A stretch of 64,000 nucleotides of DNA from Prevotella nigrescens (lineage in GTDB: Bacteria; Bacteroidota; Bacteroidia; Bacteroidales; Bacteroidaceae), in NCBI RefSeq assembly GCF_031191185.1, contig NZ_CP133465.1, forward strand, positions 1,050,001 to 1,114,000, in the 5' to 3' direction. This document shows, piece by piece, positions 1-64,000 of the stretch. Both the position numbers and the translations under genes were made by a program. The notes beneath the pieces were generated by a model, which was not told where the DNA came from, searched no databases, and saw only the letters and a list, made by a program, of their open reading frames with translations. The number at the start of each line of letters is the position of its first letter. Positions within the stretch are counted from its first letter, which is position 1.

Positions 1-46
1 AAAAAAGCATTCCTGCCGTATAAATTTTGCATTTTACCGCAATATA

Positions 47-1135
47 TTATATTCTTCTGGAATTATTGACTAATATAGCGTCCAATATTGTCATGGCTGT
101 CATAGCTTCAACAATAGGTACTGCTCGCGGAAGAACACAAGGATCGTGCCTCCCTTGGACCGTTATCATCTGTTCGTTCCCATCAAAGTCTACAGTTTTT
201 TGTTCCATCAGCAAGGTTGCTACAGGTTTAAAAGCCACTCTGAAGTATATGTCTTCTCCATTGCTTATACCTCCTTGTATTCCTCCGCTGTGGTTTGTTT
301 GTATTGCAATTCTGCTTTTTTCTTTTTCTGTTCTTTGTGTGAAACGGTCGTTTTGTTCGCTTCCTCGCCACGAGCTTCCATCAAATCCTTCTCCATATTC
401 AAATCCTTTTGCTGCATTTATGCTTAGCATTGCAGCACCGAGTTGTGCATGAAGTTTGCCAAATTCTGGATCGCCTAATCCTATTGGGCATCCTTTCACC
501 ACGCAAGTAATAATCCCTCCTATGGTATCGCCCTCGCTTTTCACTTTCAAGATGAGCTTTTCCATTTCCTTAGCTTTCTCTTTATCTGGGCATCTAATGG
601 GGTGTAGTTCAGTTTGCGACAGGTCGTACTTATTGTAATCCTTGTCCAATGCGATGTTACCCACCTGGGAAGTATAGGCCTGAATGGTTATATTGTATTT
701 TCGAAGCACAAGTTTTGCCAATGCTCCAGCCACTACTCTTGCGATTGTAATGCGTGCCGAGGCCCGCCCGCCACCTCTATAGTCGCGTATGCCATACTTT
801 TTATAGTAAGTGTAATCAGCGTGTGACGGTCTGAAGAGCATGCTTATGTTTTCGTAATCTTTGGATTGTTGATTTTCATTTCTGACCATAAAGCCAATAG
901 GTGCACCTGTAGATTTTCCTTCGAAAATACCACTTAGCAGCTCCACCTTGTCGGTTTCTCTCCTTCTGGTAGTTATTTTGTTTTGTCCTGGCTTGCGTCT
1001 ATCCAGCTCGTCCTGAATAAAATCGTGGTCAATATCTATGCCGGGTGGCATACCGTCTACTATGCCTCCTATAGCAACCCCGTGGCTTTCGCCAAAGGTT
1101 GTTAGTGTGTAAAGTGTTCCAAACGCATTAGGCAT
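47..1135 (-). CDS. aroC: Chorismate synthase
   Basis: Predicted to convert 5-enolpyruvylshikimate-3-phosphate to chorismate with reduced FMN, the last common step of aromatic amino acid and folate precursor synthesis, in the cytosol. The 362 residues match the family's usual length of about 360. The N-terminus has the family signature TTFGESHG, and RRRETD and RGGGRASAR follow near residues 57 and 121. The C-terminal [14 protein letters not shown] block is intact. The start is the first Met, just before the conserved N-terminal block. It is the downstream neighbour of the FKBP gene on the same strand, with a 60-bp gap, so co-transcription is possible. Confidence 0.97.
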
Positions 1136-1195
1136 ATTGCCATTCTCCTCGTCCGTGTTTTGTTATAAATATTTTTCTAATGTTTTTTTTGAGTT

Positions 1196-1807
1196 TTAGT
1201 TGTTGCAACAACAGCAGCCTTCACCATTGCTTTCGTCGCTTCCGTGACAACTGCATTGGTTGTTTCCATCTCCTTCCCCTTTGTGGCAACCACAATTTCC
1301 GCCACAATGGTGATTGTTAAGTTTCTCAAAGAACTCCTTTACTTCCTCTTCGGTAGCCTCACGGTTCTCTATCACGTGTCCTTTAAACTTCAGTTCTTTA
1401 CCTGCCAATGGGTGGTTGAAGTCAACTTTTACCTTGTCTTCAGTTATATCCATTACACGAGCGATAAAGCGTTGTCCCTCTTGGTTCTGCAAAGGAATGG
1501 TTGCTCCGATATAGACGTTACTACTATCGAATTCTCCTCCTTGTGAAAATACTTCTTTGTCAAGGTCTAACACGTTCTCTTCGTTATAGTCTCCATAGGC
1601 TTGTCCTTTGGCTAAATCGAATGAGAAATCTTGTCCTGCTGGTGTTTTTATTGCAATTTCTTCGAATTGGGGTAGTGCCATTTCGCACCCTGTATAGAAT
1701 GTTAGCGGACGGTTTTCTTCCGTTTTCTCTATCAAAACTTCGTTTCCGTATTCCATACTGTATAGTTCGTATTTTGCAGAAATGAATCTATGTGTTTTAT
1801 TTTCCAT
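1196..1807 (-). CDS. FKBP-type peptidyl-prolyl isomerase, SlyD-like, with Cys/His-rich tail
   Basis: Probable cytosolic prolyl isomerase and chaperone of the SlyD branch. The 203 residues contain the family hallmark FNHPLAGKEL near residue 130, with the insert-in-flap region before it. The last 40 or so residues are low complexity and very rich in Cys, His and Gly: about nine Cys, including a terminal CCCC block, and four His. This resembles the nickel-binding tail of E. coli SlyD, so metal binding is inferred from composition. No signal peptide is visible. A TATCTTTG promoter element lies about 30 bp upstream of the ATG. Confidence 0.9.
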   Translation of the reverse strand: MENKTHRFISAKYELYSMEYGNEVLIEKTEENRPLTFYTGCEMALPQFEEIAIKTPAGQDFSFDLAKGQAYGDYNEENVLDLDKEVFSQGGEFDSSNVYIGATIPLQNQEGQRFIARVMDITEDKVKVDFNHPLAGKELKFKGHVIENREATEEEVKEFFEKLNNHHCGGNCGCHKGEGDGNNQCSCHGSDESNGEGCCCCNN

Positions 1808-1836
1808 TATTATTATAGTGTTTTTTTGTTTCTTTG

Positions 1837-1844
1837 CAAAGATA
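1837..1844 (-). promoter_or_regulatory. Promoter -7 element of the FKBP gene
   Basis: TATCTTTG on the minus strand fits the Bacteroidetes -7 consensus TAnnTTTG and lies 30 bp before the FKBP start. No convincing -33 TTTG at the usual spacing. Confidence 0.5.
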
Positions 1845-1937
1845 CTATTTATTTATGACAAACCTACGAACTGTCTGTTGTTTTTTGATTGTGCTACCTC
1901 TCTCAATAGAAAGACCTTTCTGCTCGCCATGCAATTT

Positions 1938-1961
1938 CGTCTGTATTCCTTTTTACAGACG
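1938..1961. other. Hairpin in the 1808-2128 gap
   Basis: CGTCTGTA and TACAGACG form a perfect 8-bp stem around an 8-base loop. It lies between the terminator of the 52-residue peptide gene and the FKBP promoter. The rest of the 1808-2128 gap shows only the promoter element and the terminator listed separately; no gene was seen. Confidence 0.4.
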
Positions 1962-2042
1962 GAAAGCGGAAGGTAATTATGTTAAATTTGGTAGTAAGTA
2001 AGAACATTATAAACAACGTTCCTACCTATTTTGCAACCAAAA

Positions 2043-2074
2043 AGCTGCACACCAATGAAATATTGGTATGCAGC
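2043..2074 (-). terminator. Rho-independent terminator downstream of the small peptide gene
   Basis: AGCTGCACACCAAT pairs with ATTGGTATGCAGCT with one mismatch across a 4-base loop. A short T-run follows on the minus strand. It would end transcription of the type IX cargo and small peptide unit. Confidence 0.65.
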
Positions 2075-2128
2075 TGATATTTTTATTGTACAGGTTTCTG
2101 TGTGCAACTTGCACATTTTGCCTTTCTT

Positions 2129-2287
2129 TTAATACATATCGTCTACTTCTGGGTCTTCTTCCCCATCATCGGTTTGTCCACCTACTGGAACCTTAGACTG
2201 TCCGCCGAGTGATCTTTCAAGATATTCACTGTTTAACTGTAATGTAACCACTTCGCAAGTGGGCATTTCATATTTTGTCTTTTTCAT
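2129..2287 (-). CDS. Small acidic peptide (52 aa) following a type IX cargo gene
   Basis: A 52-residue reading frame, MKKTKYEMPTCEVVTL at the start and ending in TDDGEEDPEVDDMY, begins 13 bp after the stop of the preceding same-strand gene and ends just before a terminator. It has a basic start, a central SLGGQ stretch and a strongly acidic C-terminus. It has no signal peptide or membrane segment. Its composition and form resemble the short MKKxYxxPxxEVV peptides that I recall being common and uncharacterised in Prevotella and Bacteroides. Function is unknown. The tight spacing and the terminator support a real gene. Confidence 0.6.
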   Translation of the reverse strand: MKKTKYEMPTCEVVTLQLNSEYLERSLGGQSKVPVGGQTDDGEEDPEVDDMY

Positions 2288-2300
2288 TTTGTTTCCCTCC

Positions 2301-3767
2301 CTACTTAATAATTACTTTCTTACCATTTACGATATAAATACCTCTGACAGGGTGGTCTACACGGCGACCTTGCAAGTCGTAGTAAACTGCATTAGCGTCT
2401 GTCTCTACGGTTGCTGTGGTAACTTCATCAATACCGTCAGCTGTTCCTTCTTCCTCCATATCGTATCCGTCCAACTTCGAACCAGATGCATTTGCATCTA
2501 CCAACAAGAATGCTCTGTTGCCTTTAATGGTAGCACCCTTGTAGCGATAGAAACCTAATGGGTTACGAACAGCTGGTTTCGGATTTATATTAAATACCCG
2601 AACTGTTTTTCCAGCAGTCTCAATAGTGTTCTTTGCTTCGTCGAAGAAGACGGCTTTAAGTATATTGTTAGTAGGAGCAGGCGTCGTATTGGCTAAAGGT
2701 AACAGGCGGTTTGAAGCACTTGCAGTGGTTTCGCATTCGAGCACAATAGGTGTCTGAGCAGGGATAATATCGTTTTTCGATGCAATCTTTTTACACTGTG
2801 CATAACCCTTTTCAGCGCCAGTCGTGCCAATAGATTCTACAATATAGGCATTTATATTATCTACTACTTTCATTGGGAAGTCGGTATAGAGAGTAGTAAA
2901 GTACTTGCCGTTCTTGCCTTTCATCTTATTAGCAGGAGCTACACCGAAGTAATTCGTATTGTCTTCACCCACTAACTCTAAAATCCATTTAGCGGCATCG
3001 CCTACAGCAGGACGCTCTGGACCATACCATGCTGTGGCATTATTATTGCAAAAATTAAACTTTGCTTCTCCTTCGCGATACTTGTTTACACCTTTTCCAT
3101 TCTCTTCTACACGGTCAATCGCACCTTCCATTAAATAGTAAGTTTTCCCATGGTTAATGCGTTTGTCCTTTACGTAACCTTTGACCAGTATAACCAAATC
3201 GCTACTTGCACCAAAACGGCTCTCAAGAGCTTGCACTGCGTATTTTTCTACAGCTTCCCAAACTTCATCAGCATTGTCATGTTTCAACCCATCACGGATA
3301 TCTGGATAATTGGCAAGAGCACTCTCAATTCCTGATTTTACCAAATTACCATTATTATTATAAAAATCTACAATAGGTTGCATAGATGGTACTGTTGCAT
3401 ACGCATAATAAGCCTCTGCTCCATTTGTAGTAGTTGTTTTCTCTAAATGCATATCTAAGTCCCATTTATTAAGCACTTGGGTTTCTAAATAAACCATTGC
3501 AAAAGGAGCAAATATAGTAAGCTTTTCCTTCAATTTCGCATATATTTTATCCTTTACCATAGCTATGCCCTTCAATAAGTAACCATTAATTACATCTACA
3601 CCTTGTGAACGTAAAGTGGTTACAATGTATCTGTTTTTAGCATTATCCCACTTAGCTTCCAATTGGATAACACTTCCAGGCTGTGTTTTTACAGCATCAA
3701 CAGTCTGGTTTGGCTGTGCCTGATACTTCCCTGTTACTTGTACATACTGCTCATAAAAAATCTGCAT
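2301..3767 (-). CDS. Type IX secretion cargo-like protein without a signal peptide (possibly 5'-truncated)
   Basis: The 488-residue product ends in a typical type A sorting domain: AVYYDLQGRRVDHPVRGIYI, then a basic VIIK terminus near residues 455-488. Such domains direct export across the outer membrane, but only after Sec export, and no signal peptide is present at this start (MQIFYEQYVQVTG). In the same frame the nearest upstream stop is at 3803. A short ATGAAAAAGAAA reading frame begins at 3804 in another frame and stops after eight codons. The body is soluble and has no domain I recognise. Loss of the 5' end by deletion or frameshift is the simplest reading; an unrecognised start is the alternative. 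Confidence 0.6.
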   Translation of the reverse strand: MQIFYEQYVQVTGKYQAQPNQTVDAVKTQPGSVIQLEAKWDNAKNRYIVTTLRSQGVDVINGYLLKGIAMVKDKIYAKLKEKLTIFAPFAMVYLETQVLNKWDLDMHLEKTTTTNGAEAYYAYATVPSMQPIVDFYNNNGNLVKSGIESALANYPDIRDGLKHDNADEVWEAVEKYAVQALESRFGASSDLVILVKGYVKDKRINHGKTYYLMEGAIDRVEENGKGVNKYREGEAKFNFCNNNATAWYGPERPAVGDAAKWILELVGEDNTNYFGVAPANKMKGKNGKYFTTLYTDFPMKVVDNINAYIVESIGTTGAEKGYAQCKKIASKNDIIPAQTPIVLECETTASASNRLLPLANTTPAPTNNILKAVFFDEAKNTIETAGKTVRVFNINPKPAVRNPLGFYRYKGATIKGNRAFLLVDANASGSKLDGYDMEEEGTADGIDEVTTATVETDANAVYYDLQGRRVDHPVRGIYIVNGKKVIIK

Positions 3768-3922
3768 ATCAACCTTTTCATTGATACACAGATTTCTTTT
3801 TCATTCTACACAAACTTTATATTAAAGATGCTTGTCTCTATTTTATGATATTTGATTTATATTTACACTTTTGAATTTCGATTATATACGTAAGGTATAA
3901 CTATTATGAAGTATGATAAAAG

Positions 3923-5605
3923 TTATTTTACAAATACCTTTTTTACATTTATAGACATATCCTTATCTATTGTCTTCATAATATAAATGCCTGGCAATGC
4001 TGGACGAATATTGCCCATATACCGCCCATCAAGTGTATAATAGCAGCATTTAGATACTTCTGTATTCGATTCAATAGGCGTTACAGACGTGGCAGGATTG
4101 AACTCTGAAGCTCCAATGTCAATGCTTTTGCCCATTATGCGGTTGTTGCCGTAAATGTCTTTTGTGTAGTTCTCAATGCTAATAGGCGTACCTTTGTCTA
4201 TGAATTCGCTGCCCTGCTGTAATTCCCAGCTGGCAAACAGAATATCGCCAATACCTTTTTCATCGACAGTAAAGCCTTCGAATGTTGTTGGAGCCACAAA
4301 GTTCGACTTGGCAACAGTGGTAGCACTGATAGTATTTATTACATCTTTTTCTTCGTCGGTATAGGTAGAATAGTCTATATTAGTGCTGGTAGTAGCCTTG
4401 CGCGACTTGTTATTTTGCACCGTACAGTTTATGATTTTACCACCATCGGCAAATATTCCACCTCCATGAAACGATGTACAATTGTAAACAAGCCCCCCTA
4501 CAAAAGTACCTTTATTATACACTCCACCACCAGCACCGCCTTTGTCATCGCCTAACAAGGTATAATCGGCAAAGCAATTTGCCACAACGTTATTGATTGC
4601 AGTACCCAAATTGTAAATTCCTCCACCAACAAGGGCACGCGAACTTACTATTTCGTTATCATGTAATAAGCCCGTTGAATAGATAGCACCGCCCTCACGA
4701 GCATAGCAACCTTCGAAATTGCAATCTGTCACTGTGCCTTTCACATTATATATAGCACCACCTGCATCTAAAGCGACGCAATCCAAGAAGAAACAATTGC
4801 TTATTTCGGCGTTCTCGGCATATACTGCTCCACCTCGAGCTTGTGTGTTTGGCGAATGTGCATAGGTACGTTCGAAATAGCAATCAGAGATTTTTGCATT
4901 GCCTTTACCTGTTAAGTAGACTGCAGCACCATCGGCATACTTGTTTCCTTCGGCAGTAAAGTAACAAGAGTTTTCTATAAATCGACAGTTGGTAATGGTA
5001 ACATCACCCACAGCATAGATAGCTCCACCCGAACATTGCACGTTATATACCATGGCGTTTGCCCCTTTCAAAGTAAGTCCGTCAATCGTTATCGGAGCCG
5101 TCAGTTCCTCTTTTTTATATAATATATGGTTGGCATTATTCGCCGTTCCTGGTATTATGTTGTTATCAACCTTCCACCCATACATGTAGGGATTCTCGGG
5201 ATTAGCCTCTCTCACCCATTCATCGGGCACATCATCATCGGCACTTAGTATTGTCGTATTCACATAATCGTAGGCTTCTCCATCTTCTACTTTCATGCGT
5301 TCTTCCTTGCTTTTCTCTGTACCGGCAAAGCCGCCATAGAGCGATACGCCATCTTTTAATGGAAAGTGGCGTGAGTTTTTCTTCGATGATTTAATGAGTT
5401 GCGTAGGCTTATAGGTGCCTGCTGCAATCCAAATCTCGTCGCCCGAAGTTGCTTTTGCCAAGGCATCGTCTAAACTTCCCATAGCTTTTTCCCACGAAGA
5501 GCCGTCGCCTGTACTCTTTATAGAAACGTGATATACTTTCGCTTGTAACGGTGCAGCCGCAAAAAGCAAGCTGATTCCAACCGCAAAAAAATAAGAATGC
5601 TTCAT
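3923..5605 (-). CDS. Secreted parallel beta-helix protein with type IX sorting domain
   Basis: A 560-residue protein with a signal peptide (MKHSYFFAVGISLLFAAAPL, cleavage after QA). Next comes a segment like those that open polymorphic-repeat or pectate-lyase-like proteins (STGDGSSWEKAM). A long region of GGAIY, GGGIYN and NCxF repeats spans roughly residues 180-420, typical of right-handed beta-helices. The C-terminus carries a sorting domain (YYTLDGRYMGNIRPALPGIY, then a basic KKVFVK end). It is expected on the cell surface or released. No catalytic residues can be assigned, so adhesion or polysaccharide binding remain guesses. The following gene is another cargo-like protein on the same strand, 155 bp away. 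Confidence 0.85.
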   Translation of the reverse strand: MKHSYFFAVGISLLFAAAPLQAKVYHVSIKSTGDGSSWEKAMGSLDDALAKATSGDEIWIAAGTYKPTQLIKSSKKNSRHFPLKDGVSLYGGFAGTEKSKEERMKVEDGEAYDYVNTTILSADDDVPDEWVREANPENPYMYGWKVDNNIIPGTANNANHILYKKEELTAPITIDGLTLKGANAMVYNVQCSGGAIYAVGDVTITNCRFIENSCYFTAEGNKYADGAAVYLTGKGNAKISDCYFERTYAHSPNTQARGGAVYAENAEISNCFFLDCVALDAGGAIYNVKGTVTDCNFEGCYAREGGAIYSTGLLHDNEIVSSRALVGGGIYNLGTAINNVVANCFADYTLLGDDKGGAGGGVYNKGTFVGGLVYNCTSFHGGGIFADGGKIINCTVQNNKSRKATTSTNIDYSTYTDEEKDVINTISATTVAKSNFVAPTTFEGFTVDEKGIGDILFASWELQQGSEFIDKGTPISIENYTKDIYGNNRIMGKSIDIGASEFNPATSVTPIESNTEVSKCCYYTLDGRYMGNIRPALPGIYIMKTIDKDMSINVKKVFVK

Positions 5606-5669
5606 ATCTCAATATGTTTTGGTTAATGTAAATCGGGACAAATATTATCTCATATCAGTGCAAATACCC

Positions 5670-6662
5670 TCATTTTCCTTTAGAAACCTTGATAAGCAAC
5701 AGCCCTATGGCTGTCCAAATAAGTTCTCTAAGACGCACGATAAGGGCTACAAAGATGCCTGCATTGGCTGTAAGTCCTAAGCCAGAGACCGACATCAGGA
5801 AGCCACCTTCGCGCCCACCGAGTTGCAAAGGCATAAAAAACAGCATGTTGGCAAACAGTGTTGTAAAGGAAATAATGAGAATACAGTTCAGGTAATTCAC
5901 GCTTGGAAACAGCACAAGCAATATGAAGAAAACTTCAAGAGCACTGCAAACACGGCACAGAAGTTCGATAAACACCACCGAAAAGAATGTCTTTGGGTCT
6001 TGATTGTGCAGTGCTGCCACCTGTTTATCGATGTTTTCCAACCGTTCGCGGTTCTCTTCGATGTACCGGCACGCCCATTTCTTAACGCCAGGGATATGTC
6101 GCAGGAGATTCATACCGCGGACAGCAAGTCCCTTTTTATACCCGGAGAAGAAGAACCAAATAGCTGTCAGACAGAAAACACAGCCCACAGAGAGCATAAT
6201 AGCCATAAAAACACTGACGTGCTGCGTAAGAATGAAGAGCGGAATGGAAAGCAACCAGAACCAGAAATGACTGAAAATATGCGTCATAACAAACAAGAGC
6301 ACCGACGAGGTTGCACGTTCTACGCCTATATGGGGCGACAATTCCATAATGCGATAAGGCTCGCCACCCATCAATCCACCCGGTGTGGCATAGTTCAGGG
6401 CAAACCCTGAGACGCTGATTTTATAGAGATACCAGAACGGAACCATACGTTTGTCGTCGCCTTTGGTCTGACTTTTGATGATGATATACCAAGAGGTAGT
6501 ATTGAAAATATAAAGAAAAGCCCACAATACCACCACCGCAAAGAACCAATAGCCTGCGTGTTGCAGTCCACGCCATACTTCGGCAAAGTCCAATTGTGTT
6601 ACCATTATCACCAAGACTACAATACCGAAGAGGAAAAAACCGTTCTGATATTTCTTTTTCAT
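5670..6662 (-). CDS. Flippase-like integral membrane protein (UPF0104/LPG synthase TM family)
   Basis: The 330-residue protein is highly hydrophobic, with about eight predicted membrane segments, and resembles the transmembrane domain shared by lysylphosphatidylglycerol synthase and UPF0104 proteins. The GGLMGGEPYR and PLQLGGREGGF motifs are typical. The start at MKKKYQNGFF is chosen because the 20 residues before it (MLLCTDGVAS...) are unlike the family; the longer form would begin at 6722. It is the last gene of the rlmN-DUF4837-pdxA run. A role in lipid or polyprenyl carrier handling is inferred from the family only. Confidence 0.8.
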   Translation of the reverse strand: MKKKYQNGFFLFGIVVLVIMVTQLDFAEVWRGLQHAGYWFFAVVVLWAFLYIFNTTSWYIIIKSQTKGDDKRMVPFWYLYKISVSGFALNYATPGGLMGGEPYRIMELSPHIGVERATSSVLLFVMTHIFSHFWFWLLSIPLFILTQHVSVFMAIMLSVGCVFCLTAIWFFFSGYKKGLAVRGMNLLRHIPGVKKWACRYIEENRERLENIDKQVAALHNQDPKTFFSVVFIELLCRVCSALEVFFILLVLFPSVNYLNCILIISFTTLFANMLFFMPLQLGGREGGFLMSVSGLGLTANAGIFVALIVRLRELIWTAIGLLLIKVSKGK

Positions 6663-6762
6663 AGGCTTTTTTCTTTTATAGAAAATAGAAAACGAGGCAA
6701 CTCCGTCCGTACAAAGCAGCACCGAAACTCCGAGTTACCCACGCAACTATTTCTCATTTCAA

Positions 6763-7854
6763 TTATTCTTCCTTTCGTTTTGGCACGGCAAAGCGCACCT
6801 TCTCGCTGTCGTCGCGACGTTCCTTGTAGAGTTTTGCCAACGGATTGCCCATCGGTTCATCGTATTCCTTGCGATGACGGAAGATGTCTATGGCAAGGAA
6901 AATGGCGTGGCGCATTGGCATAGCATCGGCAACGCCCTTGCCTGCAATACTGAAATTGGCAGGTGTTTCGGGTGCAGTGCGCACCAATGGCAGCCCTGCA
7001 AGATAGTTTACGCCCCCTTCTACCGTTAGCGAACGGAAAGGAGTGAGTCCCTGTTCGTAGTACATAGCAAGCACACCATCGAACTGTTCCCAATCGCTAC
7101 CACCGAAAAACTTATCCGCAGCGTATGGTCCGAAAGCCTGTATGCCCTCTTTTTCGAGTGCTGCAATGGCAGGTTCAATCACCTCTTGTTCCTCTGAACC
7201 GAGCAAACCATTGTCGCCTGCCTTCGGATTGAGTGCCAAAAGGGCGATGCGCGGATTAGAAATGCGGAAGTCGCGGCGTATGCTATGGTGCAGCAAACGT
7301 CCGTTTTCGGTAAGCCCTTCAATAGAAATAGACTCTGCAACTTGCTTCAACGGCAGGTTGCGAGTAGCCAAGGCAATGCGCAGTTTCTCGCTTACAAGCA
7401 TAGAGAGCGTTGGTTCTTCAGCCGGCAGATGGTCTTCAATGTATCGGCTCTGCCCACTGAAATGGAACTGCTCACTGTTTTCTATCGGTGCAGTAACCAA
7501 GACATCGAAGCCCCCTGCACGGTAATCAGCCAATGCACGGTCGATTGCAAGCAAGCCAGCGTTGCCCGATTCCTCAGTAGGAACACCAAGTTCCACCTTT
7601 ATTTCCTCGTCGAAAACAGGTATAAAGTTTATTCTATTGTCTTGAATCTCGCTTATATCATTGATGATAGTGAAGGTTGCCTCCAACCTTAAGGCATTGC
7701 GATGATACGTAGCAACCTTTGGAGAGCCATATATAATAGGTGTGCAAAGCTCCAACATCGTTGGTTCCTCAAAGGCTTTGAATATCAGTTCGTATCCTAT
7801 TCCGTTCGTATCGCCGTGCGTAATGGCTACTCGGACTTTTCTATTGTTGTTCAT
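6763..7854 (-). CDS. pdxA: PdxA-family protein lacking the metal-ligand histidines
   Basis: Full-length relative (363 aa) of 4-hydroxythreonine-4-phosphate dehydrogenase, the vitamin B6 pathway enzyme. The start AITHGDTNGIGYE and the blocks ALNPKAGDNG and SIAGKG align well with the family. The three histidines that bind the divalent metal in PdxA (H166, H211 and H266 in E. coli) correspond here to N in ATRNLPL, K in LNPKAG and Y in MYYEQGL. The usual GHTE motif reads GQSR and the usual HGTA segment reads ETPA. The frame is uninterrupted, so this is substitution, not a frameshift. Dehydrogenase activity is doubtful. It lies between DUF4837 and the flippase gene in one run. Confidence 0.85.
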   Translation of the reverse strand: MNNNRKVRVAITHGDTNGIGYELIFKAFEEPTMLELCTPIIYGSPKVATYHRNALRLEATFTIINDISEIQDNRINFIPVFDEEIKVELGVPTEESGNAGLLAIDRALADYRAGGFDVLVTAPIENSEQFHFSGQSRYIEDHLPAEEPTLSMLVSEKLRIALATRNLPLKQVAESISIEGLTENGRLLHHSIRRDFRISNPRIALLALNPKAGDNGLLGSEEQEVIEPAIAALEKEGIQAFGPYAADKFFGGSDWEQFDGVLAMYYEQGLTPFRSLTVEGGVNYLAGLPLVRTAPETPANFSIAGKGVADAMPMRHAIFLAIDIFRHRKEYDEPMGNPLAKLYKERRDDSEKVRFAVPKRKEE

Positions 7855-7885
7855 AACTTATTCTGTATATATGTGTTTCTTGTTT

Positions 7886-8806
7886 TTATTCTTGCTTGTT
7901 TCTTGTATAGAGGGCAGCCTCCAATCGGCGCACAAGGTTCCGTTTCTTGGTTTCGGGCGCATATACAAAGGCTTCTGTCACTACTATGCGATTGCCTTTA
8001 GGCTGCCAATAGGCTACGAAAGCACCGCCCATGGCGTCGTTCTTCATTTCCCAAAGCCCCCGTACCGTAACGGAGTTGCCCCGTCCGCGTGTTACTGAAG
8101 CGATGGAAGCGGTTCGCATGTACATTCCTCTCTGCTCTCCGAGAATGTTTCTTCGCATCACACTGTCGCGCTGATGGCGGAAATCGCCCTTGCCAATGCT
8201 GTACAGACAGATATTAACCATACCTGACGGTGCATTGTTCGACAGCCAAAGGAAGTCCTTCCCAACTCTGCTGGCAGTTAAATCGGCAGGCACTCGCATA
8301 GCAATGCCAAACATCTTGCGTATCGTTGCTTCTGCCTTTGCATTCGGTTGCTTCGCTATATCCGCCTGCGTGCGGTGCAGTTCAACCTTCGTAAGGTAGT
8401 TTCGCAACGTTTGCCCCTGCTTTTCCAAGAATGCTTTCAGCTTCGGCAACGACGGAGCGGCAACGGTTACGATAACCTGTGGCTGTGCATACACGTTCTG
8501 CCTACTGCTTATGCTCACGCCTTTTTGACGTTGATTGATGGACAGCACAACTATGTTGCGCACCATTTTGCTATCGCCCTGCAACTTTTCGGACGCTATT
8601 TCCACCACGTCGAACGACGGTTCTGCCTGCGGTAGTCCCACTATCGGTGCCGAAAGCACGTTGTACAGAAGGCTGTCGCTATCGCCCACCACCACAACTT
8701 CGTAGGCTTTGCCGTAGCTTGCTGGGCGAAACATGCTGTTCTTGCAACTCGTCAGCAACAGCATTGCCACGAGTGCAACGAGCGAAAATAGCCTACGCAC
8801 GTTCAT
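7886..8806 (-). CDS. DUF4837 family lipoprotein
   Basis: A 306-residue protein with a lipoprotein signal (MNVRRLFSLVALVAMLLL, then TSC), matching the Bacteroidetes DUF4837 family. It is predicted to be anchored in the envelope; its function is unknown. The chosen start overlaps the end of rlmN by 14 bp, which suggests translational coupling. A longer form starting at 8893 would put 29 charged residues before the lipobox and is rejected. pdxA follows after 31 bp. The rlmN-DUF4837-pdxA order is one I recognise from other Bacteroidales. Confidence 0.82.
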   Translation of the reverse strand: MNVRRLFSLVALVAMLLLTSCKNSMFRPASYGKAYEVVVVGDSDSLLYNVLSAPIVGLPQAEPSFDVVEIASEKLQGDSKMVRNIVVLSINQRQKGVSISSRQNVYAQPQVIVTVAAPSLPKLKAFLEKQGQTLRNYLTKVELHRTQADIAKQPNAKAEATIRKMFGIAMRVPADLTASRVGKDFLWLSNNAPSGMVNICLYSIGKGDFRHQRDSVMRRNILGEQRGMYMRTASIASVTRGRGNSVTVRGLWEMKNDAMGGAFVAYWQPKGNRIVVTEAFVYAPETKKRNLVRRLEAALYTRNKQE

Positions 8807-9833
8807 CAGCAATCTTCTTTGCCGTGGAAAGCAAGCCGCAAGCTGCAAAAATATCTTGCCCACGACTGGCACGTATGGTTGTAAACACGCCATGCTGGGT
8901 GAGGTAATTGCGGAACTCCTCCATCTTCTTGTCGTCTACGCCGTGCAGCGGAACGTTGGGAATGGTGTGGAAGCGAATCAGGTTAATCCTGCAATCCAAC
9001 CCCTTCAGCAACTTTATGATTTCCTTTGCGTGGCGTTCCGAATCGTTCACACCTTTGAAAACGATGTACTCGAACGACAAGCGGCGTTGGTGCGAGAAGT
9101 CGTAATTGCGCAACAACTCTACGATGTCGGCAATCGACATACCACGCTCGCCGGGCATAATCTCTGCCCGCTCGGCAGGAATGGGCGAGTGCATGCTTAT
9201 TGCAACGTGGCAGTCGCTCTCTTCGAGAAACCGTTTCAGCTTGGTCTTCACACCGATTGAACTCACCGTAATGCGCTTTGGCGACCACGCATAACCATAG
9301 TCGGCAGTCATTATCTGCGTTGTTCGCAATACATTGTCATAGTTGTCCATCGGTTCGCCCTGTCCCATAAACACGATGTTGGTTAGCTTTTCGCGCTCGG
9401 GCAGCGAGTATATCTGGTTCAATATGTCGGTGGCAGAGAGGTTTCCCTCGAAGCCTTGCTTGCCTGTCTGACAGAAAAGGCAGTTCATTTTGCAGCCCAC
9501 TTGCGACGAAACGCAGAGCGTGGCACGGTCGTCGTCGGGGATATACACCGACTCTACAAACTTTCCGTCGTCCGTTGGAAACAGATACTTGATGGTTCCG
9601 TCCTTCGAATACTGTGCGTCGATGTGCTTTTTGCAACCTATGGTGTAAGCCGCTTTCAGCTTTTCGCGATTGGCTTTCGACAGGTTTGTCATCTCGTCAA
9701 TCGATGTTATATGCTGCGTATAGAGCCACTTTGCCATTTGTCCGCCCGTAAAGGCAGGCATACCGAGTTCCTTTGCAACCGTTTTCAGTTCCAAAAGGTT
9801 CATTCCCATAAGTGGTTTCCTTGCGACTTCCAT
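8793..9833 (-). CDS. rlmN: 23S rRNA (adenine-C2)-methyltransferase RlmN
   Basis: Radical SAM methylase that modifies A2503 of 23S rRNA and A37 of some tRNAs, in the cytosol. The 346 residues carry the cluster motif CKMNCLFC near residue 105, GQGEPMDNYDNV, and the C-terminal RGQDIFAACG segment with the second catalytic cysteine. The start MEVARKPL is preferred over one 19 codons upstream, because a TATCTTTG promoter element lies between the two. It leads the minus-strand run through DUF4837, pdxA and the flippase gene. Confidence 0.96.
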   Translation of the reverse strand: MEVARKPLMGMNLLELKTVAKELGMPAFTGGQMAKWLYTQHITSIDEMTNLSKANREKLKAAYTIGCKKHIDAQYSKDGTIKYLFPTDDGKFVESVYIPDDDRATLCVSSQVGCKMNCLFCQTGKQGFEGNLSATDILNQIYSLPEREKLTNIVFMGQGEPMDNYDNVLRTTQIMTADYGYAWSPKRITVSSIGVKTKLKRFLEESDCHVAISMHSPIPAERAEIMPGERGMSIADIVELLRNYDFSHQRRLSFEYIVFKGVNDSERHAKEIIKLLKGLDCRINLIRFHTIPNVPLHGVDDKKMEEFRNYLTQHGVFTTIRASRGQDIFAACGLLSTAKKIADERA

Positions 9834-9859
9834 ATCTTGTTCTCTGTATATAGATGCTG

Positions 9860-9867
9860 CAAAGATA
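9860..9867 (-). promoter_or_regulatory. Promoter -7 element of rlmN
   Basis: TATCTTTG on the minus strand, 26 bp before the chosen rlmN start. It would fall inside the coding region if the longer start were used, and so supports the shorter protein. A strong terminator for the upstream gene ends just before it. Confidence 0.55.
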
Positions 9868-9880
9868 ACGAAAAAATAAG

Positions 9881-9941
9881 GAATAACCACGTTTTTCTGT
9901 CGAATAATAGAGGAATTAGCGACAAGAAAACGTGGTTATTC
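9881..9941 (-). terminator. Long-stem terminator of the lipoprotein gene
   Basis: Bases 9881-9902 and 9920-9941 are complementary over 22 bp with two mismatches, around a 17-base loop. On the minus strand a T-rich tract follows. It separates the small lipoprotein gene from the rlmN promoter. Confidence 0.8.
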
Positions 9942-9961
9942 TTTAGCGAAAGCAATGTTTT

Positions 9962-10471
9962 CTAAATCGAAGGCTTCGAAGTGCCGCGCTTGAAAAGCAT
10001 AGTTTCGTTGCCCGTGCCGAAATATTTCAACACCAATTCGTTCTGATTTACATATTCTAAACAGTGAAGTTGCACTACACTGTGTCCTTTACCGTCTTCC
10101 TCAGATGTAGAAAGATACATCTCGCCATACTCTTCTTTCCAGCCTAAGTCCCATTTTCCTTTACTTATGGAATCTTCTTCTATTTCCCAATCACCATAAA
10201 TTACTTCATCGCCTTTTTTAATACGCTTGCGAGTAAGAAACTTTTCATAGGTTTCTAACTTGCCTTTTTCCATAAAATTGTAGGCTATGTAGCAATATCT
10301 GGTGTCGCTTTGTTCTTCATAATACCATTGTCCCAACACTCTTTCATGGTAGAGTTTGCGCACGGCAATGGTCTTTTCTCCCTCTGGGGTAAGCTCTGGT
10401 TCTCTGTGGCACGACATCAGCGACATTGCCATAGCGCAGCAAGTCATAAATAAAAATACTACTTTCTTCAT
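9962..10471 (-). CDS. Small lipoprotein, lipocalin-like
   Basis: The 169-residue product has a lipoprotein signal (MKKVVFLFMTCCAMAMSLMS, then C) and an acidic, beta-rich body with LGQWYYEE and IYGDWEIEED motifs. These resemble the lipocalin-like lipoproteins frequent in Prevotella. It is expected in the periplasm or outer membrane. It stands alone between a divergently transcribed methyltransferase gene and a strong terminator. No function can be assigned. Confidence 0.75.
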   Translation of the reverse strand: MKKVVFLFMTCCAMAMSLMSCHREPELTPEGEKTIAVRKLYHERVLGQWYYEEQSDTRYCYIAYNFMEKGKLETYEKFLTRKRIKKGDEVIYGDWEIEEDSISKGKWDLGWKEEYGEMYLSTSEEDGKGHSVVQLHCLEYVNQNELVLKYFGTGNETMLFKRGTSKPSI

Positions 10472-10566
10472 CGTTTAATTTCTTTTTATCATTTTTATAT
10501 AGCTTATAACGAAAGCATAAACGCTTTATTGTGAAGCCCGAACAAGAAAAATACACACTTTTAGGT

Positions 10567-10598
10567 ATTGCCAAAACACTGTGTTCTTTCTACTTTTG
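10567..10598 (+). promoter_or_regulatory. Promoter of the methyltransferase gene
   Basis: ATTG at 10567-10570 and TACTTTTG at 10591-10598 are separated by 20 bp, a good match to the Bacteroidetes promoter. The start codon follows 34 bp downstream. Confidence 0.7.
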
Positions 10599-10632
10599 CC
10601 TTGTCATAATAAACTAAAAAACAAACAGGACA

Positions 10633-11445
10633 ATGGAAACAAAACAACTTTCGAGCATACCTGAAACGATGCTGATAACGCTTTGGGCAAAGGCAACCGA
10701 AACGGAAGAGGGCAACGGACTGCTCCACGACGAAATAGCAAGACAGATTATCAGCAACATCGACTACGATTTCACGAAGTTCAAACACGGCAAACTCTCG
10801 CAAATAGGTTGCTGCATTCGTGCCAATCTGATAGACGAAGAGGCGAGAAACTTCCTCAACAAACACCCCGACGCCATAGTTATACAGCTTGGTGCAGGTC
10901 TTGACGCACGCTACCAGCGTATGGGCTGCCCGCAAGTTACGCAGTGGTTCGACCTCGACCTTGAGGAAGTAATCAACATAAGAGCGCATTTTATGCCCGA
11001 AACCGAAAAGAACAGCTACTTGAAAATGTCGATGTTCGACAGCCAATGGATAGAAAAGGTGAAGGCTTACCACAAGCCTGTGCTGATAATAATAGAAGGT
11101 GTGCTGATGTATTTTAAGCCCGAACAGGTTAAAAGTTTCTTCCAAATGGTTTGCGAACAGTTGGGCGAGGCTACCATCTTGTTCGATATGCTTGCCTTCT
11201 TCGCACTTAAACACAGCAAGCAGCACGAAACCGTGAAGAAAATAAACGGCAACGTACAGTTCCTGTGGTCGGAACTGAACACGAAAATAATGGAAACGTG
11301 GCACGACAAGCTGCACGTTGCCCACGAATACTATATGAGCGACTACGACCAAGGGCGTATACCGCTCGTCTTGCGCTTACTTTACAAGCTGCCTTTCTTC
11401 TACAAACGTTTCAATCAGCGCATTGTTCGGGTAGAAGTAAAATAA
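10633..11445 (+). CDS. SAM-dependent methyltransferase, leucine carboxyl methyltransferase (LCM) family
   Basis: A 270-residue cytosolic protein with the SAM-binding motif VIQLGAGLDARYQRM near residue 80, WFDLDLEEV for the adenosyl pocket, and IIEGVLMYF typical of the LCM/PPM2 family. The family includes methylases of protein carboxyl termini and of polyketide-type small molecules, so the substrate is unknown. It has its own promoter and no same-strand neighbour. A 22-bp repeat array lies about 65 bp downstream. Confidence 0.85.
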   Translation: METKQLSSIPETMLITLWAKATETEEGNGLLHDEIARQIISNIDYDFTKFKHGKLSQIGCCIRANLIDEEARNFLNKHPDAIVIQLGAGLDARYQRMGCPQVTQWFDLDLEEVINIRAHFMPETEKNSYLKMSMFDSQWIEKVKAYHKPVLIIIEGVLMYFKPEQVKSFFQMVCEQLGEATILFDMLAFFALKHSKQHETVKKINGNVQFLWSELNTKIMETWHDKLHVAHEYYMSDYDQGRIPLVLRLLYKLPFFYKRFNQRIVRVEVK

Positions 11446-11510
11446 TGGAAGAAAAGGCAAAATAGGTGTAAATATTTTTTATAAGTATATCTATTGCATA
11501 ACACCCTTAT

Positions 11511-11642
11511 TATCAGCGCATTGTAAAAACCGTTGTTTCGCATCACAAAAGCGGCTCTTTTGCACGGCAAAAGAGTGGTTTTTGGCGCACCAAACAATGG
11601 TTTTTGAGCCGCAAAACAGCCTCTATCGTTTTTCGTTAGAAT
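11511..11642. repeat. 22-bp-period tandem array A (class I)
   Basis: Six contiguous 22-bp units begin at 11511, 11533, 11555, 11577, 11599 and 11621. The four central units share a TTTTG-type run, 4-6 variable bases and a CAAA-type run. The unit at 11555 contains a perfect hairpin, CTCTTTTGC with GCAAAAGAG. The array lies between two convergent genes and fills most of the 11446-11809 gap. The motif AATTATCTTTACAAAA overlaps its right edge and recurs at array B. Confidence 0.85.
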
Positions 11643-11719
11643 TATCTTTACAAAATAAGAAGTGTGCTGCGTTATAGAAATCATAGGAGTCCTAAGTATC
11701 CTATGGCATCTAATAAAAC

Positions 11720-11787
11720 AACTCATCGCGCCCTAACCTTCGCAAATTACCAATGAAATAGCGAGAAGATATGGGGCGAGATGAGTT
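11720..11787 (-). terminator. Terminator-like stem after the purine permease operon
   Basis: AACTCATCGCGCCC and GGGCGAGATGAGTT can pair over 14 bp with two mismatches, around a 40-base loop. A T-rich stretch follows on the minus strand. It is a plausible end for the five-gene minus-strand run. Confidence 0.45.
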
Positions 11788-11809
11788 GGACTATGGTGTT
11801 GCGAGGGGG

Positions 11810-13111
11810 TTATCCAAATGCAAAGTTGATGATGAAGAGGAGGGAAAGAATACAAAGTGTCCAGTTTAAGTCTTTCCAACGACCTGTACAGAGTTTCATA
11901 ATGGCAAAAGACAGAATGCCAAGACAAATACCATCGGCAATGGAATAGCATAAAACCATCGTTATCATTGTTATGAAAGCAGGGAAAGCCTCGGTCATAT
12001 CCTGCAGGTTTATCTTCTTTACAGAGTCGAGCATCAGCACACCTACCATGATAAGCGCACCACTTGTGGCTGCACTTGGTATGAGCAAGAAGATAGGAGA
12101 GAGGAACAAAGAGAGTAAGAACATACCGCCTACAACAAGCGAAGTTACACCCGAACGACCGCCTTCGGCTATTCCGCTTGCGCTTTCTATATAGGTAGAG
12201 ATGGTAGAACTGCCGAGCATGGCTCCGCAAGTAGTACCAATGGCATCGCTCATCATCGCTTCGCTGACACGTGGAATGCTTCCGTCTTCGCGTACGATAC
12301 CCGTTTTTTCAGCCAAACCCATCAGGGTTCCGATGGTATCGAAGATATTGACGATTAGCAATGAGAAGACAACGAGAACTGTTTTAAGGTTCAATAAGCC
12401 AGAAAAGTCGAACTTACAGAAGATGGGTGAAATGTCTTGAGGAGCAGAAACAGGCAGCCAATGGTCGGGAAACATTGTAACACCCATTGGAATACCAACA
12501 ATTGTGGCAACAATAATGCCCCAGAACAGTGCACCTTTCACCTTGCGTGCCATAAGAATACCGCTAAGTAAGGTGGCGAAAATGCCCAATAGGCAAGGGG
12601 CAGTGAAAGCACCCAAGCCCACGAAAGTACCTTCTTTAGCAACAATTATTCCTGCATTTTTAAGACCAATGAAGGCAATGAACATACCGATACCTGCCGA
12701 AATGGCATAGCGTAGGTTGTTTGGAATGGCATTGAATATCATTTCCCGCACGTTGAAGAACGTTATCAAGATGAATACAATGCCCTCGATGAGCAGAATG
12801 GCGAGCGAGTTTTGCCACGAATAGCCCATTGCCTGGCAAAGCGTATAGGCAAAGAATGCGTTGAGTCCCATTGACGGGGCTTGTGCAAAAGGCAACTTTG
12901 CCATGAAAGCAAGTAGCAAGGTTGCAATAGCCGAAGCCAAAGCCGTTGCCGTAAATAGAGCACCTTGACTCATGCCGGTGGACATAAGGATTGACGGATT
13001 CACTGCCAGAATGTAGCTCATCGTGAGGAATGTCGTAACACCAGCTATCAGTTCGGTGCGCAACTTCATTGTTTTAGGGTCGAAACCTAAGGCTTTTTCC
13101 AAGATTTTCAT
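11810..13111 (-). CDS. Purine (guanine/hypoxanthine-type) permease, NCS2/AzgA family
   Basis: A 433-residue inner-membrane protein with 12-14 membrane segments. The start GFDPKTMKLRTELIAGVTTF, the FAQAPSMGLNAFF motif and ASGIAEGGRSG are diagnostic of the AzgA-like branch, which imports adenine, guanine or hypoxanthine with protons. It follows nudC by 27 bp and ends the run that contains a 5'-nucleotidase. The base specificity cannot be read from sequence. Confidence 0.9.
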   Translation of the reverse strand: MKILEKALGFDPKTMKLRTELIAGVTTFLTMSYILAVNPSILMSTGMSQGALFTATALASAIATLLLAFMAKLPFAQAPSMGLNAFFAYTLCQAMGYSWQNSLAILLIEGIVFILITFFNVREMIFNAIPNNLRYAISAGIGMFIAFIGLKNAGIIVAKEGTFVGLGAFTAPCLLGIFATLLSGILMARKVKGALFWGIIVATIVGIPMGVTMFPDHWLPVSAPQDISPIFCKFDFSGLLNLKTVLVVFSLLIVNIFDTIGTLMGLAEKTGIVREDGSIPRVSEAMMSDAIGTTCGAMLGSSTISTYIESASGIAEGGRSGVTSLVVGGMFLLSLFLSPIFLLIPSAATSGALIMVGVLMLDSVKKINLQDMTEAFPAFITMITMVLCYSIADGICLGILSFAIMKLCTGRWKDLNWTLCILSLLFIINFAFG

Positions 13112-13138
13112 AGGTCTTTAAAGTTTTTATTTTGATTA

Positions 13139-13921
13139 TTATTTGTTGTCGTTCGTGTTCTTAAGCCAATTGTCTATCAGCATTCGGGCTATTGAAAGCT
13201 TCTCGGGCAAGGTGGGCAGATTGTCTTTTCTGAACCAGCTGCCCTTGCAAAGCTCGCTCCATTGCAAATGTATTTCGCCTCCGGCGTAGTCGGCGTTGTA
13301 GCCCACCATTACGCCACTGGGGTACGGCCACGGCTGCGAACCGAAGTAACGGAGATTGTCTATTCGTATTCCCGTCTCTTCCATAACCTCTCTGTGCACG
13401 GCTTCCTCGAAGGTTTCGCCTGTTTCCACGAAGCCTGCAACTAAGCCGTAGTGGTTGTCTTTAAAGTTATTGGCACGCACCAAGAGTACTTCATCGCCAC
13501 GATGAACCAAGACAATGACGGCTGGCGATACCTGTGGCCACACCTCTTTGCCGCAGTTTGTGCAGCGTTTGGATATTCCGCTGTTCAGCTTCATCGGTGC
13601 TCCGCAAACGCCGCAGAAGCGTGTGTTCTGGTTCCAGTATAGCAGTTCGTGGCATTTTCCTGCTTTCAGATAAAACGCTTGCGGCAGTTTGTAATAGCTG
13701 TTGCGCAGTCCGCACATCTCGAACGAGGGGTTATCGGTCAGCGGCATGTCTATGTTCACCGCCTTAACGTCCGTTCCGTCGGGCATGAGGTCTATATCCA
13801 ATACTTGCGACCATGCTTTCAGTGGGGCAGGACAGTGCTCTGATAAGGGGATAGTATAACCGTCGGCGGTCTTTTCCAATACGATGTCGGTCTTGCAAAA
13901 TACAAACCAATATGACTTCAT
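13139..13921 (-). CDS. nudC: NADH pyrophosphatase / NAD-cap hydrolase NudC
   Basis: A 260-residue Nudix hydrolase that cleaves NADH, and in E. coli also removes NAD caps from RNA. It has the zinc ribbon CGVCGAPM and CTNCGKEVWP near residues 105-130, the Nudix box from GFVETGETFEEAVHREV to EETGI near 165, and the NudC-specific SQPWPYP motif. It sits between a nucleotidase and a purine permease in a closely spaced run, so a part in nucleotide salvage is inferred. Confidence 0.95.
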   Translation of the reverse strand: MKSYWFVFCKTDIVLEKTADGYTIPLSEHCPAPLKAWSQVLDIDLMPDGTDVKAVNIDMPLTDNPSFEMCGLRNSYYKLPQAFYLKAGKCHELLYWNQNTRFCGVCGAPMKLNSGISKRCTNCGKEVWPQVSPAVIVLVHRGDEVLLVRANNFKDNHYGLVAGFVETGETFEEAVHREVMEETGIRIDNLRYFGSQPWPYPSGVMVGYNADYAGGEIHLQWSELCKGSWFRKDNLPTLPEKLSIARMLIDNWLKNTNDNK

Positions 13922-13957
13922 CTTCGTATTTTTTCCTTTCCTTGTTATGTCTTTGGC

Positions 13958-15715
13958 TTATTCTCCGAACAGTATTTTGCGGTCTCGGGCAGCAGCCTTG
14001 TCGGTCCATTCCGTAGGTACGAACTTCCAGTTATGATTGGGTTGTGGATTCAATGTTCCCGCTTTCTTGATTTCTTCCATAAGATAATGGCGTTGGTCGC
14101 GCTCGCTTCGCCATACAATGCGGCTCTTCAGCTGCTCTTGCGGAATGCCTGCGCCCTTGGTAAGGAGCTCTCCTCCGCCATTGCCGCGATAGCTGTTTAC
14201 GGCTACCTTATAGTATTTTGTTTCGTCGAAAGGCTGTCCGTTGCTCATTCTTAGTATGTTTACCTTCTGCCCGTAAGGCTTTGTAACGTCCACTTCGTAG
14301 TCAATTCCTGCAGCAGAGTCGAAGTTGAACGAGAAGTTTTTAAAGCCCAAGCGTTGCGAATCGTCCCTTGTGTCTTCCGAAAGCAACAGCAAATGGTCGT
14401 CAGCCGACTTCATTGTGTTCACCCAAAGGTTATAGCTCATCTCCAAATAGTTCTTGATTTCCTTGCCTGTCAGCTTCATAATGTAGAGCTGGTTCTCGTA
14501 TTTGTAAAGGCTGAACATATCGCCTACGGTGATTGCACCAGCTTTAATGGACGAGTTGAAGCCCAAAGGAGCATTGAAAGCAATATCTGCTTTCGTGATT
14601 TGAAGCTCTAAATTAAGGATTAAATCGTTGAAGGCAGAGTTGCCAAAGAAGCAGTCTTTCGTGCTGATGGTGTTTTCAAAGCGTCCGATTTCGGTGTTTG
14701 CCCAACCCTTTACTTCGTTTATTTCGTTCTCAAAATGCGCCATAAACGGCTCGTCTATTGCCAAATCAGTTACATTGACTACCTCTCCCGACTTCTTGAT
14801 AACGTTGAAACGTTTGCCATTCTTCGCTTTTTCCTTTGCAGGCGATAAGGTTATGGTTGCCACAGCAACCTTTTGTGCATTGTTGGCAGGGTCGAGACAC
14901 AACACTTCCTTGCCGCTCTTGTTGGTTACAGTTATATTGCGTGGCTTGTGGTCGTGGCCGAAAAACACCACGTCGAAGCCGTCTACCTCTTCCGCAACCC
15001 TCTTTGAAGCGTCCTCAACATAGTTGGGTGTCGTTATTCCACCGTCCCAACCAGAGTGGAAAAGTCCTACGACAACATCGGGGTGCTCGTTTGCCTGCAA
15101 TGCTGCAACGGTCTTTTTTGCCGACGAAACTATGTCTTCGAAGTGCAGTCCCTTCCATAAACCCTCTTCCAACCAATTGGGAATGGCAGGCGTAAGCATA
15201 CCTACGACAGCCACTTTCACGCCGTTTTTCTTCTTGATAATGGTGTAAGGCAGCACGTATGGCTTTTGTGTTTTCGTGTCAATGATGTTTGCTCCCACCA
15301 CCGGACAGTTCAGTTCGCGTATCCATTTGTCGTAAACGGTGTGCCCAGTCTCTATATCGTGGTTGCCAACGCTCGATGCATCGTACTTCATAAAGTTCAA
15401 TACGCTGGCAGCAATGTTTTCCTTTTGTGTCTGAATGTAGTTGTAGTAATAACTTATGGGTTGTCCTTGCAGAATGTCGCCGTTATCCAAAAGATACACA
15501 TTTTCTGCGCCTTGCTTCTGTCGTAAATCCTTTATAAAGGTAGCAACCCTTGCCATTGACCCTGCTTTTGGCTTGCGCGTGATGAAGTCGTATGGGAAGA
15601 ACGAACCGTGAACGTCCGATGTTTCTACCAATGTTATTGTTATATCCTTGTTTTGAGCCATTGCTCCAAAACTGCTTAATGCTAATGCCATAAATGCAAA
15701 TAAAACTCTTTTCAT
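13958..15715 (-). CDS. Exported metallophosphatase/5'-nucleotidase, UshA family
   Basis: The 585-residue protein has a signal peptide (MKRVLFAFMALALSSFGAMA). A calcineurin-like domain contains ETSDVHGSF, LDNGDILQG, GNHDIETG and GHDHKPR, the metal-binding blocks. A 5'-nucleotidase C-terminal domain follows from about residue 330, with SSIKAGAITVGD and NSYRGNGGGELL. It probably removes phosphate from nucleotides in the periplasm. nudC starts 36 bp downstream and a purine permease follows, which fits salvage of extracellular nucleotides. Confidence 0.92.
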   Translation of the reverse strand: MKRVLFAFMALALSSFGAMAQNKDITITLVETSDVHGSFFPYDFITRKPKAGSMARVATFIKDLRQKQGAENVYLLDNGDILQGQPISYYYNYIQTQKENIAASVLNFMKYDASSVGNHDIETGHTVYDKWIRELNCPVVGANIIDTKTQKPYVLPYTIIKKKNGVKVAVVGMLTPAIPNWLEEGLWKGLHFEDIVSSAKKTVAALQANEHPDVVVGLFHSGWDGGITTPNYVEDASKRVAEEVDGFDVVFFGHDHKPRNITVTNKSGKEVLCLDPANNAQKVAVATITLSPAKEKAKNGKRFNVIKKSGEVVNVTDLAIDEPFMAHFENEINEVKGWANTEIGRFENTISTKDCFFGNSAFNDLILNLELQITKADIAFNAPLGFNSSIKAGAITVGDMFSLYKYENQLYIMKLTGKEIKNYLEMSYNLWVNTMKSADDHLLLLSEDTRDDSQRLGFKNFSFNFDSAAGIDYEVDVTKPYGQKVNILRMSNGQPFDETKYYKVAVNSYRGNGGGELLTKGAGIPQEQLKSRIVWRSERDQRHYLMEEIKKAGTLNPQPNHNWKFVPTEWTDKAAARDRKILFGE

Positions 15716-15769
15716 ATATATATGTTGTTAAAACGTGCTGCGGAAAAGTGCCGATAACGATGTTACAGC

Positions 15770-17032
15770 CTATCTTGCTTTAAACTTAAACGACGTGTAG
15801 CCCACTAATTTGTCGGTTCTTCCGCCTTGCTCACGATAGTAAACCAATGCCTGATAAGTGTTTTCGGTTTGATAGTAGCTGCCTTCCGTAGGCATGATTT
15901 CGGTTTTGCCGTTTTCGTTCAGTACAATGTATTGATAGCTGTAATAGCCCAATTTCAGTGGAATAACAGTCTGATAGCTTTTCGATTCTTCATCGTAAGC
16001 CATTTTATATTGCGGTAGAAATCTGTCATAAGTCCAATCGCCATTCACGTAAACATCGCCTTTGACAGGTTGCGGACAGCTTAACTGGAAGTGAACCTTC
16101 ATATAGTCGCTTTCCGTATTTATGTGATAGTTGTTCGAATTGCGTATCAAGAACGCTCCGTTCGCATCTTCGTCGTACAGATAGTTTAGCCTTGGCAATG
16201 CGATAAAGGGATAAGCGTGGAAGTCTGAGCCGTCCCAACGTATGCGTTCGATGCCTGTTGAGGCTACATCGGTAGACAAAATCTCGAACTTCCTGTATTC
16301 GTTGCCTGCCCAGAATATGTAGTTGGCATTGTGGCTCCAGCGCAAACCGTCGCTCATAACATATTGCGGCTTTGCATTCCACCGTGCATTGTCCCACCGT
16401 TTGTTCTGCAACAGCACCGTCTTTATTTGTGCCTGCGGGTTCGTTACGTTGTAACTGTTGTACTTCAGTTCCATTTCCACCTGCTGGTGTGCCGTGTTTA
16501 TGGTGGCATCGGTATTGGTTACGACGTTCAAACCTATGCCCATCGACTGCGTGAAAGGCTCTTTCACCATAAAGCAAACCTTTATGGCATCGTTGCCGTC
16601 GTCATCGTAAATTGTAAGCAGATAGTTTCCGGAAATCTTCGGACGGCATACTTCGTTCGGAATGCTGAGATGATAGTGCGTGTAAATGGTATTTGTAAGC
16701 AGCGATTGTTGTACATCGTCTATTGTGTTTCCGTTTGCAAACCCTTCCACATAGTCGCTTTCAAAGAGCGAAGTCGTTGGTCTCCAATCGGCTTCGCAAT
16801 GTTCCAGCTTGTAGGAATAGCGATGATATTCGTGTGTCAGGTCGTCGAAATCGATGTCCAACATGCCGTTTCCCAATTCCATAATGGGCAGAGCGAGCCA
16901 GTCTTTGTTCGCCACGACTTGCAACGACCGTATGTTTTTGTTCAGTATTTCGTGGCGTTGCGCTACGGCAGCCATAGAAAACAGCAATGACAACAGCAGC
17001 AAGACAGTGTTTCTGCCCTTTCTCATACGCAT
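15770..17032 (-). CDS. DUF5103 protein (type IX secretion plug protein domain)
   Basis: A 420-residue exported protein (signal MRKGRNTVLLLLSLLFSMAA, cleaved after VAQ) of the DUF5103 family. Members have been annotated as the type IX secretion system plug protein that closes the translocon. Features include YSYKLEHCEADWRP, the VKGDVYVNGDWTYDRF block near residue 330 and a beta-rich C-terminus. It begins 12 bp after the upstream gene and is 54 bp from the nucleotidase. The window also encodes three type IX cargo-like proteins, which fits such a role. Confidence 0.82.
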   Translation of the reverse strand: MRMRKGRNTVLLLLSLLFSMAAVAQRHEILNKNIRSLQVVANKDWLALPIMELGNGMLDIDFDDLTHEYHRYSYKLEHCEADWRPTTSLFESDYVEGFANGNTIDDVQQSLLTNTIYTHYHLSIPNEVCRPKISGNYLLTIYDDDGNDAIKVCFMVKEPFTQSMGIGLNVVTNTDATINTAHQQVEMELKYNSYNVTNPQAQIKTVLLQNKRWDNARWNAKPQYVMSDGLRWSHNANYIFWAGNEYRKFEILSTDVASTGIERIRWDGSDFHAYPFIALPRLNYLYDEDANGAFLIRNSNNYHINTESDYMKVHFQLSCPQPVKGDVYVNGDWTYDRFLPQYKMAYDEESKSYQTVIPLKLGYYSYQYIVLNENGKTEIMPTEGSYYQTENTYQALVYYREQGGRTDKLVGYTSFKFKAR

Positions 17033-17044
17033 ATATCCTTTCCT

Positions 17045-17473
17045 TTAAGGTAACAGTTTCTTCAAGAACTCGTCGAGGTCTTCCTCTAAACCTGGCAACA
17101 ACTCGTCTCCAGCGATAATCGTATCATCGTCTGCCACATAGAGTTCGGCAATGTTTTCTCCTTCTTCGTCCTCTAAAACCAAGCTATAAGGCTTCATGAT
17201 GCCAAGCCCGTCTATAACATCTTTCAGGTTCAACGCCTCTGCACGGAGCAGTGCAGTAATGTTTTCGTTGAAATTGTTGTCGTTGTTTTCAATCCATTCT
17301 TCAACGACACAGCGTGTTATTTCTTCCCCTTCATCGTTGAAAGCCATAAGGTCTCCACTGAATTGCGACACCCTTAGATGAATGTCGGTCATGGTTGTTG
17401 GTGCTTCCGTAGTAGGAAATTTCTGCGCAATCTTCTTTAGAAAGCGTTCAATTTGTTGCTTGGTCTGTTCCAT
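17045..17473 (-). CDS. Conserved hypothetical acidic protein
   Basis: A 142-residue, strongly acidic, soluble protein with no signal peptide or membrane segment. A short helical start (EQTKQQIERFLKKIAQKF) precedes a mixed alpha/beta body. I recognise it only as a conserved Bacteroidales protein without a known role. It is first in a minus-strand run and ends 12 bp before the DUF5103 gene, so the two are probably co-transcribed. Confidence 0.75.
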   Translation of the reverse strand: MEQTKQQIERFLKKIAQKFPTTEAPTTMTDIHLRVSQFSGDLMAFNDEGEEITRCVVEEWIENNDNNFNENITALLRAEALNLKDVIDGLGIMKPYSLVLEDEEGENIAELYVADDDTIIAGDELLPGLEEDLDEFLKKLLP

Positions 17474-17611
17474 GATAAAAACATTTAAAGAACTTTTGAA
17501 TGCTGTTTTAAACTATGGCAAAGTTAGTAAAACTTTTTATTTATAGGGGTACAATCGCACCTTTTTTAATAAATTAAACCACTTTTATAGCCTTAACTGC
17601 CAATTTCTCAG

Positions 17612-17619
17612 TATCTTTG
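17612..17619 (+). promoter_or_regulatory. Promoter -7 element of galE
   Basis: TATCTTTG 81 bp before the galE start, implying a leader of about 75 bases. The -33 element is not clear. Confidence 0.5.
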
Positions 17620-17699
17620 CAGGCATAAAAACAGAAAACTCTCTCGTTCTTACCGTAAGAAACGAGAAAAAGTTACTTGCAAAACATTTATAAAAAGGT

Positions 17700-18737
17700 A
17701 TGAAACAAACAATTTTAGTTACAGGTGGTACAGGATTTATAGGGTCGCATACGACCGTAGAACTGCAGGAAGCAGGCTACGATGTAGTAATAGCAGACAA
17801 TCTTTCAAACTCTAAAATAGAAGTGCTCGACGGTATCGAGAAGATTACGGGCATACGACCTGCCTTTGAAAAGGTGAACCTCGAAGACAAGGAAGCTACC
17901 GAACGTGTATTCCAAAAATATCCCAACATAGAGGGCATTATCCATTTTGCCGCATCGAAAGCAGTGGGCGAAAGCGTTGAAAAGCCATTGATGTACTATC
18001 GTAACAATGTTGTTTCGCTCATCAACCTGTTGGAAATGATGCCTAAATACAACGTCAAGGGCTTTATTTTCTCAAGTTCCTGCACGGTCTACGGACAGCC
18101 AAAACCGGAAAATCTGCCCGTTACGGAAGATGCTCCACACCAGAAAGCCACATCGCCCTATGGCAATACGAAGGAGATAAACGAACAAATTATTTACGAT
18201 TACATACACAGCGGCGCACCCATCAAGAGTATCGTGCTGCGCTATTTCAACCCGATTGGCGCACACCCAACGGCACATATCGGCGAATTGCCCAATGGCG
18301 TGCCCAACAATCTTATCCCTTACGTTACGCAAACAGCAATGGGAATACGCAAGCAACTCACCATTTTCGGCAACGATTACAACACCGAAGACGGCACTTG
18401 CATACGCGACTACATCTATGTGGTAGACCTTGCAAAAGCCCATGTAGCTGCTATGGCACGTGTATTGGACAAGGAAACCGACAAGATTGAATACTTCAAC
18501 ATTGGCACAGGCAGCGGAAACTCTACCCTCGAGATAGTAACCACCTTTGAAAAGGCTACGGGTGTAAAGGTGAACTGGAAGTTCGGACCTCGTCGTGAAG
18601 GCGATATCGAAAAGATTTGGGGCGACTGCACCAAAGCCAACACGGTGTTGGGCTGGAAAGCCGATACGCCATTGGAGGACGTACTCGCCTCAGCGTGGAA
18701 GTGGCAGCAGAAGCTTCGCGAAGACGGCGTAATGTAA
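17700..18737 (+). CDS. galE: UDP-glucose 4-epimerase
   Basis: Interconverts UDP-glucose and UDP-galactose in the cytosol, supplying galactose for surface glycans. The 345 residues show the NAD-binding GGTGFIGSH at the N-terminus, SSSCTVYG near residue 122 with the catalytic serine, the YGNTK proton-transfer motif near 155, and RYFNPIGAHP. It is a single-gene unit. The 774-bp region after it contains array B and other repeats. Confidence 0.96.
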   Translation: MKQTILVTGGTGFIGSHTTVELQEAGYDVVIADNLSNSKIEVLDGIEKITGIRPAFEKVNLEDKEATERVFQKYPNIEGIIHFAASKAVGESVEKPLMYYRNNVVSLINLLEMMPKYNVKGFIFSSSCTVYGQPKPENLPVTEDAPHQKATSPYGNTKEINEQIIYDYIHSGAPIKSIVLRYFNPIGAHPTAHIGELPNGVPNNLIPYVTQTAMGIRKQLTIFGNDYNTEDGTCIRDYIYVVDLAKAHVAAMARVLDKETDKIEYFNIGTGSGNSTLEIVTTFEKATGVKVNWKFGPRREGDIEKIWGDCTKANTVLGWKADTPLEDVLASAWKWQQKLREDGVM

Positions 18738-19003
18738 ACGCTGCCGAAAAGCTCTTCTGCAGGTTTGCTTCCGATGCGTGGTTGCTTCGGTATAACTATG
18801 AAAAAGTCGTTATTTATCGGTGGAAACGGTTTTAATTTGCTTGCTCAAGACAGGTGTAAAGCGACTCTTCAAAGAATAGATAATATAGTAAGAGTATAGA
18901 TTTATCGCGTTCCTGACACCGACAAAGAAGCAGTCTTGCTTAGAAAATATAGTATTCCCAGAAATCTTGTGAACTTTAAAGGGAGATATAGAAAACAGTC
19001 TCG

Positions 19004-19208
19004 GTTTTGTAAAGATAATTCTCTTGAAAAATAATAGCGGCGGTTTCGTATCGTAAAAGCGGTTGTTTTGCATTGCCAAACAACCGCTTTTACGAAGTAA
19101 AACAGCCACTATCGGAATGCAACACAATAGATTTTGCAACAATATTGACAACAAGTAGGTTACAGAAAGTGCTGCCATCATTTTATAAGAAAATTATCTT
19201 TACAAAAC
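19004..19208. mobile_element. MITE-like element with 17-bp terminal inverted repeats
   Basis: GTTTTGTAAAGATAATT at 19004-19020 is the exact reverse complement of 19192-19208, and similarity continues inward for about 20 more bases. The 205-bp interval holds repeat array B and no coding frame of its own. No clear target-site duplication is seen. The same end motif, without the left partner, occurs at array A (11640-11655). A non-autonomous mobile element is the inference; a large stem formed by chance insertion cannot be excluded. Confidence 0.5.
19039..19126. repeat. 22-bp-period tandem array B (class I)
   Basis: Four 22-bp units begin at 19039, 19061, 19083 and 19105, with the same design as arrays A and C. 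Bases 19053-19068 and 19078-19093 form a perfect 16-bp hairpin (GTAAAAGCGGTTGTTT as the left arm). The array lies between the convergent galE and SLC13 genes. Confidence 0.85.
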
Positions 19209-19457
19209 TATAGCCATTTTTCTGCTGAATCATTCTATGTATGCTACGAATATACAGACGAGTCGTAGGTGTGGAATTCCTTCCGTTCTTCATCGCCACG
19301 TTACTTTCTCTTCGGCGTCAGGAACGTGATAAATCATGCCCCTACACGTACAATCCACTCTTTTTCGTGGCTTTTAGCACCTGCCATAAGTAATCAATGA
19401 GAAAGCCGTTTCCCTAATAAAGCTCTGCTGGACCGTCTTTGCACCGAAACAAAACAG
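19209..19457. other. Non-coding stretch with a REP-like segment
   Basis: No gene is seen here. Read on the minus strand, 19320-19352 contains GTAGGGGCATGATTTATCAC, which resembles palindrome-associated intergenic repeats of other genomes, but its complementary arm is absent. The start of the galE-SLC13 gap (18738-19003) shows nothing recognisable. Confidence 0.3.
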
Positions 19458-19491
19458 AAAAGGTCGCAGCCCCGAAAGGTTGCGACCTTTT
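19458..19491 (-). terminator. Terminator of the SLC13 transporter gene
   Basis: AAAAGGTCGCA and TGCGACCTTTT form a perfect 11-bp stem with a 12-base loop and T-runs on both strands, so it can act in either direction. It lies 20 bp after the transporter stop. Confidence 0.8.
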
Positions 19492-19511
19492 ATTCCATGC
19501 ATATGTTTTGA

Positions 19512-20978
19512 TTATCCGAAGACGTGCAACTCGCCCACGAGGAACAAGAGTCCGTAGCCCAGTATGATGGAAATGAGACCGCAGGTAAGACCTGCTTTCA
19601 ACATATCTTTCTGTTCTATCAAACCTGTAGAGTAAGCTATGGCATTTGGAGGAGTAGAGATTGGCAAGCACATAGCAGTAGAAGCGGCTATCGCCACACC
19701 GATAAGCACGGTGCTGGTGCCACCGATAACATCGAGCTTGTTGCCCATTGCACGGCAGACTACCGCCAAAATAGGCATCAGGAGAGCTGCTGTAGCAGTG
19801 TTGGAAATGAAGTTCGACAAGAAGTAACAGATAAGACCAGACACGATGAGAATGACAATAGGACTCCAACTGCCGAACGGAATGCTTTCAATGGCAACAT
19901 CAGCCAATCCGGAACCGTTCATACCAAGACCAAGTGCAAAGCCTCCGGCTACCATCCAGATAACACTCCAGTCGATTTGCTGCAAGTCTTTCGCATTGAT
20001 AACGCCTGTTATGGCGAAGATTCCCATCGGTATCATCGACACCGTGTTTGTGTTGATGCCTGTAACTTCCTTCGGAATAATCCAAAGCAAAATCGTTATG
20101 ATGAAGGTGGCAATTACTACGTACATACGCCAACCACGGTGTATTTCACCCTTAATCTCCAATTCGATGGTTTTCTTGCTGAATGGGAAGAAGTAAAGAA
20201 TTACGCGCCAGCAAATAAGAAGCAAGATAATGACAAGCGGACCCATGATGAGCATCCACTGACCGAAGCTGATTCCTAAGTTCAAACCATCGGGGTCGTT
20301 CAGGAATTTCATCGCAATCATATTCGGAGGAGTACCGATAGGCGTTCCGATACCGCCCAAGTTGGCAGCCAACGGAATAGACATTGTGAGTGCAATGCGT
20401 CCCTTTCCGTTTGCAGGCAACGATGCAAACACCGGTGCCAGGAACGTCAGCATAAGGGCAGCAGTCGCTGTATTTGAAATAAACATCGAGAAAATACCTG
20501 TTATGAATAGGAAACCGAGCAGCACATTCTCGCTCTTGTTTCCGAAAGGACGTATCATATTCTTAGCCAACAGCGTGTCGAGCCCCGACTTCGACGCAGC
20601 AATGGCAAGAATAAAACCAGCCAAGAACAACATAATAATAGGGTCGGCAAACGATGCCATAATATCTTTCGACTTCAACAGTTCCCCTATTCCATCGCCT
20701 TTGAACACATTGAACGAGTTCTCCGACACGGTTACACACATTATAGTCATAATAGCCAACGACGTTGCCCACGCGGGAATGCACTCGGTTAGCCAAGAAA
20801 GCGTTGCAAAAACAAAGATGGCAATGATACGTTGCTGCACAACGGTGAGTCCATCAATATCGAACACTGAGATGGGAAGGTTCCAGACTATGGCTGTTAT
20901 CAGCACAATTCCTAAGAGCTGCCATACTTTCTTCATCTCGATGTGGGTAGACAGCGTGTTTAAATTACTCTCTGACAT
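19512..20978 (-). CDS. SLC13/DASS family carboxylate transporter
   Basis: The 488-residue inner-membrane protein has about 11-12 membrane segments. It carries both copies of the signature, SNTATAALMLTF near residue 165 and SNTATAALLMPI near 395, which form the sodium and dicarboxylate sites in VcINDY. The PIGTPPNMIAM and LPISTPPNAIAYS loops are also conserved. Sodium-coupled uptake of succinate or a related acid is the likely role. It is a single-gene unit with its own terminator. Confidence 0.92.
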   Translation of the reverse strand: MSESNLNTLSTHIEMKKVWQLLGIVLITAIVWNLPISVFDIDGLTVVQQRIIAIFVFATLSWLTECIPAWATSLAIMTIMCVTVSENSFNVFKGDGIGELLKSKDIMASFADPIIMLFLAGFILAIAASKSGLDTLLAKNMIRPFGNKSENVLLGFLFITGIFSMFISNTATAALMLTFLAPVFASLPANGKGRIALTMSIPLAANLGGIGTPIGTPPNMIAMKFLNDPDGLNLGISFGQWMLIMGPLVIILLLICWRVILYFFPFSKKTIELEIKGEIHRGWRMYVVIATFIITILLWIIPKEVTGINTNTVSMIPMGIFAITGVINAKDLQQIDWSVIWMVAGGFALGLGMNGSGLADVAIESIPFGSWSPIVILIVSGLICYFLSNFISNTATAALLMPILAVVCRAMGNKLDVIGGTSTVLIGVAIAASTAMCLPISTPPNAIAYSTGLIEQKDMLKAGLTCGLISIILGYGLLFLVGELHVFG

Positions 20979-21084
20979 GATAAAAATCTACTTAAATTAA
21001 TAATGATTGTTTATTATAGTTACTTAAATTGGCTACTAAATTACGAAAAAGTTTCTATTTTTACAAAAATCGAAACATTTTTTG

Positions 21085-21092
21085 TACTTTTG
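21085..21092 (+). promoter_or_regulatory. Promoter -7 element of the ABC binding-protein gene
   Basis: TACTTTTG lies 20 bp before the chosen start codon. An upstream in-frame ATG at 21082 would place the promoter inside the gene, so the later start is preferred. Confidence 0.55.
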
Positions 21093-21111
21093 TCGAAAAT
21101 ATTCTTTCACT

Positions 21112-22230
21112 ATGCGAAAATCATTGGTTCTATACCTCTTATTATTAAGCTTGTGCTTCGGTTGTGGCAACAACAAAGCCAAAATGGCGAATACCAATGC
21201 TCCAACAGACAGCACATTGATATTGAAATATGCCGAGAATATAAAAATGGAACGTACTCCCGACGGCATTAAGGTAACGCTTGCCAACCCTTGGAAAAAG
21301 GGAGAGACACTGCACACCTACTATTTGGTGGAAGATGCAAGCAAGGCCGACAAGCCTGCAAACGGCACTCTTGTGCAAATACCTATACGTCGAGGCGTCT
21401 TCTTTACTACAGCACACGCCAACCTAATGGAAATGTTGGGCGCACAAAAATCCATTGCCGGCGTTGCCGATGCGAAGTACATGCTGATACCCGACGTACA
21501 AAAACGACTTCAGATAAAGACGATTACCGATTGTGGCGACGGTATGAAGCCCGACATAGAGAAGATAATCGACATTAAACCCGACGGTTTGCTGCTCTCT
21601 CCGTTCGAGAACAGCGGTGGCTACGGCAAATTAGACGAACTTAAAATCCCTATTATCGAATGTGCGGAATATATGGAAACCTCTGCATTGGGGCGTGCCG
21701 AATGGATTAAATTCTATGGTATTCTGTTCGGTTGTCAGCAGTCTGCCGACTCATTATTCAAGGTAGTGGAAAGCAACTACCTTGCTTTGAAAGCCAAGGC
21801 AAAGAGTTCCAAGCAAACGCTTTCGGTGCTACCCGACCGCAAGACAGGCAGCGTGTGGTATATGCCGGGCGGCAAAAGCAGCGTGGGCTTGCTCTATAAA
21901 GATGCCAACGGCAAGTATGCTTTTGCCGACAACAACAAGAGCGGAAGTCTTGCACTGCCTTTTGAAACCGTGCTGGACAAAGCCGGGCAGGCTGACTTCT
22001 GGATTTTCAGCTACTACGGCGACTTCAATAAGCAGCAACTCCTATCCGAATACCAAGGCTACACGGCATTAAAGCCTTTCAAGACAGGCGAAATCTACGG
22101 CTGTCAGGTAGACAAAACACCCTATTTCGAGGAGGTTAGCTGGCGTCCGGACTGGCTTTTGTCAGACCTTATCCAACTCTTCCACCCCGATTTAAGGTCT
22201 GGTTCAATGCGTTACTACCACCGTTTATAA
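21112..22230 (+). CDS. ABC transporter substrate-binding lipoprotein (siderophore/B12 class)
   Basis: The 372-residue protein begins with a lipoprotein signal (MRKSLVLYLLLLSLCFGC). A FecB/BtuF-like fold follows, with TTAHANLMEMLGAQKSIAGV and IDIKPDGLLLSPFENSGG. It would deliver an iron chelate or cobalamin to the permease encoded 23 bp downstream. Which substrate cannot be settled; the presence elsewhere in the window of a probable B12 receptor set makes cobalamin a reasonable guess. No ATPase gene is next to it. Confidence 0.88.
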   Translation: MRKSLVLYLLLLSLCFGCGNNKAKMANTNAPTDSTLILKYAENIKMERTPDGIKVTLANPWKKGETLHTYYLVEDASKADKPANGTLVQIPIRRGVFFTTAHANLMEMLGAQKSIAGVADAKYMLIPDVQKRLQIKTITDCGDGMKPDIEKIIDIKPDGLLLSPFENSGGYGKLDELKIPIIECAEYMETSALGRAEWIKFYGILFGCQQSADSLFKVVESNYLALKAKAKSSKQTLSVLPDRKTGSVWYMPGGKSSVGLLYKDANGKYAFADNNKSGSLALPFETVLDKAGQADFWIFSYYGDFNKQQLLSEYQGYTALKPFKTGEIYGCQVDKTPYFEEVSWRPDWLLSDLIQLFHPDLRSGSMRYYHRL

Positions 22231-22253
22231 AGTCGGCAGAATCCTTTCTGACA

Positions 22254-23267
22254 ATGAAAAAGAATTCTTGGGCGTTTGTTCTGCTGCCACTTGGCATCGT
22301 TATTCTGTTCTTACTGAACCTCTATATCGGTTCGGTACGCATTCCGTTTAACGACATTGTGGATATTTTCTTAGGGCGATTTGAAGGCAAGGAGAGTTGG
22401 CGTTTCATCGTTTTAGAGAACCGTTTGCCGCAAGCTATTACGGCAATGTTCTGCGGCGGCGCACTTGCAGTAAGCGGTTTGATGCTGCAAACCGCCTTCC
22501 GAAATCCATTGGCAGGTCCCGACGTGTTCGGTATCAATGCAGGAGCAGGCTTGGGCGTGGCACTCGTAATGCTGCTTTTGGGCGGCAATGTGTCTACGGT
22601 TTTGTTCTCGGTATCGGGCTTTATGGCGGTGCTGGTTGCAGCTTTTGCAGGCGCAATGGCAGTAACGGCACTGATATTCTTCTTCTCGCTTATCATCAGA
22701 AACAGCGTCTTGCTGCTCATCATCGGCATTATGGTAGGCTATATGTCATCGTCCGTAGTGTCGTTGCTCAACTTCTTTGCCACCGAAGAAGGCGTAAAAA
22801 GCTACATGATATGGGGTATGGGCAATTTCGGAGGCGTATCTATGGAACACATTCCTGTGTTTATGGCGATTGTCAGCATAGGCATTTTCTGCTCTCTGCT
22901 ACTGATGAAGCCGCTCAACGCCTTGCTGCTTGGAGCGCAATATGCCGAAAGTTTGGGCATCAACACACGCCGAACACGCAACTATCTGCTCGTTGTTACA
23001 GGTTTGCTGGCAGCCATTACCACTGCTTTTTGCGGTCCAATAGGTTTCATTGGCTTGGCTGTTCCCCACATTGCGCGCCTCTTGCTGACCACCGAAAATC
23101 ATCGTTTGCTGCTGCCTTCTACCATTCTCAGCGGTGCGTTGATAGCTCTTTTCTGCAACCTTATTTGCTATTTACCTGGCGAAGGCGGTATTATTCCACT
23201 CAATGCGGTAACGCCTTTAATCGGTGCACCCGTAGTAATTTATGTACTTATGAAGTCGAAAGGTTAG
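22254..23267 (+). CDS. FecCD/BtuC-type ABC transporter permease
   Basis: A 337-residue inner-membrane protein with about ten membrane segments. It has the FecCD hallmarks ENRLPQAITAMFCGGALAVS, GLMLQTAFRNPLAGPDVFG and GPIGFIGLAVPHIARLL. It pairs with the upstream binding lipoprotein. The operon ends here: the next gene is an unrelated uracil permease with its own promoter, so the ATP-binding subunit must be encoded elsewhere or shared. Confidence 0.93.
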   Translation: MKKNSWAFVLLPLGIVILFLLNLYIGSVRIPFNDIVDIFLGRFEGKESWRFIVLENRLPQAITAMFCGGALAVSGLMLQTAFRNPLAGPDVFGINAGAGLGVALVMLLLGGNVSTVLFSVSGFMAVLVAAFAGAMAVTALIFFFSLIIRNSVLLLIIGIMVGYMSSSVVSLLNFFATEEGVKSYMIWGMGNFGGVSMEHIPVFMAIVSIGIFCSLLLMKPLNALLLGAQYAESLGINTRRTRNYLLVVTGLLAAITTAFCGPIGFIGLAVPHIARLLLTTENHRLLLPSTILSGALIALFCNLICYLPGEGGIIPLNAVTPLIGAPVVIYVLMKSKG

Positions 23268-23296
23268 CAAAACCCACAGAAAAATAATTCAATAGC

Positions 23297-23328
23297 TTTT
23301 AGCAGTTGGATTATTTTTTGTAGCTTTG
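23297..23328 (+). promoter_or_regulatory. Promoter of uraA
   Basis: TTTT at 23297-23300 and TAGCTTTG at 23321-23328 are separated by 20 bp. The uracil permease start follows 49 bp downstream. Confidence 0.55.
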
Positions 23329-23377
23329 CAAACAAAATCGGTAGTGGAAGCTATGCGGTTAATCTAATTTAATAACA

Positions 23378-24586
23378 ATGAACACAACTAATTTATCACC
23401 ATTCAGACGAACAGTAGTAGGCGTACAATTCCTTTTCGTGGCTTTTGGCGCAACTGTCCTCGTTCCGTTGCTCGTTGGGCTCGACCCTGCCACAGCCCTT
23501 TTCACGGCAGGTATCGGAACTTTCATTTTCCATTTAACCACAAAAGGCAAGGTGCCTATCTTTCTTGGGTCGTCGTTTGCTTTCATTGCACCAATCATTA
23601 AAGCCTCGGAGCAGTGGGGAATGCCTGGCACATTGGCAGGTATCATTGGCGTTTCGCTGGTCTATTTCCTTATGTCGGCACTCATTAAATGGCAAGGCAG
23701 GAAGCTGCTAAACAAACTTTTTCCACCTGTCGTGATAGGTCCTGTCATCATCTTGATTGGTCTTTCGCTCTCGAGTTCGGCAGTAGATATGGCTAAGAAC
23801 AACTGGCTTTTGGCTGGCATCTCGCTTACAGTGGCTATCTTGGTGCTTACTTTGGGAAAAGGACTCATCAAGCTCGTGCCCGTAGTTTGTGGCATTGTAG
23901 TGGGCTATATCGCAGCGGTTTGTATGGGAGAAGTAGACTTCACGAACGTGGCAGCTGCACCTTGGTTTGCATTACCGCCTGCATTGGCTGACTTCCACTT
24001 GCCACAATTTGCCTGGGAACCCTTCCTTTTCATGATTCCAGTAGCCATTGCACCCGTTATTGAGCATATCGGCGACGTTTATGTGGTAGGAGCTGTGGCA
24101 CAGAAAGACTTCGTAAAAGACCCCGGACTGCACCGAACAATGCTCGGCGACGGCTTGGCTTGTCTTGCAGCAAGCTTCTTCGGTGGTCCTCCTGTTACGA
24201 CTTACAGCGAAGTTACAGGTGCTATGAGCATCACAAAAATCACTCAACCACAGGTAATTCGCATTTCGGCAGCCACTGCCATCATCTTTTCGGTAATCGG
24301 AAAGCTCAGTGCCTTGCTGCAAAGCATACCTGCAGCCGTGCTTGGTGGCATTATGTTGCTGCTCTTTGGTACCATCGCTTCGGTGGGCATACAGAACCTT
24401 ATACAGCACAAAGTGAACTTGAACCACACCCGAAACACCATCATTATTTCGGTAACGCTGACCATTGGTATTGGCGGTGCTATCCTTACTTATGGCAATT
24501 TCGCCATGAGCGGCATCGGTCTGTCGGCTATTGTAGGTGTACTTCTTAACCTTGTGCTTCCACACCCAAAAGAAGAAGACATATAA
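23378..24586 (+). CDS. uraA: Uracil permease, NCS2 family
   Basis: The 402-residue membrane protein has 14 expected segments. GSSFAFIAPI in segment 3, VIEHIGDVYVVG near residue 230 (with the substrate-binding glutamate) and GGPPVTTYSEVTGAM near 268 match UraA closely. It imports uracil with protons. It is transcribed alone, with its own promoter and terminator. Confidence 0.93.
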   Translation: MNTTNLSPFRRTVVGVQFLFVAFGATVLVPLLVGLDPATALFTAGIGTFIFHLTTKGKVPIFLGSSFAFIAPIIKASEQWGMPGTLAGIIGVSLVYFLMSALIKWQGRKLLNKLFPPVVIGPVIILIGLSLSSSAVDMAKNNWLLAGISLTVAILVLTLGKGLIKLVPVVCGIVVGYIAAVCMGEVDFTNVAAAPWFALPPALADFHLPQFAWEPFLFMIPVAIAPVIEHIGDVYVVGAVAQKDFVKDPGLHRTMLGDGLACLAASFFGGPPVTTYSEVTGAMSITKITQPQVIRISAATAIIFSVIGKLSALLQSIPAAVLGGIMLLLFGTIASVGIQNLIQHKVNLNHTRNTIIISVTLTIGIGGAILTYGNFAMSGIGLSAIVGVLLNLVLPHPKEEDI

Positions 24587-24635
24587 AGAATAATGGTTTA
24601 TAAAGGTTTGTTTGCCACAAATAAAAAGTAACCTT

Positions 24636-24676
24636 GCGGGACAGCTGTGCAAAAACACGGTTGTCTCCGCTTTTTT
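24636..24676 (+). terminator. Terminator of uraA
   Basis: GCGGGACAGCTGTG pairs with CACGGTTGTCTCCGC with one bulge and a few mismatches, followed by six T. It lies 50 bp after the stop. The remainder of the 24587-24862 gap holds one perfect palindrome, TACTGATA-TC-TATCAGTA at 24800-24817, and no gene. Confidence 0.7.
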
Positions 24677-24862
24677 AAGACACTACCAAGTTTTTATCGG
24701 ACATCAATAATCCTGATAAACCAGTATGCGGTAGATGATTTGGGTAACGAATACGATTGTACAATACAATTTTCATCAATTTTTTGTAATAAAGAATTGT
24801 ACTGATATCTATCAGTAGATTGAGTTTTAAAGATGTGAAATTCTTGCTAAAGGGGGGCTTTG

Positions 24863-26341
24863 TTAGAATCGGGTATAGATAAAAGGTTGGATGTTGTTTT
24901 GGCTTAGATTAATGACAAGCTGCAAGACAAACAGGAAGATTACCAATTTTGCCAGCCACGGTAGTGAGATGAACTTTTGCCGGAGCCACTTGTAGTCGTT
25001 CTGGCGAATGGAATGCAGTTCCAAGCTTACTGTTAATAGCATTATCCACAGTAGGCGAGCGTTAATGAAATTCTGGAAATCTACGAAATGCAAGTCGGTA
25101 AAAATCTTGCCGATAATGCTAAAAGCCGTGTGAACGTCGTACGAGCGGAAGAATATCCACGCAACAGATACGTAGGCGAAAGTTATTGTCCAACAGAAAA
25201 TCTTCACATATATTGTGTCGGGAACTTTATTGAGACCTCTGTTGCGAGCGAACTTATGGACTGCTAAACCGATACCGTGCAGGATTCCCCACAACACGAA
25301 CATACCCGATGCGCCGTGCCACAGTCCTGCCACTATCATTGTTATGAAAGTGTTCCGATAAGTCTTTAACTCGCCTTTTCGGTTTCCACCCAATGGTATA
25401 TAAACATAATCGCGGAACCATTGCGAAAGCGTGATGTGCCAACGATGCCAGAACTCCGTCAGATTCAGACTCTGATACGGAGAGTTGAAGTTGTTAGGCA
25501 GCTGGAAGCCCATAAGTGCTGCAATGCCAATCGCCATATCGCTATAACCCGAAAAATCGCAATAGATTTGCAAAGTAAAGCCTAAGACACCCATTAAGTT
25601 CTCGAAACCCGTGTAAGCCAATGGGTCTGCAAATATCCAATTGTTATATTGCGCCAAGTAATCGGCTACCAATGCTTTCTTCAGCAAGCCACAGATAATG
25701 AGCCACAGACCCGTATTTATGAGTTGCTTATTGTTTGGTTGCGGTGCATCTATTTGTGGAATTAAAATCTTGGCACGTGTAATTGGACCTGCTATCAGCA
25801 ACGGAAAGAAAGTAAGATAAAAGGTGTATTCCAGCAAACCCGTCGTCTTGGGGAAACGCTCTTTATACACATCGACCGTGTAGCTAATGGCTTGGAAGGT
25901 ATAGAACGAAATACCGATGGGCAACAACAGCTGCAAAGGCGCGAAATTGCTTTGCAGCAGATGATTTAAAATATCGAGTGTGAAATTGGTGTACTTATAG
26001 TAAAGCAGCGGTAAAAGTTCAATCAGGATAACGAGCGAAAGCCCTATTCTGCGTGGTTTTCCACGCCGTAACCGCATCATCTTCTTGGTCAGGAACCATG
26101 AAAGTAATGTTGTTATGGGCAGCAAAACCATCAGAGCACCGTTCGCTTTATAGGCAAAAAGCAATCCGAAAAGTACGACATAGGCTTTCAGCCACGCCTT
26201 TCTATAATGGTTTATATAGAGATAAACCGCAAAAAAAACAAGAAAGGCAACCATAAACGACAGCGTGCAGAACGACCAATCCTTATTGGGGGTAGTCAAA
26301 AAGGAAAGCAATGCGTTTATTGTCTGCTGTAAATCTATCAT
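24863..26341 (-). CDS. MBOAT family O-acyltransferase (AlgI/DltB-like)
   Basis: A 492-residue inner-membrane protein with about 11 segments. The region from EFWHRWHITLSQWFRDY to YIPLGGN and the motif GLWHGASGMFVLWG, which contains the catalytic histidine, define the AlgI-type MBOAT group. Such proteins pass acyl groups across the membrane, usually to an exported polysaccharide through a partner esterase-like protein. That partner is encoded 8 bp upstream (SGNH protein). The acceptor polymer is unknown. Confidence 0.92.
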   Translation of the reverse strand: MIDLQQTINALLSFLTTPNKDWSFCTLSFMVAFLVFFAVYLYINHYRKAWLKAYVVLFGLLFAYKANGALMVLLPITTLLSWFLTKKMMRLRRGKPRRIGLSLVILIELLPLLYYKYTNFTLDILNHLLQSNFAPLQLLLPIGISFYTFQAISYTVDVYKERFPKTTGLLEYTFYLTFFPLLIAGPITRAKILIPQIDAPQPNNKQLINTGLWLIICGLLKKALVADYLAQYNNWIFADPLAYTGFENLMGVLGFTLQIYCDFSGYSDMAIGIAALMGFQLPNNFNSPYQSLNLTEFWHRWHITLSQWFRDYVYIPLGGNRKGELKTYRNTFITMIVAGLWHGASGMFVLWGILHGIGLAVHKFARNRGLNKVPDTIYVKIFCWTITFAYVSVAWIFFRSYDVHTAFSIIGKIFTDLHFVDFQNFINARLLWIMLLTVSLELHSIRQNDYKWLRQKFISLPWLAKLVIFLFVLQLVINLSQNNIQPFIYTRF

Positions 26342-26349
26342 TTATCCTA

Positions 26350-27108
26350 CTAAAATCCCTTGAAAGAAGGTTGTAAAAGTTTTGTATTCGTTGCCTTATG
26401 GTGTTGTTGAGGAGTTTTCAGCACTACGGGATAAGCCGCTTTTGAACTTCCCATAAATGCAGCAACCTTGTTCAACCACAACGCAGCAGCCTTCCAAGTT
26501 GGGTGATAACGGTCGGGACCGCGCTTCAATTTCAATCCTCTACTGTCAAAGAAGCAACCTTGTCTCGTATGCTTCTTCATCAAATTGATAATTCCTGTGT
26601 CGCCATTCCAGCTTGCAGGACTTATCCAAACGTAAGGATAGTTGCCCAATTTCGCTACTATCGCCTTTATATTCGCCTCTCTTGCATCTAAATCGTTAAT
26701 GAAAAGCTCGTTGCTACCCAAGCAAAGCAAGATGTAAGTAGGCTTATACTGCTTTATGAAATGCTCTATCGTTTGCGAATTTGCCCACTTTTCGGTGGTA
26801 GAACCATACCAAATAACGGTGTAGAGCTTGTGTCCGTTCGCTCCAGCATAGTCGCCGAGTTGTCGAGACAAGCCTTCTACCATCGAATCGCCTATGAATA
26901 AAAACGTCTGATTGCGCCTATACTGCTTCTTTTCCTTTCGCTTAGCAAGTGCAACCGAATCGGTTTTATCAGCTTTTCGCAGTTGTGTAAGGTTGATTTT
27001 CTTCAGCGAGAACTTGCCAAAAGATACTTCTCCCGGCACAACTGCATAGCCTATGACGATTGCCAACACGACAACCAACAGCAGAAAAATCTTGCTTTGC
27101 TCGCGCAC
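26350..27108 (-). CDS. Membrane-anchored SGNH/GDSL-type hydrolase or acetyltransferase partner
   Basis: A 252-residue protein with an N-terminal signal anchor (IFLLLVVVLAIVIGYAVV). A basic linker follows, then an SGNH domain with FIGDSMVEGL, LCLGSNELF and the DRYHPTW motif holding the catalytic Asp and His. It begins 5 bp after xth and ends 8 bp before the MBOAT gene. By analogy with AlgX/AlgJ and PatB pairs it probably completes acyl transfer to a glycan in the periplasm. Confidence 0.85.
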   Translation of the reverse strand: MREQSKIFLLLVVVLAIVIGYAVVPGEVSFGKFSLKKINLTQLRKADKTDSVALAKRKEKKQYRRNQTFLFIGDSMVEGLSRQLGDYAGANGHKLYTVIWYGSTTEKWANSQTIEHFIKQYKPTYILLCLGSNELFINDLDAREANIKAIVAKLGNYPYVWISPASWNGDTGIINLMKKHTRQGCFFDSRGLKLKRGPDRYHPTWKAAALWLNKVAAFMGSSKAAYPVVLKTPQQHHKATNTKLLQPSFKGF

Positions 27109-27113
27109 TCTGC

Positions 27114-27866
27114 CTACAAATTCAGTTCAACCTCGACAGGGCAGTGGTCGCTACCATACACTTCCGTGTGTATTTTAGCATCGACAAGCTGCTCGCGCAA
27201 ACGGTTCGACAACAAGAAATAGTCGATGCGCCACCCTGCATTCTTCTCTCTTGCCTTGAAACGGTACGACCACCACGAATAGGTAACCTGCTCTGGGTAA
27301 AGTGTTCGGAAACTGTCGATGAAGCCGTTGCCAAGAAACTGCGTCATCTTTGCTCTTTCCTCATCGGAGAAACCTGCATTCTTGCGGTTTGTCTTAGGGT
27401 TCTTTAAGTCGATTTCCTCGTGTGCAACATTCAAGTCGCCGCACACTATTACAGGCTTTTTCTCGTCCAATCGTTTCACGTATGCTTGGAAGTCGTCTTC
27501 CCATTGCATTCTGTAATCCAACCGTTTCAAACCATCTTGCGCGTTGGGAGTGTAGCACGTAACGAGGTAGAACTTCTCCATTTCGAGCGTAATAACCCTG
27601 CCTTCGTGGTCGTGTTCATCTATTCCTAATCCATAAGAAACACTCAAAGGCTTGTGCTTCGTGAAGATTGCCGTGCCCGAATAACCTTTCTTGTCGGCAT
27701 AATTCCAGTACGACTCGTAACCGTCGAAGGCTATATCGAGTTGTCCTGCCTGCATCTTTGTTTCCTGCAAGCAAAAGAAATCTGCATCAATCTCTGCAAA
27801 ACTTTCTTTGAATCCCTTTGTAACACAAGCCCGAAGACCGTTTACATTCCATGAGATAAACTTCAT
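27114..27866 (-). CDS. xth: Exodeoxyribonuclease III
   Basis: Base-excision repair nuclease of the AP endonuclease family. The 250 residues contain [29 protein letters not shown] and the catalytic [10 protein letters not shown] at the C-terminus. Length is typical. It is first in a three-gene operon with the SGNH and MBOAT genes, a functionally unrelated pair, so the link is probably only shared transcription. Confidence 0.95.
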
Positions 27867-27926
27867 ATTCGTAGTGTTTCTTTTGTTTTTATTCTGTTTG
27901 GATTGCCCTCTCAGGCTACCATTCCT

Positions 27927-28520
27927 TTATATTCGCATTGTATCAGAATGCACAAGATTCATAAATTCCTCACGCGTTTTCGCCTGATTGAATGCTCCGC
28001 TGAACGCACTTGTTGTTGTAATAGAGTTTTGTTTCTCTATGCCACGCATCTGCATACACATGTGTTTCGCCTCTACCACTACCATTGTGCCGAGCGGGTG
28101 TAATGTATCTTGTATGCAATCCTTAATCTGTTGTGTCAATCTTTCTTGCACTTGCAGACGATGACTGAATATATCTACCACGCGTGCAACCTTGCTCAAG
28201 CCTGTAATATATCCGTTGGGAATGTATGCAACGTGCGCTTTGCCATAGAAAGGCAGCATGTGGTGTTCGCACATAGAGAAGAAATCAATGTCTTTTACTA
28301 TTACCATCTGGTCGTATTTTTCAGCAAACAGTGCATCGGTAAGCACTTTGTGTGGGTCTTGTGTATAGCCTCGTGTCAGCACTTGCATTGCTTTTGCCAC
28401 ACGCATAGGCGTCTTTTCAAGTCCTTCTCTGTTGGGGTCTTCTCCTAAAAGTTGCAATACGTGTCGGTAATGTCCTGCGAGTTCGTCGAGACCTTCGCGG
28501 AATTCTATATTTAATGTCAT
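27927..28520 (-). CDS. folE: GTP cyclohydrolase I
   Basis: Converts GTP to dihydroneopterin triphosphate, the first step of folate synthesis. The 197 residues show [12 protein letters not shown] with the zinc Cys and His near residue 85, and [20 protein letters not shown]. The zinc-dependent class IA type is indicated. It follows the SPOR gene on the same strand, but array D separates them, so it may have its own promoter. Confidence 0.96.
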
Positions 28521-28569
28521 TGTTGTTCTTGATAAATCTTATAAAACTATCTTATAATAATGTTTGTTC

Positions 28570-28741
28570 TGTCATTTAAGACGAACTTATCCGATTGGTG
28601 AAACCTATTCATTCGTCGGTTAAGGCTTATTCAACTGTCTGATGAAAGCTGCCCTCTCGTCTGATAAAATAAAATCAGTCGACTGATTTTTAAAATTGGT
28701 CGACTGTTTTTTCCAAATTAGTCGACTGATTTAAAGTGCCC
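28570..28741. repeat. About 22-bp-period tandem array D (class IV, GTCGACTG core)
   Basis: Eight units begin near 28570, 28592, 28614, 28636, 28658, 28677, 28698 and 28720; six are 22 bp and two are 19 and 21 bp. Each starts with a form of NGTCNGACTG (GTCGACTG in three, GTCTGAT or GTCGGTT in others), and most end AT-rich. GTCGACTG includes a SalI-type palindrome. The array fills most of the gap between the SPOR gene and folE. Confidence 0.7.
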
Positions 28742-28766
28742 GTTCGGCAATTGAGAATGAAGCAGA

Positions 28767-29432
28767 TTAGTAATCCATTCCGTATGCATCGCCAAGCACT
28801 TCAGTTGTTTCTATCGTTACCATCGTTCTGATAATGTTGGCATGGGTAAATCCTTCCTTCTTCAACTTCCTCATTACTTTCTGCGCCTGTTCGTAGTTTG
28901 TGAAGTTTCCTACTTGACACATCCAGCGAGGAGAATAGAAATGAACGTATATGGGCTCTGTTTGTAATATCTGTTTAGCCTTCTGTCCCCATCTTTCAGC
29001 TTCCTTTCGGGCTTCTCTTGTATTGCCTCCTGAATAAGCCAACACGCGAAATCCCCTTACTTTCCTTACACCTTTTGCCACACGTTTCGTTACCGTCTGC
29101 CTGATTGTAGTACCATCAGTGGGGTCGATAAGTGGGCGGCGAACCTTCTTTCGTACAAGTTTCGTACGCGTAGACGCAGTGCGCGGTGCCGGAGATGGTG
29201 TCGGTGCTTCGATACGAGGCTCTACTCGTGGAAGAACTGCCGAAGGTACAGTTAGTTTTTTCACCGCTCCTTGTGGCTGCGGTTGTGGTTTCTTCTTGTT
29301 CGCTTTAGTATTTTTCTTTCCGTTCACCAACGCGTCAATATCCTCACTCTGCGTTACAGTGACAGTACCTTGTGCACCAACAGCCAGACAGCTAAGGAGT
29401 GCGACGACCAATATGGTAAGGAATTTCTTCAT
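28767..29432 (-). CDS. SPOR domain-containing exported protein
   Basis: A 221-residue protein with a signal peptide (MKKFLTILVVALLSCLAVGA). A Lys/Pro/Arg-rich central region leads to a C-terminal SPOR domain from about residue 135 (FRVLAYSGGNTREARKEAE, then VGNFTNYEQAQKVMRKLKK). SPOR domains bind denuded peptidoglycan at division sites. The start at the signal peptide is preferred over one 12 codons upstream. Its place between tpiA and folE is a conserved Bacteroidetes order. Confidence 0.88.
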   Translation of the reverse strand: MKKFLTILVVALLSCLAVGAQGTVTVTQSEDIDALVNGKKNTKANKKKPQPQPQGAVKKLTVPSAVLPRVEPRIEAPTPSPAPRTASTRTKLVRKKVRRPLIDPTDGTTIRQTVTKRVAKGVRKVRGFRVLAYSGGNTREARKEAERWGQKAKQILQTEPIYVHFYSPRWMCQVGNFTNYEQAQKVMRKLKKEGFTHANIIRTMVTIETTEVLGDAYGMDY

Positions 29433-29447
29433 TTTTCTTGTTTTTAT

Positions 29448-29498
29448 AAAGTCCCCAAGAGCTGCCACCGCTTACGGTTAGCAGCTCGCAGGACTTTT
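29448..29498 (-). terminator. Terminator after the tpiA fusion gene
   Basis: AAAGTCC, GAGCTGC, GCAGCTC and GGACTTT form a two-part stem with small internal loops, 14 bp after the stop. A TTTATAAAAA tract follows on the minus strand, just before the SPOR start. Confidence 0.55.
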
Positions 29499-29511
29499 CG
29501 TTTATTTGTTT

Positions 29512-31632
29512 TTACTTCTTCCAAGCGTCGATGATACCCTTGAAATCGGCAGCTTTCAACGAAGCACCACCTATCAAACCACCATCAATATTAGGCTTTG
29601 AGAATAATTCAGGTGCATTGCTTGCCTTGCAGCTACCACCATAAAGAATGCTTGTATCTTCGGCAGCCTCTTTGCCATACTTCTCTGCTACGATAGAACG
29701 AATGTATGCAAGTATTTCCTCTGCTTGGTCAGATGTTGCAGTCTTTCCTGTTCCGATAGCCCAGATTGGCTCGTAAGCAAGGATAATGTTCTTCCAAGCC
29801 TCTGCGCCAAGATGGAAAACAGAACCTTCGAGTTCAGCCTTCACCACCTCGTTCTGCTTGTTTGCCTCACGCTCTTCCAATGTTTCGCCACAGCAGAAAA
29901 TAACCTTCAAGCCGTTTGCGAGTGCCAATTCTACCTTTTCTTTCAATATTTCGGCTGTTTCGCCATAGTATTGACGGCGTTCAGAGTGTCCGAGAATAAC
30001 ATATTCAGCACCTGTACTCTTCACCATTGCAGCAGAAACCTCACCTGTGTAGGCACCTTTTTCCTTGTTGGCACAGTCTTCTGCACCAAGCTTTACCAAG
30101 TCCTTGTCCAACACGTTGGCAACGCTTGCCAAGTGAATAAAAGGAGTGCAGATTACAACATCGCAGTTAGGCTTGTCTGCCTTCAAAGCGTTATTGATTT
30201 CTGTTGCTAATGCAACACCTTCTTGCAGGGTTTCGTTCATCTTCCAGTTACCTGCTACAATTTTCTTTCTCATATTTCTTTTACGTTTTAAAAGTTGATA
30301 AAGTTTCCTTTTCTGTTCATTCTTTACGAGCCATTGCTCCTTTTCCTTAATCCACTGCTCGCGCTTCTTCACCCATTTTGTCCACGCCCAGAAGCGGTCG
30401 GCAATAATGAGCAACACGAGTGGCAGCAAGTAGCAAAGCACTATTGTCAGTATTTTCTTCCACGTACTGCTTTCAGGTTCGTGCCCGATGGTGAGCAGCG
30501 ACAAAGGTGCGTTCAATTCTTCCACCTTTGGAATGTCGTTGTGGTTCCACTTGTTTATTATCGTTCCCTTGTACAGCAACACGAGTCCGGGGTTGCTTCT
30601 TATCACGGTTTTCAGCGTCGTACCGTCGGTAGTGTAGAATGGATATTCCGCCCCCGTTATGTCGCGCCAGTGCTTTATGCCCTTCTCGGTGCTCGATGTC
30701 AAGCCGTAGAAAGCATAGCCGTTTTCCTTTGCATATTCGTATATGCCTTCAATATCGCCGAAATTCCTATCTTGTGCTACTTCGAGCAAGGGAGAAACCA
30801 GCAGGAATGTATATCCATCTTTGCTCAATATCTGTTCGGTAAGGTCTTCCCCTGTTTTTTCGTCCGTGATGGAAAAGTCGTGAATGGGTGGTTCGTATCC
30901 TTTCTCTACGACCTCTTGCTTTGTGTCTACAAACACCCATGTGCTGTCGTTGTAGGGATAATTGTTTTCGTTGAACTCTTTCTGAACCCCATTCTTGGTA
31001 CAAATAAATGTTGTTTTATATTTGGTTTGCTTCGCACCTTTGGGTATCTGCATTCCTTTCAGAATGTTCTGACCGATATAATAAGGACGAAAATCGAACA
31101 AAGGTAAATGGTAAAGACTTAACAATGATACTACAACAATGAATATCATCGTGAAGTAAGTAGCTATCCACTGGTTGGTTTTCGAGATGAAACGAACTTG
31201 ATAGAGTGGCCACCGCATAACGACAACAACCGCAGCGAGCAGCACCAAATTCTTCGCAAAGGTCTGACTGTTTGTCAGATGTATGGCATCGCCAAAGCAA
31301 CCGCAGTCTTGAACAGGATTGCTTATGGTGAGCCAGAGCGTTATCAGTGTCATTCCGAGCATCAGCACGAACGACAATTTACTTACCAGACGGCGGCGGA
31401 TTGCCAACAGAAGTAATATTCCGATTGTGAATTCGGCACCCGAAAGCGAGATGGACATCATGAGCTGCACCCAGTCCGGTATCTTTCCTGCCATGCCCAG
31501 TGCCGTCAGGTAGTCGCCTATCTTGTATTGTGAGCCGAGTGGATCTATTGCTTTTACGAAGCCCGAAAAGATAAATGTCAGGGCAAGCAGGAACCGGCAG
31601 ATATTTACTAATGTTGATTTTAGTTTACTCAT
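29512..31632 (-). CDS. tpiA: DoxX/thioredoxin-like membrane protein fused to triosephosphate isomerase
   Basis: One uninterrupted 706-codon frame. Residues 1-453 match the BT_3928-type protein: a DoxX-like four-helix membrane domain ([32 protein letters not shown]), a thioredoxin-like periplasmic region, a further membrane helix near 405-425, then a basic helical linker. Residues 454-706 are a complete triosephosphate isomerase with NWKMN, GHSERR and [11 protein letters not shown]. Elsewhere these are, to my knowledge, neighbouring separate genes. The isomerase could still start at its own ATG (30273), which has no strong ribosome site. The positive-inside linker would place the isomerase in the cytosol. 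A lost stop codon is the likely origin. Confidence 0.88.
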
Positions 31633-32176
31633 TACTTAGTTTTATAGCTCCAAACACTGCATAGATAATAATGTCCATATAGTTTGCGTCGATGCCTTCG
31701 CTCGCCAATGTTGCACCTTTTATATTCTCTATTTCCTTCACGCGTTCTATTTTCGTGAGGATAAAGTCGGTGTAGCTGCTCACGCGCATATCGCGCCATG
31801 CCTCTCCGTAGTCGTGGTTCTTCTTCAGCATTAGTTCGTAAGTAGCCTTTTCGTATTGTTCGTAGAGCGCAGTAGCCTCTTCCGGAGTAATGTCCACTGT
31901 GTCTGCGAATGGGTGTGCAAGTTGTATCAAACCAATTATTCCGTAGTTGATGAGGGCGATGAACTCTCCCCTGACACTTTCGCCCACGTGGTTTTCGCCT
32001 GTTATTTCTATCGAACGAATGCGCTTTGCTTTTATAAAGAGCTGGTCGGTAAGCGACGATGGGCGCAGTATTCGCCACGAAGCACCATAGTCGTGCAGCT
32101 TCTTCGAGAAGAGCGACTTGCATTCGCTCAGAACTTCTTTAAATTCTTGCTTGGTCTTTGCTATCTGTTCCGGCAT
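31625..32176 (-). CDS. DUF1599 domain protein
   Basis: A 183-residue soluble protein built of two related halves: [18 protein letters not shown] near residue 25 and [18 protein letters not shown] near 118. Both halves are followed by a basic helix ending in RIRSIE or RVKEIE. The family is common in Bacteroidetes and may relate to MazG/dUTPase-like all-alpha folds, but its function is not known. Its stop overlaps the start of the DoxX-tpiA frame by 8 bp, so the two are co-transcribed. A good promoter lies upstream. Confidence 0.85.
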
Positions 32177-32198
32177 AGTGGATATTTTATTTACAATG

Positions 32199-32229
32199 CA
32201 AAAATACTGAAAATATACGAACTAACAAA
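32199..32229 (-). promoter_or_regulatory. Promoter of the DUF1599-tpiA operon
   Basis: On the minus strand, TTTG (32229-32226), a 19-bp spacer and TATTTTTG (32206-32199): a close match to the Bacteroidetes promoter, 22 bp before the start codon. Confidence 0.75.
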
Positions 32230-32412
32230 ATCATTTATATAATATATGTATACGAACAAGTTTTTGGATCTACGGTTATTGCGTACTGCCATTGTTGTAT
32301 CTAAGTAGCCTTTAAACTATAAAAAGGAAGTAGAACAATAGCGGAACAGCAGTTTTAGTATGTATGCGCAACATTTCTTTCGGGTTCTCGCCTTATTTTC
32401 TCTATGGTTTCA

Positions 32413-32544
32413 TATTATTTTTATACACACTAAATAGTAGTACTTAAGTTTAAGTATGTTTGTATTTAATATTAAGTATAATAATTTTTAAATTTAAGTA
32501 TAATTGTATTTAATTTTAAGTACTGCTATTTGACGCCTATAAAA
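32413..32544. repeat. 22-bp-period tandem array G (class III, TTAAGTA)
   Basis: Six units of exactly 22 bp begin at 32413, 32435, 32457, 32479, 32501 and 32523. Four of them end in TTTAAGTA, ATTAAGTA or TTTTAAGTA. It lies in the 615-bp divergent gap (32177-32791) between the DUF1599 promoter and the mutase promoter. The remainder of the gap shows only the two promoters. Confidence 0.85.
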
Positions 32545-32702
32545 ATATGATTAAACTGTGGTTGAAATACCATTTAAACGGCTTCTGAATTATGAATATC
32601 TATTCTATCGCATTTTTCTTACCGATAATGGGCTATTGATAAGAATTTATAGCTATTCCAAAAGATAAGCCAATAGGGACTGTCTAATATAGAAAAAAGC
32701 TG

Positions 32703-32710
32703 TACCTTTG
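32703..32710 (+). promoter_or_regulatory. Promoter -7 element of the hexose phosphate mutase gene
   Basis: TACCTTTG, 82 bp before the chosen start. A longer reading with a start at 32708 would begin inside this element, which argues against it. Confidence 0.5.
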
Positions 32711-32791
32711 CGTTCAGAATACGTAAAAGCAGGTTGCCTTGCGTGTTATTTACACCTTATTATATATAAAGAACTATCAAAAAGAAACCAA

Positions 32792-34276
32792 ATGGACTGG
32801 AAAAAACTGCAGAACGGCTCGGATATAAGAGGCGTGGCACTCGAAGGAATTGAAGGCGAAAGCGTAAACCTCACCAACGAAGTAACAACTGCTTTGGCAC
32901 AAGCATTTGTAGCTTGGCTGGGCGAAAAGAATGGAAAGACGGCGCAAACCATTGCCGTAGGCAGCGATTCTCGCATTTCCAGTCCTACACTCCTACAAGC
33001 CTTTGCCAATGGTGCAGCTGCTGTTGGTGCAACGGTGCTTAGCTTTGGTATGGCATCTACGCCAGCAATGTTTATGGCAACGGTAGATGAGCAGCTCAAT
33101 GCCGACGGTGCAGTTATGATTACAGCAAGCCATTTGCCTTGGAACAGAAATGGACTGAAGTTCTTTACAGCAAAAGGCGGATTGGAAAAGACAGACATTG
33201 CGCGCATCTTGGAGCTTGCACCGCAGTTTATGGGTGCTGAAAAGAAAGGCAATGGCGAGGTGAAAGCCATTGATTTTATGGCAACCTACTGCGACATACT
33301 TGCCAACTATATTCGCCGTGGCGTGAACAACGGCGACCAACCGCTGAAGGGTATGCGTATCATCGTAGATGCAGGCAATGGCGCAGGCGGCTTTTTTGCC
33401 ACCAACGTGTTGAAGCCATTGGGAGCAGACACTACGGGAAGCCAGTTCCTTGAGCCTGACGGGTACTTCCCCAACCATATTCCTAACCCTGAGAACAAAG
33501 AGGCAATGGCTTCTATTTGCAAAGCCGTTGTAGACAATAAAGCCGATTTAGGCATTATCTTCGATACCGATGTAGACCGTTCTGCCATTGTAGACAGAAC
33601 AGGAAAATCCATCAACCGCAACGCACTCATTGCGTTAATAGCAGCCGTAATATTGCGCGAGCACCCCGAAAGCACCATCGTTACCGACTCGGTAACGTCC
33701 GATGGCTTGGCAAAGTTTATTGCCGACCGCAACGGAAAGCATTATCGTTTCCGCCGTGGCTACAAGAACGTCATCAACGAGTCGCTCCGTTTGAATGAAA
33801 ACGGCGAGGAATCGTGGCTTGCAATCGAAACATCGGGACACGCTGCACTGCGCGAAAACTACTTCTTGGACGATGGAGCGTATCTTGTGGCAAAGCTAAT
33901 TATAGAAGCAGCTTGCCTGCGCAAGGAGGGAAAAGAACTCCAAGACCTTATCGCCGACCTTCAGCAACCTGCCGAAAGTAAGGAAATACGCTTTAAAATC
34001 GACACCGACGACTTTAAAACCTATGGCGAACAGGTGTTGGAACACACCAAGGCGGCAGCCGAAAAAGAACACGATTGGCAGCTGGTAGCACCCAACTACG
34101 AAGGTGTGCGCATCGCTTGCACGGACGAAAAAGAACAAGGTTGGTTCTTGCTTCGCCAATCGCTGCACGACCCAGTGCTGCCTTTGAACATCGAGTCGAA
34201 CGTTGAAGGCGGCGTCAGTCGTATCACCGACCGAGTTCTTGCTTTACTTTCCGACTTTAAAGCATTGAAGCAGTAA
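32792..34276 (+). CDS. Phosphomannomutase/phosphoglucomutase family protein
   Basis: A 494-residue cytosolic mutase that moves phosphate between C1 and C6 of a hexose phosphate. It has ITASHLPWNRNG near residue 110 with the phosphoserine, the metal loop DTDVDRS near 262, RRGYKNVINES, and the sugar-binding ETSGH near 342. The hexose (mannose, glucose or glucosamine) cannot be fixed from sequence; the family is the plant-like type common in Bacteroidetes. The GNAT gene follows 8 bp later. Confidence 0.88.
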   Translation: MDWKKLQNGSDIRGVALEGIEGESVNLTNEVTTALAQAFVAWLGEKNGKTAQTIAVGSDSRISSPTLLQAFANGAAAVGATVLSFGMASTPAMFMATVDEQLNADGAVMITASHLPWNRNGLKFFTAKGGLEKTDIARILELAPQFMGAEKKGNGEVKAIDFMATYCDILANYIRRGVNNGDQPLKGMRIIVDAGNGAGGFFATNVLKPLGADTTGSQFLEPDGYFPNHIPNPENKEAMASICKAVVDNKADLGIIFDTDVDRSAIVDRTGKSINRNALIALIAAVILREHPESTIVTDSVTSDGLAKFIADRNGKHYRFRRGYKNVINESLRLNENGEESWLAIETSGHAALRENYFLDDGAYLVAKLIIEAACLRKEGKELQDLIADLQQPAESKEIRFKIDTDDFKTYGEQVLEHTKAAAEKEHDWQLVAPNYEGVRIACTDEKEQGWFLLRQSLHDPVLPLNIESNVEGGVSRITDRVLALLSDFKALKQ

Positions 34277-34284
34277 CATACGAA

Positions 34285-34857
34285 ATGGAGGTAAAAATAG
34301 TTTCAGCACGCCTTGAGCAGTCAGCCGTCATAGCCGAAATGATAATGGAAGCTATGAACCACGAATGCTGCCAATGGTTTGCAGGACCGCAACATACGTT
34401 AGACGACTTTTTCAATCTTATGAAAAAGCTCGTCGAACGTACCGATTCGCAATATTCTTACCTTAACACCCTCGTTGCCACTACGCCCGAAAACAAAGTC
34501 GTTGGCGTATGTGTCAGCTACGACGGAGGCTTGCTTCGCACGCTCCGTAAGGCGTTTATAGATGGTGCAAATGTGGCTTTCGGCCGCGATTTCTCCGATA
34601 TTCCCGACGAAACATCGGCAGGCGAACTTTATATAGACTCACTTTGCGTGGCAAAAGAACATCGTGGCAACGGCATCGCCAAGCAGCTTCTGCGTGCAAC
34701 CATAGAGAAGGGAAAGCGCATGAACCTACCCTCGGGACTGTTGGTAGACACGAACAACCCACAGGCAGAAGTGCTTTACAAAACAGTAGGCTTTGTTTAT
34801 AAAGACGATAACCAATGGGGCGGCCACGCTATGCGCCACTTGGTACATTCGATATAG
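34285..34857 (+). CDS. GNAT family N-acetyltransferase
   Basis: A 190-residue acetyl-CoA-dependent transferase. The central block DSLCVAKEHRGNGIAKQLL near residues 115-135 is the acetyl-CoA binding motif A, and LLVDTNNPQAEVLYKTVGF is motif B. The acceptor is unknown. It lies 8 bp after the hexose phosphate mutase gene and 34 bp before the TonB receptor gene, so all of these are likely in one transcript. Confidence 0.87.
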   Translation: MEVKIVSARLEQSAVIAEMIMEAMNHECCQWFAGPQHTLDDFFNLMKKLVERTDSQYSYLNTLVATTPENKVVGVCVSYDGGLLRTLRKAFIDGANVAFGRDFSDIPDETSAGELYIDSLCVAKEHRGNGIAKQLLRATIEKGKRMNLPSGLLVDTNNPQAEVLYKTVGFVYKDDNQWGGHAMRHLVHSI

Positions 34858-34891
34858 GGATTTATGTGTAATAAAGAAGTTTTCAGCTGTC

Positions 34892-36925
34892 ATGAAATCA
34901 TTGTTATTAATACTATTTTCTGCCCTTGCAGTGAGCGCAAAAGCGCAAAATTCACAGCAGGATTCTATCCATACCATTAAGGAAGTAGTGATTACGGCAC
35001 GGCTCACGCAGCGAGAAATAGTGTCGGCACAAAGTTTGGAGGGAGCAGAACTGCAGCGACTAAACAGTCAATCCGTAGCCGATGCCCTGCGTTACTTCTC
35101 GGGCATACAGCTGAAAGACTATGGCGGAGTGGGTGGAATCAAGACCGTGGACATTCGTAGTATGGGTACGCACCACTTGGGAATATTCTACGACGGCATA
35201 GAACTTGGCAATGCGCAGAACGGACAGATAGACCTTGGACAGTTTTCGCTCGACAACATCGAGGAAATATCGCTTTACAATGGACAGAAAAGTGCCATTT
35301 TTCAGCCTGCTTCCGACTTCGGCAATGCTGGCAGTGTGTATATCCGAACACGCAAACCCCGTTTTTTCAATGGCAAGAACTACAACCTAAAGCTGAAAGC
35401 CAAGTATGGCTCGAGCGACCTCGTGCGCCTTTCTGCCTTATGGGAACAGCACATTCTGCCTACTGTTTCGACTTCGCTGAATGCAGAACACCTTACTTCG
35501 AGCGGCAAATACAAGTTCAATTACCGCCGTGTAACGCCCAATGGAGAAGTTGCTTACGATACAACGGCAATACGCCAGAACGGCGATATACGCGCCGACC
35601 GTATCGATTTCAATGTAAACGGTATCTTGGAGCGTGGCTATTGGAACACAAAAGTTTACTTCTACAATAGCCAACGCGGCATTCCCGGTGCTATTGTGAA
35701 CAACGTTTGGCGCAGAGGCGAACGGCAAGGCGACCTCAATTTCTTTGTTCAAAATCGTTTTCAAAAAGACATAAGCGACCGTTTTTCAACGCAATGGTTG
35801 GCTAAATATGCCTTTTATCGCACACATTACGTAAACAAAGATACCACACAGCTGCCTGCCGACAACCGTTTCTGGCAGCAAGAGTTCTACCTTTCTACTG
35901 CCAATGCCTACGAAATATTGCCCAACTGGAGTGCTTCTGTGAGCTACGACTTCCGTTGGAACAAGCTCAATGCCGATACTTATCGATTCGTTTTCCCCAC
36001 TCGCTATTCAAATTTGATTAGTTTTGCCACCGCTTTCGAGACTCGTTTCCTGCGTGTGCAAGGTTCCGTATTGGCATCGTTCATACACGATAAGCTCCAC
36101 CCCAAGACCCGTTTAATGGACGGAATGAAAGCAAGGGACAACATAACAAAGTTCACTCCCGCACTGTTCATAGACTTCCCATTGGTCGATAAATATGCGA
36201 ATGGCGCAACAACCAAGTTCTCTGTGCGCACTTTTGCTAAGCGCAGCTTCCGCATGCCTACGTTCAACGACCTTTATTACACCGATTTGGGCAACTCAAA
36301 CCTAAAGCCAGAGAGTGCGACACAGTACGATTTAGGTATGGTTTTCCACAAACAGTACAACCAAGGCTTTGTTCGGAACTTGTATTTTCAAGCCGATGGC
36401 TACTATAACACCATACACGATAAAATCATAGCGTACCCCAAAGGACAGCAATTCCGATGGACGATGCTCAATCTTGGGCGTGTTCACATTACGGGAGTAG
36501 ACGTTATGGGCTCGATAGCGTTACAACCGCTCAGCGATTTCTTGATTACGGCACGCCTGCAATACACTTACCAAGACGCACGCGACGTTACCGACGCTTC
36601 CGACACGTTCTTCAAGCACCAAATTCCGTATATTCCGTACAACAGCGGCTCTGCTATCGTGAACCTTGCTTACCGCAATTGGACGCTCAACTACAGCTTT
36701 ATCTATTCGGGTAAACGCTATAACCAGCAAGAAAACATACCGAACAACTATATGCAACCGTGGTACACGAGCGACGTAAGTCTGCAATACGACTTCAAAA
36801 TCTTCGGTACAAAGTGCAGGACGATGTTGGAAATAAACAATATTCTTGACCAAAAGTACGACGTTATCCTCAATTATCCAATGCCAGGCATCAACGGCGT
36901 GGTTGGATTACAAGTAGAACTATAA
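34892..36925 (+). CDS. TonB-dependent outer-membrane receptor, BtuB-like
   Basis: The 677-residue protein begins with a signal peptide (MKSLLLILFSALAVSAKAQ). A plug domain follows (SQSVADALRYFSGIQLKDYG, then VDIRSMGTHHLGIFYDGIE), and then a 22-strand barrel ending in an aromatic C-terminal segment (GVVGLQVEL). It has no carboxypeptidase-like N-terminal extension, unlike SusC. Short receptors of this type followed by a beta-propeller lipoprotein are the layout of Bacteroides vitamin B12 (BtuB-BtuG) loci. The start at the signal peptide is chosen over one 33 codons earlier. Confidence 0.88.
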   Translation: MKSLLLILFSALAVSAKAQNSQQDSIHTIKEVVITARLTQREIVSAQSLEGAELQRLNSQSVADALRYFSGIQLKDYGGVGGIKTVDIRSMGTHHLGIFYDGIELGNAQNGQIDLGQFSLDNIEEISLYNGQKSAIFQPASDFGNAGSVYIRTRKPRFFNGKNYNLKLKAKYGSSDLVRLSALWEQHILPTVSTSLNAEHLTSSGKYKFNYRRVTPNGEVAYDTTAIRQNGDIRADRIDFNVNGILERGYWNTKVYFYNSQRGIPGAIVNNVWRRGERQGDLNFFVQNRFQKDISDRFSTQWLAKYAFYRTHYVNKDTTQLPADNRFWQQEFYLSTANAYEILPNWSASVSYDFRWNKLNADTYRFVFPTRYSNLISFATAFETRFLRVQGSVLASFIHDKLHPKTRLMDGMKARDNITKFTPALFIDFPLVDKYANGATTKFSVRTFAKRSFRMPTFNDLYYTDLGNSNLKPESATQYDLGMVFHKQYNQGFVRNLYFQADGYYNTIHDKIIAYPKGQQFRWTMLNLGRVHITGVDVMGSIALQPLSDFLITARLQYTYQDARDVTDASDTFFKHQIPYIPYNSGSAIVNLAYRNWTLNYSFIYSGKRYNQQENIPNNYMQPWYTSDVSLQYDFKIFGTKCRTMLEINNILDQKYDVILNYPMPGINGVVGLQVEL

Positions 36926-36943
36926 CAAAACGAACAGACTACG

Positions 36944-38059
36944 ATGAAGCTAAAACATATTATTTACGGTTTACTGGTGGTTCTTTTAGCAGTTTCTTGC
37001 CGCGAAGACGATACCATTATCTACCCTTCCGAGCATAACATCGGTGAAGTAACGCACACGAAATATGCAGGTCTTTACATCTTGAACGAGGGCAATATGG
37101 GGTCTAACAAGGCAACGTTAGACTTCTTGGACTTAGATTCAGGAAAGTATTATCGCAATATTTATCCTTCGCGCAACCCCAATCAAATCAAGGAACTGGG
37201 CGATGTGGGCAACGATGTTCAGATTTATGGAAACAGCTTGTGGATTGTTATCAACCAATCGAACAAGGTTGAAGTTGCCAATGCCCACACTGCGGTAAGC
37301 AGAGGGCACGTAGATATTCCCAACTGTCGCTATCTGGCATTTCAAGGAAAGTATGCCTACGTCAGCTCGTATGTAGGAAAGATAAGCGAAAAGAGCGTTT
37401 TGGGTGCCGTTTATAAAGTAGACACTGCCACATTGAAGGTTGTGGACAAGTGCACGGTGGGCTATCAGCCCGAAGAACTTGTAGTGCAAGACGGCAAAAT
37501 ATACGTTGCCAACAGCGGAGGCTACAACGGAATGTCGTCGTTGGGCTACGACCGCACCGTGAGTGTGATTGATTTAAACACCTTCAAGGTTACGAAAACC
37601 ATTGATGTAGGCGTCAATCTGTTCCACCTTCGCAGCGATAAATACGGTAAATTGTGGGTTTCGTCGCGTGGCGACTACGACCAAACACCTTCAAACCTCT
37701 ATGTTATCGACAACGACAAGGTGGAAGATGTGCTGAATATAAAGATAGACGGCTTCGATATGATAGGCGATTCGCTCGTTTCTTATACCAACCAGCAGGG
37801 CAAACCCATATTCAAGGTGGTAGATATACGCACCCACAAGGTGGTGAACAGCAACTTCCTGAAGGTGCCAGAGAAGTATCCGATAAAGATTGCCTACGGT
37901 TTAATAATCCACCCCATTACCGGCGACATCTATGTTATGGACGCAACCAACTATGTTTCAAGCGGAAAACTATTCTGTTTCGATAAATATGGAAATTACA
38001 AATGGCACACGCTCACGGGCGATATACCGGGGCACGGGTGCTTTTTATTAAGAAACTAA
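36944..38059 (+). CDS. Surface beta-propeller lipoprotein (YncE/DUF5074-like, BtuG-type)
   Basis: A 371-residue lipoprotein (MKLKHIIYGLLVVLLAVSC) with an acidic stretch right after the cysteine (REDD), like the signal that sends Bacteroidetes lipoproteins to the cell surface. The body has YVTN-type blades such as ILNEGNMGSNKATLDF, KVDTATLKVVDKC, VSVIDLNTFKVTKTIDVG and GDIYVMDATNY. It lies 18 bp after the TonB receptor gene. By analogy with BtuG it would capture cobalamin for the receptor; other ligands are possible. Confidence 0.82.
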   Translation: MKLKHIIYGLLVVLLAVSCREDDTIIYPSEHNIGEVTHTKYAGLYILNEGNMGSNKATLDFLDLDSGKYYRNIYPSRNPNQIKELGDVGNDVQIYGNSLWIVINQSNKVEVANAHTAVSRGHVDIPNCRYLAFQGKYAYVSSYVGKISEKSVLGAVYKVDTATLKVVDKCTVGYQPEELVVQDGKIYVANSGGYNGMSSLGYDRTVSVIDLNTFKVTKTIDVGVNLFHLRSDKYGKLWVSSRGDYDQTPSNLYVIDNDKVEDVLNIKIDGFDMIGDSLVSYTNQQGKPIFKVVDIRTHKVVNSNFLKVPEKYPIKIAYGLIIHPITGDIYVMDATNYVSSGKLFCFDKYGNYKWHTLTGDIPGHGCFLLRN

Positions 38060-38072
38060 AAGTATATAAACA

Positions 38073-39086
38073 ATGAGAAGATTTTATTTATCAATGGCAT
38101 TCGTGTCATTATCAGCACTTGGATTTGCTCAGAACTCACCTTACATAAAGGCAGTAGATGAGTATGTGCCCGCACCGGGACAGTTTGTAAACGAGTTGCC
38201 TAAACTTACCGAGAACGATACGCCCGAAACGGCAGCACAAGCCTGCACCAAAGAACTTGCAGGCGATAAGCAAAAAGGTCTTATTACGTTAGGTGCTTAC
38301 GGTGGTTACATCACTTTTCACTTCGACCACCCTGTGATAAACGTCGAGGGTGCGCCCGATTTCGTTGTCTATGGCAACGCCTTTGACGGTAGTTCAGAGC
38401 CAGGAATAGTAATGGTAATGAAAGACGAAAACGGCAACGGAAAGCCCGACGACACGTGGTATGAACTATCGGGAAGTGCCGATGTAGACAGTGTAGGCAA
38501 GGTAATATACAATTACGAAATCACCTACACGCCAAATCCGATGCAGCCAATACCTTGGACCGACAACCAAGGCCATAGCGGAGCAGTTCAGAGAGTAGGC
38601 GGCGACTATGGTCATTTCCAAGAATATTACCCACTTTGGATTAACAAACCGCTCACCTTTAAAGGCACGTTGCTGCCCAAAAACAGTTATTTCAACAGCC
38701 AAGGCTGGTGGGTACAGAATGCCTTGCGCTATGGTTATGTAGACAATCTGCCTAACGAAAAGACCGAAGGTTTTAACATAGAGAACGCAGTAGATGCCAA
38801 CAGAAAGCCTGTAAAGTTAGACCAAATAGATTTCGTGCGTGTATATTGTGCCGTAAACGACCAATGTCCTAAGCCAAACTGGGTGGGAGAACTTTCTACT
38901 GAAGTAAAAGGTGCGGAAGACTTGCACCCTACTGCTGACAAGATTGATGCACCACTCAATTCAAACGAGGAAACAACCGTAATGGCTATTTACACCATTG
39001 AGGGCAAGCAAATAAAGGAATTACAACGCGGACTGAACATCGTGAAGTTGGCAAACGGCAAGGTAAGAAAGGTTTTAGTGAAGTAA
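38073..39086 (+). CDS. Exported cell-surface protein with type IX sorting domain
   Basis: The 337-residue protein has a signal peptide (MRRFYLSMAFVSLSALGFA) and a soluble body with YGGYITFHFDHPVIN and FVVYGNAFDGSSEPGIVMVM. It ends in a sorting domain (AIYTIEGKQIKELQRGLNIV, then a basic RKVLVK end). Related proteins occur next to receptor and beta-propeller genes in Bacteroides B12 loci, as far as I recall, and the 13-bp spacing shows it is part of the same operon. A direct role is not known. A strong terminator follows. Confidence 0.82.
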   Translation: MRRFYLSMAFVSLSALGFAQNSPYIKAVDEYVPAPGQFVNELPKLTENDTPETAAQACTKELAGDKQKGLITLGAYGGYITFHFDHPVINVEGAPDFVVYGNAFDGSSEPGIVMVMKDENGNGKPDDTWYELSGSADVDSVGKVIYNYEITYTPNPMQPIPWTDNQGHSGAVQRVGGDYGHFQEYYPLWINKPLTFKGTLLPKNSYFNSQGWWVQNALRYGYVDNLPNEKTEGFNIENAVDANRKPVKLDQIDFVRVYCAVNDQCPKPNWVGELSTEVKGAEDLHPTADKIDAPLNSNEETTVMAIYTIEGKQIKELQRGLNIVKLANGKVRKVLVK

Positions 39087-39113
39087 AACAAGCATAAAAC
39101 GATTTACATAATG

Positions 39114-39169
39114 AAGAGGAAACGGCAATGTCGCTAAAGCAGACCTGCGACTTGCCCTTCCTCTTTTTT
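39114..39169 (+). terminator. Terminator of the mutase-receptor operon
   Basis: AGAGGAA, GGCAA and GTCGC pair with GCGAC, TTGCC and TTCCTCT with small internal loops, followed by six T. It is 28 bp after the stop of the last gene. Confidence 0.8.
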
Positions 39170-39408
39170 GTTTCTGCTTTCGTGTAAATGTGGTTTCAAA
39201 AAGCAGAGATTGCATAAATGTTTTGGTAGGCGAAACATGTGCATAGAAACAAAAAGACACAAAGGGTAAACATTGCTACAGTTATCATTCACACGGAATT
39301 TATAGAATAAGCGGTCTGATGCCGATTTAGATTTAAGGTTTCAAAAATCTGTTCCCCTACATTTTCTCACTACTTTCTCACCCGATTGTCAGCTAAAAAT
39401 ATAGAAAA

Positions 39409-39540
39409 ATAGTTTGCAATTTTAAGTTCTGATACTACCCGCTTTTTGAAACGATACTACTTTTTTGCAAGAACAATATTTTTCTTTTAAGTAAAACGAT
39501 AGTACTTTTTTCAGAGAACGAACTGTGGATTTGTAAATAA
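39409..39540. repeat. 22-bp-period tandem array F (class II, GATAGTACTTTTTT)
   Basis: Units begin near 39409, 39430, 39452, 39474, 39497 and 39519; four core units are 22, 22, 23 and 22 bp. Core sequence is close to GATASTACTTTTTT followed by GAA, the same class as array E. It lies in the 981-bp gap between the receptor operon and gyrA. Nothing else is recognised in 39170-39408 and 39541-39665. Confidence 0.75.
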
Positions 39541-39665
39541 CTGGATATCAGTAGTGTGTGTCTGTCGAAACAATCTCGGTTTTATGGTAAGATTATGCGT
39601 TGCAAAGATATTATTCGACAGATAGCTCCTTTCAAGGAATATAATCATCGGATAAGAATTTCCAT

Positions 39666-39863
39666 CTATATTTTATAATAAGAAAGCATGCCATATTGTC
39701 GGCGAATAGAGTCGGTAGAGTCTTTATCTGTCTTTATTGGATACCGATGAGGAAAGCCATATATCTTTTTTGTATAATGTGGGGAACAGAGAAAGCCAGA
39801 AATACCCTGGAACCATCGGAAACGATATTCATGGGCATGAGGATTTTGTAAAGTCATGTTCAT
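39666..39863 (-). CDS. Doubtful small ORF (65 aa) in the gap before gyrA
   Basis: A 65-codon frame rich in aromatic residues (EYRFRWFQGISGF, then PHRYPIKTDKDS), without signal peptide, recognised domain or promoter. It sits alone in a repeat-bearing gap. It may be a chance frame or a remnant of a larger gene. Confidence 0.2.
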   Translation of the reverse strand: MNMTLQNPHAHEYRFRWFQGISGFLCSPHYTKKIYGFPHRYPIKTDKDSTDSIRRQYGMLSYYKI

Positions 39864-39917
39864 AATTGTTTCAGCTCTAACAATCCTTAAAATATTGTTT
39901 TTTTTCGGTTTTACGAG

Positions 39918-39947
39918 TTTGTATGTCGTTTTTTCTTTGTACTTTTA
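39918..39947 (+). promoter_or_regulatory. Promoter of gyrA
   Basis: TTTG at 39918-39921, an 18-bp spacer and TACTTTTA at 39940-39947. The gyrA start is 120 bp downstream, so a long leader is implied. Confidence 0.5.
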
Positions 39948-40067
39948 CACCCTAGAATAACAGCCAACAAATGCTTAAAACGAAAATAAATGCCGTTTAA
40001 AGCAATTTTCCTTAGATTTTAAAAGGTTGTTGAACAACAAAAGCAATAGATAAAAGTACAAATAATA

Positions 40068-42659
40068 ATGGACGAAAATCAGACAATAGACCAAGATCGC
40101 ATCTTGAAGATAAACATTGAGGAGGAGATGAAGAGTTCTTACATCGACTATTCCATGTCGGTGATTGTGGCTCGTGCGCTTCCTGATGTACGCGATGGTT
40201 TTAAACCTGTGCACCGTCGTATTCTCTACGGTATGCGCGGCATAGGTAACTTTAGTAATCAACCCTATAAGAAGTGTGCACGTGTCGTAGGAGAGGTGCT
40301 CGGAAAATACCACCCACATGGCGATTCTTCGGTCTATGGCGCATTAGTACGCATGGGACAGGAGTGGAACATGCGCTACAAGCTTGTGGACGGACAGGGA
40401 AACTTTGGTTCTGTCGATGGCGACTCACCGGCAGCTATGCGTTATACGGAGTGCCGCTTGGCAAAGATGGGCGAGCACGTCATGGACGACATAGAGAAAG
40501 ATACGGTGGATATGGTGAACAACTTCGACGACACGTTGAAGGAGCCCGCCGTGATGCCGACCAAGATTCCAAACCTGCTTGTAAACGGAGGCAATGGTAT
40601 TGCCGTGGGCATGGCGACGAATATACCTACCCATAACCTGAACGAAGTAATAGATGGGTGCTGTGCTTACATAGACAATCCCGATATAACAGTCGATGAA
40701 TTGATGCAGTATATACCTGCGCCAGACTTTCCTACGGGCGCTTACATCTACGGATTGCAAGGTGTAAAAGATGCTTACGAAACAGGTAAGGGACGCGTCG
40801 TGATGCGCGCAAAGGCAGAAATAGAAAGCGGAGACCAGCATGACAAGATTGTTGTAACCGAAATTCCATACGGTGTAAACAAGCAACAACTGATTGAATA
40901 CATTGCCGACTTGGTGAAAGAAGGTAAGTTGGAAGGCATTTCAAACGTGAATGATGAAACCGGTCGCCAAGGAATGCGCATCGTAGTAGACGTGAAACGC
41001 GATGCCAACGCCAACATTATCCTGAACAAACTGTTCAAGATGACAGCCTTGCAGAGTTCATTCTCTGTAAACTGTATTGCTCTTGTAAATGGTCGTCCAC
41101 GCCTGTTGAGTCTGTACGATTGCGTAAAATACTTTGTAGAGCATCGCCACGACGTAACCATTCGCCGTACAAAGTTCGAGTTGAACAAGGCAAAAGAACG
41201 TGCCCATATCTTGGAAGGACTGATTATTGCCTGCGACAACATTGATGAAGTGGTACACATCATTCGTGCAAGTCAGACTCCTGCAGAAGCTCAAACCAAT
41301 TTGGAAAAGCGCTTTGAGCTGGACGAACTACAGTCAAAAGCCATTGTAGACATGCGCCTGTCGCAACTCACAGGCTTGCGTATGGATCAGTTACATGCCG
41401 AATACGACGAATTGATGCAGACCATAAAGGACTTGCAGGAAATTCTCGACAACCCAGAGCGTTGCAAGGAAGTGATGAAGGAAGAACTCCAAGAAGTGAA
41501 AGAGAAGTATGGCGATGCCCGTCGTACCGAAATCATTCCAGACGAGCACGAGTTCAATGCCGAAGACTTCTATCCTAACGATCCTGTAGTTATCACCATC
41601 AGCCACCTTGGCTACATCAAGCGCACACCGCTTGCCGACTTTAAGGAGCAAGCACGTGGCGGCGTAGGGTCGAAAGGTGCACGCACGAGAGATAAGGACT
41701 TCACGGAATTCATCTATCCCGCAACCATGCACCAGACAATGTTGTTCTTTACGAAGAAAGGACGTTGCTTCTGGATGAAGTGTTACGACATTCCTGAAGG
41801 CGACAAAACATCGAAAGGACGTGCCATTCAGAATATGTTGGCACTCGACCCAGATGATAGCGTAAATGCATTCTTGCGTATAAAAGGCTTAGACGACGAA
41901 GAGTTCCTCGACTCACATTATGTAGTATTCGTTACAAAATGCGGTTTAGTAAAGAAGACGTCGCTGCGCCACTACTCGCGTCCACGTACCAATGGCGTGA
42001 TAGCCATCAACATAAATGAAGGCGACGAAGTGGTAAATGTACGTTTGACAAACGGTCATAACGAACTCATCATAGCCAATCGCAACGGTCGTGCGTGTCG
42101 TTTTAACGAAGAGGCAGTACGCACAATGGGACGTGTGTCTACGGGGGTGCGTGGCATGCGCCTCGACGAGGACGGCGACGATGCAGTGGTAGGTATGATT
42201 GTTGTAAACGATGCTGAAACTGAAACCGTAATGGTTGTATCGGAAGAAGGCTACGGAAAGCGTTCAGTCGTGGAAGACTACCGACTTACAAACCGTGGCG
42301 GTAAGGGTGTGAAGACTCTGAACATAACCGAAAAGACGGGAAAATTAGTTGCAATAAAGAATGTAACCGATGAAAACGATCTTATGATTATCAATCAAAG
42401 TGGAATCGTTATCCGTCTTTCTGTAGCTGAATGTCGTGTTATGGGACGTGCTACACAAGGTGTTCGTCTTATCAACCTTGCAAAGAAAAACGATGTTATA
42501 GCATCGGTGTGCAAAGTTATGAGTGCCGAAATGGAAGAGCAGGTTGAAGAGAGAGGGCATTCGCAAGCAGATCAACAGAATGAGACTTCTTGTTCAAATG
42601 AAGCGGATGTAGCTGATGACGACAATCAGACAATACCGCCATCGGTAGATTTCGAATAA
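40068..42659 (+). CDS. gyrA: DNA gyrase subunit A
   Basis: The 863-residue A subunit of gyrase breaks and rejoins DNA with a catalytic tyrosine (AAMRYTECR). The quinolone-binding stretch reads HPHGDSSVYGALVRMGQ, with serine at the E. coli position 83 and glycine at position 87. The C-terminal wrapping domain contains a GyrA-box-like segment (TNRGGKGVK near residue 745), which favours gyrase over topoisomerase IV. An acidic tail of about 45 residues ends the protein. The three TPR genes follow on the same strand. Confidence 0.95.
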   Translation: MDENQTIDQDRILKINIEEEMKSSYIDYSMSVIVARALPDVRDGFKPVHRRILYGMRGIGNFSNQPYKKCARVVGEVLGKYHPHGDSSVYGALVRMGQEWNMRYKLVDGQGNFGSVDGDSPAAMRYTECRLAKMGEHVMDDIEKDTVDMVNNFDDTLKEPAVMPTKIPNLLVNGGNGIAVGMATNIPTHNLNEVIDGCCAYIDNPDITVDELMQYIPAPDFPTGAYIYGLQGVKDAYETGKGRVVMRAKAEIESGDQHDKIVVTEIPYGVNKQQLIEYIADLVKEGKLEGISNVNDETGRQGMRIVVDVKRDANANIILNKLFKMTALQSSFSVNCIALVNGRPRLLSLYDCVKYFVEHRHDVTIRRTKFELNKAKERAHILEGLIIACDNIDEVVHIIRASQTPAEAQTNLEKRFELDELQSKAIVDMRLSQLTGLRMDQLHAEYDELMQTIKDLQEILDNPERCKEVMKEELQEVKEKYGDARRTEIIPDEHEFNAEDFYPNDPVVITISHLGYIKRTPLADFKEQARGGVGSKGARTRDKDFTEFIYPATMHQTMLFFTKKGRCFWMKCYDIPEGDKTSKGRAIQNMLALDPDDSVNAFLRIKGLDDEEFLDSHYVVFVTKCGLVKKTSLRHYSRPRTNGVIAININEGDEVVNVRLTNGHNELIIANRNGRACRFNEEAVRTMGRVSTGVRGMRLDEDGDDAVVGMIVVNDAETETVMVVSEEGYGKRSVVEDYRLTNRGGKGVKTLNITEKTGKLVAIKNVTDENDLMIINQSGIVIRLSVAECRVMGRATQGVRLINLAKKNDVIASVCKVMSAEMEEQVEERGHSQADQQNETSCSNEADVADDDNQTIPPSVDFE

Positions 42660-42760
42660 AATAGAGAGGGTCTTAAGCGTTATTGAAGAAGTGCATATAT
42701 AAAATAAACATAAAGCAGGAGACTTAATAACGAATATTAATCTTTAAATTATAAACTAAT

Positions 42761-44014
42761 ATGAAAAAAATGATTTTGGCAGTAATGATGTTAATAGGAG
42801 CATCTGCTGCATTTGCTGGCGACAGCGAACCATTGAAAGCTATCTTAAAAGCTCAGAACTACGCTGAAGCTGCTAATCTTTTGCAATCTACTTTAGAACA
42901 ACTCGCAGGCAACGAAGAGAAGGCTAAAGCGTATAATCACCTTTACGAATTAGCAATGAAGAAGGTAAATTATGAGCAAGGCATTCAGCTTGAGAACGAA
43001 ACCCAGAAGCAAATGGGTAAAGAAGGCAACAAACCTGTAGACGAAAAGGGACTCTATGCTGCCGTAGATGCTGCTTTTGATTCTGGTGTTCAAGCCATTA
43101 AATACGATAATATGCCAAACCAGAAAGGCAAAGTAAAGCCAAAGTTCACTGCCTTAGTAGAACGCGTGTATAAACTTCGTAACGATTTGATTAACGGAGG
43201 TGTCTATTATCAAAATAAAGATGATAAGCAGGCATATAAGTATTTGGCCGAATATGTAGAGTCAGCAGATTATCCTGAATTCGTAAAGTTTAAGGAACAA
43301 GACCAAAATCTGTCTGAAATAGCTTACTTCGCATCTGTTTATGCTTATCAGAACAACGATTTTGCAAAAGCAGAAAAGTATATTGAATATGCAAAAGACA
43401 ACAAGGAACGTGCAAAAGAAGTGCAGAACTTAAAATTAGCAATCTTAGGTTCACAACTGAAGACACGTCAAGACTCTCTTGCATACGCAGACAAGCTCGC
43501 TGCCATCTATGCACAGGACGAGTCAAACGAGGCGCTTCTCTCAACATTGGCTTCTACTTACAATGCACTGGGTTTGGGCGACAAGGCAATGAAAGTTATC
43601 GACGACCACCTCGCAAAGGACCCGAACAGCTACAGCGCACTCGTATTGAAAGGTCAGTTCGAAAGTATTAAGAGAAATTACGACGGTGCTGTTGAAGCAT
43701 TGAAGAAGGCTCTTCCATTGGCAAACGATGAAAGTGCGCAGATTGCTATCAACGCTTCTATCGGTCAGTGCCTCTTCTACAAAGCGCAGGAACGTGTGAT
43801 GGCTGTGAAGAATTTGACCAAAGAAGCACGTGCACAATTCAACGTTGTTTACAATGAAGCCATCTCTTATTTGGAAAAGGCAAAGGCTCTTGATACATCA
43901 AAACAGAATAAAAACTTGTGGGCATCTCCTCTTTATGGAAGCTATTACTTTGTAAAGGGGCCTCAGGCTCCAGAGACAAAGGCCCTTGCTGCCGATGCCG
44001 GTTATGCTGAATAA
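42761..44014 (+). CDS. Exported tetratricopeptide repeat protein 1
   Basis: A 417-residue protein with a signal peptide (MKKMILAVMMLIGASAAFAG). TPR-like helices run through the protein, clearest at YFASVYAYQNNDFAKAEKYI and KGQFESIKRNYDGAVEALKK. The segment NMPNQKGKVKPKF near residue 116 recurs in the next gene (RMPNRKGKVKPEF), so the two are paralogues. It probably acts as a periplasmic scaffold; partners are unknown. A hairpin follows that may reduce read-through into the next gene. Confidence 0.82.
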   Translation: MKKMILAVMMLIGASAAFAGDSEPLKAILKAQNYAEAANLLQSTLEQLAGNEEKAKAYNHLYELAMKKVNYEQGIQLENETQKQMGKEGNKPVDEKGLYAAVDAAFDSGVQAIKYDNMPNQKGKVKPKFTALVERVYKLRNDLINGGVYYQNKDDKQAYKYLAEYVESADYPEFVKFKEQDQNLSEIAYFASVYAYQNNDFAKAEKYIEYAKDNKERAKEVQNLKLAILGSQLKTRQDSLAYADKLAAIYAQDESNEALLSTLASTYNALGLGDKAMKVIDDHLAKDPNSYSALVLKGQFESIKRNYDGAVEALKKALPLANDESAQIAINASIGQCLFYKAQERVMAVKNLTKEARAQFNVVYNEAISYLEKAKALDTSKQNKNLWASPLYGSYYFVKGPQAPETKALAADAGYAE

Positions 44015-44029
44015 CATAATGTGTCTCCC

Positions 44030-44068
44030 TTTTTGGTATCTCTTCATACCAGAGAGGGAGATTTATTG
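44030..44068 (+). terminator. Terminator or attenuator after TPR gene 1
   Basis: CTCCCT and TGGTAT pair with ATACCA and AGGGAG around CTCTTC, giving a 12-bp broken stem. A weak T-tract follows, so partial termination is more likely than complete. Confidence 0.45.
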
Positions 44069-44149
44069 TAAATCTCATCTTGTTCTTTTAGTAAGATGAA
44101 CTGGTCTCTAATGAAAGAATATGAGATTGTATTATTAAGATGAAGGCTT

Positions 44150-45262
44150 ATGGGGAAATTAACAATATATGTTTTATTTTTATCTTTCTGTTCTTTGTCG
44201 GCACTGGCACAAAACAATAAAATAAACGCTGAGAAGTTTAATAAACAAGCTGAAGCTGCATATCAACGTGTACAATCGAATACGGATAGGGATTCACTCG
44301 CAATCTATCGTGCTGTGGTAGATGGAATATTATCTTCGTTAAAATGCGATGAATACGATCGGATGCCTAATCGTAAAGGTAAAGTGAAGCCAGAGTTCAG
44401 TGAAGAAAATTTGCAACGTGTAACAACATTGTATCCCATGTTGATAGATGCAGGGCTGTTCCTGCTAAAAAATAATTATACAAAGATGGAGGGGCAGAAA
44501 GCTTTAGAGCTTTATCTGACAACGAGAACTAATCCTTTGGTAGCAGATATTCCTGATGAAAGCGGTATCGCCGCCTATTATCTGGCCTACGACTATTTAA
44601 AATTAAGAAACTTCAGATTAGCAGAAAAATATGCTAATATAGCCATACTATATGATGAAACAGCGCAGCCTGCTGTAGAAGTGAAAACAGAATGTATGGG
44701 AGAACAGATGAAAAATGCCGACGATTCGTTGAAATATCTTGCTGTTTTGGCTAAGTTATACGAGACAGAACCCACCAATACCAAATATTTCTCATGGTTG
44801 ATGAAGTTTTATCAACATTCCACAGCTCGGTTTAATATAGAGAGTTTTATAGATCATCAGCTGGTAAACGACTCAAAATCTGCCATTCCGTGGATACTGA
44901 AGGGAGAAATAGCCATGCAAGCGGGAAGATGGGACGAAGCTATTGAAGCTTATAAAGTAGCTGATGAACTTTCACCAAACTTAATTCCTGTGGCTTTTAA
45001 TATAGGTGTCTGCCTAAATATGCGAGGATTAGAGATAAGGAATGAAGTGTTGGAGAAACAGAAGGAAGGAATGCCAATACAGGAAGATGAATATATGTTA
45101 TATTTCGCTGATGCCCGAAACTATCTTGAAAGGGTAAAAGCAAAAGATCCTCGACGTAATAAAGTGGACTGGGTAAATCCTCTGTACATGGCCTACACGA
45201 TGTTAGGTGATAAGATAAAGGCGCAAGAATTAGAGGGCTTGACTAATAAAGGTAATAAGTGA
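44150..45262 (+). CDS. Exported tetratricopeptide repeat protein 2
   Basis: The 370-residue product has a signal peptide (MGKLTIYVLFLSFCSLSALA) and TPR-like repeats (YYLAYDYLKLRNFRLAEKYA, KGEIAMQAGRWDEAIEAYK). It shares the MPNRKGKVKPEF segment and the overall plan of the 417-residue protein upstream, indicating tandem duplication. Its stop overlaps the GTG start of the next gene by 3 bp, so translation is coupled. Function is unknown. Confidence 0.78.
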   Translation: MGKLTIYVLFLSFCSLSALAQNNKINAEKFNKQAEAAYQRVQSNTDRDSLAIYRAVVDGILSSLKCDEYDRMPNRKGKVKPEFSEENLQRVTTLYPMLIDAGLFLLKNNYTKMEGQKALELYLTTRTNPLVADIPDESGIAAYYLAYDYLKLRNFRLAEKYANIAILYDETAQPAVEVKTECMGEQMKNADDSLKYLAVLAKLYETEPTNTKYFSWLMKFYQHSTARFNIESFIDHQLVNDSKSAIPWILKGEIAMQAGRWDEAIEAYKVADELSPNLIPVAFNIGVCLNMRGLEIRNEVLEKQKEGMPIQEDEYMLYFADARNYLERVKAKDPRRNKVDWVNPLYMAYTMLGDKIKAQELEGLTNKGNK

Positions 45263-46470
45263 TAAGAGATAATTTAAAGAAAATATTGCTTTTTGTGTTT
45301 ATATTTAACTCTGTGTTATTATATGCACAAAAGAAACAGTTAGCAGTAGCGCGCGAATTACTGAAGAGTGGGAAGGAGCTGGCGAAGGCCGAGAAGTCTA
45401 TGCAAACTTTATTAGACGATTCAGTAAACCGGACCAATACAAAGATTTGGGTAATGCTTTGTGATGTTTTGACAAAGCAATACGAGCAAGGCAACGAGAA
45501 ATTATATTTGAAACAAAAATACGATACGGCGGCTTTTTTCTCTGTAACGAAACGAATGTATGAAACAATGGCAAGTTTCGACTCTGTAGATGCCCGTTTA
45601 GATACGCCCACTCCTGTGTCCCCTAAATATAGGGAACGCCATGCCCAATTGCTCAATTCTATTCGGCCAAATCTCTTTAATGGGGGCACATACTTCCTCC
45701 ATCTGAAGAATTACAAGACTGCTTACGACTATTTCGATAACTATATACGGACCGACAAGCAGTCGCTTTTTACTGGTTACGATTATGAACACAAGGACGC
45801 TTTGATGCCACATGCGGCATATTGGGCAATGTATTGTGGCTATAAGCTTAAAGATACCGAGAAAACAATGCGTCATTTGCGTTTAGCCGAACGTGATACT
45901 TCTATGTTGAACTTTGTACGACAGTATGAAGCCGATGCTTATTTGGTACAGAAAGATACCGCAAGATATCTTAAGGCTTTGCAGGAAGGTTTCAAAGAAT
46001 ATCCCAAATTCGCATTCTTCTTTCCTCGTTTAGTAGAGTACTATGTTAAAAAGGGAGATAATAAGGTCGCATTACAAATAACTGATGAAGCTTTAGATAC
46101 GGATTCTACAAGTGTGTTGTTCCGTTTCACAAAGAGTACAGTACTGCTTAATCTTGGGAAATATAAAGAATGCATAGACATTTGCCTGCAACTTGTAAAA
46201 GAGAATGCTAATTTTGCCGATGCCTATTGCAATTTAGGATTGGCGTATTTCGACCAGGCAATAGAATTGGCCAAAACTCAACAGAGTCGCTCTAAACGTG
46301 CAAGAATAAATAAACTGTATGAAACGGCATTGCCCTATCTTGAGCAATACAGAAAGTTGGCTCCGAAAGCGCGAGATAAATGGTTGGCACCGTTATACAC
46401 AATTTATTTGAATCTGAATATGGGAAAAGAATTTGATGAAATAGACAAACTACGAAATGAAACAAAATGA
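45259..46470 (+). CDS. Exported tetratricopeptide repeat protein 3 (GTG start)
   Basis: A 403-residue protein that starts with GTG inside the stop codon of the gene before (GTGA overlap). A hydrophobic signal (KKILLFVFIFNSVLLYA) follows. The body is TPR-like, with FRFTKSTVLLNLGKYKECI and AYCNLGLAYFDQAIELA. It is a more distant paralogue of the two upstream TPR proteins: a PVSPKYRERH segment stands where they have GKVKPKF. Its end overlaps the helicase gene by 14 bp. No function can be assigned. Confidence 0.75.
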   Translation: MIRDNLKKILLFVFIFNSVLLYAQKKQLAVARELLKSGKELAKAEKSMQTLLDDSVNRTNTKIWVMLCDVLTKQYEQGNEKLYLKQKYDTAAFFSVTKRMYETMASFDSVDARLDTPTPVSPKYRERHAQLLNSIRPNLFNGGTYFLHLKNYKTAYDYFDNYIRTDKQSLFTGYDYEHKDALMPHAAYWAMYCGYKLKDTEKTMRHLRLAERDTSMLNFVRQYEADAYLVQKDTARYLKALQEGFKEYPKFAFFFPRLVEYYVKKGDNKVALQITDEALDTDSTSVLFRFTKSTVLLNLGKYKECIDICLQLVKENANFADAYCNLGLAYFDQAIELAKTQQSRSKRARINKLYETALPYLEQYRKLAPKARDKWLAPLYTIYLNLNMGKEFDEIDKLRNETK

Positions 46471-47773
46471 AATAATAAAGAAGTTAGGTTTAAAGTTAAA
46501 TCCGATGCAGGAAGATACTTCAGAAGCCATCTTGCATTCAAACCGAGATGTTATCGTGTTATCGCCGACAGGTTCAGGGAAAACCTATGCTTACTTGTTG
46601 CCATTGATACAAATGTTGGATTCTACAAGCAACGATGTGCAGGCTGTCGTTTTAGTACCAGGGCGAGAGTTGGCCAGGCAATCGGCAAATGTAGTTCAAG
46701 ATATAAAATCAGGATTAAAAGGAATGGCACTCTATGGTGGCAGGCCAACTATGGACGAGCATCGGGAAATGCGCAGCGTAAGACCGCAAATCCTTTTCGC
46801 TACTCCAGGCAGGCTGAACGACCACTTGGACAAAGGAAACTTAGTACCAGAAAGCATTAAATGGCTTGTTATCGATGAGTTCGACAAGTGTTTGGAAATG
46901 GGATTCCAAGATGAAATGCAAGAAATTGTCGGTAAGTTGCCAGCCATAGAACGTCGCATCTTGCTTTCTGCGACCGAGTCTGAAACCATTCCTAAGTTTG
47001 TTCATGTTGGCAGAAACATACGTGTGGACTACAGAGACGAGGACGAAGAGGTGTCAGAACGCGTCCGGCTGCACATCGTCCGCAGTGCGGAGAAAGACAA
47101 ACTGGAAACACTTTCCAATCTGTTAAGATACTTGGGCGATGAAAGCAGCATCGTGTTCTTGAACTATCGGGACGCCGTTGTCCGCACTGCCACTTATCTG
47201 AAGGAAGCAGGTTTCGATGTATCTATGTTCCATGGAGGTTTGGAACAGAAGGGGCGCGAAGCTATGTTGTATCGCTTTTCAAATGGTTCAACAAACATTC
47301 TTGTAAGCACCAATTTAGGCTCAAGAGGGCTAGACATTCCCGATGTAGATAATATCATTCAGTATCATCTTCCCGAGAACGAGGAGGAGCATGTACACAG
47401 AGTAGGTAGAACGGCGCGCTGGGACAAGCAGGGCAATGTCTTCTTTGTGCTTGGCCCAGACGAACAACTGCCTGATTATGTGCAACAGAAGGTAGATGTA
47501 ATGGAACTCCCTGATGTGTTACCTGCCATAAAACAGGCCCGAATGACGACATTATACATAGGCAAGGGAAAGAAAGACAAGATATCAAAAGGCGACATAG
47601 TTGGCTTCTTGTGCAAGAAAGCAGGGATAGAACAAACAGACATAGGCAAGATTGATGTGATGCCACGTTACTCTTATGTGGCTGTCTCTCGTACGAAAAT
47701 ATCTCAAATATTGAAAATGACGAAAGGGGAGAAAATAAAGGGGATTAGTACCGTTGTGGAAGAAGTCCACTAA
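46457..47773 (+). CDS. DEAD-box-type RNA helicase with a DEFD motif
   Basis: A 438-residue ATP-dependent RNA helicase. Motif I is SPTGSGKT near residue 35, motif Ia VLVPGRELA, motif II VIDEFDKC (DEFD in place of DEAD), motif III SATES, and motifs V-VI STNLGSRGLDIPD and HRVGRTARW. The Phe in motif II is unusual for the superfamily but the other motifs are intact. After the helicase core is a short C-terminal domain with basic patches (KGKKDKISKGD, TKGEKIKG). It overlaps the last TPR gene by 14 bp. Confidence 0.9.
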   Translation: MKQNEIIKKLGLKLNPMQEDTSEAILHSNRDVIVLSPTGSGKTYAYLLPLIQMLDSTSNDVQAVVLVPGRELARQSANVVQDIKSGLKGMALYGGRPTMDEHREMRSVRPQILFATPGRLNDHLDKGNLVPESIKWLVIDEFDKCLEMGFQDEMQEIVGKLPAIERRILLSATESETIPKFVHVGRNIRVDYRDEDEEVSERVRLHIVRSAEKDKLETLSNLLRYLGDESSIVFLNYRDAVVRTATYLKEAGFDVSMFHGGLEQKGREAMLYRFSNGSTNILVSTNLGSRGLDIPDVDNIIQYHLPENEEEHVHRVGRTARWDKQGNVFFVLGPDEQLPDYVQQKVDVMELPDVLPAIKQARMTTLYIGKGKKDKISKGDIVGFLCKKAGIEQTDIGKIDVMPRYSYVAVSRTKISQILKMTKGEKIKGISTVVEEVH

Positions 47774-47863
47774 TAGTTGTGTTATAATGTAGTGTTATTT
47801 GCAGTTTATAAACAAAATAGAATGACCAGACTATAAAGTATAATACAAAAATATGCTTAAATA

Positions 47864-47895
47864 TTTGTCTATGTCAGATAAAATCTTTAATTTCG
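47864..47895 (+). promoter_or_regulatory. Promoter of serC
   Basis: TTTG at 47864-47867, a 20-bp spacer and TAATTTCG at 47888-47895, which deviates from TAnnTTTG by one base. serC starts 84 bp downstream. Confidence 0.6.
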
Positions 47896-47979
47896 CAGAC
47901 GTATGACTAAGTCTATACACCCTTTTGAGGAATATAATGATATAATAATAAATAAGTTCAACTAAAAAATTAAGACATC

Positions 47980-49050
47980 ATGAAGAAGTACAATTTTGGT
48001 GCTGGTCCTTGTATTCTTCCACGCGAAGTAATAGAGAAAACAGCAAGTGCTATCTTGGATTTTAACGGGATAGGTCTTTCAATCGCTGAAATTAGCCACC
48101 GTTCAAAAGATTTCCAACCTGTAATGGATGAAGCAATGGCTTTGGTAAAGGAAATATTAAATGTTCCTGAAGGCTATTCAGTGCTGTTCTTAGGTGGTGG
48201 CGCATCGCTTGAGTTCTGCATGATTCCTTTCAACTTCTTGGTAAAGAAGGCTGGTTATTTAAATACTGGTGTATGGGCAAAGAAGGCAATGAAAGAAGCT
48301 AAATTGTTTGGCGAAGTCGTTGAAGTTGCATCGTCTGCAGACGACAACTATACATATCTTCCAAAGAACTTCAATGTTCCAACAGATTTAGACTACTTGC
48401 ACGTAACAACCAACAATACAATCTATGGTACCGAATATCATAAGGATTTAGATGTGCCTGTTCGTTTGATAGGTGATATGTCTTCAGACATTTTCAGCCG
48501 TCCAGTAGATGTTTCTAAATACGACTGTATTTATGGTGGTGCACAGAAGAATCTTTCAATGGCTGGTGTAACATTCGTTATAATCAAAGATGATGTACTC
48601 GGGCGTGTACAGCGTGAAATACCTACAATGTTAGATTATCGTACACATATTAAGAAAGGTTCAATGTTCAACACTCCTCCTGTTGTTCCTGTTTATACCG
48701 CATTAGAGAATCTTCGTTGGATTAAGGCTAACGGTGGTGTAAAAGCAATGGCTAAGCTTGCAAAGGAGCGTGCTGATATTGTTTACGGTGAAATCGACCG
48801 CAACAAGTTGTTCCGTGGTACTGTCAAGTGCGAGGAAGACCGTTCTTACATGAACATCTGCTTCGTTCTCAACGATGAGTATGCAGAACTTCAGGACGAG
48901 TTCTTCAAGTTTGCTACCGAAAGAGGTATGGTTGGTATCAAGGGACACCGTGATGTTGGTGGATTCCGTGCAAGCTGCTACAATGCAATGACGATAGAAG
49001 GCTGCAAGGCTCTTGTTGAAACCATGAAAGAATTCGAGGCTAAACACTAA
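47980..49050 (+). CDS. serC: Phosphoserine aminotransferase
   Basis: PLP enzyme that converts 3-phosphohydroxypyruvate to phosphoserine, and in some organisms serves vitamin B6 synthesis too. The 356 residues begin [10 protein letters not shown] and include [13 protein letters not shown] and [12 protein letters not shown], in which Lys holds the cofactor. It is the first gene of serC-serA-DUF1015, the usual Bacteroidetes serine operon. A hairpin separates it from serA. Confidence 0.96.
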
Positions 49051-49068
49051 TTAAGGTTAATATAGCAA

Positions 49069-49109
49069 ATGCACGGATAGACCCATGAAAGGTTATATCC
49101 GTGTACTTG
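49069..49109 (+). terminator. Hairpin between serC and serA
   Basis: ATGCACGGATA pairs with TATCCGTG plus a displaced GCAT, leaving a 16-base loop, just before serA. No strong T-run follows. It may act as an attenuator or a messenger-processing site. Confidence 0.4.
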
Positions 49110-49128
49110 CATTATAAAATTTATTACT

Positions 49129-50046
49129 ATGAAGGTTTTAATTGCAACAGAAAAACCATTCGCAGCAGCAGCTGTTGAGGGTATCAGAAAAGAAATTGAA
49201 GGAGCAGGACACGAACTTGCGCTTTTAGAAAAATATACAGAGACAGCTCAGTTATTAGATGCTGTTAAAGACGTAGATGCACTTATTATTCGTTCAGACA
49301 AAGCTACAGCAGAAGTTTTTGATGCAGCCAAGAACTTGAAGATTGTTGTTCGTGCTGGTGCTGGTTACGATAACATCGACCTCGCTGCAGCTACTGCACA
49401 CAACGTAGTTGCTGAAAACACTCCAGGACAGAACTCAAACGCAGTTGCCGAACTTGTTTTAGGTCTCCTTGTTTATGGTGCTCGCAACTTCTACAACGGT
49501 AAAAGCGGTTCTGAATTGATGGGCAAGAAGCTCGGTATTCTTGCATTTGGTAATGTTGGTCGCAACGTTGCCCGCATTGCAAAGGGCTTCGGTATGGAAA
49601 TTTATGCTTACGATGCATTCTGTCCAAAGGAAGTTATTGAAGCTGCTGGTGTTAAGGCTGTTGATAATCAGGACGCTTTGTTCGAAACTTGCGACATTGT
49701 TTCTCTCCATATTCCTGCAACTCCAGAAACAAAGCAGAGCATCAACTACGCTCTCGTAAACAAGATGCACAAGGGGGCAACTCTTATCAATACTGCTCGC
49801 AAGGAAGTTATCAACGAGCCAGAACTTATCAAGTTGATGAATGAACGCGAAGACTTGAAGTTCATTACCGACATCAAGCCAGACGCTGACGCAGAATTTG
49901 CTAAGTTTGAAGGTCGTTACTTCAGCACACCTAAGAAGATGGGTGCTCAGACAGCAGAAGCTAACATCAATGCAGGTATTGCAGCTGCAAAGCAAATCAA
50001 TGCTTTCTTTGCTAACGGTGATACCAAATTCCAAGTAAACAAATAA
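49129..50046 (+). CDS. serA: D-3-phosphoglycerate dehydrogenase, short form
   Basis: Oxidises 3-phosphoglycerate to phosphohydroxypyruvate, the first step of serine synthesis. The 305 residues lack the C-terminal ACT regulatory domain, so serine feedback of the E. coli kind is not expected. The NAD-binding GKKLGILAFGNVGRNVAR near residue 130 and the arginine motif INTARKEVINE are present. The usual TPHIGA motif, with the catalytic His, reads TPKKMGAQT, a Lys substitution that I recall as normal in Bacteroidales. It follows serC by 78 bp. Confidence 0.93.
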   Translation: MKVLIATEKPFAAAAVEGIRKEIEGAGHELALLEKYTETAQLLDAVKDVDALIIRSDKATAEVFDAAKNLKIVVRAGAGYDNIDLAAATAHNVVAENTPGQNSNAVAELVLGLLVYGARNFYNGKSGSELMGKKLGILAFGNVGRNVARIAKGFGMEIYAYDAFCPKEVIEAAGVKAVDNQDALFETCDIVSLHIPATPETKQSINYALVNKMHKGATLINTARKEVINEPELIKLMNEREDLKFITDIKPDADAEFAKFEGRYFSTPKKMGAQTAEANINAGIAAAKQINAFFANGDTKFQVNK

Positions 50047-50139
50047 TATTTAAACCCATATTGCAGATTATTAGGAACTATGCTTATAAAACGGCAGAAG
50101 CCCTGATAGTCTGCTTTTATTTTATATCTATAATATATT

Positions 50140-51387
50140 ATGGCAATAGTAAAACCATTTAAAGGTGTTCGTCCTCCAAAGGAGTTCGTTGAACAAGTAG
50201 AAAGTCGTCCATACGACGTATTGAATTCAGAGGAGGCACGCGAAGAAGCTAAGGGCAACGAAAAGAGCCTTTACCATATCATTAAGCCTGAAATAGATTT
50301 CCCAGAAGGTACAAGTGAATATGACCCACGTGTCTACGAAAAGGCTGCAGAGAACTTCAAGATGTTCCAAGAAAAAGGTTGGTTGGTACAAGACGACAAG
50401 GAACATTACTACATCTATGCACAAACAATGAACGGCAAGACACAGTATGGTATCGTTGTCGGTGCTGCTTGTCAGGACTATGTAAACGGTGTCATCAAGA
50501 AGCACGAGCTTACACGCCGCGACAAGGAAGAAGACCGTATGAAGCACGTTCGTGTAAACGATGCCAACATCGAGCCAGTATTCTTCGCTTATCCCGATAA
50601 TCCAGTGTTGAAGGAAATCACTACTCGTTATGCAGCTACTACTCCTGAATACGATTTCATTGCTCCTATCGACGGTTTCCGCCATCAGCTTTGGGTCGTT
50701 TCTGACGATAAGGACATCAAGACCATTACCGAAGAGTTTGCAAAGATGCCAAGTCTCTACATTGCAGACGGACACCACCGTTCAGCTGCAGCAGGTCTTG
50801 TAGGTGGCGAAAAGGCAAAGGCTAACCCAAACCACACTGGAAAAGAAGAGTACAACTACTTCATGGCAGTTTGCTTCCAGGCATCTGAGCTTACCATTCT
50901 CGACTACAACCGTGTCGTTAAGGACTTGAATGGTATGACACCTGCACAGTTCCTCGAAGCATTGAAAAAGAATTTCATTGTTGAAAAGAAAGGCACTGCA
51001 ATTTATAAACCAGCTCATTTGCACGAATTCTCACTTTACTTAGAAGGCGAATGGTACTCTCTCACAGCCAAGGAAGGTACATACGATAACAACGACCCAA
51101 TAGGCGTACTCGACGTTGATATCTCAAGCCGTTTGATTCTCGACGAACTTCTCGGCATCAAAGATTTGCGTTCAAGCGACCGTATCGACTTTGTGGGTGG
51201 TCTCCGTGGTCTCGAAGAACTCAAGAGGCGTGTGGACAGTGGTGAAATGAAGATGGCTTTGGCACTCTACCCTGTTTCTATGCAGCAGATTATGGACATT
51301 GCCGACAGCGGCAAGATTATGCCTCCTAAGGCTACTTGGTTCGAGCCAAAACTCCGTTCAGGTCTTATCATTCACAAGCTTTCATAA
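50140..51387 (+). CDS. DUF1015 family protein
   Basis: A 415-residue cytosolic protein with the family blocks FKGVRPPKEFVEQVESRPYD at the start, YIADGHHRSAAAG near residue 205 and YNYFMAVCFQ. The GHHR block resembles the ParB/Srx nucleotide-binding fold. It follows serA by 93 bp and is almost always found with serC and serA in Bacteroidetes, so a role in serine metabolism is likely; it might be a serine kinase-like enzyme, but this is a guess. A weak hairpin (50064-50114) lies between the genes. Confidence 0.85.
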   Translation: MAIVKPFKGVRPPKEFVEQVESRPYDVLNSEEAREEAKGNEKSLYHIIKPEIDFPEGTSEYDPRVYEKAAENFKMFQEKGWLVQDDKEHYYIYAQTMNGKTQYGIVVGAACQDYVNGVIKKHELTRRDKEEDRMKHVRVNDANIEPVFFAYPDNPVLKEITTRYAATTPEYDFIAPIDGFRHQLWVVSDDKDIKTITEEFAKMPSLYIADGHHRSAAAGLVGGEKAKANPNHTGKEEYNYFMAVCFQASELTILDYNRVVKDLNGMTPAQFLEALKKNFIVEKKGTAIYKPAHLHEFSLYLEGEWYSLTAKEGTYDNNDPIGVLDVDISSRLILDELLGIKDLRSSDRIDFVGGLRGLEELKRRVDSGEMKMALALYPVSMQQIMDIADSGKIMPPKATWFEPKLRSGLIIHKLS

Positions 51388-51429
51388 GTTTACGACATCA
51401 TTAATTTTGATTTCACATCAAGTTAATTA

Positions 51430-52020
51430 ATGACAGATAAGTACAGAACAGTACATAAAAACACAATTGGCGAGGGGTTTTATTCCGAAAAGAGGAGTAA
51501 ATTCCTCGCCTTTGTGCATCATATAGATTCTGCCGAAGAGGCTTTGGACATCGTAAAGCACTACAAAAAGGAGTTTTACGATGCACGCCACTACTGCTAT
51601 GCCTACCGTTTGGGTGCCGACGGTGCAGAGTTTCGTGCCAACGACGACGGCGAACCATCATCAACGGCAGGTAAGCCCATTCTCGGACAGCTCGTCAGTA
51701 ACGATATTACCAATACTCTGATTTGCGTAATCCGCTATTTCGGCGGTGTAAAACTTGGCACGAGCGGACTGATTGTTGCTTATCGCGAAGCCGCTGCCGA
51801 CGGAATAGCACATTCGAAAATAGAAGAAAAGTTTGTAGAACACATTGTTCGCTACATCTTTTCTTATCCGATGATGAACGATGTTATGAAGATAGTGAAG
51901 GAAATGAATGCCAACATCGTTGAACAAAACTTCGACAACACTTGCGAAATCGTCCTTTCCATTCGTCAGTCACTTGCCGAACAACTCGAAACGCGACTGA
52001 ATAAACTCTCGTTTGAATAG
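51430..52020 (+). CDS. YigZ/IMPACT family protein
   Basis: A 196-residue protein of the UPF0029 family. The N-terminal domain has EKRSKFLAFVH, DARHYCYAYRLG, DDGEPSSTAGKPIL and IRYFGGVKLGTSGLI, the usual signature. A short C-terminal DUF1949-like domain follows from about residue 135. The eukaryotic relative IMPACT regulates translation; the bacterial function is not known. It is 42 bp after the DUF1015 gene. Array E starts 20 bp after its stop. Confidence 0.9.
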   Translation: MTDKYRTVHKNTIGEGFYSEKRSKFLAFVHHIDSAEEALDIVKHYKKEFYDARHYCYAYRLGADGAEFRANDDGEPSSTAGKPILGQLVSNDITNTLICVIRYFGGVKLGTSGLIVAYREAAADGIAHSKIEEKFVEHIVRYIFSYPMMNDVMKIVKEMNANIVEQNFDNTCEIVLSIRQSLAEQLETRLNKLSFE

Positions 52021-52040
52021 GATAAAGTGTTGTCAAAACG

Positions 52041-52304
52041 GTAGTATTTTTCGTGTGAAACAATAATACTTTTTCTCTAAACCAATGGTACTTATTGATT
52101 AAAATGTATGAAGTAGATACATGAAAATAAGTTTACTTTTTTCAGGATTAATATAACTTTTTTAAAGAACTATAGTATGTTCTTAATGGAACGTCCGTAT
52201 ATTTTAGAAAAGAAGTCCGTACTTTTCATGAAAAACGTCCGTACTTTTTGTGTGAAAAGTATATACTTTCTTATAGGAAGTATAATCTTTTTATAAATAA
52301 ATAT
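52041..52304. repeat. 22-bp-period tandem array E (class II), twelve exact units
   Basis: Twelve contiguous units begin at 52041, 52063, 52085, 52107, 52129, 52151, 52173, 52195, 52217, 52239, 52261 and 52283, with no length variation. Most have a T-run at unit positions 7-11 and an A-rich patch near 17-20; the best-preserved four (52173-52260) carry the core CCGTACTTTT or a near relative. It lies in the 719-bp gap between two convergent genes. Apart from the array, 52305-52739 shows no gene or clear terminator. Confidence 0.9.
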
Positions 52305-52739
52305 CAGGTATTTGCGTTCATCACTTCAGTTGTCGTTTTTATGGCAAGTCTGTGTTCTGATGAGATAGTATTCGGTAGTTGTTTCCTGCTCGCGAATGTG
52401 GTAATGCCATACGAATTTTATCTATTTTTTATAATAAAAAATCGAACTAAAATCATTGGTTAATGGAGTTTCGTAGCACCTTTATTTGTTTAATTTGACT
52501 TCGTGTGTTTATCCACTAACTCCATTCATTTCTTGACGAAATACTATGGAGATTTTGCCAAAAGTTTATAAGCTTTTTGGGGGAAACTTATGAGTGCTCG
52601 GGAGGAAATGAATAGAGATACGACAAAAAGTCTATTGCTTCGGTGGAAGAATAGACTATATTTGCATCAGCAACAGATGCTGAATGAGAGAGTGATTAAG
52701 CTGTTAGGTGTTTGTTTGTTGTAATACTTCTGTGGTTTG

Positions 52740-53678
52740 TTATGCGGGTATCAAGAAGTTGATTATTTCCTTTTTCACAGTAACCTTGAAAGGGCCAATG
52801 GGTGTTTTCGCCATCAATCTGCCGTCGATTCCGATAAGTGTGCGTGGCTCTACATGCATTGTAACCTCTTGCGTGCGATAAGGGTGTACGCTTTTATAGT
52901 TTAAGAATTTGCCACGCAGGAACAGATAAATACCTTCGAAAAGTTGTGTAACTTCAGAATGGTATACCACCGATACGTCTAAGAGTCCGTTATAAGGTAC
53001 AGCGTTTGGCGTTTGTCCGTATCCTAAAGCATTTCCTATGCAGACGGTAGTAATTCTGCGCTTTATCTCGTCGGTATTTATCTTGATGTGCATGTGGAAG
53101 TCCATGCGTTGAAAAACTAAAAGAATGAACGAGAAAATGAACGACAGACTGCGCGAACCGAACAGGTTGCGCGTGCGGCGGCGCAGGTTCATGATGGTGG
53201 CAATAAGCCCGATGTTGATGCAATTCAGGAAATAACGGTGGCAACCTTCGCCCTCTCGGTTTCTGTAACGAATGCAGCCAAGGTCTATTCTACGTACACG
53301 GCGTGCTTTCAACCACTCGATGGTCTGTTCTATATTGTCTTCGTTGAAGCCCCAGAAGTGGGCAAAGTCGTTCATAACACCGTTAGGAATTACTCCCAAT
53401 ACGATGCTGTCGCGCACCTCTTTCTTCTCTTGCATCAGGCAATTGACGGTGTCGTTGAGTGCCGAATCGCCACCGAAGATAATGATGGTGCGGTAGCCGT
53501 TGCCTATCATCATGCGGACAAGACGCTCTACACCTGCCGAACTCTCGCTCTGAACCATGTCGAAAGCAATGTTGTGTGCTTTAAGGCAACGCTCTACACG
53601 TTCCCAGCGCTTCTGCGGACTGCCCAGCAATCCGCCTTTCGGACAGTAAAGTATGCCCCATTTCTTTTCGTCTACCAT
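52740..53678 (-). CDS. Diacylglycerol kinase-family lipid kinase
   Basis: A 312-residue protein of the DagK/YegS family, which phosphorylates lipids such as diacylglycerol at the membrane. The nucleotide-binding motif, normally GGDGTLNE, reads GGDSALND near residue 74. GVIPNGVMNDFAHFWG and the C-terminal GIDGRLMAKTP are retained. There is no membrane segment, as expected. It lies 25 bp after miaA on the same strand, so they form an operon. Confidence 0.87.
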   Translation of the reverse strand: MVDEKKWGILYCPKGGLLGSPQKRWERVERCLKAHNIAFDMVQSESSAGVERLVRMMIGNGYRTIIIFGGDSALNDTVNCLMQEKKEVRDSIVLGVIPNGVMNDFAHFWGFNEDNIEQTIEWLKARRVRRIDLGCIRYRNREGEGCHRYFLNCINIGLIATIMNLRRRTRNLFGSRSLSFIFSFILLVFQRMDFHMHIKINTDEIKRRITTVCIGNALGYGQTPNAVPYNGLLDVSVVYHSEVTQLFEGIYLFLRGKFLNYKSVHPYRTQEVTMHVEPRTLIGIDGRLMAKTPIGPFKVTVKKEIINFLIPA

Positions 53679-53703
53679 ATATATTATCTCGTTTGAATCG
53701 TTT

Positions 53704-54633
53704 TTATGCTTTTTCGATGAGTGCCTGGACGTGCGCTATCTTTTCGTTTAATGGTGTTGCAGCGTCTATCCAGTGTATGTGGAACCCACGTCGCTCCATT
53801 CCTCTGAACCACGTCATTTGTCGTTTGGCAAACTGGTGAATGGCTATTTCCAAGTTGCGGTACATCTCGTCGTAGGTTAATTTGCCTATGACGTATTGTG
53901 TAACGAACTTATATTCCAAGCCATAGTAGATGAGGTCGTCGGCAGGAATGCCCGAATCGAGCAGTGCCCGCACCTCGTCGACCATACCTTCGTCCAACCT
54001 TGCCTTTAAGCGGTGGCTTATTTTGCGGCGGCGTTCGTCGCGGTCGATGTCTACACCGATAATTATCGAATCGACAGCAGGCATCGGACGGTCGGGCGTA
54101 GGGTGTTCCAGCTCGTAGGTTTCAATCTCAATGGCACGAATGGCGCGGTTGGTTGTATCAACATCGGTACGGTTGTGCATTGCCGAATGGTTTCTTTCTT
54201 TCAATGCAGAAAGAATTTCGGTAAGTTCGGCGAGTGATTTTCCTGCTAACGAAGCGCGCAGAGCGTCGTTCTGTGGAACTGGCGAAAGGGCGTAACCCTT
54301 CAGCACTGCCTCGACATAAAGCCCTGTTCCACCACACAGAATAACAGGTTTGCCACGTTCGACAATATCCGTATAGGCAGTCCAGAAGTCTTGCTGATAC
54401 TGGAAAAGATTGTATTTCGTGCCCGGTTCGGCAATATCAATCAGGTGATAGGGTACTTTTATGCCATTCACTTCATAATCGGCAAGGTCTTTCCCCGTAC
54501 CGATATCCATACGACGATACACCTGACGGCTGTCGGCACTGATAATCTCTGCCCCCATTGTGGCAGCTAATGCAGTGGCAAAAGCGGTTTTCCCACTCGC
54601 CGTTGGTCCTATTATCGTAAGCATTTTATCCAT
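53704..54633 (-). CDS. miaA: tRNA dimethylallyltransferase
   Basis: Adds the dimethylallyl group to A37 of tRNAs that read UNN codons. The 309 residues have the P-loop GPTASGKT at the N-terminus, SADSRQVYRRMDIGTGK and the IDIAEPGTKYN motif near residue 70, and RQMTWFRGM near the C-terminus. Length is typical. It ends 25 bp before the lipid kinase gene. The gapA terminator lies just upstream of its start. Confidence 0.96.
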   Translation of the reverse strand: MDKMLTIIGPTASGKTAFATALAATMGAEIISADSRQVYRRMDIGTGKDLADYEVNGIKVPYHLIDIAEPGTKYNLFQYQQDFWTAYTDIVERGKPVILCGGTGLYVEAVLKGYALSPVPQNDALRASLAGKSLAELTEILSALKERNHSAMHNRTDVDTTNRAIRAIEIETYELEHPTPDRPMPAVDSIIIGVDIDRDERRRKISHRLKARLDEGMVDEVRALLDSGIPADDLIYYGLEYKFVTQYVIGKLTYDEMYRNLEIAIHQFAKRQMTWFRGMERRGFHIHWIDAATPLNEKIAHVQALIEKA

Positions 54634-54657
54634 TTACTGCACAAAAATAATAAAAAA

Positions 54658-54690
54658 AAGCCATTCGGCAATAAACCGAATGGCTTTTTA
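54658..54690 (-). terminator. Terminator of gapA
   Basis: AAGCCATTCGG and CCGAATGGCTT form a perfect 11-bp stem with a 7-base loop. A long T-run follows on the minus strand (A-run at 54652-54659 on plus). Confidence 0.9.
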
Positions 54691-54717
54691 ATATTGTTTT
54701 CTTGTGAAATCGGAAGA

Positions 54718-55743
<1,026 letters not shown>

Positions 55744-55838
55744 TTATTTAAAGTGAATACTAAACTATAATACCTAAAACTTATTGTTACCTAATGTGTG
55801 GTTGTGCGAAAAGTAATATTTTTACCCCTCATATGCTG

Positions 55839-55869
55839 CAAAGTTACAAAAAAGTTCTTATATTTGCAA
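55839..55869 (-). promoter_or_regulatory. Promoter of gapA
   Basis: On the minus strand, TTGC (55869-55866), a 19-bp spacer and TAACTTTG (55846-55839). The leader is about 95 bases. Confidence 0.65.
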
Positions 55870-55981
55870 CCGAAAAGAGTATTAAACATTATTAAATTAA
55901 AAGGTGTTTGCAGGATAACTTGACCTATATTAATAAATAAGATTATTGTTTTCTCTTGCAGCATTTACAAAAAGTAACTTT

Positions 55982-56362
55982 ATGAGTTTCCTTAAAGAAT
56001 TTAAAGAATTTGCCATGCGTGGTAACGTAATGGACATGGCTGTTGGTGTTATCATTGGTGGTGCGTTTGGGAAGATTGTATCTTCGTTGGTAGATGATAT
56101 TATGATGCCGATTATCGGTGTGCTGACGGGCGGCATAGACTTTAGTAAAATAAGCTTAATGGTAGGCGATGCAGAAGTTAAATATGGCATGTTCATTCAG
56201 AACATCATCGATTTCCTTATTATCGCAATCTGCATCTTTGTGATGATTAAAGCCATGAATAGTTTGTCTACTAAGAAGAAAGAAGAGTCTGCAGCTCCTG
56301 CAGAACCTTCAAACGAAGAGAAATTGCTAACCGAAATTCGCGATTTGTTGAAGAATAAATAA
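55982..56362 (+). CDS. mscL: Large-conductance mechanosensitive channel
   Basis: The 126-residue inner-membrane channel opens under membrane tension to release solutes after osmotic down-shock. It begins [20 protein letters not shown], followed by [19 protein letters not shown] for helix 1 and a second helix near residues 75-95. The basic C-terminal bundle with [11 protein letters not shown] ends EIRDLLKNK. The start MSFLKEF is the family start; an in-frame ATG 12 codons earlier is rejected. Confidence 0.96.
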
Positions 56363-56440
56363 TGAAAATGAACTTATGGTAGCAGGTTGTAAAGTTGTCT
56401 GCGGAAGCATCATAAGCTTTCGGAATGGGCAATATAAAAC

Positions 56441-56474
56441 ACCAAAGGCGCATTGAATAGGATGCGCCTTTGGT
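56441..56474. terminator. Bidirectional terminator between mscL and guaA
   Basis: ACCAAAGGCGCAT and ATGCGCCTTTGGT form a perfect 13-bp stem around an 8-base loop. It can serve both convergent genes. Confidence 0.85.
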
Positions 56475-56531
56475 ATTATTTGTAGTTTGTTAATACAATA
56501 TTATATTTATCGTTTCTTATACTTTAGATCG

Positions 56532-58073
56532 CTATTCCCACTCAATGGTTGCAGGTGGCTTTGAAGAAATATCGTAGCAAACGCGGTTTACCCCCTTTAC
56601 TTTATTGATGATTTCGTTTGAAACTTTTGCCATAAAGTCGTAAGGCAGTTGCGCCCAGTCGGCAGACATGGCATCGGTGCTGGTTACGGCACGCAAGGCA
56701 ACAGGGTGCTCGTAGGTGCGTTCGTCGCCCATAACGCCTACACTGCGGATTGTAGACAGCAGAACGGTACCAGCTTGCCATACTTTATCGTAGAGAACTT
56801 CGCCGTCTTCGCAAACGTAGTGCTGCATGTTCTCGATGTAAATGTCGTCAGCATCTTGCAGAATGCGTACCTTTTCGCGGGTAATATCGCCAAGAATGCG
56901 CACTGCCAAGCCTGGTCCGGGGAATGGGTGGCGCTTGATGAGGCGTTCAGGCATGCCCAATTCGTACCCCACACGGCGCACTTCGTCTTTGAAAAGCCAT
57001 TGTAACGGTTCGCAAAGCTTCAGATCCATTTCCTTAGGAAGTCCTCCCACGTTGTGGTGACTCTTGATAACCATGCCCGTAATGCTTAGACTTTCGATGC
57101 GATCGGGGTAGATTGTGCCTTGTGCCAACCACTTTGCATCGGTTATTTTCTTAGCTTCGGCATTGAAAACCTCTACGAAATCGCGACCGATAATCTTGCG
57201 TTTCTGCTCTGGGTCGGTAACTCCGGCAAGGTCGGCAAAGAACTTTTCCGATGCATCAACGCCGATAACGTTCAGCCCTAAACCTTCGTAAGCCTCCATT
57301 ACCTTCGCAAACTCATTCTTGCGGAGCATGCCGTGATCTACGAAAATGCAGGTAAGGTTCTTTCCGATGGCACGATTGAGCAGGGTAGCGCATACCGAAG
57401 AATCGACACCACCTGATAAACCGAGTATCACGCGGTCGTTTCCTAACTGTTCTTTCAGTTCTTTCACGGTTGTTTCCACATACGAGGCGGGGCTCCATTC
57501 TTGCTTGCTGCCGCAGATATCCACTACGAAATTCTTTAGAAGCAGAGTTCCCTGTGCAGTGTGGAAGACCTCCGGGTGAAACTGGACTGCCCACAAAGGT
57601 TGCGTCGTTGAGGCGTAAGCTGCAAACTTTACATCACTTGTTGAGGCGATAGTCTTGCAGTCGGAGGGAATGGCAGTAATGGTATCGCCGTGGCTCATCC
57701 ATACTTGTGAGTTCTTGTCGAAGCCGTAGAACAACGGATTTTCCGTATCTACAGTTGCCAAGTTAGCGCGTCCATACTCGCGTGTACCCGTTTGTTCTAC
57801 CTTGCCACCGTTCTTGTGCGAGATGTATTGTGCACCGTAGCAGATACCAAGTACAGGAACTTTGCCTACAAACTGGCTTAAATCCACTTGGAACGCTTCT
57901 GGATCGTGAACCGAATAGGGCGAACCTGAAAGGATAACGCCTATCACCGACGGGTCGTCTTTGGGGAACTTGTTGTATGGAAGTATCTCACAGAACGTGT
58001 CTAATTCACGCAATCGGCGACCAATTAGCTGGGTTGTCTGTGAGCCGAAATCCAAGATGATGATTTTTTGCAT
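56532..58073 (-). CDS. guaA: GMP synthase (glutamine-hydrolysing)
   Basis: The 513-residue enzyme aminates XMP to GMP. A class I glutamine amidotransferase domain comes first (LGICYGAQY with the catalytic Cys, QFHPEVFHT), then the ATP pyrophosphatase domain with LSGGVDSSV near residue 220. The C-terminal dimerisation domain ends in KPPATIEWE. It starts 46 bp after the MurU-like gene on the same strand, in a tract rich in AAC trinucleotides. Confidence 0.97.
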
Positions 58074-58119
58074 ATTCTGTATGTTGTTGTTGTTTCTGTT
58101 CTTTTGTTGTTGTTATTGC

Positions 58120-58917
58120 CTAATAGCCTAATTGTTGTGCAAAGGCGTCGGCTTCGGAGAGCGTGTCCAACTTGCCGACGTCCATAAGTTTAAGGTCGTT
58201 TTTCACCTTTCCAACGAAGTGTAAGTCCTTTGCGTACTTCAGATAAAAGTCCATTATGGGGAACTTTTCGGGACATTCGTTCATCGTTTCGAATATTTTG
58301 TTTCCCACAACGTGTATTCCAGAGAAAGCAAAAAGCGTGTAGCCGTGTTGTTCGTTGGTAGCTTTGTCGTTCTTGTAAGGCTGCGTAAAGGTGAGTTCAT
58401 GCAAGGTTTCGTAAGGCGATTTCACTTCTCCGGTGTCTACATTTGTCCACCCCACCAAGCGCATATCTTTATTGAAGATAAGATAACGCTTTGTTTTTCT
58501 TGGGCTTACAAGTAGAACTGCATCAACCTTTTGCTCTGTTTCTGCTTCGCAAGCGTAATCGTATAACGCGCGTAAGTCTACGTTGCTAAGTATATCTACG
58601 TTATGAATGAGTACAGGTTCGTTCGTATTGAAAAGCGGTGTTGCCTTTTTTATTCCGCCACCTGTATCGAGCAGCATTTCCGATTCGTCGGAAATGCGAA
58701 TGTCTGCACCGAAATTGTTTTGTCGTAAATATTCAATGATTTGATTGGCAAAGTGGTGTACGTTCACTACAATGCGCCGGCTGCCTGCTGAAACCAGTCG
58801 TCTGACAATGTGTTCAATGAGCGGTTTGCCCCCAACCCTTACCAATGCTTTGGGCATTCTGTCGGTAAGTGGTTTCAGACGTGTGCCAAGTCCGGCGGCA
58901 AAAATCATTGATTGCAT
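58120..58917 (-). CDS. Sugar-1-phosphate nucleotidyltransferase, MurU-like
   Basis: The 265-residue protein has the nucleotidyltransferase signature FAAGLGTRLKPLTDRMPKAL at the N-terminus, GGKPLIEH and HNVDILSNVDL with the metal-binding Asp. Size and motifs match MurU, which makes UDP-MurNAc from MurNAc-1-phosphate. The gene upstream codes for an AmgK-like kinase, the usual partner, which strengthens the call. Another sugar phosphate is possible. It has its own promoter. Confidence 0.85.
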   Translation of the reverse strand: MQSMIFAAGLGTRLKPLTDRMPKALVRVGGKPLIEHIVRRLVSAGSRRIVVNVHHFANQIIEYLRQNNFGADIRISDESEMLLDTGGGIKKATPLFNTNEPVLIHNVDILSNVDLRALYDYACEAETEQKVDAVLLVSPRKTKRYLIFNKDMRLVGWTNVDTGEVKSPYETLHELTFTQPYKNDKATNEQHGYTLFAFSGIHVVGNKIFETMNECPEKFPIMDFYLKYAKDLHFVGKVKNDLKLMDVGKLDTLSEADAFAQQLGY

Positions 58918-58939
58918 TGTCTTCTGGTTTTAATGTGTG

Positions 58940-58970
58940 CAAATTTACTAATTAAATCTCAGACAGCAAA
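58940..58970 (-). promoter_or_regulatory. Promoter of the MurU-like gene
   Basis: On the minus strand, TTTG (58970-58967), a 19-bp spacer and TAAATTTG (58947-58940), 22 bp before the start codon. Confidence 0.75.
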
Positions 58971-59030
58971 GAAATAAACTTATAACCTTAGCTGTTCTTT
59001 TCAGTTGCCATGGTGAAGTTTTACCTTCGC

Positions 59031-60584
59031 CTAAGTACGCTTAGTTTTCGCTTCCAGTACTTGTTCTATGCCTTGTTCGCGATGCGTAATGCGCACTTCG
59101 ATGCCGTATTTCTTATTCAGATGTTCTGCTAAATGCTGGGCACAGTACACGGAACGGTGCTGTCCGCCCGTACAACCGAACGAGAACATTAGGTTGGTGA
59201 AGCCACGTTGCATATAGCGTTCCACGTGGTGATCGGCGAGTTTGTAGACCGGACGAAGAAATTCCAAGATTTCGCCATCGTCTTCCAAGAAGCGGATAAC
59301 AGCCTCGTCAAGTCCTGTTATCTTCTTATAAGGTTCGTAACGACCGGGGTTGTGCGTGCTGCGACAGTCGAAAACGTAGCCGCCGCCATTGCCCGAAGTG
59401 TCTTCAGGAATGCCTTTCCGGAACGAAAAGCTAAACACCCGCACCACCAAGGGACCTTTTCCATCGTACTTGGAGAAGGTTGCGGGACCGTCCAATGGGT
59501 TTGCCTTGTACACATCTTTCTCAGCAACCTTGTAACCGTCGGTTCTGTTCTTTGCAGGTTGTTCGATAAGAGCGAACTGTGGTAGCTGTGTCAGCCTGCG
59601 CAACATATCCAGCAGGTACGGATAAGGGAACATTTTCTCGCCCAAATCCAGTACGTCGCGGAGGTTCTGAATGGCTGGCGGAATGGAATCGATAAAGTGT
59701 TTCTTGCGTTCAAAATAGCCACGGAAGCCGTATGCACCCAATACTTGCAGCAAACGGAAGAGCACAAACAGCGAAAGACGGTTTACAAAATGGCGTTTCG
59801 ACGGCACTTCGGTAAAATGCTTCAGGCTGTTATAATACTCGAAAACCAACTCGCGACGCAGTTTGAACGAATATTTTGCACTTGCCTGCCACAGAAACGA
59901 AGCAAGGTCGTAGTAGTAAGGACCTTTTCGTCCACCTTGGAAATCAATGAATTGTGGCTTTCCGTTGGCATCGAGCATAATGTTCCGTGCTTGGAAGTCG
60001 CGATAAAGAAAGGCGTCCATCTTCTCCGATGTAAGGTCTTTTGCAAACATTCGGAAGTTGGCTTGTAGCTTTAGTTCATGAAAGTCAAGTTCTGTTGCTT
60101 TCAGGAAGCAATATTTAAAGTAGTTCAAATCGAAGAGAACGCTTTCTTCGTTAAACTCTGCTTGCGGATAGCAATAGCTGTAATCCAGCCCACGTGAACC
60201 ACGAAGTTGGAAGTTGGGTAGCTCTTTTATCGTCTTGCGCAACAGTTCCTGTTCGGCAAGATTGTAGCGTCCGCCCGCTTCGCGCCCGCCCCGAATAGCA
60301 TCGAAAAGCGATGTTACGCCCAAATCGGTTTGCAAATAGCGTGTTTCATCTTCAGAAACAGCAAGCACATGTGGTACGGGCAGCTGTCGTTTGGCGAAGT
60401 GTTTGGCAAGATAAATAAAGGCATGGTTCTCGTCGCGGCTCGTACCGATGACGCCAATCACCGATTTCCCCTCGTCGTCAGTAAAGCGATAGTACGTCCG
60501 GTTGCTGCCTGCACCAGCCATTTTCTCTATGTTTGCAGGAACATTGCCTGCCCATTGCTTGTATAGTTCTACGAGTTTTTCCAT
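59031..60584 (-). CDS. AmgK-like sugar kinase fused to RapZ C-terminal domain
   Basis: A 517-residue two-domain protein. Residues 1 to about 330 form an aminoglycoside-phosphotransferase-type kinase: GAGSNRTYYRF near the start, YRDFQARNIMLD near 205 (Asp and Asn of the catalytic loop, with Tyr in place of the usual His) and FIDFQGGRKGPYYYDLAS. This matches AmgK, the MurNAc/GlcNAc anomeric kinase. Residues from about 385 match the C-terminal domain of RapZ (FSFRKGIP, FDCRSTHNPGRY, FSFGCTGGQHRSVY), which in E. coli senses glucosamine-6-phosphate; the RapZ ATPase domain is absent. The MurU-like gene follows 113 bp later. Confidence 0.88.
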   Translation of the reverse strand: MEKLVELYKQWAGNVPANIEKMAGAGSNRTYYRFTDDEGKSVIGVIGTSRDENHAFIYLAKHFAKRQLPVPHVLAVSEDETRYLQTDLGVTSLFDAIRGGREAGGRYNLAEQELLRKTIKELPNFQLRGSRGLDYSYCYPQAEFNEESVLFDLNYFKYCFLKATELDFHELKLQANFRMFAKDLTSEKMDAFLYRDFQARNIMLDANGKPQFIDFQGGRKGPYYYDLASFLWQASAKYSFKLRRELVFEYYNSLKHFTEVPSKRHFVNRLSLFVLFRLLQVLGAYGFRGYFERKKHFIDSIPPAIQNLRDVLDLGEKMFPYPYLLDMLRRLTQLPQFALIEQPAKNRTDGYKVAEKDVYKANPLDGPATFSKYDGKGPLVVRVFSFSFRKGIPEDTSGNGGGYVFDCRSTHNPGRYEPYKKITGLDEAVIRFLEDDGEILEFLRPVYKLADHHVERYMQRGFTNLMFSFGCTGGQHRSVYCAQHLAEHLNKKYGIEVRITHREQGIEQVLEAKTKRT

Positions 60585-60605
60585 TACTCTGTAAATGTTT
60601 CTCCT

Positions 60606-60848
60606 TTAGTTTGTGCCTTCTTCTTTATTTTCTTTTCCTTCTTTTGTATCCCGTTCTATTTCTTTTAAAATATCTTCAGCCTGTTTCTCACCTTGTTTTT
60701 TCATTTCGTATTCGCGTAAGAAACCATCAATAAGCAACAAGATAACCATTATACCCGAAGTTATCAAGATACTTCTTGTTAAAAAGTAAAGTCCCCCTAT
60801 GATGCCGAAGAAGACTATAAACATTTTCCAATTAAGTTTTATCTTCAT
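60606..60848 (-). CDS. Small membrane protein of unknown function
   Basis: An 80-residue protein with two closely spaced hydrophobic stretches (MFIVFFGIIGGLYFL and ILITSGIMVILLLIDGFL). A charged, Lys/Glu-rich C-terminal tail (EYEMKKQGEKQAEDILKEI) is probably helical. It ends 21 bp before the AmgK-RapZ gene on the same strand, so it may be co-transcribed with it. I do not recognise the family. Confidence 0.7.
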   Translation of the reverse strand: MKIKLNWKMFIVFFGIIGGLYFLTRSILITSGIMVILLLIDGFLREYEMKKQGEKQAEDILKEIERDTKEGKENKEEGTN

Positions 60849-60852
60849 GCTA

Positions 60853-60860
60853 CAAAGTTA
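60853..60860 (-). promoter_or_regulatory. Promoter -7 element of the small membrane protein gene
   Basis: TAACTTTG on the minus strand, only 4 bp before the start codon. A nearly leaderless message would result, or the true start is slightly further in. Confidence 0.35.
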
Positions 60861-61030
60861 CTCAAAAGTTTTTAGAAATTGCGAAATACCCCCAGAATTA
60901 TTACTATTTGCAAAGGTGAGACGTAGTAGCAAGTGTCCTGTAACATAAATAAGAAATGTAAAAAAGCAGTATAAATAAAATGATAAATATGCGTGTGCAT
61001 AATGGTTTAGTTATCAACGTATTACAGTAT

Positions 61031-61162
61031 CTACTTTTGGACATCGTAAAAAGCCTGTTTTGCAATGCAAAACCCACCCTTTGGGGCGATAAAAACCACT
61101 GTTTTAGTTCTCAAAACCCACCCTTTTGAGAAGTAAAAGCCTTGTTGTATAATTATGATACC
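61031..61162. repeat. 22-bp-period tandem array C (class I)
   Basis: Six exact 22-bp units begin at 61031, 61053, 61075, 61097, 61119 and 61141. The first five carry a TTTTG, TTTT or CTTTG run near position 6-9 and a TAAAA or CAAAA run near 16-20. It lies in the 530-bp divergent gap 60849-61378, which otherwise holds two promoters and one hairpin. The unit at 61053 contains TTTTGCAATGCAAAA, a near-perfect palindrome. Confidence 0.85.
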
Positions 61163-61172
61163 AATTATACAA
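61145..61172. other. Perfect hairpin at the edge of array C
   Basis: TTGTATAATT and AATTATACAA are exact reverse complements around an 8-base loop. It is AT-only apart from two G/C pairs and lies about 200 bp upstream of the sigma-54 activator gene; role unknown. Confidence 0.4.
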
Positions 61173-61337
61173 GAAATTGAACTGGAAGTGAATATATGAG
61201 AATACTGTTTCTTTTATAGTGAGATTGTAACGATGCATTATATCAGTATGTACCATTTTGAGGGGGCAAAGATGTTTGTGTGTCGGTTTGGATAAATTGA
61301 AAAGAGAGTTATTAGAGTTTGTTAAACTCTGCCAAAA

Positions 61338-61370
61338 TTGCAGAATTTAAAAAATAAATAGGTAAATTTG
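61338..61370 (+). promoter_or_regulatory. Promoter of the sigma-54 activator gene
   Basis: TTG at 61338-61340 and TAAATTTG at 61363-61370, with a slightly long spacer of 22 bp. The -7 element ends 8 bp before the ATG, so the message would have almost no leader. Confidence 0.5.
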
Positions 61371-61378
61371 TCAGCCAA

Positions 61379-62623
61379 ATGAACAATACAGAACTTCAAC
61401 GCGTAAAGCAGCGTTACAACGTTGTGGGCAATTGCGATGCACTGAACAGAGCTTTAGATATTGCATTGCAGGTTGCGCCTACCGACTTGTCTGTACTTAT
61501 AGTAGGAGAGAGCGGTGTGGGCAAAGAGATTATACCTCGTATCATTCATGATAATTCGCCACGAAAGCGGGAGAAATACTTTGCCGTTAACTGCGGCTCC
61601 ATACCCGAAGGAACGATTGACAGCGAACTCTTCGGACACGAAAAGGGCTCGTTTACGGGTGCCATCGGCGAGAGCGATGGCTATTTCGGCATTGCAAACA
61701 AAGGTACGATTTTCCTCGACGAAGTGGGCGAACTGCCTTTGGCAACACAAGCCAAGCTGTTGCGTGTGCTGGAAACAGGCGAGTATATTCGTGTGGGAGG
61801 ACAGGAAGTGCGCAAGACCGATGTGCGCATAGTGGCTGCAACCAACGTTAATATGCGCAAGGCGGTGAGCGAAGGAAAGTTCCGTGAAGACTTGTTCTAC
61901 CGCCTGAACACCATTCCTATTCAGATGCCGCCGCTTCGCGACCGTGGCGAAGACATTCTTTTGCTGTTCAGGCTCTTTGCCATGCAAATGGCAGAGAAGT
62001 ACCGCTTGCCCAAAATAACGCTGGACGACGATGCAAAACAAATAATGCTGCACTACAAATGGCCTGGAAACGTGCGGCAGCTGAAGAACATTACCGAGCA
62101 AATGTCGGTGCTGAGCGAGCAACGTGAGATAACGGCAGACATGCTGACCGACTTTATTCCGCGCGACCCCGATAGCACACAGCTTGCCATTATAGAAAAA
62201 GGAGGAAAGCATAGCTACGAGAGCGAACGCGACATACTGTACCAAATACTTTACGAACTGCGTGGCAATGTGAGCGAATTGCGCCGCGATTTAAATACTG
62301 TTCGCAAGCAACTGGAAGAAACACGTGCACTGAATGGAGCACGAGGATTTGAGCCTTTGCCCGAGAAACATGATGAGACAATGTCCGTTCCTTCCAAACA
62401 CGCTGTCCCGGGGACATCACTTTCCGATGGCATGGTAGAATTTGCAGATGCCGAAGAAATATCCGAGCCTGAGGTTTTGAACCTCAGCGATGTGGGAAGA
62501 CAGATGGTGGAGAAGGCTTTGGAACGCAACAACGGCAACCGAAAGAAGGCGGCACAGGAGTTGGGCATCAGCGACAGAACGCTTTACAGAAGAATTAAGC
62601 AATATGGCTTGGATAGCAAATAA
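61379..62623 (+). CDS. Sigma-54-dependent transcription activator without receiver domain
   Basis: The 414-residue activator consists almost only of an AAA+ domain and a Fis-type helix-turn-helix. Walker A is GESGVGKE near residue 43, the sigma-54 contact loop reads GSFTGA in place of GAFTGA, Walker B is GTIFLDEVGEL and the Fis helix is KKAAQELGISDRTLYRRIKQ at the end. About 20 residues precede the AAA+ domain, so there is no response-regulator input. A 110-residue linker lies before the DNA-binding helix. lptE overlaps its end by 20 bp. Confidence 0.9.
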   Translation: MNNTELQRVKQRYNVVGNCDALNRALDIALQVAPTDLSVLIVGESGVGKEIIPRIIHDNSPRKREKYFAVNCGSIPEGTIDSELFGHEKGSFTGAIGESDGYFGIANKGTIFLDEVGELPLATQAKLLRVLETGEYIRVGGQEVRKTDVRIVAATNVNMRKAVSEGKFREDLFYRLNTIPIQMPPLRDRGEDILLLFRLFAMQMAEKYRLPKITLDDDAKQIMLHYKWPGNVRQLKNITEQMSVLSEQREITADMLTDFIPRDPDSTQLAIIEKGGKHSYESERDILYQILYELRGNVSELRRDLNTVRKQLEETRALNGARGFEPLPEKHDETMSVPSKHAVPGTSLSDGMVEFADAEEISEPEVLNLSDVGRQMVEKALERNNGNRKKAAQELGISDRTLYRRIKQYGLDSK

Positions 62624-63134
62624 AACAGAAAAAATACACCTTATATATATAGTAGTGGCGTTGATGTGTCTCACCGCTTGTTCGGTGAGCTATAAATTCA
62701 ATGGTGCAAGCATCGATTACAGCAAGGTGCACACCATTCAGATAGCCGATTTCCCAATCCGTTCTGCTTATGTGTGGGGACCAATGGGACCTATGTTCAA
62801 CAATAAACTGAAAGATGTCTTTGCCAATCATACCCGCTTGGAGCTGGTGAAACGCAATGGCGACCTGAAGATAGAGGGCGAAATAACACAGTATCAACAG
62901 CGCAACAAGAGTGTTTCGAGCGAGGGCTATTCGGCTCAGACAGAACTATCTATCACTGTAAACGTGCGTTTTGTAAACAGTACGAACCGTAATGAAAATT
63001 TTGAAAAGCAATTTACGGCAACAGCCAGCTACGATACCACAAAGAGTTTGAATGCTGTTCAGGAAGAATTGGTGGAACAAATGATAAAAGATCTTACCGA
63101 ACAAATCTTCAATGCAACTGTTGCTAATTGGTAA
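62604..63134 (+). CDS. lptE: LPS assembly lipoprotein LptE
   Basis: A 176-residue lipoprotein that should plug the LptD barrel and help place lipopolysaccharide on the surface. The lipoprotein signal is IHLIYIVVALMCLTAC, followed by SVSYKFNGASIDY, typical of Bacteroidetes LptE. The start MAWIANK overlaps the activator gene by 20 bp; the longer in-frame start gives 38 extra basic residues before the signal and is rejected. The activator-LptE-secG order is conserved in the phylum. Confidence 0.88.
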   Translation: MAWIANKTEKIHLIYIVVALMCLTACSVSYKFNGASIDYSKVHTIQIADFPIRSAYVWGPMGPMFNNKLKDVFANHTRLELVKRNGDLKIEGEITQYQQRNKSVSSEGYSAQTELSITVNVRFVNSTNRNENFEKQFTATASYDTTKSLNAVQEELVEQMIKDLTEQIFNATVANW

Positions 63135-63171
63135 ATATAACGGACATTAACATTGTAAAGGGAATAAAACT

Positions 63172-63942
63172 ATGGACATAGCGCATTATTTTGATAATCC
63201 TGAAGAGTTGAATAAGGAAACATTATACGAACTTCGGAATCTTATCGCGCTCTATCCGTTCTATCAACCAGCTCGCATACTGCTTCTGAAAAACTTGTTT
63301 CTGTTACACGATGCAACGTTTGACGAGGAGTTAAGGCGTGCAGCTATCTATATTACCAACCGTAGAGTACTTTTTAATCTGGTGGAGGCAGCACATTATC
63401 AACTACGTCCGGAGAAAAGCCAAGAGGCGACATTGCAGTCTGCAAAAGAAGAAACACCGACAGAAACAAATACTGACAGAACAGTATCGCTTATTGATAA
63501 TTTCCTCGAACAAATTCCAGACACTCCGGAGAAAACCGAGAATGGTAACAGAAAGCCTACACCCGTCGATGCAACTGTGGATTATGTTGCCTACTTAATG
63601 AACGCTGAAAGACAGGAGGAGGGTAGGGACGAAGCACCCGAATTGCGTGGACAAAGTCTGATAGACAATTTTATCCATAATGAAGGAGGGAAAATTGTCC
63701 TGCAGGAAGAAACAGAATACGAGCCAGAAAATATAGATGAAGGCGATGAAAAAATAGCTACAGCAGAAGAAAATGGCTATTTTACAGAAACTTTGGCACG
63801 AATATACATAAAGCAAGGGAGATATTCTAAGGCCTTGGAAATAATTAATCGATTAAATTTGGTATATCCAAAAAAAAGTCGTTACTTTGCAGACCAAATC
63901 CGGTTTCTACAGAAATTGATAATAAACAATAATAAAAAATAA
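63172..63942 (+). CDS. Conserved protein with TPR-like C-terminus
   Basis: A 256-residue soluble protein between lptE and secG. Residues 1-85 are helical (NPEELNKETLYELRNLIALY), the middle is acidic and of low complexity, and the end resembles one tetratricopeptide hairpin (TETLARIYIKQGRYSKALEI). It is regularly found at this place in Bacteroidetes genomes and may assist envelope biogenesis. No enzymatic motif is visible. Confidence 0.78.
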   Translation: MDIAHYFDNPEELNKETLYELRNLIALYPFYQPARILLLKNLFLLHDATFDEELRRAAIYITNRRVLFNLVEAAHYQLRPEKSQEATLQSAKEETPTETNTDRTVSLIDNFLEQIPDTPEKTENGNRKPTPVDATVDYVAYLMNAERQEEGRDEAPELRGQSLIDNFIHNEGGKIVLQEETEYEPENIDEGDEKIATAEENGYFTETLARIYIKQGRYSKALEIINRLNLVYPKKSRYFADQIRFLQKLIINNNKK

Positions 63943-63950
63943 CATAGAAA

Positions 63951-64000
63951 ATGTATACGCTTTTAGTAATACTTATCGTTATTGCGGCTATCTTGATGAT
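63951..64000 (+). CDS. secG: Preprotein translocase subunit SecG (5' end only)
   Basis: The window ends 50 bp into a frame that reads MYTLLVILIVIAAILMM, the first membrane helix of SecG. It starts 8 bp after the upstream gene. Identity rests on this helix and on the conserved gene order, so it remains provisional. Confidence 0.7.
   Translation, partial: MYTLLVILIVIAAILM

Follow-up and report, generated by a model that had tools for sequence, protein, structure and literature searches.

Seven arrays of 22-bp units in the window

The window, the whole 64-kb stretch of Prevotella nigrescens DNA analysed here, contained seven intergenic stretches (A to G) in which imperfect units follow one another in tandem (Table 1). 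The original prediction had read all seven as arrays with a shared period of 22 bp. For each array, unit-to-unit identity at lags of 22, 44 and 66 bp was compared with that of 2000 dinucleotide shuffles, and periods of 14–33 bp were compared with one another. A period of 22 bp was the best in 7/7 stretches, which confirms the prediction. The identity of units at the three lags was 0.40–0.56, against 0.24–0.36 in the shuffles (z from 3.9 to 9.5), and array F was the only one that any shuffle matched (Table 1). The autocorrelation of the window's intergenic DNA likewise peaked at 22, 44 and 66 bp. TRF assigned a period of 21 to part of D and part of E. Over the whole gap that holds F, the lag-22 signal was absent and period 23 scored 71 against 62 for period 22; F was below the cut-off of the genome scan and so is outside the 49 arrays described below.

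The spans first given for A and B turned out to be the middles of longer elements. Array A contained an inverted repeat (11525-11563 and 11567-11605, 74% complementary), and array B was enclosed by outer arms of 44 nt (19004-19047 and 19165-19208, 82% complementary). A known structured RNA was rejected as a candidate, since Rfam gave no match at the gathering score in the 64-kb window, which also held no tRNA.

Table 1. Elements and arrays with a 22-bp period in the window; G017 is the genome of a sister species, and shuffles are those that matched the array's unit identity.
Feature	Position	Strand	Description
Element with array A (first predicted as 11511-11642)	11444-11665	+	PINSR-like repeat, T4/A4 ladder every 11 bp; profile of G017 copies, E-value 2.1e-41; 0/2000 shuffles
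Element with array B (first predicted as 19039-19126)	18978-19226	-	PINSR-like repeat, ladder and complementary outer arms; profile E-value 8.3e-36; 0/2000 shuffles
Array D	28570-28741		About 8 units of GTCGACTG type; sole member of its family in the sample; 0/2000 shuffles; absent from sister species G017
Array G	32413-32544		TTTAAGTA type; divergent gap; 0/2000 shuffles
Array F	39409-39540		CGTACTTTTT type; gap upstream of gyrA; weakest of the seven; 2/2000 shuffles
Array E	52041-52304		About 12 units, CGTACTTTTT type; z 9.5; 0/2000 shuffles
Element with array C (first predicted as 61031-61162)	60994-61140	+	Partial or diverged PINSR-like repeat; profile E-value 5.8e-10; 0/2000 shuffles

The 22-bp period across the genome

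Intergenic autocorrelation was determined in two blocks of the window's genome, G000:C2:1-400000 (400 kb, no window sequence) and 700001-1154000 (454 kb, including the window), with 20 shuffles. The z-scores at lags 22, 44 and 66 were 12.0, 8.1 and 8.0 in the 400-kb block and 13.6, 8.2 and 13.7 in the 454-kb block, so that the excess of 22-bp periodicity over shuffles was present in both. Coding DNA of the same blocks showed only a slight rise, at lag 22. In a scan of these 854 kb, 49 of 301 gaps held a period-22 array at a score >100, and each of 26 other periods between 14 and 40 gave 0–8. Period 23 gave eight arrays, seven of them members of one separate family.

BLAST sorted the 49 period-22 arrays into clusters of 27 (the A/B/C type), 5, 3, 3, 2 and 2, plus seven singletons, which rules out a single family for all arrays. 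The suggestion of a genome-wide feature that crosses sequence families was borne out; the observation itself is solid and reaches further than had been stated. The singleton at G000:C2:343690 may be coding. Array G clustered with four other AT-rich arrays of this genome and array E with those at G000:C2:805165 and 1116920. As for the sequence classes proposed at the outset, A, B and C did belong to one BLAST family; E and F, which had been grouped, were weakly similar (E-value 6e-4), as were F and G (4e-4).

The 27 A/B/C-type arrays occupied 10 convergent, 13 co-directional and 4 divergent gaps, and the 22 others 7, 10 and 5, against a baseline of 63, 162 and 73; the gene calls came from a longest-ORF heuristic, so some of these gaps are wrong. 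These counts agree with the claim that promoters and gene ends are not the only sites of the arrays.

The ladder family of arrays A, B and C

The A/B/C family is a T4-N7-A4-N7 ladder, in which rungs of four bases, all T or all A, recur every 11 bp and the 7-base words between the rungs are drawn from a small set. Most of 19 aligned copies in G017 were built alike, the left part resembling GTGTAAATATTTTTC and the right part AATTATCTTTACAAAA; a few had other flanks. A profile of 279 positions built from 13 G017 copies matched the A, B and C elements in the 64-kb window and nothing else there at E ≤ 0.01. The same profile gave 25 matches at E < 1e-10 in 854 kb of the window's genome, opposite-strand partial matches included, where the longest copies extend over about 265 bp of the profile and the copies form a dispersed repeat of about 200 bp. 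The ladder pattern occurred at 361 positions in G017 and 104 in the window's genome. Rungs and words have diverged to different degrees, with 0.087 of rung sites and 0.408 of word sites differing from the G017 profile in 16 copies of the window's genome. Indels numbered 3 per 1563 ladder sites versus 11 per 1754 arm sites, a low count in the ladders that is only suggestive.

PINSR is described as a 188-bp intergenic repeat of unknown function with 177 and 184 copies in two P. intermedia strains (Naito et al. 2015, PMC4755523). It was also found in P. nigrescens, P. falsenii and P. disiens, was tied to genome rearrangements, was stated to lie downstream of tnaA in P. intermedia ATCC 25611 and, by the same account, lacks terminal inverted repeats (PMC4755523). 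The term '22-bp' is absent from the main text of that paper, and the A4-N7-T4-N7 ladder is unmentioned in the portions of the text consulted.

The A/B/C family fits PINSR, because length, intergenic position, abundance and host group agree: like PINSR as described, it is intergenic, dispersed, about 190 bp long, present in a group to which the window's genome and G017 probably belong, of unknown function and tied to rearrangements, and it has the character of a dispersed repeat of ~188 bp that was amplified in the group. By gyrA, the nearest named relatives among the records listed, from which those closest to the window's genome may be missing, were P. pallens and P. aurantiaca, so that the window's genome and G017 are probably P. 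nigrescens and P. intermedia or near relatives of these. Judged by the properties above, A, B and C are very probably PINSR, and the earlier statement that no known class fitted does not hold for them. No ladder element lay within about 10 kb of tnaA in the window's genome, and in G017 a profile match (C91:8996-9228) lay about 7.5 kb away from this gene. PINSR does not cover the wider set. Arrays D, E, F and G belong to different sequence types, and P. bivia and further Prevotella carry ladders built from other words, whereas PCR detected PINSR in four related species only (PMC4755523).

Symmetry, folding and curvature

Dyad symmetry was scored for each array against its own column-permuted copies. 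It exceeded z = 2 in 34/49 period-22 arrays and in 0/8 period-23 arrays; 15 of the 49 had no significant dyad. The design proposed originally, here taken as a T-run near unit positions 6-8 and an A-run near 17-20, was seen in B and C and roughly in A and E, but not in D, F and G. What the arrays have in common is dyad symmetry and a 22-bp register, not a single T-run/A-run design.

As single strands, 21/27 A/B/C-type and 15/22 other arrays folded with z < −2, compared with 42/199 control gaps. The values for the window arrays ranged from −1.9 (C) to −7.3 (G), and the whole of array G folded into one long hairpin. In a test in which words were redealt (200 shuffles), A4-to-T4 words were reverse-complementary within arrays more often than expected in the window's genome (17/196 vs 5.5 expected, 0/200 shuffles), G017 (27/111 vs 19.8, 7/200) and P. 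bivia (6/27 vs 2.4, 2/200). T4-to-A4 words showed no excess in the window's genome (10 vs 6.2, 17/200) or in G017 (6 vs 15.5).

The strong folding and the complementary A4-to-T4 words would suit a role as hairpins, formed by single strands or as cruciforms in RNA or DNA, for instance at the ends of mRNAs or in replication or recombination. We consider this role quite improbable. In co-directional gaps the sense strand folded better in just 12/23, a result that reveals no strand bias of hairpin stability, and so nothing points to a transcript. Nine of the 49 arrays sit in divergent gaps, the T4-to-A4 words lack the excess, the Rfam search of the window was negative, and hairpins would leave the 22-bp register of unrelated sequences unexplained.

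Phased A/T tracts that could give curved DNA had been suggested for all arrays. Curvature predicted from wedge values exceeded z = 2 over shuffles in 15/27 A/B/C-type arrays, 4/22 other arrays and 13/199 control gaps. The suggestion fits the A/B/C family in part and fails as a common rule outside it.

Distribution in the genus and beyond

In a first draw of genomes, the ladder pattern was present in 13/36 of the genus and 0/24 at the order level; in a second draw it was present in 6/15 of the genus and in 3/136 of other genera, with one match each. The window's genome and G004 were part of both draws. The reversed pattern, used as a control in the first draw, is no clean null because it matches too: it had 3 matches in the window's genome and 95 in G017, and it exceeded the pattern itself in G005, G028 and G029. 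The palette of words varies by species, with P. bivia preferring AAAA-GRTNAYC-TTTT, and the genomes G190, G101 and G127 carry near-identical dispersed ladders.

Among up to 94 loci of other Prevotella, 28 period-22 arrays with other units were found at a score >100, of which 13 had a dyad z > 2, while each of eight other periods tried gave 0–9 arrays. Upstream of gyrA, 22 was the best of 27 periods in 17/74 loci, with units that differ by species, and the runner-up period was the best in 6; since the loci share orthologous gaps, these counts are not independent. The window's own gyrA locus, included among the 74, had a best period of 23. In the gyrA loci, which are the best 80 of 434, z was 12.9 at lag 21 and 14.5 at lag 22. 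Lag 21 was raised outside the genus as well (z 4.0 and 6.7), an effect that short genes left in the gaps probably explain, and array counts are the cleaner measure for this reason.

A scan of 88 bases at a score >100 detected period-22 arrays in 38/315 gaps of the window's genome, in 20/69 gaps of G017 and 11/27 of G012 (both chosen near ladder matches), in 11/115 gaps of P. bivia (stretches L069-L072 chosen near ladder matches, L210-L221 not so chosen) and in 26/447 gaps of the gyrA loci (best 80 of 434); the window's genome and the gyrA loci were not chosen by ladder matches. Five other genus genomes had such arrays in 3/93 gaps, where period 21 gave 5. Outside the genus, the counts were 1/31 gaps for other genera of the family and 0/153 for other families of the order. 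G009 favoured periods 14 and 21, and G016 and G029 showed no period-22 excess, so the 22-bp rule is not universal in the genus. The expectation that related Prevotella would share the period therefore held for several species, whose units are unrelated to those of the window, and not for some genus genomes.

Gain, loss and rearrangement between sister species

Array D was absent in G017 (L253), where 93%-identical flanks meet at one unit of about 20 bp. D thus differs by whole units between the sister species, a kind of change that the original prediction had proposed to look for, and this lattice, at least, is dispensable, because G017 does without it. The units of D have diverged among themselves far more than the flanks have between the species, which makes loss in G017 likelier than recent expansion in the window's genome. 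For 3 of 15 G017 arrays the syntenic region in the window's genome was compared. Two were shared, one with its rungs kept and most words replaced, the other with poorly alignable flanks. The third was absent from the window's genome, where the gap measured 308 bp versus 617 bp in G017; neither a clean empty site nor a target duplication could be drawn at this locus. In G017 a PINSR-like element connected the left flank of E with the right flank of G, which places a rearrangement breakpoint in array gaps and matches the link to rearrangements stated by Naito et al. (PMC4755523).

PINSR has clearly multiplied, and each family might be no more than a non-autonomous, MITE-like element, dispersed by a machinery with a preference for 22-bp palindromic arrays and of no use to the host. 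The dispersed PINSR-like copies of fixed architecture, the complementary outer arms of B, the ladder missing at the 308-bp gap and the near-identical ladders of G190, G101 and G127 all agree with such dispersal. We nevertheless judge dispersal as the whole explanation unlikely, as the rule holds across unrelated families and includes arrays that are old and diverged, the 617-vs-308-bp locus bears no clean insertion trace, a search limited to Y1 transposases found none in the window's genome, and the PINSR paper reports no terminal inverted repeats (PMC4755523).

Replication slippage and template switching in quasi-palindromes might also make and repair arrays with no selection at all. Template switching could explain the complementary words, which are its expected trace, and both the young-looking arrays that exist (P. 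veroralis) and the whole-unit difference at D are compatible with this origin. It is nonetheless very improbable as a full account, since slippage would have no cause to single out 22 in one genus, or to preserve the rungs during the turnover of the words. The P. veroralis array consists of three identical units with near-copies.

A proposed lattice of 11-bp half-sites

We hypothesized that the arrays have a function, for which a protein-binding or organising role is our best guess. Unrelated sequences share the 22-bp register, which in our sample is nearly confined to one genus, and hence something must see it. Our tentative reading, possible but held with less than even confidence, is that each array forms a DNA-level lattice of 11-bp half-sites, to which a putative DNA-binding protein of the Prevotella lineage would bind. 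Such a lattice, as a Prevotella habit, would comprise about 4–12 mostly dyad-symmetric units in 22-bp register, and in the A/B/C family the A4-N7-T4-N7 ladder would represent 11-bp half-sites in alternating orientation. The protein, or paralogues with different sequence preferences, would bind as dimers with a footprint of 11 bp per subunit. Negatively supercoiled DNA in the cell is commonly taken to make a turn about every 11 bp, and 22 bp would span two turns, so successive dimers would share one face of the helix; neighbouring dimers could then pack against each other, and the gap would be bent or coated. Substitutions between the contacts would be tolerated and changes of spacing would not, and the A/T rungs of PINSR would be minor-groove or bending contacts. 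The protein, its co-operative binding and an effect on chromosome structure or expression are what we infer from these patterns in DNA.

A dimer lattice is favoured because 22 alone stands out among 27 periods, because dyads are frequent in period-22 arrays and absent from period-23 arrays, and because rungs are kept while words change. The sharing of the register by unrelated units across the genus, with few or none outside, the folding without strand bias and the curvature of the A/B/C type also argue for it. Against it count the reverse-complementary words within arrays, which a dimer lattice would not need, the loss of D in G017, the 15/49 arrays without a significant dyad, and the genomes G009, G016 and G029, which lack the 22 signal or prefer 21. 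Dispersal, hairpin function and mutational by-product are live alternatives that may combine.

A broader and rather doubtful extension is that lattices of this kind number roughly a hundred or more in Prevotella chromosomes and share a code made up of register and symmetry (22-bp dyad units, 11-bp half-sites), while the letters turn over between loci and species. An undescribed, lineage-specific family of nucleoid-associated or regulatory proteins would read them, each subunit covering one turn, and PINSR would be the most amplified lattice family. PINSR was named in 2015 with no function attached; from the ladder and the 22-bp rule it would gain an anatomy and a place in a larger class. Prevotella is common in the rumen and in the mouth, gut and vagina of humans, and that something in this genus reads an 11/22-bp register with little dependence on sequence is a testable claim. 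If a protein does so, the arrays would be bacterial lattices of a new kind, which organise the chromosome or regulate it.

Comparison with known repeats

In the literature searched beyond the PINSR and BrickBuilt papers (titles and beginnings of abstracts, with subscription papers mostly outside the search), no paper was recognised as describing a 22-bp rule in Prevotella, and within this scope the cross-family rule appears to be new. BrickBuilt is described as a 23-nt minisatellite in a MITE of Porphyromonas gingivalis, with a leader and a tail, and a BLAST search by its authors detected it in P. gingivalis alone (PMC4596501). The Prevotella arrays resemble it as intergenic short-period tandem repeats with imperfect units whose numbers vary between strains, but BrickBuilt is one family of period 23, whereas the Prevotella arrays have period 22 and many families (PMC4596501). 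With this period in place of a 23-nt unit, membership in BrickBuilt was rejected.

REP/BIME sequences are dispersed intergenic palindromes that occur in clusters and are linked to RAYT transposases. The Prevotella arrays are also dispersed intergenic palindromes, but they hold a 22-bp register across unrelated sequences. A REP/RAYT origin was rejected on the absence of a Y1 (IS200-type) transposase, the only type searched: PF01797 had 0 matches in the window's genome and matches in 5/14 control genomes. Most arrays outside the A/B/C type are not predicted to be curved and differ in this from phased A-tract DNA, which the A/B/C ladder resembles in its A/T tracts every 11 bp and its predicted curvature.

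Rearrangement at the array gaps

A rearrangement breakpoint between the window and the sister species (G017, probably P. intermedia or close kin) falls at the gaps holding arrays E and G. In G017 (L241:1244–1501, compared with window positions 32656 and 52013), the right flank of array G adjoins the left flank of array E, the two being separated by a PINSR-like element, i.e. one of the A/B/C-type ladder family.

Arrays in other Prevotella and other periods

Arrays of GCAAAGCTTTGC palindromes at 22-bp spacing were common to two different Prevotella (L091:5925 and L092:19043). P. pallens carried a 22-bp array of the GATATC type (L073:197), the same kind as those at G000:C2:882647 and 1005361 in the genome holding the window, at a place not necessarily orthologous. 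Intergenic DNA of another Prevotella genome, G009 (L188–L191), preferred lags of 14, 21, 28 and 42 over 22. A tandem array in P. bivia (L069:4956) had a 66-bp unit and scored at many short periods.

Scattered over the genome holding the window was a GC-richer family of 23-bp arrays, of the GAAGCGACGATTGTCGTAACCCC type, apart from the 22-bp arrays. Their repeats were almost perfect and dyad symmetry was absent. The window also encoded a fusion protein.

Coordinates of the 23-bp arrays and the fusion protein
Feature	Position	Description
GAAGCGACGATTGTCGTAACCCC-type 23-bp arrays	G000:C2:19329, 253601, 776735, 952575, 1030422; also 124601, 747291	
706-aa protein	window 29512–31632	N-terminal MauE-type domain joined to a triosephosphate isomerase domain
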